Source of the DNA: Nymphaea colorata
Lineage: Eukaryota > Streptophyta > Magnoliopsida > Nymphaeales > Nymphaeaceae
Assembly (NCBI RefSeq): GCF_008831285.2
Contig: NC_045147.1
Coordinates: forward strand, 8,402,334 to 8,466,333
DNA: 64,000 nucleotides
Direction of reading: 5' to 3'
This document shows positions 1 to 64,000 of this stretch, piece by piece (within the stretch, counting starts at the first letter, position 1; each line of letters begins with the position of its first letter). The translations under genes and the position numbers were made by a program. The notes under the pieces were generated by a model that was not told the DNA's origin, made no database searches, and saw only the letters and a program-made list of their open reading frames with translations.

Positions 1-170
1 CCCAAGTAGTCCATGGGCAGACCAGTAGCCTTACACCCAAAATAGGCTTCCGCAAGAAGCACCGTGACCGGATCCGCGTGAATGAGAGAAAGGTGACACT
101 TTGAGGAATTAATAGAAAGACCAGAGACAAGCTCAAAAACTCAAAGGATGAGCCAAATTCTCACAATCTG

Positions 171-1204
171 TTAGCGAGAAACAATGCCAAACAGGAGAAA
201 ATCGTCAGCAGCATATTGGAGGGTGAAGAAGGCCTGCAAGTGGGGTAGTGAATGTTGAATGATGAAACAAATGGCAACAGCATGACGAAATAAGTCATAA
301 AAACACTCGGCAACTAAGTTGAAAAGCAAAGGTGATAGCGGACAACCCTGACGAAGGCCGCGACCTAGACAAAAGAATTCGCCACACAATCCATTGAAGG
401 AGACCGCAAGTTGGGCCCTAGTGACGAGCGAGAGGATCTACTGCCGAAACAACAGACCAAAAACAAGACAGGTAAGGAGATCAGATAGGAACTCCTAACT
501 GAATCAAAGGCTTTGGAAATGTCCAACTTAAGGATTAATGAAGAAGATGCAAACAGTAGAGAGAATGGACGACCTCGTTGATTAACAAACTCTACTGATG
601 GTATGGACGAATCCGCTTCATCCAAATTTGTAAAAGATCATAGCCTTACTTAAAAGCCGTCTGGCATGACCAGAACCGGTGCTTCGCAGACTTTCTCCGT
701 CATTTAGGTTCACACACAGAAGGAGTTTCATAGGCTACAATCATGCATGCATCTGATCTCTTTCTTAGTAGACGGAGGAGCACAAAAACCAAACGCCGAC
801 GCTTGATAAACGCAACCTGAAAGGGGTTAATGATAGATGGCATAACAGGTGCAAGTCGCAAGAAAAGCAACTTAGCGACAATCTTATAGGGAGTGCCTAA
901 GATGGAGATTGGGTGAAAGTAACTGACGTCCCGTAGGGTTAGGACGCTTAGGCACCAAGACGCAGGAGGCTGGTTTGTCATTGATTTTTTGGTGCAAGAA
1001 AGGCTGCTCAAGAGTGATCGCCCAAGAGATAGAGAGAGATGAGAGGTGAATGTCAGGTGGCGAGACACAAAAGCGAAGAGGTTTAGAGTAGAAATTTCGA
1101 AATTGAGCGGTCAAAGCTGGGAGGATGTCATCACCAAGAAATTTTCTGTACCCAATAACCATGGACTGGAGCAACGCCTGACGGCATCTCTGAGAGGCAG
1201 TCAA
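171..1204 (-). pseudogene. LINE reverse transcriptase domain, frameshifted
   Basis: Three frames together spell a LINE RT. One frame has LVPKRPNPT (1204-884), then RDVSYFHPISILGTPYKIVAK and INPFQVAFI (1068-700), matching the 'FRPISL..YKI.AK' and 'Q.AF' blocks. The next has LDISKAFDSV (625-365). The last has LRQGCPLSPLLFNL and the catalytic box YAADDFLLF (389-171). The order and spacing are those of plant L1 RTs. The catalytic DD pair is kept, but at least two frameshifts separate the blocks, so no active enzyme is made. It would normally copy the LINE RNA at a nicked target. Confidence 0.85.
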
Positions 1205-1654
1205 GTGGAAGAAACGAGAATTCTAGTCACCATGAGAAAGCCGACTCAACCTAGAATGCTACTACCAGTGGATGGATTCTCTAATCCGCCACTCCTGAGC
1301 AAGACTTTAGAGACAAAGGAGAAAGGAGACAGGAAGACTGATCCACAGAAATATTATCAAATGACTGGAGGAACAGGATCTCCTCATCCCAAACGGTCAC
1401 CTCAGAAAATTTACCACTTCAAAAAATATGCTTCCAAGCAATAACCTTCCTCCTAATGCAATGCAACTTATGCAAGAGCCTAAAAGCAACTCACCTACCA
1501 TTGGTGGAGCGAGCCCACCACCTAGGGACGACATCAACAAAGGACTCGTCCCGGAGCCACTAAAGCTCAAAGCGAAACCGGGTGCGCCCGGTTCCAGTCC
1601 TACCTCGAAGAAGTGAAAGTAACAGCAAAGCATGATCAGACAAATGCCTTGGTC

Positions 1655-2323
1655 CTAAGAGAAGGACAACAAGGGAAAAGCAGAGAACAGCTCAGGCGAG
1701 AGGAAGACATGGTCCAGCCTCTGGAGAATGGAAAGATCTCTATTGTTGGACCAAGTAAACTTCTCATTATTCAAAGGCAGGTCAAAAAGGCCGAACTCAT
1801 CAATGAACGAGCGAAAGACAGACATAGATAGATCAAAAGTGATAGGGGAGGAGGAGTCCACAAGGCTAAGGAGGCAATTGAAGTCTCATGCCAAAAGCCA
1901 CGGTAAAAAAGCAAGCTCACGAGCATGATAAAGCTCAGCCCACAGCTGGTCACGCAAGGCCCTAACACAAGGGCCATAAACCGCTGTAACTAAGACCGAG
2001 CCCTTGGGCCAAAGACTATTGATGATGGCTAAAATAGAGTACTTACCAACATGCACAATAACCCCCGCAAGAGGCGGAGACCAAGCCAACAGAATGCCGC
2101 CAGCAACACCATTAGCCGGAAGGTACCCAAAGGACAGTTGACGCAATAAAGTACGGGCGCAGGTATGAGATACCACAAACAGCTTGGTCTCCACAACAAT
2201 AAGCAAGGTAGGCCCATGCTGACGGACCCAAGAAGAGAGGTATCCATGCCGATAATGGGCACTCAGGCCACACACATACCAACAAGCAACCCTCATAGGG
2301 AAACCATGTGAAGTGACACACAC
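1655..2323 (-). pseudogene. LINE apurinic-type endonuclease domain, decayed
   Basis: The 145-aa frame at 2323-1886 contains a GLS motif near its start, a VVETKL motif and GGILLAW, the block order of plant L1 endonucleases (exonuclease-endonuclease-phosphatase fold). The next frame (1861-1655) gives DLPLNNEKFTWSNN and RLDHVFLS, the 'FTW...RLDR' block near the domain end. The two parts are frameshifted relative to each other. It lies directly upstream of the RT in the same orientation. The function in an intact relative is to nick the insertion target; this copy is dead. Confidence 0.75.
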
Positions 2324-2690
2324 CTAGCCGTCCTAGCAGCACTGAGAGGAAGGATGGAGGCCACAGAAGCCTCGATCCTACGCAATTCCCGTCGTAACCT
2401 GGCAAGGCTGGAGCGGGAGGCCAGTGCAACAGTGGCAACAAAAGATGAACGTAAAAAATGGGAGCGAGACCCTAAGAGAGGCAAGCGCATCCGAAAGAGA
2501 AATGCCCAACTCAGCATTTAACAAAAGAGAAATAGGCAGCAACCTATTAGGCGAGAGAGGACAAACAAAAGGTTTGGTGGTGGGACTAGGCAACCGAGCA
2601 TGAGAGGGAGGAGAGGCCGGGAAACAGGGGTGGATGCAAAATCGAAACACGGAGTGGGGAAAACAGTGCCAACAAAAGGGATGTGGAGGA

Positions 2691-2778
2691 GGGCAGGGTT
2701 AGTGGGGGGAAGAGGCAAGCAGGTGGGGGTGTAAGGGCAGGGCTAGTGGGGGGAAGAGGCAAGCAGGTGGGGGTGTAA
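2691..2778. repeat. Two-copy tandem repeat, 44-bp unit, inside the LINE
   Basis: A G-rich unit beginning GGGCAGGG(T/C)TAGTGGGG occurs twice head to tail with one visible base difference. It is a local duplication in the LINE remnant. Confidence 0.8.
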
Positions 2779-3649
2779 GGTCAGCCGCGACTGAATGTAG
2801 GGAGCAAAACAAGCAAGGAAGGTAGGTAGGTGACAAAACTATTGTCAATGTAAACAAAAGGGGACCATTGCAGGTGGGCGAAGGAGGTGGTTTTGGTTGG
2901 TAGCGGGGGCAAAGGGGGCCAGTTACAAGGGTGAAAAGCAAGGTAAAGGTAGTGAAGGGAGACGAGCTGATAGGGGGTGATGCTTGGATAGAGGCCAAAA
3001 CAATCAAAACCGCAAGCAAAGAAGAGTGAACAACAACAATGGCCTAAAGGGGGCGACCTTCAAACGCCGGGAGCACAGGGGCACACACATAAGCAGGGGA
3101 GACAGAAGAAGGTGGGACTGCCGGCACACAAGGTGGTAAACTGTCCAACGGGCAGGTGGCCGACTGTGCAGGTGCAAAAGACCGGATGTCACCAAGAGTA
3201 GACAGAGCCGCAAGCAGCATCGGGTCGGGGCATCCAGAGGTAGGCGAGCGCGAACCGCTAGCTCTCAAAGAAGAAAAGGAAGGGGCAAGCAGGGTACCTC
3301 ATAGAAGCGTGGCGGAGAGTGGAGAACAGGCAGGGCACCATCAAGTAGGCAAGGTCGGCTCTAGCGGTGAGGGAAGCAGGGGCGGGAGCTGCGATGGCGG
3401 GAGCTCGGCACGCGAGGAGAACTGGTGCGACAGTCCACCTCGGCATGCGAGGAGAACTGATGGCGGAACCTCAACAGAGAATGGCGGACCCCGTGCGCCA
3501 GGAAAAGAAGGTTTAGGGCAAGGAAGCCGGATAGAGCCAAAGAAAATAGAGCTAGCATCAGAGATGGGCGACCGATGAGCGGCTGACATAGAAACCTGGA
3601 CCCAGAAGGAGGAAGTGACCGCCACAAAGACGTGTCGCCGACCGAAAAG

Positions 3650-4357
3650 TCACTGATCATTCTGACAAGCAAGGAAAAGGCAGCGCGAACACGTGGCAGC
3701 CTGGCGACCATTCAAGGTAGTACACCTCTGACACCACCATTGACCCCATCTGATGCGGATAAAAGCGACTGACCGAAGAAGGTGTCGAAGCCTGAAAGCA
3801 CACCGAGAAGAGGGGACACACCAAGCTGAGGGGGTCAGCCGACCAATAGAGACCACCTTGGGGCTCCTCGGCCGCAAGGAACAGTCACCCATCTGCAATA
3901 GGAGAAACTCACAGTGTGCGGTAGGGAGGAATGCTTGGAGGAGGCCGCGAGCATCAAGTAGCTGAAGCAAGTCGGCGAAAACACAATTGAAGATGGTAGA
4001 CTGCCAACTGAATGATGAAGTCAAAGCCTGATGGGCCCCCTCAGGCGAGTAGAGAAAACTGATAGCAACACGACAAAGCAAGCGATTAAGGGGGAGGGCA
4101 TTACCTGGCCTGATACTGCAAAGACTGGGACCGCCAACCCAAACCCCGCACGGTGGCAACAAAGGCAGAGGAGGAGGGAGGGTGGTCATGTCACCAGACT
4201 TGCCAAGAACACATGTGTGGCTACCCACTGCCAAGGGCAGCTGTGTCCGGACCCGCTCAAAGCCTAAGCTGAGCACGACCTCGCAAGCTAGTGAGGTACA
4301 ACTTAATACAACGTGAGACCAAGGCACCGGAAGAGGACCAAGAAACAAAAGTAGCAA
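3650..4357 (-). pseudogene. Possible remnant of LINE ORF1
   Basis: A 235-aa minus-strand frame lies where ORF1 (the RNA-binding protein) of a plant L1 would be. Its C-terminus has cysteines in a CQRC...CSRC arrangement that loosely recalls a zinc knuckle, but the histidine is missing. No other ORF1 block was recognised. The position relative to the endonuclease is the main argument; this may be only a chance frame in GC-rich element DNA. Confidence 0.3.
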
Positions 4358-5298
4358 AAGAAAGCCTTAAAAAGCTGATCCACAAATACTGCTGCATCAA
4401 CACTAGCACACCAATAACACAAGCATTCTCATTCCAACGAATAGGAAGACATTTCGTCGAACGAGTAAAATGAATAAAAGAATATGAAGAGATGAGTTTT
4501 AAACATACATATTGGGCGAGTGGGTCCCCAAAACCTGCTAAAGTCAGCCCAGTCTGCTGAGCTTTTTCATCAGGCCAGTATAGGTGTCAAATAACCAATG
4601 TATGTCAGGCCCATCACAAGTCGTACTCAACTACCCATCAGTACCCCTCCAGTTGCCCTTCTTACATACAATACTTTCAAAGGATTGAATGTAAAATGCA
4701 TATACTAGTGCATTTCCTTTTTTCCCATTAGTGACTATATTATTTCTTGTAGTGCCTCATCTCTAACTAAATTCATTCCTGATTTATCTAATTTGATAAT
4801 GATTCAAGTCTCAAACAAGGTGACTTTTCAACTACCAAGCGGGTGTAAACGGAAAACCAGGCTTGGATTGATACCAGATCCAAACCAGTAAATATTTGAA
4901 TGTCTCCACAATGTTATAAATATTTCTTTTGTTAAATTCATGAAGAAAAGATGTAAGTGCGTCCGTTCTCCATGCTTTGTGCAAGGTGGAAAATGCATGC
5001 TTTCTTTAGAACCGGAATAAAGTATTGAAATAACTTTTTGTATGAGAGAGAGAGAGAGAGGGAGAGATTAACCAAAGGTCAGGAAAAAGCAACTGGGGAA
5101 ACGGTCAAATGGATGCACTCGCAAAGGTAAGCCTGGGTTAGTTATGGCAATTGCCTATATGGATTAGACAAACATCTTATTTTATATTGATATTTTTGAG
5201 CAATTTTTTTATTTATGCATTGATGCTCCTGAAAATTTTAAAATTTGATGCTTGGTGCTTTTTACCCGGAATTTTTTGGCTCTGCCCCTTCTCCCAGC
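4358..5298. other. Intergenic region upstream of the sulfate transporter
   Basis: No coding signal was recognised on either strand. It holds a short (GA)n tract at about 5,045-5,062 and otherwise AT-rich sequence leading to the TATA box. Confidence 0.6.
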
Positions 5299-5306
5299 TA
5301 TAAATA
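5299..5306 (+). promoter_or_regulatory. TATA box of the sulfate transporter gene
   Basis: TATAAATA in the context CCCAGCTATAAATACATA. With a start site about 30 bases downstream, the 5' leader to the ATG at 5,653 would be about 320 nt. Confidence 0.6.
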
Positions 5307-5652
5307 CATACTCAACAGGGCCTCGAGGGCAGAATGCACACCGATTTTCAGTGTTTGGAGAATTTGGTGAATAAGTGAAAAGCTTTGTACGAGATGTTCT
5401 CTCTCCCTCAAGGCTTCACATCCACCAAATGCTGTTTTTTTCACAAATTCAGACAGTGATCACCTCTCCGTCCAATGTGACGAACCCACCTCAGCTCTAA
5501 TCAAGCATTTCCATACCTGCAGTACTCATCTTCAATTCACCTTTGCTTTGCCCTTCGGTTTCAGCCGCTGCCTTACTCTCTCACTCATGATCTGACTATA
5601 AGATTGAGCTGTTACCGAAGTTCTCCCAAGCACTTCAAAGAAAATTTCAGCT

Positions 5653-12896
<7,244 letters not shown>

Positions 12897-14298
12897 GTCT
12901 TGCGCCTTCATTTCACGGGAAGCCCCCTAACAACCTGAATCTAGGAAATAAGTTATATCTATTGATTCTCCTGAAACTGAGATATGAAAGGAATCTTCAT
13001 TCCTTTGCAGACAACGACCACAGGGATACATCAAAAATACAGATGTCTAAGCTCAAGGTGTTGCATAGAAACCTACCTAATCCATAAGTACTTGATTGTA
13101 CATTGATCTAAAATGGCTTTTATGGCGTTCCTCATTTGCAACCATCATTTCTCCACGTGATAGTCATAAAAATATTGCAACATGTTACCAGTGTTGTATT
13201 ATTGCATCGTTTCTAGTGGTACATGCATGCATTGCCATCATTTCGGCTGTAAATGTATATCTACACGCGAGAGAGGTAGAGATGAGTACTTGAACGGGGG
13301 CCAAGGAAGAACCAGATGCAATGGGCAGAGGCTAAGATGAAATGTATAAAATAATGTACTAGTCATTTACATTATTTCTTTCATTCTTTCGTTATGAGGA
13401 AATATTATACCATTTAACAGCAGATCGGAGGGAGGGTACAACACAATAAATCGTACAACGTGTCGCTCTCTCAACTCAGCTAGCAGCAGTAAGCTTCAAT
13501 GGGGAAAGAGAGGGCAAAAGTTCATGTATATTTCATTGCCTTCAGAATAGCAAATGAAGCTCGTGAATATCCAAAACTTATCATTGTCTCACCAACCAAA
13601 TGGTCACCTGTGAATATTCCAAACCCATACTAACAATTCCTAAGTAGTGGCGTTCTGAATAGAGACCAGAATATCCTTCGGGCATGCACAAAACATGTAG
13701 AATTGAAATATCAGGAACATAATGTATACATATGGGGGTGGAACAGAAAAGCAAAGGGACAGACTTAAATTGAGAATCACTAAAGGGCAAAATGAGTTTA
13801 AAAATCCTAGGAGGGCAGAAAAAACTACACCAAATCAAAACATCCGCCAAAAGGTTTTCACTTTAAATTCATAAGGGAAAAGCAGCACAAAGGGGACACT
13901 GTCATACCAAAATTCTTTAGGCAATAGAAAGATCTGCAATTTGTCAGATGGTACTTTAAAATATGTTAAAAAGCTTTTGTTTGGCTGGACCACAAGTTGT
14001 CCTTTTAGTTTTCGCTTTTGAATTAGTCGTATTAGAAACATAACTCACAAATACAAATTGCTTATCTCATCAAAATGAAATGACATGCAGTTCAATCATA
14101 ACTATAATTAATCTAGTCTTTGTAATAAAGGCAATGATATGCAGAGGTCAGAAACACAGACATACAAAATAAAAAGAAAAATAAAAGATACAAGGTTGGG
14201 CAAGACACACAGCTAGATGTAAATAACATAACAGGTGATGTGCAACAAAATCTACTTAATGAGGTTCACTTGACCAACTGCCTAGAAAAGAAACATTG
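12897..14298. other. Intergenic stretch between two convergent genes
   Basis: It separates the SULTR stop (12,894-12,896, plus) from the TTC5-like stop (14,299-14,301, minus). It must hold both 3' untranslated regions. No coding signal was recognised. Confidence 0.6.
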
Positions 14299-17200
14299 CT
14301 ATGGTACATGATGAGCATGAATAGAATTTCGTATTGCATATCGCTGATCAGCCAACATCCCATTAATATGAATTTGCTCTAGGAAATCCACACGTAAGCT
14401 TTTGAAATAATATGCCTGCTTCAAGTAAAATGAAAATTATCAACCATCCACTAGTTATAAACAGATTGAGCAGCCAATTAAAAAATGTAAATGTTTCATA
14501 GATTTACCTTTGCCTTCCAAGTAAAATCAACTACTCGATAGAAAGGATTGATCAGTGTAAGTCTATCTCCTTCTTTGATCTGATCCAAAGACAACGTATA
14601 GTAAATGTGGAGATGTCTAATGAAATGGGCCGCTATCATGGCAAAACCAAATATCCTATAACTATGATCTCAGGGACAATCATTGGTGTGTAAAAAAATT
14701 GGAAAGAAAAGAAAGAATCCCACTTTGCATTATTGAAGCTCAAGGTTCAGAAGTAATTTATGTAGTTAAAACATGTGTAAGAACTAACACTGCATTTGGA
14801 TGCCACTTTTAAAGGAGGTTTTGGGATGAAAAAACCCTTGTTTTGCCATCCAAACAACGTTTTGGGGTTGTTTAGGCAGCAGCTATCAGCGTTTCTGGGA
14901 AACCCAGTTTTGCAGGCAATGATGTTGCAACCAGGTTGCGAAAAACCTCGTCCCTCCTGATTTTTTACCCCAAGACAATGTTTTGGGTGCGGGCCAGGAG
15001 ACTTGGCAAGAGAATTTTGCTCCGATAGAAACTTGATTGCAGGGACACCAGCGGCTGAACTGAACACCACACCAGGCATAAAACAATGATTGCAGGAGAA
15101 ACATCGTTCATGGGAGGTGTCAGTGGATGAAGTTCCACCTTGGAAGCATTGTTTGTGGTGGAACTGGACAGCAGTGGCTGCCGATTTCAATCTCAATAGG
15201 CAATGGAGAGTTGTTTCTTGTCAGCAACCACACCATAATGTCGAGGCAACGAGCAGGTTTTAGAACTGTTGATTTTTTAATACTGAACTGTCATGGGCTT
15301 GCTTGCATTCTGATCGGGACCCGATGAAAGATATTTACTAAGCAGCTCACAGTTTGATCAGTGTAGAGGGACAAGGCAACCACAGTTTGATTCTCATGGT
15401 GTTGGCCCTTGCAAAAGCCAAAGAAAAGTCATAAAGCAGTCATACTGTTGCTCATAGTAGGGTTAAAGTCCAATTTTTCCACTCATCCTTTCCAAATTAG
15501 ACAGTAAATTATGAACATTTGGTCTGCTAGTTATCCTAAAGAATCTTTTCTTGATCAAATTCTTGTTTGTGTTAAAAGATTACTAAATGCTCTGTGGTTG
15601 GATGACAAATGACTCATATATGCTCCACGTCCCTGTTGGAAACGGGAAAACGAACTCATATACCCCACTCTCTAAATAGCTTCTGCAGATGAAACAAAAA
15701 TAAGAAGCCACTACAAGAGTAGAATGAAAAGAAATTTGAAAGCTCACGGTCAATGACATGAAGCACATACATTAGTGCACAAAATTTCACAGTAACCACC
15801 AAATTGCAATGACACTGATTTTTTAGAGTATCATCAGTCTACATTAGATATTTCTTAATTGTGTCGCATGTCCTTGTATCTGATGCTGAATTTTGGAATC
15901 AAGTTGGACAACTTTTATATATTTGCGATGTTCACATCAGATTATGAGATTTGTAACTGTTGAAGTATGTTAGATGGGTCTCGGGACCGGGTCCGGATCC
16001 GTATCCGATCCAACTTGTAGCCCTTGTTGGGCATTATTTAAGTTGTGTAACCCTAATCCTTATGGTGTGAATGAAAGACAAAGGAGAGAGAGAGTCTGGC
16101 GGCTAGTGGGCACCGGCTCCTCCTCATTCGTGGTTTTTTTCCTCTTGTTGAGGGTTTTTCCACGTTACATCGTGATCGTTGTTTCTCTTCCTCTTCTTGT
16201 TCGTGTTTCTACATGGTATCAGAGCCGACGAGTTTGGGAAATTTTTAGGGTTTGTGAAGTTCCAACCCTAATATCTCTCACCGCTACCATCGCCACCACT
16301 GCAGTCACCGCCGCCGCTGCCGCTGCCACTACCGCCGCTGCCGCCGCCGTTGCTGCAGCAGCCACCGCCGCCGGTGTACCCAATACCACTGTCGCTGTTT
16401 CCGCCGCCGCCGGTGTCACTCTTTGCGCCATCGCAGCCACTCTTGCGGCGTCGCTCTTGCGCCGTCGCTCTTGTGTTGTTGACCGTCGCCGTCACCGTTG
16501 TCCCTTGCGCCACTGCCTTTTGCGCCGTAGTCTTGCTTCCCGAAGAAGAAAGAAGATATGCGTGCTTAGGCGCTTCCTAAGCTTGCCTCCCCCTATTCAT
16601 GTCACTTCCTAGGGGTCTTTTGCAAATCCGGTGAAGTGCATCCGCCTCTTACCTGCAATATATTGCTTGGTTGATCTTTGATTCCATCTTCTTGTTTTTG
16701 TTTGGCGCCCACCGTGCAAGAAGAGGTGGCTGGTCCGTGACTTGGTAGAGGACGTAAAGGAGGAGAGGAGCGTAACTTGAGGATTGCCTCAACGTTTGCC
16801 AGCGCTCCGGCGATCGCATCCCCCTTTCCTTACAAAAGACCGGGGTTAAATTGGTCTTACGGGTGAAGGCTTTCCTCGTCTCGAAGTTGATTTCCTATTC
16901 ACTTCTATACCTTGATACTTGTTGGGTTTTGCCTCTTGGATCTTGTTTCCAGCAAGGAGAACGTGTGGCGAAACCTCTACCCGTGGGAGATTGCAGCCCG
17001 AGAGAGAGAAGGCACCGCTTCCGTCGAGCGACATCGACGATCGTTTCCCCCAATCGACATTCTGTTCACTCTTGGGGCTGATTGGGAATCCGGATATTAC
17101 TGCCCGTTGGTGCTCTCTGTTGTCATCGGTGCATCTCTTGTTGCCTCCTGTTGGACTATCTGTGATTATGGCAGCTTCTTCATCTATAGACGTTATGGCG

Positions 17201-20200
17201 GATTGCCGTATGGGAGAGTGGATCATTGATAGTGGCGCTACTCACCACATGACCGGCGATCCTAAGGTCTTTCATGGGTATAAGCTTTCATCAGGAAAGG
17301 ATCGTGTTTCCCTTGCCGATGGTTCATCTATCTCTGTGGCTGGAAAAGGGAGTCTCCCACTTTTGAACAAGTTCTTAGTCCACAATGCTCTACATGTTCC
17401 TCATATTCCCTTGAATCTCTTGTCGGTTAGCAAGATCACGAAGGAGTTAAATTGCGAACTTATATTTTCCGCTGATCGCTGTGTTATGCAGGACTTGGTG
17501 ACAGGGAAGAGGATTGGGATTGGCCTAGCTTCTGACGGGCTCTATCGTTTACCTATGCGTGCTGCTCAGGCTCTCATGACGGCAGTCAGCCAAGCCACGA
17601 AGAATAGAGAGGACTCCCTTCAGTTGCTTCTACGGTGGCATGAGCGCCTTGGACACTTGCCTTTTGGCCTTCTTAGACAGTTGTTTCCTGATATATGTTC
17701 CAGGTTAGATATGACTATGGTGTCTTGTGATGTCTGTCACCTGGCCAAACATGTTAGGGCTTCGTACCCATTGTCTAGCCATCGGTCTAATGAGGTATTT
17801 GCCATGATTCATTCTGATGTGTGGGGGCCTGCAGGGATTCCTTCTTGTCATGGTTTTCAATATTTTATCACCTTTATAGATGATTATTCTCGTAACACTA
17901 TTGTCTACTTGCTGAAAGACCGTAGTGAAGTTCCTACTGTCATAGAGACTTTCATTGCCTATGTGGAAACTCAATATGGAGCATCTGTTAAGACATTTCG
18001 ATCTGACAATGCTCGAGAGTATATGTGCCAGTCTGTTGATAGCTTCTTTCGAAAAAAGGGAATTGTTCATGAGACTTCCTGTAGTTATACCCCTCCTCAA
18101 AATGGAGTTGCTGAACGAAAAAATCGTCAGTTATTGAATATGACTCGGGCTCTTCTTTTTCAACGTCATGTTCCAAAAAAGTATTGGGGGGATGCTGTGT
18201 TGACCAGTGCGTATCTTATAAACCGGTTGCCTAGTCGCGTGTTGAATGGGAAGACGCCTCACTCTCTGTTACCGGGGACTCGTGAACCTTTCTCTCTTCC
18301 ACTCAGAGTTTTTGGTTGTGTTTGTTTTATTCACAACCATAGTCCTCACATTAAAAAGCTTGATCCAAGATCTATTAAGGGCATTTTTTTAGGGTATTCT
18401 CCCACTCAAAAAGGGTACAAGTGTCGAGACCCTTCCACTGGTCGGGCCTATGTTACCAAAGATGTCACTTTCCTTGAACATGTTTCCTATTTTGGTGAGA
18501 ATCCTCTTCAGGGGGAGTACTCTATGTCACGGGAAGAGTATTCTCCGAGTCAGGAAATTCAGTTTACAGATTTTTTGAACTACAGGCGTGACTCTGTTGG
18601 TCCATCTAGTGATGTGCATGAACAAGAGAAAAATGGTCCATCTAGTGAGGTGCATGAACAGGAGAAAAATGGAGAGTGTTCCACTGAGGCAGAAGAGAAG
18701 TGCAATCGTTTATTTGGGCAAGTTTACTCTAGGCGAAGAGTTTGTACAGATGAGATGACAGGTGGTGAGAATTCTACTCCCAATCCAATTAGTCCTTCCT
18801 TGGATGACCCAAGTCGTGCGCAGAAGCAACCTGTTGAAGAAGAGATTCAGACTGTTGCTGCTAGTGAAGAGCTTCCCATCGCCCTGCGAAAGGGTGTCAG
18901 GTCATGTACTCAACATCCTATTGGTAACTTTGTTTCATATTCTAGACTGAGCAAGGACTACAAATGCTTTGTATCTTCTCTTTCTTTGACTATGATTCCC
19001 AGGAATGTTGCTGAGGCTCAGAGTGATCCTAAGTGGACCTATGCTATGCAAGAAGAGATGGAAGCCTTGCGAAGAAACATGACATGAGAAGTTGTAAAGA
19101 TTTCTGAGGCGGCTCACTTGGTTGGATCTAAGTGGGTCTACACCATCAAGTACAAACCAGATGGGAGTGTTGAAAGATACAAAGCTCGTCTTGTGGCCAA
19201 GGGGTTTAGTCAGAAATATGGGATTGATTATTTAGAGACCTTTGCTCCTGTTGCGAAGATGAAGACGGTCAGAGTCATTATCTCTTTAGCTGTGATGAAG
19301 GAGTGGAAGATGTACCAACTTGATGTCAAGAACGCATTTCTCAATGGAGACCTTGAAGAGGAAGTATATATGTGTATGCCTCCAGGATATGAGGAACCTG
19401 GAAAATGTTGCAAGCTAAGGAAAGCTTTATATGGGCTCAAGCAATCTCCTCGAGCATGGTTTGAACGACTCAGACTTGTCATGAGACAATGTGGATACCA
19501 TCAAGGGAATGGAGATCATACACTTTTTGTAAAGAGAAATAAGCAAAAGGTTACTATTCTGTTGGTATATGTTGATGATATGATTGTCACAGGTGATGAT
19601 GAAGATGAAATAATGAAGTTAAAGAAACTGTTGGCGATCGAGTTTGATCTTAAGGACCTTGGTAAGTTGAAATACTTCCTTGGCATAGAAATTGCTAGGT
19701 CTGGGACTAGCCTTGTGCTAAATCAACGGAAGTACACTCTAGATTTGTTAAAGGAGACTGGGAAACTAGGGTGTAGACCAGCTTCTACTCCTCTAGATGC
19801 TGGCCATAAGCTAAGTCTGAGAGACGGGGAGCCACTCTGTGAAGAGGCAAAAAGAAGATATCAATGTCTTGTAGGGAAGTTAATTTATCTTACTCTCACT
19901 AGACCTGATATTACCTTTGCTGTGAATGTGATGAGCCAGTTCATGCATGCTCCCACGGATGCCCACTTGAAGGCTGTTGACAGGATCTTGTGCTACTTGA
20001 AGAGGAATCCTGGCAAAGGTCTCTTATATGTCAAGCAAGACACTCTTGGGATTGAAGGTTATTCAGATGCAGACTGGGCAGGCTGTATTGACACTAGGAG
20101 GTCCACCTCTGGCTATTGTATTTATTTGGGAGGGAATCTCATAGTGTGGAGAAGTAAAAGGCAAGATGTTTGTTCGCGTTCCAGTGCTGAAGCAGAATAC

Positions 20201-23200
20201 AGAGCTGTTGCTATGGGAGTTTCTGAGCTTTTGTGGCTGAAAGTATTGTTGACTGACATTGGTATAAAAGTTGAAGAACCAATGAAGATGTATTGCGATA
20301 ACAAGTCTGCAATTAACTTGGCCAACAACCCTGTGCTTCATGACAGAACAAAGCATGTTGAGATTGACCGACATTTCATTCGAGAGAGAATTGATGCTAA
20401 AGAACTTATACTTCCTTACATGAGATCTGAAGACCAAACGGCTGATGTTCTGACGAAGGCTTTATCTTCAACCTCATTTGAGAGAAATGTATCCAAGTTG
20501 GGCATGTTTGATATGTATGCCCAACTTGAGGGGGAGTGTTGAAGTATGTTAGATGGGTCTCGGGACCGGGTCCGGATCCGTATCCGATCCAACTTGTAGC
20601 CCTTGTTGGGCATTATTTAAGTTGTGTAACCCTAATCCTTATGGTGTGAATGAAAGACAAAGGAGAGAGAGAGTCTGGCGGCTAGTGGGCACCGGCTCCT
20701 CCTCATTCGTGGTTTTTTTCCTCTTGTTGAGGGTTTTTCCACGTTACATCGTGATCGTTGTTTCTCTTCCTCTTCTTGTTCGTGTTTCTACAGTAACAAT
20801 GAAAACAAGCTGAAAAATGTCCTTTTTTCTTTTTCTCTATCTCTAACTGATATTTTCTGATTTTTTTTGTCATTATGGTATCAAAAAAGTATGTTGACAT
20901 GGATTTTATTGGTTTGTGGTAACTGGTAATTGCATTGTGAAAGCCAAGGTGCTCAAGGATTTGACTCTGATCAAGTAAGCAGCCAGTAATTTCATTTACT
21001 AGGATAATTTGCTAAATGTACTTCTTGTTCCCTTTTATATATTTGGTGTCCAACAACTTCAGACATGGTTAGGTTTTATAGAAGTATCTTCCTAAATGAT
21101 TTCAATGTCTATGTTTTCTAATGATTACATCATTATGACAGAGTGAAGCTAAAATTGCTTTAGGAAGATTTTATAATGCGAATGCATAATCTCAACATGT
21201 TCTAGGACACTTTGGCAAATTCTGTGTTAATATATCCCTCTTCAGAGACAGAAGGCCATTGAGGCTCAAAAGGCTTGTGTGGAACTCAACAGAAAATTCA
21301 GGACTTGATTAAAAAGCTTGAAGATGCTGAAGGAAAGATCGAACAATTTCAACAATATTCTTTACAAAAGTATTTTGTTCAATAACAATATTTGGATGAT
21401 GTGATCATAAGCATTCACTTCATGTTTTATTTGACATTGTTCCTAAGCATATAGTTCATAATTATCTTTATTCTGCAAGTAAATAAGTCTAAAAGCAATT
21501 TGATTGGATATATATTGACAAGCACCATATACAGCTTTCGAATTTTGTTTCTTTCTAATTTTATGCTTCATTGGTTCACATCATGTTGTTCAATTACTTT
21601 TAAATCACATAATCCTATATTGATCATGCTTTTTAGTGCCATTGGCTATTCATTAGATATTGATCATGTTTTTTAGTGCCATTGGCTATTCATTAGATAT
21701 TCTACTTCTTGTCAAATTTAGGCTTGAAGATAAGCTTTCAAAACCGAAATCGTGTGATGGAACTCACATAGGCATTCATCCCATGAAAGGGGAATAAGAA
21801 TCAAGTGATTGAAGCAGAGACTCATCATAAATAGTAGCAGAGAGCAGTCAAATTTTTCTTTTCCCTACCAAATATGTATCTACGATCAGATGTAATTGTA
21901 TGACTGATTGCATTTGTTTAATTGTAATTTAACTGTATTCAATGTTCAACTGAAGCTGAAATTGAATTCTGGAAACACCCTTAAAAACCAGGTTTTTGTC
22001 ATCCAAACAAAAATCAGGTTTAAAAAGTAAAGACCTGGATTTTCTATTGGCATCCAAAGTTTTAAAACCTGGTCTAGAAAATCAGGTTTATATAAACTTG
22101 ATCTTCTCATAACCAGGGTTTAAGGACTTGTGACCCAAACAAGTCCTAAGAAGCTAGCAAGAGTTTCATATCTCATATTGGTCAAATATATCTAGTGACT
22201 GACAAAGCTGGCTCGTCATACAATCTCAGATTTGCAGACGAAAACATAAAAAATACAGTTAACTGGTCAGATAACTGGTAATCAATGCTAACTAATCAAA
22301 CTATTAAAAAACATAAGCATGAAAAACACTTACAGCATTGCTGTGAAGTCCATAAACAGAGAGAATGGCATGTGTATCGTCAGAATCAAGAACGAGAAAG
22401 TATCTGCAAAATGAGCTATTATTTATCTTACAATGAATCCGTAGATGTAGATGAAACTAATTGCCAATTTCTTTCCAATATCTTATTCCGTCTGGAAATT
22501 GATAATAGTCTGCTTGATACCGACCATACCGACCAACAAGCTGATTCATGCAAAACTAAATACCAGCAATACAAAATAGCCAGCCACATGCTTATTGTGT
22601 GGTATTGGAGAAAATTTACATTACGTAAATCCTGAGAATTTTAGAGCCAAATGAAAACTAGATAGACTAAGTCAAAGAGTAGTCACTTACACTGGTGTGG
22701 TAATATCATGTCTAATGAAAAGAAGCACCACAACTTCCAATACTGTTGTTTCATTTTGACCCTCAAGGAGAAGATTTATTGTGCTGATTCTGCATGATGG
22801 ATATCCTTGAGACCAAAACAGAAAAAAAAATTCAATTATAAATACTACATTACTGAAGAGGATAAGAAGTAGAAATGGACCAAAAGAAAATAAAGAATGC
22901 AAGGGAACACCAAATGATAGTGCCAGATACACCTCAATAGCCAATTTGAAAAATAAAAACTTACTCTTAGCAACTGCAGCATTTGACTGAGCTACAGAAA
23001 TGCGTCTCGGCCTTGAGCTTCCCTGCAATAGAGGGGAAATGGAATGTAACAACTTTAGAACCTTTAAAGAAGCAGTAAGACATCTTAAAGAGACGAAAGG
23101 AGAAGCAGAAGAGAGTACAAGTAAGGCATCCTAAGGAAAAAGGAATTATACATAAAAAATCTTGTCTCAAAACCCCCCAACAAAATCGGGTTGCCGAAAG

Positions 23201-26200
23201 AAAACATAGACACATTCTTGAAACAACAACAGCTCTTTTTATATCAAAAAATGTTTCAAAAATTTTTTGGTGGAAGCCATTTTAACATTCATTTATTTAA
23301 TTAATAGAATGTCTTCTAAGATTTTAAAAAACATTTCACCATTTCAAAAACTTTTTAATTTGGAACCAATTTACAAAAGACTTAAAGTCTTTGGTTGCAA
23401 ATGCTACATTCTAAATGATAAAAATGACAAACTTTCATATAAGGCAATTAGATGTGTCTTTATTGGCTATTCCGCAACTCAAAAAAGATATAGATGCTAT
23501 GACATTGAAAAAGATAAAGTGTACCTTTCAAGAAATGTGATATTTTTAGAAGAAGAAAATGGCTTTGATGCAAACGAACCCAAGCGTGAAGATGATTATG
23601 CTTTCTTATGGACAAAGGATGATGATGATCATGATGTGTTGCACTGTTTATGTGATGATCTTTTGAACCCAAAACATAGGGCAAGTTTATTGGATATTGA
23701 TAGCTATTAGGAGAAATGGGAATTTTGAAATGTAATTACCTGAAGTTACTAGTGTCATAGAGTAAATAATGTCGGGTCTGATCTTTTAAAAATGGATCTC
23801 CCTCTATCTTACAGCTGCACTATATAAGTCTATTTAGGCGTAAGAGCCATTACTGATTAATGAAGAGTAAGGTTTAGGGTTGGTTAACCCTAGAAGGCAG
23901 CGTGAGTGTGTTAAGCTCTGTTAGTGTTTCTTATTTGCATTTTAGTGGAGCCTCAATATGACCAACAAAGAGATGCTATTTGCGCTAGAGGTCTTCAAGA
24001 AACAGAACAAGGAAGCATGAGCATAGCTGCAATGAAATCAGGTGACGCTTCTCTGAGGTCGACTTGCTTGTGCAGGTGATCTTGAACGAAGAACAAACTT
24101 TGTCTCCTCTGCTGCGTGATATGCTTTCAAAGAAAGACAGACCTTCACCTACCATCAACCCGGCGAGCGATGGTCCACGAAGCTGAGAGCAGCGAGAAAC
24201 ACAGGACCCCCTACAATTGTCAATCAGAAATGATGGCTCAAGTGAGTTTCAAGGGAGGAGAGTTTCATTTGAACCTTGAAATCCCAAATGGAGTTCCCCA
24301 AATTTTCAGGGGAAGCCACGTTCAGTTGGGTCTTCCGCGCACAGCAGTATTTCGACTGTCTGGGCAATCCCCTTGAAAACAGTCTCCCATGCGGCTGTGC
24401 ATCTAAAAGGGCCAGCCATAAGGTGGTATCGGTGGTTACTGGCGCAGCAAGGTAAACCTCCTTGGCCTGAGTTCGACGCAGTTCTGACTATGTGTTTCGG
24501 CCCCTCCACTTACCTGGATTACAATGTTAAATAGTCTAAGATTCAGCAGGACATTGTCACTGAGTACCAAGCAGAGTTTGAGGACAAGAGCAACATGGTG
24601 CAAGGGTGGCCCAATGAAGTCCTCATAGGTGCATTCATTCGGGTCTGCGAGACTGGTAGAGAGCTTTGAATTAGCCAGGACAGCTGAAGAAAAACATGTC
24701 AGATTTGGGTTTGGGTCGCGTGAGAGCAGGGTGCTAAAAGGACCACTGTGGTCATTGTAAAAAACGACGACTGCTACTGGCGAAGTTGGAGTTCACGGCA
24801 CCACTGACAGACACAAGGGAAAGGGCAGGCAGGTGCTGATGAAACGTTTGAACCCTGAGCAGATGAAGGAAAGGAGGAGACATGGGCTCTGTTTCCAATG
24901 CAACGAGAAATGGTCGCCTGGTCATGTGTGCAAGAGGCTACACCTCTACCTAGTCGACGAGGCTGAAGAAGAGAGCGTGGAGGTTCAGGAGGAAGAGGAG
25001 TCAAGGGCAGGAGAGCACAAAGAGATGACGGCAACAACAAAGATTTCCTTTCATGCCTTAACAAGGGACCTTGTACCGCAAGTCATGCGTGTAGAAGGGC
25101 AGCTTCACAGGCGGCCTGTCAGCAGTTTGGTGGATACATGATCCACCCATAACCCACAATTTTATTTGTGAAAGCACAGCCAAGGCACGTGGGTGCAGGG
25201 TCATAGAACAACCCAGCTTCAAGGTCCTGGTGGGGAATTGAGATTCATTGTTTTACAAAGGGAAGTGTTCCCTTGAAACAATAGAAGTTTAGGGACAGCA
25301 GTTTGAAGTGGAACTGTACCCCATAGCCATGGGAGGGTCTGATTTGGTACTTGGAAGTTGGGAAACAATGGCTTAAACAGTTAGGGAAGATCGAATGAGA
25401 CTTTGTTGAGATGATGAGATTTACGGGAAAAGACAGAGACAGAACATTAGTGGCCACAAGAGTGGAAGACAGCAGGAAGATGGTGGACAGCAAGAAGGTC
25501 AAGCGAGTCTGCACCTTTTATTCATGTCCCTTACAAAAGAGTTAACACCAACAGTGGCTAGTGCAGACCAGCATCATAGACATCGTGATATTTTTGTAAA
25601 TATAGTGATATTAACATCAAAAATAAGGAAAACGAGAAAAAATTGCAGTATTTTGAAAAAAACAGGAAAAAGTATTTATTGCATTATTATCATGTTTTTT
25701 TGTGATTTTTTCATTTTTCTATTTTTTAGCATTGATATTATCATGGATTTAAATGTAAACTTAAATTAAATTATTTTCATCATTTATATTATCATTAAAA
25801 CATTCCTTTATCACTTTTACACAGTTTTATTTATGTTTTGCTATTAGTTTCTCATTTATTTCATTTATACCTAATTCTTTTATTTTTTAAATTTTTTCCT
25901 GAGATTTTCCCAAAAAAAAAAGAACAACTTTGCTGTTAAAAACCCAAGAACAGTATTTGTGACACTGGTGCAGACTCTATATCACTCTTGCTGCAACCTC
26001 TACTTCAAGATTTCCAAGGTGTAGTTGACAAGCCCAAAGGACCGCCCCCTTGCCGCAGTCATGACCATAGAATTGAAATGGTAAGTGGACCTGTCAACCT
26101 TAGGCTCTATCCCTACAGCCATCAGCAAAAGGCAGATCTTAAAAACATGGTGGAACAAATGCTGCAAGAAGGTGTAATACAGACAAGACGGAGCCTGTAT

Positions 26201-29200
26201 TCATCACCAGCGCTGTTAGTAAAAAAAAAAAAAAAGATTGGTCTTGGAGGCTATGCATCGATTACCAAAGCGTCAACGCTGTCACAATAAAAAACAGGTA
26301 CCCCATACCCGTTATTGAGGGAACTTTTGGATGAATTACAAGGGGCAGCAATATTCTCCAAGTTAGATTTGAGAGTTGGGTACCATAAAATTGGAATGGC
26401 AATCAAAGACAACCGAAAAACGGCTTTCCAAACCATGAGGGCCACTATGAATTCACGGTTATGTCATTTGGGCTCAAGGATGCTATTATTAACACACCCA
26501 CTTCAACATTGCCCAACTTCAACAGGCCATTTCAGGTTGAGACAGATGCATCAGACTTTGGTATATGTGCAGTGTTCAGTCAGGAGCAGCAGACCACCAC
26601 CTTTTTCAGCAAGGATATGGGAGGAAGATTCAGCTCCAAATCTGCTTATGAGAGAGAACTCGTAGCAGTTGTATTAGCGGTGAGGAAATGGCACCACTAT
26701 CTCCTCCATATCTTTACCGACCATAGCAGCCTTAAGCACTGTATGCAGCAGTGAATGCACATGCCTGCCCAACAAAAAATGGGTAATGAAGCTTATGGGA
26801 TACGATTTCAACAATCTTCTACAAGAAGGGATCAGACAACCTTGTGGCTGATGGCCTGTCAAGGAGGTTTGACCCTCATCACATGGGCGAACCTCTTTGC
26901 AGCTCATATCCCAACCTATTCTGGACATCTGGCATCAGTTGGAAGAAGCACACAGGCAGGCTAAGACAGTGCAAGAAATAAGAAAGAGGCTGGATTCTAC
27001 ATCGCTGCAGACGAGTACACTTGGCGACCTCCCTATCTCCTCTATCAGAACAGAATCTTTGTTCCACCGGAAGCAGGCCTAACCTAACACTGCAGGCTGA
27101 GTTTCATGATGCTAAGGAAGCTGGGCACCAGGATGAAGCGGGACGTCAGGAATTATGTGTGTGTGTGTCCCCAATGCCAAAGGCATAAATATGAAACTCT
27201 CAAACCTATTTGCCTTCTTCAACCCTTGCCAATCCCAGCCCAAGTATGGGAAGACCTTTCTATGGATTTCATAGAAGGATTGACTGATTCAAGAGGTAAA
27301 TCTGTTATTCTAGTTGTTGTTGACAGAATGTCTAAATATGTTCATTTTATGGCCCTTGCTCACCCATTTTCAGCCAAGGATGTAGCCAAAATCTTCCAAG
27401 ACAACATCAGGAAACTACATGGCATCCCAAAATCTATTGTCAGCCATCGGGTTACTCTCTTCCCTGGTCAATTTTGGCAAAGCTACTTCACCCTGCACGG
27501 CACAAAACTGAAGATGAGTACAGCCTACCATCCTCAAACGGATGGGCAGACTAAGGTATTAAATAGAGTCTTGGAAACATACTTACGTTGTTATGCAGAG
27601 CTGTAGCCACACAATTGGGTAGATTACCTATCATGGGCAGAGCTTGCATACAACAAGGCTCAGCATTCAGCCACTAAAAAAAGGTAACCCCCTGTCTTAC
27701 ATCCGCACTATATAAGGCTGTTTAGGCATAACAGCATTACTAATTAATGAAGAGTAAGGTTTAGGATTGGTTAACCCTAGAAGGCAGTGTGTGTGAGTGT
27801 GTTAAGCTTTGTTAGTGTTCCTTATTTGCATTTTAGTGGAGGTAGCTGCCGCCAGCTATGTTTTCCCCAAAACATAGGGCTTGTTTATTGGATATTCACT
27901 CTTATGATGAACCTTCACCCTATCTTGAAGCCAAGTCTTATCAACATTGGATAGAAACTATGAAGGAGCTTAGAGCCTTTAAAAACAATAAAGTCTAGGA
28001 AATTGTTTCTCTTTCCATAGGGAAAAAGACATGTAGATGGGTACATAAAGCTAAGACTAGAAGTGATGGACCATTTGAAAGGTATAAACCTATATTGGTG
28101 TAAGATTTTGGGTGTCGAAGTATAACCCACATCCAAATTCAGCAAAGGAAAGATAAGAGAGAGAACAGGAAAAGAGAAATGAGGAACAATTTCCTATGGA
28201 AAGAGAAACAATTTCATTCTCACACAACCCATTTATATAGTGATCCCTCTACACATTTTACAAGAATCTAAAATGAAACAATCATAATCTATAGCCTAGA
28301 ATGAAGCAACACAATAACCTAGAGTCTAGAATAAAACAATTATCACAATAATCTAGAGCCTAGAGTGAAGCAACACAATAACCTAGAGTCTAGAGTAAAA
28401 CAATTGTCACAATAATCTAGAGCCTAGAGTGAAGCAACACAATAACCTAAAGTCTAGAAAGAAACAATTACAAAAATTGCAATCATAAACCTGCCTAGAT
28501 AAATGTGCTCAGACATGGTAAGACGTGTTGGATCTGAATCAATAGACGTGTTGGATCTGGATCAGATAAGATCCAACATCTTATCATCCTCCCTCAAGTT
28601 GTATATGGTTTTGCACCATGTACAACTTGCCTTTTAGAAACCAAAATCGTTGCTTCGTTAGTCCTTTTGTAAATAAGTCTGCAACTTGTTCATCTGTACG
28701 AACATAAATAAGCTGGATCTTCTTATTTTCCACCTTTTGTCTAATAAAATGTTGATCAATCTCAATGTGCTTTGTTCGACCATGTTGTATGAGATTAAAA
28801 GCAATGTTAATAGCGCTTTGATTATCGCACATTAACATTGGCGTTCTAATCTTTTCTCCAATGTCTTCTAGCAAATGTCTAACCCATGTAACTTCAGTAG
28901 TTCCTACAGCCATGCATCTGTATTCAGCTTCAGTGCTGGATCCTGCCACTGCCTTTTGCTTTCGACAACTCCAGGACACAAGATTACGTCCAATGAAAAT
29001 ACAAAAACTAGAAATGGACTTTCTTTGATCGGGATCTCCAGCCCAATCTGCATCTGTGAATGTCATAAGTTGATGTCCAGTAGTTATATTTTCACTCTTA
29101 CCATAAACTAAGCCATCTCCTGCAGTCCCTTTTAGATATCTTAATATTCTTTTGACAGCATCCATGTGAATATCTCTAGGTGCATGCATGAATTGAGATA

Positions 29201-32200
29201 CTTGATTCACAACATATATAATATCTGGTCTAGTGAATGTAAGATATTAAAGTGCCCCAACAATACTTCAATATTGTGTAGGAACTTCATATAACTCCCC
29301 ATCCTGAGCACTTAGTCTTTGATTTAGAACACTAGGAGTTCCAACAGGCTTACAATCAGACATACTTGTCTTTTTCAGCAGATCCAACGTGAATTTATGT
29401 TATGTCAATGTGAGGCGATTATTGTGCCTATCAATCTCCACTCCAAGAAAGAATCGTAAATCACCAAGCTCTTTCATTTTGAAGTTTTGCATCATCAAAA
29501 CTTTAGCTTTTCTATGTGTTTTTCTGAATTTCCTGTGACAACAATATCATCAACATATATAAGTAAATATGTTTTCCTTTCGATAAATGAAAAGAGAGTG
29601 ATCTAGAGGACATCTCTGAAAACCACATTTTTGAATCCTGCAGGAGAAACTGTCAAACCACGAGCGTGAGGCTTGTTTGAGTCCATAAATGGATTTTCTT
29701 AGTTTACAAACCCATGCATGAGAGTCTCATTTCGTATATCCTGGAGATTGTTCCATATATACTTCCTCCCTCAAATCACTATGAAGAAAAACATTCTTCA
29801 CGTCCATTTGATGTAATCTCCATCCATATTCAACTGCCAATGATATAACCACATGAATTGTTCCCATTTTGATCACAGTGCTGAATGTTTCATCATAGTC
29901 TTCTCCATATTGTTGTGTGAAGCCTCGTGCCACCAATCTTGCCTTGTATTTTTCCACACTGCCATCAGGTTTATATTTAACTTTATAAATCCATTTCGAT
30001 CCTACTACATTCTTTTCTTTGGGTCTAAGAACAACTTCCCATGTCCCACATTCATGTAATGCATCTATTTCTTCATTCATTGCCTTGATCCAATGCGACG
30101 ACTTGGATTCTTCCTCAAAAGAAGTAGGTTCATCTTGTTTTATAACTTGAGACATAAAAAGCTGAAAATCTAAGGAAAGATTATCATAACTTACCCATCT
30201 ATGAATGGGGTGTCGCACTCGCACAAATCTTCTAATAGGCTGATCATAGACTTCAACATGGGAAGAGGTCGGATTGCCATCTCTCCTTCTTTTCTGACGA
30301 GTGTAAACTTGTCCTGAAAATCGACATGAAGCATTGTTTTCTCCTTCTTTCATGGCTAGAACAAGTTCTTTGTTTCCTTATATTTGTGTGATATGTGAAG
30401 ATCCTATCCCATCATGTGGATGGGATTCTAGACTACCTTCTGCAAATAACTCAGCACTTACCCAAGGATCATACGATTCCACGGGTTGAGAATTCTCAGT
30501 AGAAATGTTAAAGTTGTGTTCATCAAATACAACATTTTTTGATACTTTGATGCGTCTGGTTGTAGGGTCATAACATCTGAAACTTTTGTATTCATCTGCA
30601 TAGCCAACGAACCTGCACTGCTTTACTCTGAAATTTATTTCCCAGTGACGAGTCAATGTGAACATAGCACACACATCCGAAAACCCTTAAATCATTATAG
30701 TTTGGATTTCGACCTAAAAGAGTGAAGTAAGGAGATTTTGAATCCAAAACTGTCATGGGCAGACGATTTATTATATGTACAGCGGTGTGAAAAGCCTCTG
30801 TCCATAGAGTAATAGGAGTATTACTATCATGCATCATACTCATACCACTTTCCACGATGTGACGATATTTCCGTTCAGCTACACCATTTTGTTGTGGGGT
30901 GTATGGGCATAAAATCTGTCGAGTAATCCCATTTTCTCGTAAAAAGTTAATGAAGTCATGTGAAGAATATTCTCCCCCACCATCACAATGGAAATTGACA
31001 ACTTTAGATGAAAACTGTGTTTGGATCATGGTATGAAATTCTCGAAAGATATTAAACACTTCCGTTTTTTGTTTCATGAAGTGAATCCAAGTATATCAAG
31101 AATAAAAATCTATGAACAAAACATAATAACGAGAGCCAGACAAGGAATCAATGGGAGTTGGCCCCCCATACATCAGAATAGACAATCTCAAAAGGTTTAG
31201 AAGTTCTTTTATTGATATTATGAAAAAGAAATATATGACTCTTACATAGTTCGCAACTAGAACATTTCTTGTCATAGGAATCAAAGGATAGACTGGACTT
31301 TGGAATGAGATTATCTGATGCAAGTTTTTCCAAAAACCCACGACTACAATGTCCCATACGACCATGCCATAAATTTGACTTACTAACGTCTGATTGGAGA
31401 CAGCTAGAACTTGGAATTTGTGAAGGTGCATTGGAAGGAAAACAGGTCAATTGAGCTGGACTTGAAGAGGCTTGTAAGAAACAAGGATTTTCCTTGAAAA
31501 CATACATATTTCCTTGGCGTTCCCCTTCAGCGAATGTTTTCTTCGTTAGAAAATCTTTGACATACACAGAAAAAGAAGTAAATTCAACAGATGAGTTTGT
31601 ATCATCTACAAGTTTAGAAATGGAAATGATATTCTTTTTTATATTTAGAGCAAGGGCAACATTTGACAAAGATAGTGAAAATGGTGATGTTGGAAGGGAA
31701 ATTTGTGCATTTCCAATATGTGTGATAGGATGAAAACTTTTGTCACCTTTAACTATATTACTTTTACCAAAATAAGGAAGAAGGCCATGTAACTTACCAG
31801 CATTTCCAGTTACATGAGTAGCAACACCTGAATCTAAATACCATTCGCCTTGATCATTTTGTTTCACTGTCATCTTGGAGAGGGCAGTCATAAGTATTTG
31901 TTGTACATTGGCTGGTGGGAGTTTGATATTATGTTCAACTTCAGGTTTATTGCCTCTGTTTTGTGGACTGAACCAGCAATTTGCTTTGATGTGACCCTTC
32001 TTGTTACATTGGAAACAGTTGGCACCTTTTTTCTGGTATTAGTTTGAAATCTTCTTGTAACACTTGGTGTGGGCAGAATACCTTTGCCATCATGCCCACG
32101 ATTTATGCCTCCTTGATGAGCCCCATTTCATTTTCTATGACCTGCAACTTCCATAACTAAAACATTGTGAGCATTACCTTGGTTTGTTCCTCCCATCAGT

Positions 32201-35200
32201 TGTTTCATGTTCATTTCTTGTTGAAGCAGCTTGCCCTGAAGTTCATTGAAGGTGGGCAAGATAGGCAAAACTTCAAGAGCAGTAGTGAAGACATAAAAAA
32301 CTGGTCCAAGGCCGCTAAGAGTCTGCTGGACTTTTTCTTTGTCGGAAACAACATATCCAGCAACTCCCAACTGATCAGCTATCCCTTTAAGACGTCCCAA
32401 ATATTCCATAATCGAAATTGACCATTTGCTAAGATTCTGAAATTCTTTCTTTAAATATAGAATACGTGGCTCTGAAATTTGAGAATAGGTTTCAGCAAGA
32501 CTAATCTATAATTGTCCTGTTGTACAGTCATCAGAAAGAGAAATCAACACTTCTTGAGAGAGCATTGATGTGATATACACAACAACACGTTGATCTCGTT
32601 TCATCCATGTTATAAATTGAGGGTTACGCATTTCCTAAGTGGAAATTGTCTCTCCTCTCTCATTCTTAACCTCCTGTTGAATGAACTGTGGTGGTCCTTA
32701 TGAAAGGAGTGATCTGCCTTTTCCAGGTAAGGTAGTTGGACTGGTTCAGTTTTTCAAAAATAAGATGTGGCAAGAAGTTGGAGGACATATTGGATTGTGA
32801 GAGAATATCCATGATAAATTATATATCTATCAACGTAGATATATACTAACAGAAATATAAGAGTGTTGTCAAGATAGATGAAGGTTTAGGAGCAAAATGT
32901 TAGAAGAGGTATAAGAGAAAACCAATCAAGAGATTTCAAGTCTGTTCAAACATTCTCCTTGGTAGAACCAACAAGACCTTGCTCTGATACCATGTAAGAT
33001 TTTGGGTATCGAAGCATAACCCACGTCCAAATTCAGCAAATGAAAGGTAAGAGAGAGAACAGGAAAAGAGAAATGAGGAAGGGAGGTATAGTTTTACATT
33101 CTCACACAACCCATTTATATAGTGATCACTCTACACATTTTACAAGAACCTAGAATGAAACAATCACAATAGTCTAGAGCCTAGAGTGAAGCAACACAAT
33201 AACCTAAAGTCTAGATTCTCTAGAATAAAACAATTATCACAATAATCTAGAGCCTAGAGTGAAGCAACACAATAACCTAGAGTCTAGAATAAAATAATTA
33301 CAAAAATTACAATCATAACCTTGCCTAGATAAATGCGCTCAGACATGGTAAGACGTGTTGGATCTGAATCAGTAGATGTGTTGGATCTGGATCAGATAAG
33401 ATCCAACATCTTATCAATTAGTTGTTAGGGGACATACTCAAGAATATGGCATAGATTATGAGGAAAACTTTGCTCTTGTTGCTATAATGACATCAAATAT
33501 GACCCTAATAGTTGGAGCAATGATTAAGCAATGGTGCATATATCGATGTCAAGAATGTTTTCTTAAATGGTTACTTTAATGAGGAAGTGTACATGCACAC
33601 ACCCCTGGGCTTGATATACCTGAAGATAAAGTTTTTCATCTTGAAAATGCACTATATGACTTGAAACACATTCTAAAAGCTTGGTTTGATAGGTTTAGTC
33701 AGTGTTGTACATATCGAATGATAACGTATGATACTTACCGTCACGTTTATAAAATGCGATACAATACCCCACCTATGTCATAAACAGGTGGTGTATCGTG
33801 CTTGTATTGCACGTATCGATGATACAGGCACCGTATCATACGATATGGTGCGATACACCCCGTATTGCATGATACGGTCTGATTTCGAGAAAGGTAGGCC
33901 TGAACCACCTTTTTCACGAAACATTTTAAAAAACCGCCCTTTCTTCATTTCTAACCCTAGACACTGTGCTACCTTGGAGGGAAATCATTGATTTTCACCG
34001 TGAAATCATTGATTAAACCGTGGATTTGTGCATGGGTGGCTGATTCCCGTTGGGAGGAAAGGGGTTTTTTAATTTCTTCTCCGTAAGGTATGAAATATCT
34101 TGTTTTTACCATACATTCATATATTTTTACCGTAGATTCATAGATTTCAATTGTTTTTCGTTAAGTTTATCGTAAGTGTTCATTTTTGTGTGAATATATG
34201 GCATCGTCTGATCCCACATGGCAGTGGTGAGAAAGAGTGAAGGAGAATGACCAGTTAAGAATCAAATGTAGCTTTTGTGAGAACACATCTTCAGGAGGGA
34301 TTATTAGAATAAAATTTTGATGTAGCTCCATGCACTGGAAAACTTAGAGAAACCTTTGCCTCCATTTGTGTGTCAGCAATGTGTAGATATGCTTAGTGTT
34401 TTACATAAAAAGAAGGTACGAAAACAAATGAAAGAGGCAAATCGAGGCTATAATGAATCTTGGGAAGATGAAGAAGAAGAAGCTGATGAAAACATCGCAG
34501 ATGATGAATATGACATCATTCTAAGAACATATGTGGAGAGCTCAAGAGGTAAAGGGAAAGGAATCATGTATGAAGGAGGTAGACATGGACCATCTGAAAG
34601 GAAGAGAAGAGGTGTACCAGATATTAGGCATGGCCATGGACCTAGTGGTAAAGTTCCTAGTGGTAGGTCTAGTGTTGGTTCTATTAGAAATTTTTTTTCT
34701 TCTTATACTAACCCAAGTTGTCAGCCCCATATTCGTGCCGATATGACATCCAAAGATATGTTACATCAGGCACAATTGACGGTAGAGAAATGTTTTATGA
34801 TGCATATATTCCTTTTAATGCAATTAATTCCTTTCAGTTCCAGGCCATGGCAGATGCAATTGCTTCTATAGGCTATGGATTCAAAATGCCATCATATCAT
34901 CAATTGAGGGGCAAAATTCTTGAAGCTACGATGAAAGAAGTAATGGAACATTGCGATCAGTTGAAATTAAGTTGGAAGGAAACAAGTTTAGTAACGTTAT
35001 GGTTAAACGAGGTTTTAAATCATGTTATTCTGACACTGTTATGGTTGTTAAAAATACTACTACCGGCACCGGCACGTAGATGACATGATTATCACAAATA
35101 ATGATGTCTAAAGAATTATGCAGGTAAAGCATTTTCTAAAGAATGAATTTGAAATGACTAATTTGGGTAATCCAACATATTTCCTTAGTATTGAAGTGGT

Positions 35201-38200
35201 TTATAGTAGAAGGGGAAATTCTAGAGAATCTCAAGCATTTTCGTCACCTAGTTGGAGCTCTCACATATATATCAATTACAAGGCCTGACATATCCCATGT
35301 TATACATGTCATACATCAATTCCAACAAAGACCTACTTTTGTACATGTGGGAGCTGCATTGAGGATTGTTCGATATGTCAAACACACTATAACTAGGGGA
35401 CTCTTTCTATCCCCCTCATTTTAATTTGAATGTGATCGCTTATACTGATGTTGATTGGAGTGGAGATTCTAATAATAAGCATTCCACCACCGGTTTTTGT
35501 GTTTTCCTAAATAACTCTCTTGTCTCTTGGAGGAGCAAAAAGCAAAATAAAATTTTTCTATCTTCAACCAAAGCAAAGTATCATGCTATGGCCACCACTA
35601 CTATGGAGATTGTATGGTTAAGGAGTTAAATGAAGGACATTATTAGAACTGATTTGACTGAAGCTACTAAGCTTTGTTGAAACAACAAAAGTGTCGTCTA
35701 CATTGCTAGCAATCATACTTTACGTGAAATGACAAAACATATTGAAATTGATTAGCATTATGTGATAGAAGAATATCTCAGTCGAACAATTGAGATATTC
35801 TTCACTAAGGCACTTGCTTCAACTAGATTTCTTCAGAATATCAACTTGGAGATTTCTTCACTAAAGCACTTGCTTCAACTAGATTTCAGTTCCTTCTTAG
35901 CAAACTTTCGGTAATCATACCGTAAGTTTGAGAGGGGATGTTAGCATTTAAGGTTTAGATATCTTGTATGCATGCATATAAATCTTTATATGTACTGTCA
36001 TATGTCATATAACCTTGGTTGTTTGATATATGATTTGTATATATTTATATATATATGTGTGTGTGCATAGGTGTTCGCACCCCTCCCCGTCCTCGGGGGC
36101 GTCGATGCGAATCAACAAAATTGTCAAATTGGGTTTTGAGGAAAAATTTTAAGAAAAAGGGATCCAGCCATCGGCACGAGGTCCAACCGTTCTTTAACAA
36201 GGATAATTGAACCGAGGACTAAGGATTCTTTAGATCGTGTACAAGTTATTGATGCAAATCCTATATGCTTATGGCTTATGCATTGAGGCTTTGGATTTGA
36301 AAATTGAAAGTTCATTTCAAACAAATGATTTGAACTTGTTTAGGAGTAAAATTGATATAAGTTGCTTGGAAAAATGACTTGTTTTGACAAGTTATTTGAA
36401 AATTCTTTGGAGAGTTTTCAAATTGATTTGTATTGAAGGCCATTGTTTTGGTCGAAATTATGTCATTTGAATTGAATGAGATTGGTTTGAAATGAATAAT
36501 CATCATGATTTTAATCAATGATTTTGAAAGTTGAATTATCAATTTGACGACTTAGTGTTAGGCGCAAGTTATTTCATAGCATGTTATTTCTATTCATTTC
36601 TGTTTCTGCTCTTTATTGCCCCGCGTCTCAGTTCAGTCATTGCTTTTGTACGAGTCGGGTCCAGTTAGGCTTTTGTTAACCCAACCCATCACCCGATGTA
36701 CTTAAGCTCGATTAAGGGCAATTAAACCCTAATGAAGAAGTATTTGGCGTGAGAGAAGTTGGGCTTCGTGTGTGGCTTTGTGAAGGTTACAGCAGAGGGC
36801 GGCGTTGATCAGGCACTTAGCCGTGCAGAGGCTAACAAGGTATCAGAACTTCAGCGACCATGGCGGAAATGATCACAGCGAGAGATGCGATTGTAGCGGT
36901 GGAACAACATCGCAATCAGGTGGAAGCAGCAATCAGCGGCCTGGAAGGGTGGATGCATGGAATGGATCAACGCCTGAACGCTGTGGACGCATGATTGGAG
37001 GCCATGATGGTGGAGCAACAGGCAATGTCGGTGCTTTTACATGAAAGTCTGTGGCAGGGTTCTCAGCAACGTTCCCCTAATTCTGACCAGACTCAATCTG
37101 ACGATCGCAGGGAACAAGGATGGCTAGTGAACGACACAGGAGGAGCAGCTTGGCAACCGGCGAAGATGGAGTTTCCAAGATTTTCAGGGCACGACCCAGT
37201 GAGTTGGGTGTTTTGCACCGAACAATATTTCGACTGCCAAGGGATTGTGGGCGATCATAGAGTGAACCAAGCGGCAGTGTATTTTGAAGGTGTGGTGATA
37301 CATTGGTACCGCTGGTTGCTATAGCACCAAGGAAAACCTGATTGGGAAACATTGGTCAAGGAGATCACATCTCGCTTTGGTCCGTCGGCATATCTTGATT
37401 ATAATGTTGAATTGTCGAGGATCAAATAGATGGCTACGGTGGTGGAGTACCAAGGAAATTTTAAAGCTTTGACTAAAATGGTGCATGGATGGCCCATCGA
37501 GGCCTTGATCGGAGCCTTCGTAGGCAGACGTAAGGATGAAATACGTATTGAAGTTCAAGTATGAAGCCACAAACCTTATTGAACTACTTCGAACTTGCTC
37601 GCACGGTGGAGGAGAAAAACAAGCGACTGCATGTAACCAGTCGGCGCACATCAGCAGAAATTGGTCGGATGTGAGGAGCAGTCCGCGCTAGATGATGAAA
37701 CCTGAAGTTTTTTCATATGCCGCAGGGAGAAACCAGAAAGGAAACGCGCCTCACCAAGTTGTGAGACACTTAACACCAGAACATATCAAGGAAAAGAGCT
37801 GGCAGGGCATATGTTTCTACTGCGACTGCCCTTGGATACCAGGGCATAATTGCAGGCGACTGCACATGTACCTCGTGGAGGAAGGCGACGAACCACTAGA
37901 GGTCAACGAGGATTCCCCTTTAGCCGCTAAACCAGACACCAATGAGGAACGGATGACACCAAAAATCTCACTGCATGCCCTGGCTGGTGATGAGGTTCTG
38001 CATCTGATGCGTGTGAAGGGCAAGTTGCAAGGCCGACAGGTGAGCGTGCTGATCGACACTGACTCGACCCACAATTTCATTTGTGAGAAGCCTGCTCGAG
38101 CTCTTGGATGCGGCATGGAGGCTCAGCCAACTTTTGACGTGGTCGTTGATGACGGTAGCACATTGAAGTGCAAAGGTAAATGCCAGTTGGAAAAGTTGCA

Positions 38201-41200
38201 TATCCAGGGTCTTCAGTTTCCTGTACAGCTGTATATTCTAACCATGGCGGGAGCCGACTTGGTGTTGGGCATCCAGTAGCTGCACGAGTTGGGAGAGGTT
38301 GTATGGGATTTCGTAGGTATGAAGATGCAGTTTAGAGGACCCGCGAACGAAAAGTTCACACTTGAAGCAAGTCCCTGGCGACCTTGTTTAGAAGCCCCAG
38401 CCACACGTCTGATGAAAGGATCGACGACCTCTTTCCTTTTGCTCTCAACTCAAGTACCCATGCATGTCGAAGCGCAGGGTCAGTGCGGGTCTGAAGGGTA
38501 TCGAAGAACGCTGCAGGAATTACTACATGAGTTCAATCCAGTTTTCATCCCACCCAAGATACTGCCACCTGAGCGAGGACACGAACACCGCATTGAGTTA
38601 CAGCCAGGGTCGGAACCAGTTAAATCACGACCCCACCGCTACAGTCGTGTGCAGCAAGAAATGCTAGAGGAACTTGTGCGGGAAATGCTGAAAAGGGGGT
38701 GATTCAGCCAAGTCGCAGCCCCTTTGCATCGCCCGCCTTATTGGTCAAAAAGAAAGATGAAAGCTGGCGTTTCTGTGTGGACTATCGTGCGTTGAATGCC
38801 ATCACCATCAAAGATAGGTATCTTATACCTATTGTGGAAGATTTGCTAGATGAGCTTCATGAGGCATGTATATTTTCCAAACTCGACTTGTGCTTAGGTT
38901 ATCATCAAATCCGCGTTGTGAAGGAAGACATTCCTAAAACTGTTTTCCACACCCACGACGGGCACTACGAGTTCACCGTCATGCCATTTGGGTTGACAAA
39001 TGCACCCTCCACCTTTCAGTAGCCGATGAATGATGTATTTTGCCCCTTCTTACGACGGTTCGTATTGGTATTCTTTGATGATATTTTGATTTACAGCTGT
39101 AGAAACACGAACAAGAAGAGGAAGAGAAACAACGATCACGATGTAACGTGGAAAAACCCTCAACAAGAGGAAAAAAAACCACGAATGAGGAGGAGCCGGT
39201 GCCCACTAGCCGCCAGACTCTCTCTCTCCTTTGTCTTTCATTCACACAATAAGGATTAGGGTTACACAACTTAAATAATGCCCAACAAGGGCTACAAGTT
39301 GGATCGGATACGGATCCGGACCTGGTCCCGAGACCCATCTAACATACTTCAACACTCCCCCTCAAGTTGGGCATACATATCAAACATGCCCAACTTGGAT
39401 ACATTTCTCTCAAATGAGGTCGAAGATAAAGCCTTCGTCAGAACATCAGCCGTTTGGTCTTCAGATCTCATGTAAGGAAGTATAAGTTCTTTAGCATCAA
39501 TTCTCTCTCGAATGAAATGTCGGTCAATCTCAACATGCTTTGTTCTGTCATGAAGCACAGGGTTGTTGGCCAAGTTAATTGCAGACTTGTTATCGCAATA
39601 CATCTTCATTGGTTCTTCAACTTTTATACCAATATCAGTCAACAATACTTTCAGCCACAAAAGCTCAGAAACTCCCATAGCAACAGCTCTGTATTCTGCT
39701 TCAGCACTGGAACGCGAACAAACATCTTGCCTTTTACTTCTCCACACTATGAGATTCCCTCCCAAATAAATACAATAGCCAGAGGTGGACCTCCTAGTGT
39801 CAATACAGCCTGCCCAGTCTGCATCTGAATAACCTTCAATTCCAAGAGTGTCTTGCTTGACATATAAGAGACCTTTGCCAGGATTCCTCTTCAAGTAGCA
39901 CAAGATCCTGTCAACAGCCTTCAAGTGGGCATCCGTGGGAGCATGCATGAACTGGCTCATCACATTCACAGCAAAGGTAATATCAGGTCTAGTGAGAGTA
40001 AGGTAAATTAACTTCCCTACAAGACATTGATATCTTCTTTTTGCCTCTTCACAGAGTAGCTCCCCGTCTCTCAGACTTAGCTTATGGCCAGCATCTAGAG
40101 GAGTAGAAGCTGGTCTACACCCTAGTTTCCCAGTCTCCTTTAACAAATCTAGAGTGTACTTCCGTTGATTTAGCACAAGGCTAGTCCCAGACCTAGCAAT
40201 TTCTATGCCAAGGAAGTATTTCAACTTACCAAGGTCCTTAAGATCAAACTCGATCGCCAACAGTTTCTTTAACTTCATTATTTCATCTTCATCATCACCT
40301 GTGACAATCATATCATCAACATATACCAACAGAATAGTAACCTTTTGCTTATTTCTCTTCACAAAAAGTGTATGATCTCCATTCCCTTGATGGTATCCAC
40401 ATTGTCTCATGACAAGTCTGAGTCGTTCAAACCATGCTCGAGGAGATTGCTTGAGCCCATATAAAGCCTTCCTTAGCTTGCAACATTTTCCAGGTTCCTC
40501 ATATCCTGGAGGCATACACATATATACTTCCTCTTCAAGGTCTCCATTGAGAAAAGCGTTCTTGACATCAAGTTGGTACATCTTCCACTCCTTCATCACA
40601 GCTAAAGAGATAATGACTCTGACCGTCTTCATCTTCGCAACAGGAGCAAAGGTCTCCAAATAATCAATCCCATATTTCTGACTAAACCCCTTGGCCACAA
40701 GACGAGCTTTGTATCTTTCAACACTCCCATCTGGTTTGTACTTGATGGTGTAGACCCACTTAGATCCAACCAAGTGAGCCTCCTCAGGAATCTTTACAAC
40801 TTCCCATGTCATGTTTCTTCGCAAGGCTTCCATCTCTTCTTGCATAGCATAGGTCCACTTAGGATCACTCTGAGCCTCAGCAACATTCCTGGGAATCATA
40901 GTCAAAGAAAGAGAAGATACAAAGCATTTGTAGTCCTTGCTCAGTCTAGAATATGAAACAAAGTTACCAATAGGATGTTGAGTACATGACCTGACACCCT
41001 TTCGCAGGGCGATGGGAAGCTCTTCACTAGCAGCAACAGTCTGAATCTCTTCTTCAACAGGTTGCTTCTGCGCACGACTTGGGTCATCCAGGGAAGGACT
41101 AATTGGATTGGGAGTAGAATTCTCACCACCTGTCATCTCATCTGTACAAACTCTTCGCCTAGAGTAAACTTGCCCAAATAAACGATTGCACTTCTCTTCT

Positions 41201-44200
41201 GCCTCAGTGGAACACTCTCCATTTTTCAACTGTTCATGCACCTCACTAGATGGACCATTTTTCTCTTGTTCATGCACCTCACTAGATGGACCAACGGAGT
41301 CACGCCTGTAGTCCAAAAAATCTGTAAACTGAATTTCCTGACTCGGAGAATACTCTTCCCGTGACATAGAGTACTCCCCCTGAAGAGGATTCTCACCAAA
41401 ATAGGAAACATGTTCAAGGAAAGTGACATCTTTGGTAACATAGGCCCGACCAGTGGAAGGGTCTCGACACTTGTACCCTTTTTGAGTGGGAGAATACCCT
41501 AAAAAAATGCCCTTAATAGATCTTGGATCAAGCTTTTTAATGTGAGGACTATGGTTGTGAATAAAGCAAACACAACCAAAAACTCTGAGTGGAAGAGAGA
41601 AAGGTTCACGAGTCCCCGGTAACAGAGAGTGAGGCGTCTTCCCATTCAACACGCGACTAGGCAACCGGTTTATAAGATACGCACTGGTCAACACAGCATC
41701 CCCCCAATACTTTTTTGGAACATGACGTTGAAAAAGAAGAGCCCGAGTCATATTCAATAACTGACGATTTTTTCGTTCAGCAACTCCATTTTGAGGAGGG
41801 GTATAACTACAGGAAGTCTCATGAACAATTCCCTTTTTTCGAAAGAAGCTATCAACAGACTGGCACATATACTCTCGAGCATTGTCAGATCGAAATGTCT
41901 TAACAGATGCTCCATATTGAGTTTCCACATAGGCAATGAAAGTCTCTATGACAGTAGGAACTTCACTACGGTCTTTTAGCAAGTAGACAATAGTGTTACG
42001 AGAATAATCATCTATAAAGGTGATAAAATATTGAAAACCATGACAAGAAGGAATCCCTGCAGGCCCCCACACATCAGAATGAATCATGGCAAATACCTCA
42101 TTAGACCGATGGCTAGACAATGGGTACGAAGCCCTAACATGTTTGGCCAGGTGACAGACATCACAAGACACCATAGTCATATCTAACCTGGAACATATAT
42201 CAGGAAACAACTGTCTAAGAAGGCCAAAAGGCAAGTGTCCAAGGCGCTCATGCCACCGTAGAAGCAACTGAAGGGAGTCCTCTCTATTCTTCGTGGCTTG
42301 GCTGACTGCCGTCATGAGAGCCTGAGCAGCACGCATAGGTAAACGATAGAGCCCGTCAGAAGCTAGGCCAATCCCAATCCTCTTCCCTGTCACCAAGTCC
42401 TGCATAACACAGCGATCAGCGGAAAATATAAGTTCGCAATTTAACTCCTTCGTGATCTTGCTAACCGACAAGAGATTCAAGGGAATATGAGGAACATGTA
42501 GAGCATTGTGGACTAAGAACTTGTTCAAAAGTGGGAGACTCCCTTTTCCAGCCACAGAGATAGATGAACCATCGGCAAGGGAAACACGATCCTTTCCTGA
42601 TGAAAGCTTATACCCATGAAAGACCTTAGGATCGCCGGTCATGTGGTGAGTAGCGCCACTATCAATGATCCACTCTCCCATACGGCAATCCGCCATAACG
42701 TGGGCAGTAATATCCGGATTCCCAATCAGCCCCAAGAGTGAACAGAATGTCGATTGGGGGAAACGATCGTCGGAGCGCCGGCAGACGTTGAGGCAATCCT
42801 CAAGTTACGCTCCTCTCCTCCTTTACGTCCTCTACCAAGTCACGGACCAGCCACCTCTTCTTGCACGGTGGGCGCCAAACAAAAACAAGAAGATGGAATC
42901 AAAGATCAACCAAGCAATATATTGCAGGTAAGAGGCGGATGCACTTCACCGGATTTGCAAAAGACCCCTAGGAAGTGACATGAATAGGGGGAGGCAAGCT
43001 TAGGAAGCGCCTAAGCACGCATATCTTCTTTCTTCTTCGGGAAGCAAGACTACGGCACAAAAGGCAGTGGCGCAAGGGACAACGGTGACGGCGACGGTCA
43101 ACAACACAAGAGCGACGGCGCAAGAGCGACGCCGCAAGAGTGGCTGCGATGGCGATGGCGCAAAGAGTGACACCGGCGGCGGCGGAAACAGCGACAGTGG
43201 TATTGGGTACACCGGCGGCGGTGGCTGCTGCAGCAACGGTGGCGGCAGCGGCGGTGGCTGCTGCAGCAACGGCGGCGGCGGCAGCGGCGGTGGCGGCGGT
43301 GGCAGCGGCGGCGGCGGCAGTGGCAGCAGCGGCGGCGGCGGCGGCGGTAGTGGCAGCGGCAGAGGCGGCGGTGACTGCAGTGGTGGCGATGGTAGCGGTG
43401 AGAGATATTAGGGTTGGAACTTCACAAACCCTAAAAATTTCCCAAACTCGTCGTCTCTGATACCATGTAGAAACACGAACAAGAAGAGGAAGAGAAACAA
43501 CGATCACGATGTAACGTGGAAAAACCCTCAACAAGAGGAAAAAAAACCACGAATGAGGAGGAGCCGGTGCCCACTAGCCGCCAGACTCTCTCTCTCCTTT
43601 GTCTTTCATTCACACAATAAGGATTAGGGTTACACAACTTAAATAATGCCCAACAAGGGCTACAAGTTGGATCGGATACGGATCCGGACCCGGTCCCGAG
43701 ACCCATCTAACATACTTCAACAACAGCAAAGACGAACAGGAACATATTCAACATCTGTGCATTGTATTAATAGTGCTAAAGCAACATCAACTGCACGCTA
43801 AACTCTCAAAGCGTGTCTTTGGTACATCCAAGATTGCGTACCTAGGACATGTGGAACAAGAAAAGGTCCAAGCCGTAAAAGAGTGGAGCATTCCAAAAAC
43901 GGTAAGAGAACTGCGCGCATTCCTTGGGCTCACAGGTTACTACTGCAAGTTTGTCAAAAATTATGGTCTTGTGGCTGCACCTCTCACAGCACTAACAAAG
44001 AAGGGTCGATTCGTGTGGAACCCTCAAGCGGAACTGGTGTTCCAACAATTAAAGGAGGCAGTGACAACAGCCCCGGTTTTACAGATGCCCAATTTCCAGC
44101 TTCCTTTCACCGTTGAATCGGATGCATCAGATTTGGGGGTAGGAGCTGTTCTTAGTTAAAGCAGCCATCCAATTGCTTATTTCAAGAGAGCGATGGGGCC

Positions 44201-47200
44201 GACATTTGCTAGTAAGTCCACTTATGAACAAGAGTTGACAGCCATAGTTCTTGTCGTTCTAAAGTGGAAATATTATCTTATGGGGCAGCAGTTTGTAGTA
44301 TTGACTGATCATTGCAATCTTAAACATTGCCTCCAACAATCGTCGCTATCTCCAGCACTTCACAAATAGATACTTAAGTTGATGAGTTTTGATTTCAAGG
44401 TCTGTTCTTGCAAGGGGAAAGAGAATGCAGCAGCGGATGGGCTGTCAAGAGCCTTCGAAGCACAGGTCAATAGCCTACTTTCCATTTCACAAGTTCAAGC
44501 TCACTTGTGGGATGAGATTCGGCAGGCGCAGGGAGAAGTCGTATCTGTAAAGAAAATCAGAGAAGAGTTGGAAAAGAACCCTCTCAAGGTACATGGGTAT
44601 GAGTGGAAACCACCATATCTATATTGCAGCAGACACATCTTTATTTCGCCTGAGACCATGCTGCCACATTCCCTTATACAACATTATCACAATGAACAGG
44701 CGGCAGGTCATGAAGGAGTAGAGGGCACGTACCATCGACTGCACCCTACCTGATGCAGGCCTACTTTTGACTTCGTCAGAGATGGCCGAGGGAGAGGCCG
44801 AGGCCAGACCAAAGGCATGTAACATGGGCTTTAGACTAGGCGAGGCTGGTCGGAAGTCGGCTGCCGAGCAAGAGAGGCTAAGGCCAAAGGAGGCCGCGGC
44901 ACGGCGCGGGGCCAACGATGGGCACCAGCCAAAGGAAAGAGGCATGCACAAGGTCGGCAGTGCCAAGAGACACTCGGCCAAGAAGGGCCGAGCTTTGAAG
45001 GTCAACTCCGAGTTGGAGGTGTTGGCCTACACAACCAGGAGCATAAGGAGAATGTCTCCCAAGACTTGCAGGGACGTGGAAGTATTGACAAAAGAATGCG
45101 AGCTTAGGGAGGTTAGCAAAGTACTTGGAGGTGCTACAGTGAGCGGTGTGGGCGGAGCATCAATGGCCAAGTACGGGTAGCAGCTTGAATGGATCAGTGG
45201 GCAGGATGTTCAGCATCTAGTTAGGACAGAAGAGTCATGTCAGTGGCAGTGGACCAGGACCGGGTTAGACCAGACCGAGCCAAGCATCGCATTCCAACCC
45301 AACTCGACATGAGCGGCCTCAAGCAAACCAAGGTAAGTATCGACCGCAAGGCTATCAAATTGGAGAGCCTGGGCATAACCCAGGCATGTCATCCCTCAGA
45401 CCTACAAGTCTGAGATTTCAGAGAGCGGGCGCAACAAATCATCACCAGCACCCATTTGCTTAAGTTATAATTGCTGTTGATAGATTGTGGGTTTCGGGTC
45501 CGGATCCATACCCGACCCGCCTTGTAGCCCGTTTTGGGCTCTACTTAAGTCATGTAACCCTAATCCTTAAGAGTTAATGATAATCTTAAGAGAGAGAGAG
45601 TCTGGCTGCTAGTGGGCACCAACTCCTCCTCATTCGTGGTTTTTTCTCCCTCGTGTTGAGGGTTTTCCACGTTACATCGTGATCATTGCTTATCTTCCTC
45701 TTCTTCTTGTTCGTATCTCTACATGGTATCAGAGCCGTGAAGTTCCGGCGTTTCTGGTTGTCTTTTGCCCGTGTTAGAGGAGAATCGCCCGGCACTGTTC
45801 ATCGTCTCGCCCGTGCCCGACGCTCGTGCCCGAGCGTCGTCTGTCGTCCCGCCGCCATCTCCGCCCAGCGTCGGCCTGCCCAGACGACGACCTGTCCAGC
45901 GGCGGTCTTTTTCCGCCCAACGCCGTGTCCTTTTCCGGCGCCGTGCCGCTCTGCCTGGTCTGTTTCCGCCCAGCGCCGCGCCGACTGCCTGGTCTGTTCC
46001 CGCCCAGCGCCGCGCCGCTTTGCCTGGTTCCGTTTCCTGCTCTCTGTCCGTTTTTTGGTGTTGTATCGTGTGATTGCTTCTTGCTGCCTACTGGTCTGTG
46101 ATTATGGCAGCCTCTTCCTCGTCAACCGTCAACACCAATCCCACTGAAATAGGGGCTTTTAGAACTGAGAATGTTCCCATGCAGGTCATCACTCTTCGCC
46201 TCACCAAGGATAATTATTTCTCGTGGTCGCCTGCTATGACCATGGGGATTGCTGGCCGTGGTCGCATGGCCTATATTGATGGGAGCAACCCCGAACCAGC
46301 AAGAACAAGTGATGTGTGGCATACTTGGTTTCTTGAGGATAATCAAGTGAAAACTTGGATTGTCAATTCCGTTTCCGCCGATATTCAGCCCCTTATCCTT
46401 CGGAAGAAGACTGCTAGAGACATGTGGGTGGTCCTCGAGCAAATGTATGGCCAAAAGAAGACCGCAATTCGTACTTACCAAGTAATGAAGACAGTCTATG
46501 GCATTCGACAAGGGACCTCGTCTGTTGCAGAGTACTATGGGGCTTTGAAAGCCAGTGGGAAGAGCTTGACTATCATTCTGATATTCCTTGGCATTGTCCC
46601 CATGATCAGGCGCTCTATGTTGCTCATGAATGGGAAAACAGGGTGTTCCTATTTTTAGCAGGTTTAAATGATGAGTTTGAAGGTGTTCGAAGTCAGATTT
46701 TGAATTCAGGGGAGGTGTCCAGTATTGAAGATGTGTATTCCTGTGTTGAAGCGGAAGAACAGAGAAGGCTTGTTACAAAAGAAGGGAAGAGGGAACTTGT
46801 GCCCTATAACGAGAGATCTGCTCTCGTGAGTCGTGGTCCTGGCGGCCCATCTAGGTCTCTTCGCCGGTGCACTCACTGCAAGAAGACAGGTCACACTGTG
46901 GATTATTGCTGGGATCTTCATCCAGAAAAGAAGGGGAACAGAGGGAGATCTTTGACTGGGAGAACGCCCGTGTCTGAGGTGCAAGCCTCTAGTGGAGAAA
47001 AAGTCTCCATTTCTGCTGACCAGCTTCGTGAACTAAGGGCTTATTTGGGCAGGCTCGATGTCAACAAGACTGAGACCTCAGAGGGAACTACAGCTAATCA
47101 TGCTCTTGCAGCTATTGGCAATCAAGGTAACTCTTCTGTGGGGGAATGGATTGTCGATAGTGGTGCTACTCATCACATGACAGGTAATCCAAAATTGTTT

Positions 47201-50200
47201 CATGAGTATAAGTTGTCCTCGGGAAGGGAACGTGTTTCTCTTGCAGATGGTTCCTCTACCTGTGTGGCAGGCGAAGGCACTCTGTCCTTGTTGGACAAAT
47301 TTCATGTGCAGGGCGCTTTACATGTTCCCCAGTTTCCTTTAAATCTCTTATCAGTCAGTAGACTTACTAAAGAATTGAATTGTGAACTTATATTCTCTGC
47401 CGATCGTTGTGTTTTGCAGGACTTGGTGACAGGGAAGAGGATTGGGATTGGTTTAGCTTCTGATGGATTATATCGTCTTCCCATACGTGTGGCTACTGCT
47501 CTGTTGACAGCGATCCGCAAGACAGATAAGAGAAGAGAAGATTGTCTTCAGTCTTTTATGTACTGGCATGAACGTTTTGGGCATTTACCTTTTGGGATTT
47601 TGAAACATTTGTTTCCAGACTTGTGTTCCTCCTTTGATGTGTCTTCCATTTCTTGTGATGTTTGTCAGTTTGCCAAACATGTGAGGGCTTCGTACCCTCT
47701 TTCTTCTAGTTGTGCTAATGAAGCTTTTTCTCTGATTCACTCTGATGTATGGGGACCTTCGGGCATTCATACCCGTCAAGGTTTCCAGTATTTTATCACT
47801 TTCATTGATGATTTCTCTCGTGCTACATTTATATACTTGTTAAAAGACCGCAGCGAGGTTCCTCGAATCATCGAGACATTTATTCTTCTTGTGCATACCC
47901 AGTATGGTGCGAATGTTAAAACTTTCAGGTCCGATAATGCCCGTGAGTACATGTGTCGGCCTGTTGAGGAGTTTCTTAGACAACGGGGGATTGTTCACGA
48001 GACATCATGTAGTTACACCCCCCCTCAAAATGGGGTAGCTGAAAGGAAAAATCGTCAACTTCTTAATGTCACCAGGGCTCTTTTGTTTCAGAGAAATCTT
48101 CCTAAACACTATTGGGGTGATGCAGTTCTTACTAGTGCCTATCTTATTAACCGCATGCCCAGTCGTGTTTTGAATGGTAGGACTCCCCACTCGTTGCTTC
48201 CTGGCAGTCGTCCACCATTTCCTCTTCCTCCTCGTGTTTTTGGTTGTGTATGTTTTATCCATGATCACAGTCCAAATGTCAAGAAACTTGATCCTAGGTC
48301 TATCAAAGGTGTCTTTGTTGGATACTCCCCTACGCAAAAAGGATACAAATGTATTGATCCTATTACTGGTCGAGCTTATGTTACGAGGGATGTTACCTTC
48401 TTGGAACATGCCTCTTACTTTGGTGCGAATCCTCTTCAGGGGGAGCAGTCTGTGGGCAGGGAAGAGTATTCTCAGAGACAGGAACTTCAGTTTATAGATT
48501 TTTTGGACTACAAGAAAACAGAATCACTTAATACTGTTGATGTGCCTGAGAAGGAGGAAAGGGGTGACAATAGCATTGAGAAGGAAGGCCCTCAGTTGTT
48601 TGGACAGTTCTACTCTAGACGAGGTACTCGGACAGAGGTGATGACTTGTGATGCTAGATCTACTTCCAATCCCAATGCCACTCCTTCCCTGGATGAACCA
48701 AGTCCTACCGAGGAGACCGTGGAGACCCATGATGAGGTTGAAAAGAAGAATGGCGATCTTCCCATTGCCCTGAGAAAGGGTGTCAGGTCATGTACTCAAC
48801 ACCCCAGTGGTAATTTTGTTTCTTATTCCAGACTTGGGAAAGATTACAAGTGCTTTGTTTCTACTCTTTCTTTGGCTGTGATTCCCAGGACTGTCGCTGA
48901 AGCTCAAAGTGACTCCAAGTGGGCCGATGCAATGAAAGAAGAAATAGATGCCCTAAGAAGAAACTTGACATGGGAAGTGGTGAAGATTCCTGAAGCCGCT
49001 CACCTAGTTGGATCCAAATGGGTGTATACCATCAAGTACAAACCAGATGGGAGTGTTGAAAGATATAAAGCTCGACTTGTGGCCAAGGGGTTTAGCCAGA
49101 AATATGGAATTGATTACTTGGAAACCTTTGCTCCTGTTGCGAAAATGAAGACTGTGAGGGTGGTTATATCCCTAGCTGTGATGAAGGAGTGGAAGATGTA
49201 TCAACTGGATGTTAAGAATGCATTCCTCAATGGTGACCTCGAAGAAGAAGTATATATGCATATGCCTCCAGGATATGAAGAATCAGAAATGTGTTGTAAG
49301 CTGAAAAAGGCATTGTATGGCCTTAAGCAATCGCCCAAAGCGTGGTTTGAACGACTGAGAAGAGTGATGATACGTCATGGATACAAACAAGGAAATGGAG
49401 ATCACACTCTGTTTGTGAAGAAGAAGGAGAGCAAGGTTACTCTCCTGCTCGTCTACGTAGATGACATGATTGTTACTGGAGATGATGAGGAGGAGATTAT
49501 CAAGCTAAAAGGGTTACTGGCTACAGAATTCGACCTCAAAGATCTTGGAAAACTAAGGTATTTTCTTGGTATGGAGGTTGCTAGGTCTAGTACTGGTCTT
49601 GTACTAAACCAAAGGAAATATACATTAGACCTGCTGGAAGAAACTGGTAAATTGGGATGTAGACCTACTCCTACCCCTTTTGACACTGGGCACAAGTTGA
49701 GTCTTAGAGATGGAGAGCCTCTCTGTGAAGAAGACAAAGGAAGATATCAACGTTTGGTTGGGAAGCTAATTTATCTTACCCTCACGAGACCTGATATCAC
49801 CTTTGCGGTGAATGTTTTGAGCCAATTCATGCATGCGCCAACCGATGCACATCTGAAGGCTGTGGACAGAGTGCTATGCTACCTGAAGAAAAATCCTGGT
49901 AAGGGACTCCTGTATGTGAAACAAGAGACTGTGGAAATCGAGGGCTATTCTGATGCGGATTGGGCAGGTTGTGGTGATACCAGACGATCCACTACAGGGT
50001 ACTGTGTCTACTTGGGAGGAAACCTTGTTGTATGGAGGAGCAAGAGACAGGATGTTTGCTCTAGATCCAGTGCAGAGGCAGAATATAGGGCAGTTGCTAT
50101 GGGAGTGTCAGAGTTATTATGGTTGAAGATATTGTTGACTAACATTGGAATAGAGATTGAAGGACCTATGAAGATGTATTGTGATAACAAGTCTGCAATC

Positions 50201-53200
50201 AACTTAGCCAACAATCCTGTACTTCACGACAGAACAAAACATGTTGAAATTGATCGTCACTTCATTCGGGAAAGGATTGATGCGAAAGAGTTGATCTTAC
50301 CTTACATGAAGTCTGAAGACCAAACTGCTGATGTTCTGACGAAAGCTCTTCCTTCAGCTTCATTTGAGAGGAATGTATCCAAGTTGGGCATGTTTGATAT
50401 GTACGCCCAACTTGAGGGGGAGTGTTGATAGATTGTGGGTTTCGGGTCCGGATCCATACCCGACCCGCCTTGTAGCCCGTTTTGGGCTCTACTTAAGTCA
50501 TGTAACCCTAATCCTTAAGAGTTAATGATAATCTTAAGAGAGAGAGAGTCTGGCTGCTAGTGGGCACCAACTCCTCCTCATTCGTGGTTTTTTCTCCCTC
50601 GTGTTGAGGGTTTTCCACGTTACATCGTGATCATTGCTTCTCTTCCTCTTCTTCTTGTTCGTATCTCTACAATTGCTTTTGCACATGTTTTAGTTTCGTC
50701 TCGGTTTGAGACGCCTTAGGACTGATTTGCTTTTATTGTTTGTAACGTCTCGGTTTAGGCTTTAGAAACGAGACACTAGCTAGTATAAATACTTTGTAAT
50801 CGTGTGAACTTTATGCTTTTTGAGAAATGAAATATTGAAGTTCGTTTGAGAGTCTCTCTCCTCTCCCTGCGTGGGAATCGTCTTCACTCGTCCTCAACTG
50901 GCGGGCTGCTGGATCTCTTCTCCACTCGTCCTTAACCAGCGTGGCTGGAATTTCTTTATTACAACCAGCGGTCTCCAAGGCCGATTGGATAAAAGATTGA
51001 AGAAGAACGCGAAGTTGCTACCGGCGGCATCTTCCTCGACTTCAACCTTCGCAATACCTCCACCTGCAAGTCAGCTTCCTCACGGTGCAATTCTCCTTAA
51101 ACACAAAAGAGAATTAGAGGCCGGTTGAAGTCTCAAGAAGGCTACAAGAGAACAGGTTTACCCGTGGTTCTGGTGAATCTCGCCTCGGCTGTAGCAAGTG
51201 ACGTCCGGCTGCTCTAGAAACCAGGTTAGTACCGGTTGTCTCCGTGGTACCTCCGACTCTAGGTAGTAAACGAAGGCCTTTCCAAAATCAACCGAGGACG
51301 CGACTTTTCCTCTTCAAAATCCAGAGAGAAAGCGGCAGAATTCCAACAAGCCAACATCAAATTCATGCAGGAAACAGCCCACGGCTTGACCGAGAAATTA
51401 AGAGCAGGCGGAACTTTCTATTGAAATCTGAAGGAAACTGCGACAGTCCTCATTCAGCTGGTTATTCCATTAACATCGCCCAGGAGAGAGCTTCTTCCTG
51501 GCCAAATTTCAGTTCAATCGAACAAGAGACGGCTGAGTTACAGCCCACAGCCGGAATCTGTAAATTGAGCACCAGCGGCATCCACCGTTGCACTCTTTCC
51601 GGCGATTATTCCAACCGCTCGACAATACCAGCTTCATACCGATTTTGCAAATGGTCAATTAATTAATTGATTGATTATTAGCTTAGTGGAGAAGGGCAGT
51701 TCGGTACATTCAAAGAGGATACGCTCAGAACTTCAAAAGCCCAAACCGTGTGCACATTCTCTTCCTCACCTCTTCGGTTTCCCCTCATCAAAACGGGAGT
51801 TACAAGTGTCAATCTCATTTAATCTCCACCCTACATCATTGCCACGTGCCATCCATCCAAGGCCCCAAGGCCTGCTCGCTCCAAACGTTTGCACAATGGA
51901 TTAAATCCCTCTCCACACATCACCTCCTCCATCATTAAGCCATAAAGGTAAGAGTTTCTTAACTTGCGCCAAGTGTCCCTCACCTCCACTCGTTGGACTC
52001 CCCTCCTCTTGAAACCGTTCCTAAAACCCCATGAGCTAAAGAGTCATCCTCATAGCTCGCCACCTAGCACCACCTCATCATTAATACCCCTTTCCACTCA
52101 TAATTCCCACTTCCATCTCGTGAGTCCCTTGGCTGCCCTATTAGTGTAACCGACCACTTCTCCTTGGCAGCGTCCACCATCAATTAGTCCACTACCTCAT
52201 CCGCATGACCCTTAGCCCATTCTCCAAGCTTAACTGATACCCTCTTAAGTGCTCCACTCCTCACGCACTTAACTCCCTAGCCACTACCTCATCACTCTAC
52301 ATTATTAGCCTCATTCGTCATTAACCCATCAACATTACTTCCCATCACTCGTATAAGCCATCTCTTGGCTTTCCCTAAGCATAACCGCCCCTCATCATTA
52401 GTGTCCACCTCTCTAGAGACGTAACCCCTTTCATTAGCTCAACCAAGTCCTAACTCACTTAGGCCTAGACCTATCCTTCACTCTAGACGAGCTTTCCAAC
52501 ATTATGTGTTTGCCAGCGCCAGAAGGTGACCGAAAAGGACCAATGGAAGATCGTTCCTTGTCAATCAAGGTCAAGTCAAAACTCTAGAAGTAATGCGCAA
52601 ACTAATGGGAAAACAGAGCTGGCCCTTTCTAGAGAAAGATGGGCATAAATGCTTCCAACTACAGGAACTTGGTGAAGCATATTCCCAATATATCAATCCT
52701 GCTTCACTATCTAAAAGTGTCGCAAACAAGTACAAGAACTCCATGGTAACTTGTACTACGGGTCTCATCTGCTTCAAAAATGAAGAACACATAATGGATT
52801 TTCGTACAACTCGCCTCTTTAGAAAATGGAAGCATGTCAAAGTCTGTCACATATCTATAGCAATGGCAGTTTTGGCATTCCTTTACCGAAGATTGACCAA
52901 ATTATCAATTGGGGATACAGATTCAATGGAAGGATGTATTTCCGCATTACAAGCATGGTTCTACAAACACGTGGGAACACAATCATGCCATTTTCAAAAC
53001 ACCGTACGGAGCACTACCGTAGGAAGATAGAGGAAGTAGATGACTCCTCCATTATTTGGGACTTCTTTGATCGAGAAATCATCAAGTCAAGATACACCTA
53101 CAACCCAATCAGAAAGAGCCTTTTGCTAGAACTATTTTTCATAGTTGGATACCATCTAGAGCACTGCATCAGACAATTCTAATAGCGTCAAAGAAAAGCA

Positions 53201-56200
53201 TATTCAATTGAATCAGAATGAGCCATTGTGGAGTGTGAACCGGATACCGAAGAGTGGTCCGGAATATACACCCACCCAACAACGTTGGGAACCATTTGCT
53301 CACTTATACCTTATCCTTGGTCTAAGAATGGGTCCTGAATACGTGAAATGGTGGAATGAAATATGTCCATTTATCCTTCCATCCTAGATCATCCCGTCTA
53401 GTTTGAATATTGTTGTCAAGACCAAGCCAAATTTTGTCAAGCATTGTCAAGTTGTGTTAAATTTTGTCAAGTCTTTTCAATCTCATTTTCCTTACAATAT
53501 GCAATCAAAATTTGCTACTTAGTCGTATGTACAAATTATCTTTCATCAACTCAGATATTGACATCTTCAATTTTTCTTCTCACAAGGTGAACATCTGCTT
53601 TATGGTGGAGACTAGATGCCAACAAAGAAAGAGGATTGAGATGAAACAAGACCAACCCTTCATGGGAGACAAGGGAGAAGAATCCTCCTCGAACACAACT
53701 CCCAGGACAGAAGCAAATGATTCGGAGTATAAAGAATACAAGAGATTCCGAAAATATATGATTATGTTCAATGAAGAGCAAGCTCAGGCAAAGAATGTCA
53801 AAAAGAAAGAGAAGAAGACAAAGAAATCTTCATCGAGCAGCTCTGATTCTTCTGAATATGTTACTATAGAATCAAGTAGTGAGGAAAAGCAAAAGACTCC
53901 CAAGAAAAAGAAAAAAGGCTCGAAAGCAAAGATCCAAGAAGTTGAAAAGAAGTTGAATGCAATTCAATTCAAAAACAAGAATAAAAGAAATTTTACCTAT
54001 GAAGACTTTTACAAAAGCTTTGAAAATGACAATCACATCAAGAACTTGCCTAAGAAATTCAGCAAATTTGATGGCCATCGAGACTCAAAGGCACACTTGG
54101 CCATGTTCTTTGCAGAATATTACAAATTTCACCACAATCATAAAGCTTTCCTTCGATTCTTCCCAAAGAGCTTAGAAGGAATTGCAGCACAATGGTATAG
54201 AGAGCACATTAATCCGGTAGAAGCAAAAAAATTTGATAGACTGATCAACCTTTTCATTGAAAGTTTCATTCAAAATGTCGAAACTACACCAACAATCACC
54301 ATATTGTGTAATCTAAAACAGAGACCAGGTGAGAAGGTCAAAGATTTTATTCAAAGATGGAGGTCTTCTTGCAATAAGATAAGAGACCCAATCTCCCAAT
54401 CCCATACATTGGGGTTGATCACCAACAATTTGACACAACCATTAAGGAGCCTCATTTTTAATGCTCCAATCAAATCTTTCATTGATCTCATTGAGAGAGC
54501 AGAATGCATCTAGGCAGAAATTGAAAATGGAGCTTTTAATGTTGTCATCCCGGTAAAGTTCAAAGAAGATGCAAAGAAAAGCAGCAGGAGTCGGAATGCT
54601 CCACCCAATATCATAGCCAACGTTGTTGTCTTCAAAAAGGAAAAGGCAGACTACTCCAACAATAAAGGAGTAGCAAACAAAACCAACAACAGCAGTGGCA
54701 CCAAAAACAAATATCTTGGATGGGAATATGACAGAAAATTGACTCCATGAGAACAGAGTTACGAAGAAATCATGCACGAGCTGGTTGAAAGAGGCACTCT
54801 ATTTCTCCCAAAAGTTTTCAATCCTTCACCAATAATGGGAAGAACAAAGAGCAATTTTGCAAAATTCATCGTGCCCCAGGACATGAGACACATACAGATG
54901 ATTGCCTTGTGCTCAAAAACATTATATAAAGCGCAGTTGACAAAGAAATAATCAAAGCAGTCAGTGAACAACCAGACATCCTGAAAAACTCTTTTCCTAA
55001 TCATAGGAAAGAAACAGCTGCAATGATCAGATTTTCAACAAGTCATCAAGTCACGGTGACAAACAAAAGGGACAAAGCATCCTTGGATTTCTTTGAGTTG
55101 CTTTCCAAACATGACAAATGATCCATTAATGAACAAACCAGACTGGGCAAACAAAACAGTCAAACAGAGGTTGATCAAAGGTCGCAAATATGGGATCCCG
55201 AACCTTTGGAAGTCATCTTAAGGGAATTAGACTCCCTACCCTGAATCAAGAGGGAAAGATTTAGCCGTAATTGGGGAGATGAATGGGCTTTTGAACTATA
55301 CAAAAACGGTCCAATCACATTTTGTGATGAAGATATACCAAACATAATGACGCCTTGTACATAATAGTTAAAACAATGGGTATCAAAGTCCCCCATGTCT
55401 TAATTGATGGAGGAGCTAGCCTAACCACAGCAGACAGCTTGAACATTGGGCATAAGGCAAACTGACTATACCCCATTATCAATTTTTATTCATGGATATG
55501 ACAGATTGCGACAACCTTGCATAGGTTGTGTATGTCTCGATCTAAATATCTTTGAAACACATCATCGGGTTTAATTTCATATGGTAGATATAGAACCCTC
55601 ATTCAACTTGTTGCTCGGCAGATCATGGATTCATGCTACAAATGCAGTTCCTTCCACACTACATCAGTGTGGCAAATGGGTTCACAACATGAATACTATA
55701 ACAATCTATGCAGAGGACATGCAAAATCGTCTTGTGCATCCAATGATTCCGATACAACATATACAATTGAGGTACCAAGTAATCGAGTCTGCAAAGAAGA
55801 ACTATCTCAAGGTCTCAGCAAATTGGCTATTCAAAAGCCAAAGAAGCAAAAGTGGGTGGTAAAGGGTACCAAGCCAAATCTGTTTGAAACAAATTACAAG
55901 TCATCCATTGTTCAAAAATTTCTGTCGAAATGAGACAGGATTGGACCTGCTCATGCGTCATGGCTACCGACATTCACTAGCCTTGGCAAACATGAAAATG
56001 GAATCCTAGAACCAATTACGTTGGCAGGACAGTGAGACACTCAAGCCCTAAGATGTCAAAGTTATGAAAAAGAGGATGTCAAAGAAAAATTTAAGCCAGT
56101 ACCTTTTGTCAAAAGTGACACCATAGGCAAATCTTCACCATCAATTTGAATCAATCATTGCTTCAACAAGTCCACTATCATTTTGACATCGAGTCATCAT

Positions 56201-59200
56201 TTTGTCATTCTACTCCAATAGACATAGTGTCTTTATTTTGTAACACATTCAAAATGTGCGGTGACATATGTAATTTGCTTCCATACAAAGTGTCTCAATT
56301 TTTATCTAACATTTTCACAATCTTTACGATGGCACCTGAGGATCAAACATCAAAAGCCTTCAAGGAGGTAAATCCAAAACTCACCGAGACAAAATGTCTA
56401 GAGTTCATCCAAATGAAAAAAAACAAGATCAACTGTCACCTTTGATTAATGACCCGATTGAGGAATTTAACATTGGCAAGGAAGAGAATCCAAAGATTTT
56501 GCAAATCGGAACAAGACTCTCAACAAAAAAAAGAGAAAAGTTGATAGACTTCTTCAGACCCTAATTTGGATATGATCTTGATTACCGAATTAAGATCTAG
56601 ACTCGTAATCATGCTTTGGGATTCGTGTTGAGTCAAATTCATGATTTGAACATAAATTGTGTTTAGATTCGAAATTGGCTTTGAAATTGCAATTTTTCAC
56701 AATCTTTTTGTGAAATTGTTTTGTAAGATTTTGAAATTGCTTCCATCAACTTAGATGGAAAAATTTGGGGTGTTAACAATAGGTTAAGTTCATTATGTAT
56801 TTTCTCTTTGTTTTCCATGTATTTTTTTTGTTCCTTTTCTTTCTTCATTTAAATGAAAAAGAGGAGCTCGCTGTTGGCCAGCTCCCAACGGCCAAATTCC
56901 TAGCCGTTGGAGAGAGCCCAACCGCCATCTCCTTCTCTCTCTCTCTCTCTTTCTTTTTTTTGTATTATAAATAAGGGACCATTGTCCCTTGTTTTGTATG
57001 GGATTTTAGGCTTGCTTTTAGGGGTGTTCACTGAGACTTAGTAATACAAGTTATCTACCTCTAGATTGAGGTTTCTCATGTTCTCTTCAAGGGTGTGACT
57101 ATCGAAGTATTTCTTTGATCAAGTTCAGCTCTGATTTACACATAAACCATTGCTAATGTCAATATAATGACCTTTTTATTTTCTCACAGATCATCTAATT
57201 TTATTTTTTTAAGAAAGCTCAAGGTTTATATTTGGAGGCTTACACTCAACAGGGACTGGGTGTAGAACTTTGCGATGCCTTAATGCGTATGTGTTTGAAA
57301 AGATCACTGCACATTAAGGAGACGGCAAAACAAGGACCCACAAGGCATAAAAGGATAGGTTGCTATACTTTATTTTAGCTTATTTATATTGCTCTAACTA
57401 TTCAATGGGAAAGGAGATGACCTTTTCTAATATGGAGTCTTCCAACTTGTTAAGAAGATCAACAATCTTTCCAGCCTCTTCTTTAGCATTGAGAGATGGG
57501 TCCTTTGAAGCAGCAGCATCAAATCCACTAAGAGCCCTTTCATAATTTTCCAGATATCTATTGGCCTGTCAAAATAACATTTAAATTCAGCTCTTCGAAC
57601 TAGAGAAAATTGGAAAGGGAATGAAAAATATCTAAGACCAAACAAGCAACAGATTAGATGCCTCAACTTTGGGAAGAGAGTGTTCACTTACTATTGCACA
57701 GTTGAAATACAGATCAGGATTGGTATTTGCCTTCTCGTCTTTTTCCTTGCGCAGGAAAAAAAAAATCAAAAATTCATGAGTATTTTACTAAGGCTCTATG
57801 AAATTTCACCATTGAAAAGACTTTTCCCCCCATTCAAAGACAGGCAGGCATGGGAACTATCCAACAATCAGACCAATCAGGTTCAACAACATTTTGTTAA
57901 CTTACTGCATTTTGGTAAGCTTTTATTGACTGCAAGAGTTTTCTCTGTTCCCATGCTCCAGCCACAAAAAAACTTGTAAGAAATGCATTGCCTAAAATGT
58001 CTGGCACGTACGGACAAGAAAAGGAAAGGAAATCTCAGAGTGCAAGCAGTAATACACAAGTTCAAATGATAAAATCAGACCTGAGAAGCACAAGCAAAAC
58101 CAACGTCAGAGCATCCAAGGGTACTAATGGAATTACAGTGGAAGACAGTACAATCACAAGATACTTAAATTATCTTTCAGGAATGAGCTGAAACCATGGT
58201 TATCTCATGCAGAGACAACTAAAGGAGAAAGCAGAAATAATAGATAATAAGAAGCCTAAGTGCTTTTCTAAGCAAACAGAAATAACAAGGTAATCACTGA
58301 TGAATTCCTTCATCTCTATAGAAAGGATAACCAATAGGAATGTCATAGAGTCACATGTGCATTATTATCTTTATAGTAGGTCTTACATGCCAACATGTAT
58401 TCCTATGAAATTACTAATTTCACATTTTACGTAAGTGATTAAATAGAGATATCTATCAACTACCACAATTGTTAATCTTTTATACTTTTTCCTTTGTTTT
58501 GAACAGAATCTAGATAGCAACCTTGTATACCAACTGTCCAGCCAATATTTAAAGCTCATTGAGTCAACTTGACTCGGTTGACTCGGCCTTCTACCAAGTC
58601 AACCCAGATTTTTTTTTTTTTTTTGTTGAAACTCGGCATGACTTGGCCATGACTCATCTTGACTCGGGCCAAAACTCGGTTTGACTTGGCTGAAACTCAT
58701 TTAACTCGATGCACTCTAGTGACAAACTTTGTATGTTGTAATTAATGGGGTGATTTATTTACTAATTACTTAATGTTTGACACGAATCGTCTGACTTATT
58801 GAAATGCAAGAATTTAGAATTATTGTTCATTTATTAAATTTGCACATTACAAATGAAAAGTTAAAACTAATTAGGCTAAACTTCATGTACAGTGTATTTA
58901 TTTCAATTCTTCGGACATTGGACTCTTTGCTTTTGGATTTTCAGCTTTACATAATATTACATACATCATACATGTTGAGTTTGTTAGCCATTATATAGTT
59001 GTAAATGTTGAATATATTGATCTTAGTGTTTGATTTTTATTGACTTGTTTGTCATTAATATATTGATTCTTGCTACAGGGTTTTTTTTAAATATGCAATT
59101 ATAAAATAGGAGAAGCAGCACAGTTGCCTAATTTCTTGTTTGAGCAAATATAATTTAGTTATGACTTATGACTTGATGTTAGGTTGGCTTGTTTCTGAGT

Positions 59201-61245
59201 TATACATGTATTCAAGTCATTTTACAATATCTTTATCTTTAAATGACAAATATATTGTTTTTCTTTCACAAACAATAGTTAACAAAACCCTGACCGAGTC
59301 GCCGAATTGACCTGCCGAGTCACAAGTCCAGAATGGACAAGTCGAGTCCCGAGTCACCGGATTTTAAAACATTGATACAAACTTGAAACCTGCCATGAGA
59401 TTACAAATCAGTTCATCTGTTCCCAGAGTCATGACCATAGAGGGATATTCAAATCAGTATACAAACGGTCACATCATCAACAAGATTTTCAAGAACCACC
59501 TATAGAGACCAGAACAGATTAATGTTTCGTTGAATTTGGACAAGAAATACATTTTAAAAGACAACAGGCACTTGCCCCGGGACATTCTCATTTCAAAAGG
59601 TATAGATGATTACACCATCAGAAAGATTTATATCTATCATGGAAAAGTCACTTTCTGGATGACTGATGCTACAATTCCTTTTTTTAATACACTGATAGTG
59701 AAAATTAGTATGGAAAAGGTCATGCAAAAAACGTGAGGATACAAAAATTCACAGGTTTAGGCACGTTACTTTGAAAGAAGCCTAAAAAAATCACCCAGGT
59801 ATAATAAATCGCTAAGCATTCCTACATTTTGTAGGCAATTAGGAAAAGAACAACCTGCTACAAATGTCCAAAAAAAGCCACAATCTCTTGTGTTGGAAAT
59901 CACTATAATTTCATAAAGGTGGTGAATTGCCTTACACCAAGAGTATCCATCCCTTACGTCCAACATGACTGCTTCCTTTGCATGTCTAATGCTTTCATCA
60001 ACCATCTCACACTGGTTTTCAGCACCTAAAAGATAAGGGCACAAGTGGACAGAAACTTAGCATGTCTATCAGATTTTTAAATAGATCCATCTCACATTGC
60101 ATAATCAACCGGTTATAGTCCAAACCTTTATCAAGCATGCATATATTAGTTTCATCAAGCTTCAACAAAAAAATGAAATATATTTTCTAGTTAAAAATTT
60201 CAGCTTCACTAGAAAGCCAAGCCATTTACCAATTCCATCAATGAAGAAAACCAGTTACCACAGATCTTAGATCTGAGATGATCTGAGATCTTAGGAGCTT
60301 AGATCCTAGGATTTAGATCGTTGATTTCTAATAAGGATATGAATCCTTTGTTTGATAGATAAAAGGATCACATCATGGATTTGTAAACCTTGCATCTTGA
60401 ATTCCATGGATCTCATATCAAACCCCTCCCACTTGGACCTGAGATCCATATAACGGGGATCTTAGATCCATAGGTCTCAAATCCTAGTTAGCTAACCATA
60501 GTCACAAAAAACTTTCTTGTGTTTTAAAAGGCGAGGTTTTTCTCCAGTATAATATCGTGAGTTTGAAAAAAGGAAAAAAATATGGTAAATTTAAAAAAAA
60601 ATTAAAAACAAACAAAATGAAGAAAATAAGTGAGAAAATAATAACACACACATCAAAAAATAAGCAGATTTGCGCTAAACAAAAATTAGAAAATGAAAAC
60701 AAGCAGTCTGTCATTAAAAAAGCATGAAAAAATGAATAAAAGTAAGAAAAGGAAAACACACGAAAAAGAGTTGAAAACGCATTTTTTTCATTTTTTTTGT
60801 TTTGGTGTCTTTTTCGAAAAAATAGTGTTTTTTTTTTCTTTAAACACCTCATTTATTTATCGTGTTTTTCTCATTTTTTTTTTTAATGTGCCTTTTGTGA
60901 CTATGGACTTACAATTTAGGATACTCAAATGCTATACATGAAGAAAGACACCTTGCCTTGAGCCAGCCTTCTTTCTAGCATTGACAACTGAGAAAGTATC
61001 TTCTTGTCAGGACCCTGTAGAAAATCGAAAATATCATAAGAACATTTACAGGAAGTTAAATTTGAAGCATCATGAATGATGGGAATAACCTTTTGTAAAG
61101 CAAGAGAAAAGCAGTTCCTGGCAGAAGATAAATCTCCCTTCTTCCACATACAGTTGCCCAAACATAACCAAGCATCTAAAAGAGAAGGATTCAATTTGAC
61201 CTGGAGACAATAACAAGTCTTCACTATAAGTTACCTTCCACATTT

Positions 61246-61280
<35 letters not shown>

Positions 61281-62779
61281 CTCTCGCTTTTGAACCCCAT
61301 AGGCATGCAACCCCTGCATAAGCAAAAGCAGATACCTACCCAGGGCGAGGCAAAGACGGCAGGTGGTTTTATCCACCTAGGGAACGGTTTTTGGTGAAAA
61401 TTTGGGAAAAGAAAAACGTACTGCTTTTGATAGATGGTCTTCTGCCTCTTTCCTATATTCAGGGTATACATCAAGTATCTTGCCTCTTAGAAACTCAAAG
61501 CTGGCCCGCTGGGACGGCTCTTTTCTTTGATCTGCATGAAAAGCAGGGAAGTTTATCTCAGTGGCTTAAGGCATTTCCAATGTCTAAAACCACCAGAAAC
61601 TCGAAGTAAAACTACATTAACAATTCCCTATTCGCATTGTAGACTTTCTAGTCTTAACCCATCCTAAGAAATACCAAGTATATGTTTTTGTATTTTTGAC
61701 TGTGCTATTTTAATTTGTCAGAGAAGGCATGCAACTATTGGACAATGTTACTGGTACGTTAGTTTCAGAATGCTAATCCGGCAATCGAATCTACGGAAAG
61801 CACTTCAAATATTATTAAAAAGGAAAAACTGTTCCAGAGCTTACAACCACTGCTATGGCTGTTTAGTAAGCGCCAGAGAACCTCGGATAATTCGTTTATA
61901 CCTTTGTTTCTCACGGTCATTTACCATTCAATCTACAATTTAGTAGCTTATCCATGTTCCGTTACCCCTAATCGTGCATGAAACTATGGGTTAGAAGGAG
62001 CGCTGACGCATGACGGAAATTTCTAATAGGCTTTTAGTGAGTTAAAGCAGAGGTTTGAATCAGGTTTTTGAAAAAAAAACCTTGAGTCGCCTAACTCAAG
62101 GCCGCCCGAGAAACAAGTTTCATTTGATCGTTGATTAACGAGTTCTCCTTCTCGCAAGGTTAACAACTAAAGAGAAGCAGCAATGCTCCACTACAACCAG
62201 GGTTTCCTAAAAACTCATCCGCCAAGATGGATCACATCAAGGTTATGATTCCCAGCTAAACCGCTCACTTAAGGTAATCAAACTATTTTCCACGACCAGG
62301 CAGCCAATCCTTTGTCATCGAGCCGAAGGAGCTTCTCACAAACTGCTTCCTGGAGAGGCCACTTGTTCATCCACCCAATTGACAAATGATTCTTCTGTTC
62401 TTTTTTTCGCCGTATCCGGGACGAAAAGGAAACTGCAAAGTGGCAGGGCAGTGCGCTTGTGCCAGCAACGCACCCAGACACTGAGGACCAACTCCCTTTC
62501 AACTCATAAGGCGCTGTCTAAGGCTTCCCGCAGCCACATTTCAAGAAAGAAAAGCATCAGGCGCAGGAAAGAGGGAAAATACATACCCAGAGGGAAAGCG
62601 TCGTCGAGGATGCGGAGGGCGATGTTCGCCTGTTGGTGAAGAGCGGATATCTTCTCCACGGGGTCAGAGGGGAAGTAGGTGTCGCGAAAGGCGTAGAGAT
62701 CGTCGGCTGCCTTCGTAGACCTCGCGATAGGATCGGCTACAGCTTCGCCAGCTGCAACTCCTTCGATGCCTTCCTCCAT
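14299..62779 (-). CDS. TTC5-like protein: TPR repeats plus C-terminal OB fold (13 exons over 48.5 kb)
   Basis: Minus-strand exons: 62779-62587, 61531-61422, 61200-61090, 61014-60957, 60025-59936, 58000-57906, 57745-57692, 57565-57422, 23022-22965, 22805-22691, 22403-22334, 14579-14508, 14415-14299. They total 1,287 nt (428 aa) with every phase matching and no internal stop. The length is close to mammalian TTC5 (440 aa). Exons 2-8 give TPR blocks ([47 protein letters not shown]); exons 10-13 give the OB fold ([46 protein letters not shown]). In mammals TTC5/Strap binds p300 and, on ribosomes, nascent tubulin to trigger tubulin mRNA decay; the plant role is inferred only. Intron 4 has a GC donor (CAAG|GCAAGG) and intron 8 a weak donor (AAAAG|GTCATC). 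The start was chosen because family-like sequence begins there; an in-frame upstream ATG exists at 62,920. Introns 8 and 11 are swollen by transposons. Confidence 0.9.
14580..15957. other. TTC5-like intron 11, left part; no gene recognised
   Basis: About 14,786-15,200 has a different texture: it starts with TGCATTTGGATGCC and contains many short GTTTTGGG/CCAAAAC-like pieces, suggesting an old DNA-transposon remnant. The 149-aa minus-strand open frame there matches nothing I know. The rest shows no feature up to the Copia A target site. Confidence 0.4.
15958..16213 (+). repeat. 5' LTR of Copia A
   Basis: 256 bp, starting TGTTGAAGTATG and ending CGTGTTTCTACA; same sequence as the 3' LTR. Confidence 0.95.
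16214..16225 (+). other. Primer-binding site of Copia A
   Basis: TGGTATCAGAGC directly after the 5' LTR, complementary to the 3' end of plant initiator methionine tRNA. Confidence 0.9.
16280..16455. repeat. GCC/GCT-rich trinucleotide tract in the Copia A leader
   Basis: An imperfect GC-rich triplet array between primer site and pol. Open frames here read mainly Ala or Pro and look like composition artefacts. The same tract is longer in Copia B. Confidence 0.8.
17168..20542 (+). pseudogene. Copia A pol polyprotein with one internal stop
   Basis: The frame starts at MAASSS (17,168) and reaches protease [12 protein letters not shown] (D-S-G intact), the integrase zinc motif (WHERLGH...CDVCHLAKH), core residues in [16 protein letters not shown] and [16 protein letters not shown] with YVDDMI, and RNase H ([24 protein letters not shown]). 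A TGA at 19,085-19,087 replaces a Trp codon (NMTW in Copia B). It separates integrase from RT, so this copy makes no full polyprotein. The final stop TGA (20,540-20,542) lies inside the 3' LTR. Confidence 0.92.
20537..20792 (+). repeat. 3' LTR of Copia A
   Basis: 256 bp, preceded by the polypurine tract GAGGGGGAG and followed by the GTAAC target duplication. Confidence 0.95.
21244..21750 (+). pseudogene. Gene fragment resembling a class XI myosin coiled coil
   Basis: One frame reads [17 protein letters not shown] and, after a one-base loss, [18 protein letters not shown]. About 370 bases on, a second block reads [11 protein letters not shown]. The heptad-rich sequence and the order '[14 protein letters not shown]...RLEDKLS' recall two neighbouring exons of the plant myosin XI coiled-coil region, with an intron-like gap kept. 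It is on the opposite strand to the TTC5-like gene. Capture by a transposon or a small genomic duplication could explain it; another coiled-coil protein remains possible. Confidence 0.4.
21621..21700. repeat. Two-copy tandem repeat, 40-bp unit
   Basis: The unit starting TGATCATG(C/T)TTTTTAG is repeated head to tail with one base difference, inside the gap between the two coiled-coil blocks. Confidence 0.95.
21970..22150. repeat. Possible MITE remnant in TTC5-like intron 11
   Basis: Dense short inverted and direct pieces (CCAGGTTTT, AACCTGG, CATCCAAA, GGCATCC) suggest a small DNA-transposon footprint. No clean terminal inverted repeats or target duplication were found. Confidence 0.3.
25569..25967. 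mobile_element. 399-bp hAT-like MITE inside the gypsy
   Basis: An AT-rich, non-coding block is flanked by a perfect 8-bp direct repeat GTGCAGAC (25,561-25,568 and 25,968-25,975), the target duplication size of hAT elements. The ends are CAGCATCATAG and (complement) CAGTGTCACAA, sharing the CAG start and TCA at the same offset. It interrupts the gypsy between protease and RT. Confidence 0.65.
27106..27606 (+). pseudogene. Gypsy integrase with lost catalytic residues
   Basis: Blocks [35 protein letters not shown] and [14 protein letters not shown] follow the gypsy integrase order. The second catalytic Asp of the usual VSDRD is replaced (VSHRV), and the Glu of QTDGQTE is Lys. A TAG follows after CYAEL. 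Inactive. Confidence 0.85.
28340..28480. repeat. 64-bp tandem repeats within the Copia E LTR
   Basis: Units beginning AGCCTAGAGTGAAGCAACAC recur every 64 bp. The 3' LTR is 64 bp longer than the 5' LTR (488 versus 424), consistent with one extra unit. Confidence 0.8.
28584..32409 (-). pseudogene. Copia E gag-pol, broken by stops and frameshifts
   Basis: Gag end (32,409-32,128) with LSGLGPVF and a following knuckle ([14 protein letters not shown], near 32,010); protease [13 protein letters not shown] (31,891-31,148); integrase [24 protein letters not shown] and [11 protein letters not shown] (30,592-31,077); RT start [14 protein letters not shown] (30,353-29,727); RNase [24 protein letters not shown] (29,210-28,584). 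The RT middle between about 29,727 and 29,210 is badly damaged. The order is copia. No complete polyprotein is possible. Confidence 0.88.
33700..35070 (+). mobile_element. hAT transposase fragment (BED finger, DUF659-like) inside Copia F
   Basis: From 34,201 a decayed BED-finger start reads ASSDPTWQW and [16 protein letters not shown]. The 171-aa frame at 34,356-34,871 is an acidic then basic linker. The frame at 34,718-35,083 holds [19 protein letters not shown], typical of the DUF659 part of plant hAT transposases. The upstream 33,720-33,890 is full of GTATCG/CGATAC inverted pieces like hAT subterminal repeats. A left end CAGTGTTG at 33,700 is likely. The right end is not clean and some copia sequence is lost, so this is a truncated copy. 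Confidence 0.65.
33720..33890. repeat. GTATCG/CGATAC subterminal inverted-repeat cluster
   Basis: Many short copies in both orientations (GTATCGTG, CGTATCGATGATAC, CGTATCATACGATA, GCGATAC, GATACGG). This could bind transposase or fold as hairpins. Confidence 0.7.
35792..35888. repeat. Tandem duplication (period 56) near the Copia F RNase H end
   Basis: The segment TTCACTAA(G/A)GCACTTGCTT and what follows occurs at 35,801 and 35,857; it duplicates the last codons of the RNase H region. Confidence 0.9.
35939..36063 (+). repeat. Possible 3' LTR (or part) of Copia F
   Basis: A polypurine tract GAGAGGGGA is followed by TGTTAGCATTTAAGG at 35,939, the expected LTR start. The right limit is unclear; the sequence runs into an AT/GT microsatellite and no second LTR copy exists for comparison. 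Confidence 0.5.
36064..36837. other. Probable LTR region upstream of gypsy D
   Basis: Non-coding. It ends GCTAACA just before a primer-site-like sequence, as a 5' LTR would. The last 200 bases have LTR-type features (TACTTAAG, AAACCCTAATG). The left limit is not defined because no 3' copy is present. Confidence 0.4.
36860..37651 (+). pseudogene. Gypsy D gag
   Basis: Begins [16 protein letters not shown] and contains the retrotransposon gag block from FPRFSGHDP to [14 protein letters not shown]. In-frame stops occur near 36,992, 37,322 and 37,427. Gag would form the virus-like particle; this copy cannot. Confidence 0.75.
37692..39097 (+). pseudogene. Gypsy D protease and first half of RT
   Basis: Frame 37,692-38,279 holds a Cys/His cluster and an aspartic protease start (VLIDTD). 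The following frames reach [17 protein letters not shown] (from 38,699), [27 protein letters not shown] and the active-site box FFDDIL just before the Copia B insertion. Stops at 38,277 and 39,020 break it. Confidence 0.85.
39349..42735 (-). CDS. Copia B pol polyprotein, uninterrupted (1,128 codons)
   Basis: A single open frame: protease [13 protein letters not shown], integrase zinc motif ([11 protein letters not shown]...CDVCHLAKH) and core ([27 protein letters not shown]), RT ([23 protein letters not shown]), RNase H ([28 protein letters not shown]) and the C-terminus YAQLEGEC. The first Met opens in leader sequence; a second in-frame Met (42,696) is closer to the protease. No Gag or CCHC knuckle precedes the protease. 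All catalytic residues I can recognise are present, so it may encode working enzymes. The stop lies in the 3' LTR. Confidence 0.93.
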   Translation of the reverse strand: MGLIGNPDITAHVMADCRMGEWIIDSGATHHMTGDPKVFHGYKLSSGKDRVSLADGSSISVAGKGSLPLLNKFLVHNALHVPHIPLNLLSVSKITKELNCELIFSADRCVMQDLVTGKRIGIGLASDGLYRLPMRAAQALMTAVSQATKNREDSLQLLLRWHERLGHLPFGLLRQLFPDICSRLDMTMVSCDVCHLAKHVRASYPLSSHRSNEVFAMIHSDVWGPAGIPSCHGFQYFITFIDDYSRNTIVYLLKDRSEVPTVIETFIAYVETQYGASVKTFRSDNAREYMCQSVDSFFRKKGIVHETSCSYTPPQNGVAERKNRQLLNMTRALLFQRHVPKKYWGDAVLTSAYLINRLPSRVLNGKTPHSLLPGTREPFSLPLRVFGCVCFIHNHSPHIKKLDPRSIKGIFLGYSPTQKGYKCRDPSTGRAYVTKDVTFLEHVSYFGENPLQGEYSMSREEYSPSQEIQFTDFLDYRRDSVGPSSEVHEQEKNGPSSEVHEQLKNGECSTEAEEKCNRLFGQVYSRRRVCTDEMTGGENSTPNPISPSLDDPSRAQKQPVEEEIQTVAASEELPIALRKGVRSCTQHPIGNFVSYSRLSKDYKCFVSSLSLTMIPRNVAEAQSDPKWTYAMQEEMEALRRNMTWEVVKIPEEAHLVGSKWVYTIKYKPDGSVERYKARLVAKGFSQKYGIDYLETFAPVAKMKTVRVIISLAVMKEWKMYQLDVKNAFLNGDLEEEVYMCMPPGYEEPGKCCKLRKALYGLKQSPRAWFERLRLVMRQCGYHQGNGDHTLFVKRNKQKVTILLVYVDDMIVTGDDEDEIMKLKKLLAIEFDLKDLGKLKYFLGIEIARSGTSLVLNQRKYTLDLLKETGKLGCRPASTPLDAGHKLSLRDGELLCEEAKRRYQCLVGKLIYLTLTRPDITFAVNVMSQFMHAPTDAHLKAVDRILCYLKRNPGKGLLYVKQDTLGIEGYSDADWAGCIDTRRSTSGYCIYLGGNLIVWRSKRQDVCSRSSAEAEYRAVAMGVSELLWLKVLLTDIGIKVEEPMKMYCDNKSAINLANNPVLHDRTKHVEIDRHFIRERIDAKELILPYMRSEDQTADVLTKALSSTSFERNVSKLGMFDMYAQLEGEC
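43085..43410. repeat. Expanded GGC-rich triplet tract in the Copia B leader
   Basis: Imperfect GGC/GGT/GCA triplets, longer than the matching tract in Copia A, so the array has changed length since the copies split. It lies between primer site and pol. Confidence 0.85.
43723..44753 (+). pseudogene. Gypsy D RT end, RNase H and integrase start
   Basis: Continues after Copia B with the RT connection ([25 protein letters not shown]), RNase H ([42 protein letters not shown]) and an integrase zinc start ([18 protein letters not shown]). Stops occur near 44,157 and 44,368, and the element ends at about 44,753. Confidence 0.85.
44756..45474. other. Unassigned region between gypsy D and Copia C
   Basis: A 137-aa plus-strand frame (44,767-45,180), charged and rich in Ala, Glu, Arg and Lys, has no recognised domain. 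The sequence is GC-rich compared with its surroundings and may be retroelement leader or gag debris. It ends at the Copia C target site. Confidence 0.4.
45475..45723 (+). repeat. 5' LTR of Copia C
   Basis: 249 bp, TGTTGATAGATTG...CGTATCTCTACA, followed by the initiator-Met primer site. Confidence 0.95.
46104..46658 (+). pseudogene. Copia C gag N-terminal frame, ending at a frameshift
   Basis: Starts [10 protein letters not shown] and runs through the copia gag block ([54 protein letters not shown]). At about 46,551-46,560 one base appears to be missing: the true continuation ([15 protein letters not shown]) is in the frame that becomes pol. The frame then reads nonsense to a stop at 46,658. 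The break is mid-gag, not at a gag-pol border. Confidence 0.85.
46424..50428 (+). CDS. Copia C gag C-terminus plus complete pol, open frame
   Basis: An open frame of 1,334 codons; homologous sequence begins at about 46,555 with WEELDYHSD. It contains a CCHC knuckle [14 protein letters not shown], protease [13 protein letters not shown], integrase ([38 protein letters not shown]), RT ([11 protein letters not shown]) and RNase H ([24 protein letters not shown]), ending YAQLEGEC. All visible catalytic residues are intact. It is joined to gag only by the frameshift, so this copy would make pol poorly unless the shift is bypassed. The stop TGA lies in the 3' LTR. Confidence 0.9.
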   Translation: MGGPRANVWPKEDRNSYLPSNEDSLWHSTRDLVCCRVLWGFESQWEELDYHSDIPWHCPHDQALYVAHEWENRVFLFLAGLNDEFEGVRSQILNSGEVSSIEDVYSCVEAEEQRRLVTKEGKRELVPYNERSALVSRGPGGPSRSLRRCTHCKKTGHTVDYCWDLHPEKKGNRGRSLTGRTPVSEVQASSGEKVSISADQLRELRAYLGRLDVNKTETSEGTTANHALAAIGNQGNSSVGEWIVDSGATHHMTGNPKLFHEYKLSSGRERVSLADGSSTCVAGEGTLSLLDKFHVQGALHVPQFPLNLLSVSRLTKELNCELIFSADRCVLQDLVTGKRIGIGLASDGLYRLPIRVATALLTAIRKTDKRREDCLQSFMYWHERFGHLPFGILKHLFPDLCSSFDVSSISCDVCQFAKHVRASYPLSSSCANEAFSLIHSDVWGPSGIHTRQGFQYFITFIDDFSRATFIYLLKDRSEVPRIIETFILLVHTQYGANVKTFRSDNAREYMCRPVEEFLRQRGIVHETSCSYTPPQNGVAERKNRQLLNVTRALLFQRNLPKHYWGDAVLTSAYLINRMPSRVLNGRTPHSLLPGSRPPFPLPPRVFGCVCFIHDHSPNVKKLDPRSIKGVFVGYSPTQKGYKCIDPITGRAYVTRDVTFLEHASYFGANPLQGEQSVGREEYSQRQELQFIDFLDYKKTESLNTVDVPEKEERGDNSIEKEGPQLFGQFYSRRGTRTEVMTCDARSTSNPNATPSLDEPSPTEETVETHDEVEKKNGDLPIALRKGVRSCTQHPSGNFVSYSRLGKDYKCFVSTLSLAVIPRTVAEAQSDSKWADAMKEEIDALRRNLTWEVVKIPEAAHLVGSKWVYTIKYKPDGSVERYKARLVAKGFSQKYGIDYLETFAPVAKMKTVRVVISLAVMKEWKMYQLDVKNAFLNGDLEEEVYMHMPPGYEESEMCCKLKKALYGLKQSPKAWFERLRRVMIRHGYKQGNGDHTLFVKKKESKVTLLLVYVDDMIVTGDDEEEIIKLKGLLATEFDLKDLGKLRYFLGMEVARSSTGLVLNQRKYTLDLLEETGKLGCRPTPTPFDTGHKLSLRDGEPLCEEDKGRYQRLVGKLIYLTLTRPDITFAVNVLSQFMHAPTDAHLKAVDRVLCYLKKNPGKGLLYVKQETVEIEGYSDADWAGCGDTRRSTTGYCVYLGGNLVVWRSKRQDVCSRSSAEAEYRAVAMGVSELLWLKILLTNIGIEIEGPMKMYCDNKSAINLANNPVLHDRTKHVEIDRHFIRERIDAKELILPYMKSEDQTADVLTKALPSASFERNVSKLGMFDMYAQLEGEC
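50423..50671 (+). repeat. 3' LTR of Copia C
   Basis: 249 bp, preceded by GAGGGGGAG and followed by the ATTGC target duplication. Confidence 0.95.
50677..52590. other. LTR/leader-like non-coding sequence after Copia C
   Basis: A TATAAATA at 50,784-50,791 and the downstream TGAAATATTGAAG resemble the promoter-R part of an LTR. What follows is C-rich non-coding sequence (51,700-52,500, many CACCTC/CCACT pieces) typical of a long retroelement leader. Short open frames here match nothing. Confidence 0.4.
52593..53182 (+). pseudogene. Unknown ORF upstream of a gypsy gag (possible extra ORF of an Ogre-like element)
   Basis: Two overlapping frames (52,593-53,030; 52,826-53,182) seem to be one frameshifted protein: GDTDSMEG and [17 protein letters not shown] overlap at the shift. 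No domain is recognised. Its place just before gag matches the extra ORF1 of Ogre/Tat gypsy elements, but I infer this from position only. Confidence 0.4.
53602..54513 (+). pseudogene. Gag of the Tat/Ogre-like gypsy
   Basis: A 304-codon frame from [10 protein letters not shown] (an upstream in-frame Met lies at 53,464). The first 130 residues are charged, with Lys runs and a Ser stretch; the rest is a retrotransposon gag domain ending LIERAECI before TAG. The protein would coat the element's RNA. The ORF is long for such a decayed remnant, but the downstream parts are broken. Confidence 0.75.
53602..56570 (+). mobile_element. Tat/Ogre-like Ty3/gypsy remnant: gag and protease
   Basis: Gag (53,602-54,513) has a long Lys/Ser-rich N-terminus, then [46 protein letters not shown]. 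After a stop the gag C-terminus continues ([12 protein letters not shown], near 54,780). A protease block VLIDGGASL (near 55,395) with [12 protein letters not shown] and [12 protein letters not shown] (55,600-55,675) is typical of the Tat lineage. The pre-RT linker ([14 protein letters not shown]) ends at about 56,570. RT, RNase H and integrase are absent. Several stops show decay. Confidence 0.75.
56571..57180. other. LTR-like sequence with TATA box at the left of TTC5-like exon 8
   Basis: A TATAAATA at 56,966-56,973 is preceded by a (CT)n tract and followed by AT-rich leader-like sequence. This looks like an LTR or solo-LTR part, but no second copy is in the window. Confidence 0.35.
57369..57374 (-). 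terminator. AATAAA signal just inside TTC5-like intron 8
   Basis: A canonical poly(A) hexamer on the coding strand, 48 nt past the weak exon 8 donor and after the in-frame TAG of a read-through product. Use of it would give a TPR-only protein without the OB fold. AATAAA is common in AT-rich DNA, so function is a guess. Confidence 0.3.
58543..59374. mobile_element. hAT-like non-autonomous element in TTC5-like intron 5
   Basis: The ends read CAATATTTAAAG and (complement) CAATGTTTTAAAA. The left 170 bases are packed with GACTCGG/TGACTTGG and the right 80 with CCGAGTC, as in plant hAT subterminal repeats. The middle is AT-rich without coding. A target duplication is not clear, so the exact ends may be off by a few bases. 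Confidence 0.55.
60253..60480. repeat. MITE-like block of GATCTTAGATC repeats, TTC5-like intron 4 side
   Basis: Palindromic AGATCTTAGATC and GGATCTTAGATCC units occur at both ends of a roughly 230-bp stretch upstream of exon 5. It may be a small DNA transposon. An A/T-rich low-complexity stretch (60,550-60,890) follows. Confidence 0.4.
61247..61278. repeat. (CT)n microsatellite in TTC5-like intron 2
   Basis: About 16 CT units on the plus strand, (AG)n on the gene strand, 46 bases upstream of the exon 3 acceptor. Confidence 0.95.
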
Positions 62780-64000
62780 CGCGGATAGAACATCCAAACG
62801 AACGAAGGTGGGGGCGGGCAGTCGCGAGAGTCTAATACCATTTTTGAGACAGGAAGGGTAAGGATGTAATTGGGAATCAAAATATAACTTAAAGCAAGCG
62901 AACGGCAAGAAATAATCCAACTCGTGGGAACCGTTTGAGTTCTAAAAAACTAGGGGGCGTTTGTTGAATTTTCTGATTCTTTGGTGAAATATTATCAGGG
63001 GCAAAGTTTCCTTGGTAAAGGGTTGGAGAGTTGAAATTCCACAATGAAAAAGTTCACTCGTTGGTGTTTGATGCTGAAGTGAGGGAATGAGAGAAAAACA
63101 GACATTGATCATAACATAATAAAATTATCAAGTAATCATTAATAAATAACCACATGAATTTTCTTGCTTATGAAAGATGGCCTTTGCAAAATTAACAAAT
63201 TTACACAACAAATGATCATAACATAATAAAATGATTAAGCAATGATAATGAACATGAAAGAAAAGAGATGTTCACAAGCGCCATATAGATAAGACAGCTG
63301 AAGGTTATAACAAACCAAAAGTTGAGCATTACACAACCTGGAACATAACAAAAAAGATGTTAATAAGAACAGAGAGAAATGACGAACAAAGAACAAGCAT
63401 GTATTGCGTTCACGGAGAACAAGCGATTTTAGTATTTTATATTTTCTTTGTGATGTTATGTCACAAGTTCATTGGGGAAGTCAGCATGCATTGTCTCTCC
63501 CTCATAAACATTTAACGGACACTTAAAACACATTCTGTGCATGAACCCGTAACATGGAAATAGGGAAAACAAGACCAAAGAAAAACGACAAACAAAGAAC
63601 AAACATGCATATACATACATCAGAAAATGCTTAACACAAAATCCTCCAAAACACTATACAAGATCAAGAACAATCCAGTTTCGGCATACATCTTTGGTGC
63701 ATATGCAGTTGCAACAAAGAGACGGGGGAATGAGAGAGAGAGTGTGTGTGTGAGTGAAAGAATGGCGTCTTCTACTACCTTTGGATGTTTGGGATGGAAG
63801 GTCACCGGGGCCGAAATCTGCATAGAGTCAAGAACCAGAGGTGCCGCTCAATAGTTCGGCAAAATGGTTTCCTGCATGGCATGTGCAAGTGAGGTAAGTT
63901 TACCTGGATAAATAGTCAGAGCCCTCCGACCATTTACCGTGGTAAATTTCAATAAAAATGCTCCCTTAGGTAAAGTTTTTGCCATTTGATGGAGGGGAAA
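62780..64000. other. Upstream region of the TTC5-like gene
   Basis: It contains the promoter and 5' untranslated region of the minus-strand gene. No TATA box was evident. A GGGGGCGTTTGTTG sequence near 62,953 looks like one end of a plant MITE, but a partner end was not found. A short (GA)n-(GT)n tract lies at 63,735-63,752. No coding signal was recognised. Confidence 0.5.

Follow-up and report, generated by a model that had tools for sequence, protein, structure and literature searches.

Copias A and B of Nymphaea colorata are recent insertions of a propagating gag-less Ty1/copia clade, not isolated wrecks. Both lie, with a gag-bearing relative (copia C), in the window analysed here, a stretch of 64,000 nucleotides of contig NC_045147.1 (positions 8,402,334 to 8,466,333) with the following features:

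15958-20792, + strand: copia A, whole element
15958..16213, + strand: copia A 5' LTR, TGTTGA...TCTACA
16214..16226, + strand: copia A primer-binding site (PBS) TGGTATCAGAGCC, presumably of the initiator tRNA-Met type
16214..17167, + strand: copia A leader with a GCC-type triplet repeat and without gag
16863..16952, + strand: i90, a GT..AG leader segment kept in copia A
17092..17093, + strand: point in copia A where i80, an 80-bp GT..AG segment, is missing
17106..17189, + strand: 84-bp GT..AG segment containing the MAASSS start, present in copia A and exactly missing in copia B
17168..20542, + strand: copia A pol frame, with the MAASSS remnant, protease, integrase and RT-RNase H
20537..20792, + strand: copia A 3' LTR, the same as the 5' LTR
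39098-43722, - strand: copia B, whole element
43466..43722, - strand: copia B 5' LTR
42701..42702, - strand: copia B junction GCCC^ACG, marking the absence of the MAASSS-bearing 84-bp GT..AG segment
39349..42696, - strand: copia B pol from its ATG (MADCRMGEW...), 1,115 codons, open
39098..39354, - strand: copia B 3' LTR, with one difference from the 5' LTR
45475..50671, + strand: copia C, gag-bearing relative, gag ATG at 46104, its own gag frameshifted

The LTR pair differs at 0 of 256 sites in copia A and at 1 of 257 in copia B, and each insertion has an exact 5-bp target duplication (GTAAC on both sides of A; ACAGC, read on the + strand, for B). In Pfam searches Pol_BBD (protease), gag_pre-integrs, rve and RVT_2 follow in that order in B and, across two frame pieces, in A; no gag family appears in the pol frames of either element, and gag families are present in the first frame of copia C. 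Copia A retains the MAASSS gag start, which runs into protease, and has lost the rest of gag; copia B has lost both. An earlier note on this DNA had correctly described the coordinates, LTRs, target duplications and these gag losses. Its 1,128-codon pol in copia B holds for a TTG-initiated frame (39349-42735) and shrinks when counted from the first ATG, at 42696; the one stop in copia A pol (19085-19087) was absent from its account. Both elements have the Ty1/copia pol order, TG..CA LTR ends, PBS, PPT and 5-bp duplication, and the gag with a CCHC knuckle is missing from both. LARD and TRIM elements have no coding capacity, a definition that excludes the gag-less copias, with their open pol and its signal of selection. 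A plasmid collection gave no match.

Across the 408-Mb assembly, 68 places match the 38-base gag-less junction of copia A with at most 3 mismatches (39 exactly), and none matches its reversed control. Gag is absent at 69 of 70 leader-end places and from all eight copies read of a sister group; across the subfamily, pol is kept. In L056-L063 and L069-L072 a copia C gag query matches the protease-proximal end only, at residue 153 or beyond of about 198. L058 also has a 20% match to this query, on the other strand and upstream of the LTR. Twenty-nine copies were studied in detail, 27 of them fetched from the other 67 junction places (20 being exact pattern matches): LTR substitutions number at most one in 21, the target duplication is exact in 23, and 13 have a pol with neither stop nor frameshift. 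Among the 40 candidates scored (of 147) for a 201-base junction query, copia B alone matches over the full length. The suggestion of a recently moved gag-less subfamily is thus borne out. That A and B might be the only gag-less copies, each from its own gag-bearing parent, fails on the 68 junction places and on the placement of A and B on separate branches of a single gag-less tree.

The same junction, identical at 68 places and across subclades, makes it highly improbable that a gag-bearing master, now lost or missing from the assembly, had its gag deleted anew in each burst. Of 168 A-type protease places 100 were listed, and none of these follows any of the 150 listed gag matches at a distance of 4 kb or less; no gag-bearing element with A-type pol was seen among the copies read or the matches listed. 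One copy speaks for such a master: L073, read in its 5' part, is the sole copy to join a gag-less-type leader to gag. It is the relative with matching leader and gag that the earlier note had asked for, but its pol is C-type, not A-type, and its gag frame reaches 229 aa only.

The A/B clade is quite probably, as far as its sequences tell, a parasite of Gag that uses Gag of the copia C clade and Pol of its own type. A-type RNA would be packaged in particles built of C-clade Gag; copying and integration would be the work of Pol encoded by that RNA itself or by a sister gag-less one. R-U5, primer-binding site and PPT are common to both clades, as is leader sequence for part of the members; these would carry the packaging and priming signals, and would be exchanged by template switching inside shared particles. 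Intron-ended leader segments would sometimes be spliced out prior to packaging, and the spliced RNAs, once reverse transcribed, would found new copies; the MAASSS loss of copia B would have arisen in this way. The gag-bearing clade of copia C is the likely source of Gag: 150 gag matches were scored among 4,596 first-look candidates, and 33 of them have an open frame of at least 1,440 aa without a stop in the match. The frameshift in the gag of copia C itself counts against this clade as donor.

Variants in pol that are shared between gag-less copies comprise 43 nonsynonymous, 63 synonymous and 1 stop, and private variants 191, 73 and 8 (P 1.3e-8 for the contrast in N/S), against a neutral N/S of 2.47 under 4:1 transition weighting. 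Purifying selection marks the shared variants and the private ones look neutral, so pol matters to these elements and Gag alone is dispensable. This strong depletion of amino-acid changes makes it unlikely that C-clade elements supply Pol as well as Gag in trans, with the gag-less pol a mere passenger. The gag-less pol is also distinct from that of copia C, B and C sharing 80% amino-acid identity with saturated synonymous sites (dS about 1.6). A passenger pol would fit the abundance of open frames in the C clade and the broken pol of 16 of the 29 gag-less copies, A included, a count that also weighs against a Gag parasite with Pol of its own; so do single pairwise dN/dS values of up to 0.84 (B-L031) and 1.55 (B-L039), each from few changes.

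Despite the saturated synonymous sites in B/C pol, the LTR and PBS of copias A and C are 82% identical, which could reflect constraint rather than exchange. Exchange between the clades is visible in L042, in which a gag-less 5' part is joined to a C-type 3' part: 15 of 47 windows are closer to C, located at U3 and the 3' end, and both LTRs are chimeric, with a C-like U3 and a gag-less-like R-U5. First-strand transfer in R gives the same U3/R-U5 chimera in both LTRs, which points to an RT-type event; after a single crossover between integrated DNA copies, each end would have an LTR of parental type. Related copies on contigs C1 to C15 offer partners for DNA recombination, but in view of the two like LTRs of L042 it is improbable that L042 and L073 arose in that way and are uninformative on shared particles. 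The dS of 0.40 between L042 and other gag-less copies was rejected as a sign that gag went missing long ago, the window comparison having shown a recombinant. In gag-bearing L064 the early LTR-leader is 91.5% like the sister gag-less group and pol is C-type. Windows closer to C occur in only 1 of the 29 gag-less copies, which counts against the proposed Gag parasitism. On balance, the RT-type recombinant with the gag-bearing clade and the shared LTR and leader point to Gag supplied in trans as the best explanation.

The leaders have repeatedly lost segments with intron ends. Of seven leader deletions written out, a set to which the 173-column gap of L010 and some shorter ones do not belong, four have GT..AG ends (chance 0.0046 each, P about 1.5e-8). 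The three that are not literally GT..AG include that of L022, which differs from the product of i90 splicing by one substitution; i90 is exactly absent in L036. The i80 segment, kept in L034, L043 and others, has a common donor with i176; its loss through the repeat GATATTAC was ruled out, as GGTGAA would remain. That these losses are ordinary deletions without splicing would suit the non-GT..AG losses (227 bp and 456 bp) and the repeat-length changes in the same leaders, yet it is distinctly unlikely given the excess of exact GT..AG ends, the absence of i90 from different clades (L022 and L036) and of i80 from L032, outside the main clade, and lost segments that are T-richer than their flanks. 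Since the MAASSS loss in copia B is one of several exact GT...AG removals, spliced RNAs have apparently been reverse transcribed, and the extra loss in B resembles the outcome of reverse transcribing a spliced RNA more than continued decay. The literature searched, mainly open-access, gave no clear precedent for reverse-transcribed spliced copies of LTR elements. No support was seen for a substitute Gag encoded in the leaders, which carry triplet repeats and in L045-L047 lack the 456-bp stretch.

Splicing may have removed gag itself, with a donor near the gag start and an acceptor shortly upstream of protease, as suggested by the repeated exact loss of intron-ended leader segments and by A-type and sister junctions that resume alike upstream of protease (TATAGACG / TATCGACG). 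That the clade is old and diversified, depends strictly on foreign Gag while using Pol in cis, and evolves through reverse transcription of its spliced RNAs is a tentative extension of this scheme and rather doubtful.

The closest known system is Tos17, with RN304, of rice, and BARE2 comes next. Tos17 and RN304 are copia elements without gag that have LTRs, PBS, PPT and a pol frame of 1,058 residues; Nipponbare has two Tos17 copies without a gag remnant, and Gag is thought to be taken from the related complete element Lullaby (PMC3977881). The gag-less copias here likewise combine pol with the presumed Gag of a related element. They differ from the two copies of Tos17 in having one junction at 68 places and a sister group; further, a gag-start remnant survives, pol bears a signal of selection, one copy is recombinant with the presumed donor clade, and leaders have lost GT..AG segments. 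Du et al. 2010, going by the title, reportedly describes LTR swapping between an autonomous and a non-autonomous element in soybean, an exchange between partner families likened to the present one by that title alone.

The earlier parallel with barley BARE2 stands insofar as BARE2 is a non-autonomous copia that cannot make Gag and is stated to be packaged in particles of its relative BARE1; it is weaker than that with Tos17 and RN304, which have no gag, because the lesion described there is an 8-bp deletion that removes the gag start codon (PMC3735527). Nearly the whole gag is gone here: A keeps the start, and B lacks start and gag. BARE1 splices to yield a Gag RNA (PMC3735527), whereas here the splice-like losses affect the leader and are fixed in the DNA of the copies. 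TARE1 of tomato is likewise an amplified copia family with gag-lacking copies, but most copies are reported to have the full gene set and those lacking gag are termed incomplete (PMC3701649). For ONSEN of Arabidopsis, recombination both within the R region of LTRs and in the element interior has been ascribed to co-packaged RNAs (PMC5668417); it stays within one family, unlike the exchange between clades with and without gag described here.

In the literature compared, Tos17 is the clearest case of a copia that has pol and lacks gag, with two rice reference copies and a deduced partner. A single genome here contains gag-less copies by the dozen, many of recent origin, in two gag-less subgroups, with abundant gag-bearing partners, an RT-type recombinant between the clades and one leader-sharing gag-bearing copy. 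This copy set makes the use of own Pol and borrowed Gag testable largely by sequence, and the leader losses provide repeated candidates for spliced RNAs turned into heritable copies.

Two copia elements in the window, A and B, inserted recently and carry no gag; they lie among the following features.

15958-20792, forward strand: copia A, complete at both ends
39098-43722, reverse strand: copia B, complete at both ends
45475-50671, forward strand: copia C, a gag-bearing relative
28099-33416, reverse strand: an older copia whose pol is in broken pieces and whose terminal repeats are ~94% alike in matched stretches
53464-54513: a frame matching Retrotrans_gag (PF03732), a gag family different from that of copia C
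10995-11489: a sulfate permease fragment, likely a host gene exon

The LTRs of A (256 bases) and B (257 bases) have the ends TGTTGA..TCTACA. As the earlier note described, the LTR pairs are near-identical (no difference in A, one in B) and the 5-bp target site duplications (TSDs) are exact. Protease, gag_pre-integrase, integrase and reverse transcriptase (RT) domains follow one another in B, whose pol is free of stops; the same Pfam order is spread over two frame pieces in A, with one stop in pol. The loss of gag, also claimed in that note, is borne out: Pfam matches no gag family in B or in A's two frame pieces, but does so in the first frame of copia C. The gag-start remnant MAASSS, which heads A's frame, is absent from B's start, again as described. 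Copia C is also young (one LTR difference, TSD ATTGC), and a frameshift splits its gag.

In the 407.8 Mb assembly, the 38-base junction at which A's leader end meets protease occurs at 68 places with at most three mismatches (39 exact), A included and B not, against none for the reversed control. The leader end plus gag start is found at 70 places: these 68, a gag-less copy with three extra bases at the junction (L062), and L073, the sole gag-bearing copy among them. A's protease pattern has 168 places, and the 100 listed comprise 66 with A's junction, five others (B and L060-L063) and 29 of a sister gag-less group, mostly with ATCATCGA. None of these 100 lies within 4 kb downstream of any of the 150 listed gag hits. 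In all eight of the 29 sister-group copies that were read, an LTR stands ~0.5-1.2 kb upstream of protease, with no gag match between the two.

The gag-less junction is common to many young copies. A, B and 27 further copies, drawn from the 67 junction places other than A (20 exact matches, seven with 2-3 mismatches), were compared; LTR substitutions number 0 in 12 copies, 1 in nine and 3-14 in eight (L047 contains Ns), the TSD is exact in 23 of the 29, and pol has neither stops nor frameshifts in 13. The propagating gag-less subfamily proposed earlier thus stands, with its junction at 68 places and young LTRs in many of the copies read. In a tree of 28 copies (excluding L042), where 9 of 25 inner forks are open, A pairs with L027 (two differences) and B with L037/L040, on different twigs. 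Two neighbours in the tree, L046 (C15:3238100-3244100) and L047 (C15:3384000-3390000), lie ~146 kb apart; since they share the 3' flank CTTAG as well as adjacent tree positions, they probably derive from a single insertion that a segmental duplication copied. A stop at pol codon 757 is common to L031, L033 and L041, which sit at different tree positions, and reflects either recurrent mutation or recombination.

Selection has left a signal on pol. In the same 28 copies, private variants (191 nonsynonymous, 73 synonymous, 8 stops) are near the neutral N/S of 2.47, calculated with transitions weighted 4:1. Variants in at least two copies number 43, 63 and 1, respectively (Fisher P 1.3e-8 against private), even with L046 and L047 both counted, which would add neutral changes to this class. 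This depletion argues that the gag-less elements' own Pol is used. Pairwise dN/dS of B with the other 27 copies is 0.14-0.47 in 25; the values for L031 (0.84) and L039 (1.55) both rest on few changes. Because all copies compared are gag-less, the pol variation arose after gag was lost, barring conversion from gag-bearing copies.

The likely Gag donor is the clade of gag-bearing elements like C. A search with 155 residues of C gag yielded 4,596 first-look candidates; among the 150 scored, at 80-100% identity, 33 have an open frame of at least 1,440 aa and no stop in the match (our own count). The first eight gag loci are C-type over the stretches compared. Five lower-identity gag copies (L064-L068) have C-type pol, 84.6-89.9% identical to C and 71-74% to A, except a short 3' piece of L065 at 83%. 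Between B and C pol, synonymous sites are saturated (dS ~1.6, dN 0.13). LTR and leader sequence is nonetheless common to gag-less and gag-bearing elements: A and C are 82% identical over LTR and PBS (93% in one 45-column window) and identical in the 15 bases that precede the 3' LTR, and the early LTR-leader of L064 is 91.5% like the sister group, despite its C-type pol. The full relative with matching leader and gag that the earlier note had proposed to look for exists in part. L073 has both, in a 1.36-kb LTR-leader of gag-less type (81-91% like the gag-less family, and nearest to the sister group in its first 330 bases) followed by gag, but its pol is C-type and its gag frame only 229 aa.

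L042 is an RT-type recombinant. Its 5' two thirds are of the gag-less type, and from the RT region onward as far as the 3' LTR its windows are 91-98% like C; C is the closer match in 15 of its 47 windows, and in no window of any of the other 28 copies. Both LTRs combine a C-like U3 with an R-U5 like the gag-less family, which fits first-strand transfer from one RNA to another within a shared particle and would not result from a single DNA crossover. L042 may thus be a fossil of shared particles; it is older, given its TSD (CAGAC/CAAAC by eye) and LTRs differing at 14/254 sites, with edges that take in some flank.

Leader deletions frequently have intron ends. Outside the triplet repeat, seven deletions of at least 60 bp were written out, a set distinct from the 173-column gap of L010 and shorter gaps, and four are exactly GT..AG: i80, lost in A relative to L034; i84, lost in B relative to A, with no sliding possible; i176, lost in L060 and L063 relative to L034, with the donor of i80; and i90, lost in L036 relative to L034. 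A random leader deletion can be so written in 0.46% of 20,000 draws, giving P ~1.5e-8 for four of seven if independent. Of the other three, the one in L022 equals the i90 product but for a single substitution, and those of 227 bp (21 of 41 leaders) and 456 bp (L045-L047) are not GT..AG. Over the 41 leaders, i80 is kept in 10, gone from 29 and unclassified by motif in two; i90 is kept in 15, gone from two and not scorable in 24. The i176 product occurs at three genome places. i80 is missing from L032, and i90 from both L022 and L036, at separate tree positions, through either repeated splicing or recombination. By eye, L059 set against L058 suggests a further sister-group intron, with the acceptor mutated in L059. 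The deletions with intron ends would be leader splice forms made permanent as DNA copies.

Taken from these sequence patterns, C-clade Gag would package gag-less RNA, Pol would act mainly in cis, and spliced RNAs would be packaged and copied. Elements without gag are known elsewhere, in rice RN304 (PMC3977881) and in some copies of tomato TARE1 (PMC3701649). Barley BARE2 lost 8 bp including the gag start and, according to PMC3735527, is believed to rely on BARE1 particles. For ONSEN, recombination of LTRs between co-packaged RNAs has been documented (PMC5668417). In the open-licence literature searched, we found no gag-less copia clade described as having leader splice forms copied back by reverse transcription. 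Rice Tos17, a copia that lacks gag, has a pol frame of 1,058 residues and a Gag partner that has been deduced (PMC3977881); the Nymphaea colorata family fits its tested features and is judged to work like it, but is set apart by its copy number, the selection signal on pol, the recombinants and the spliced forms of the leader.
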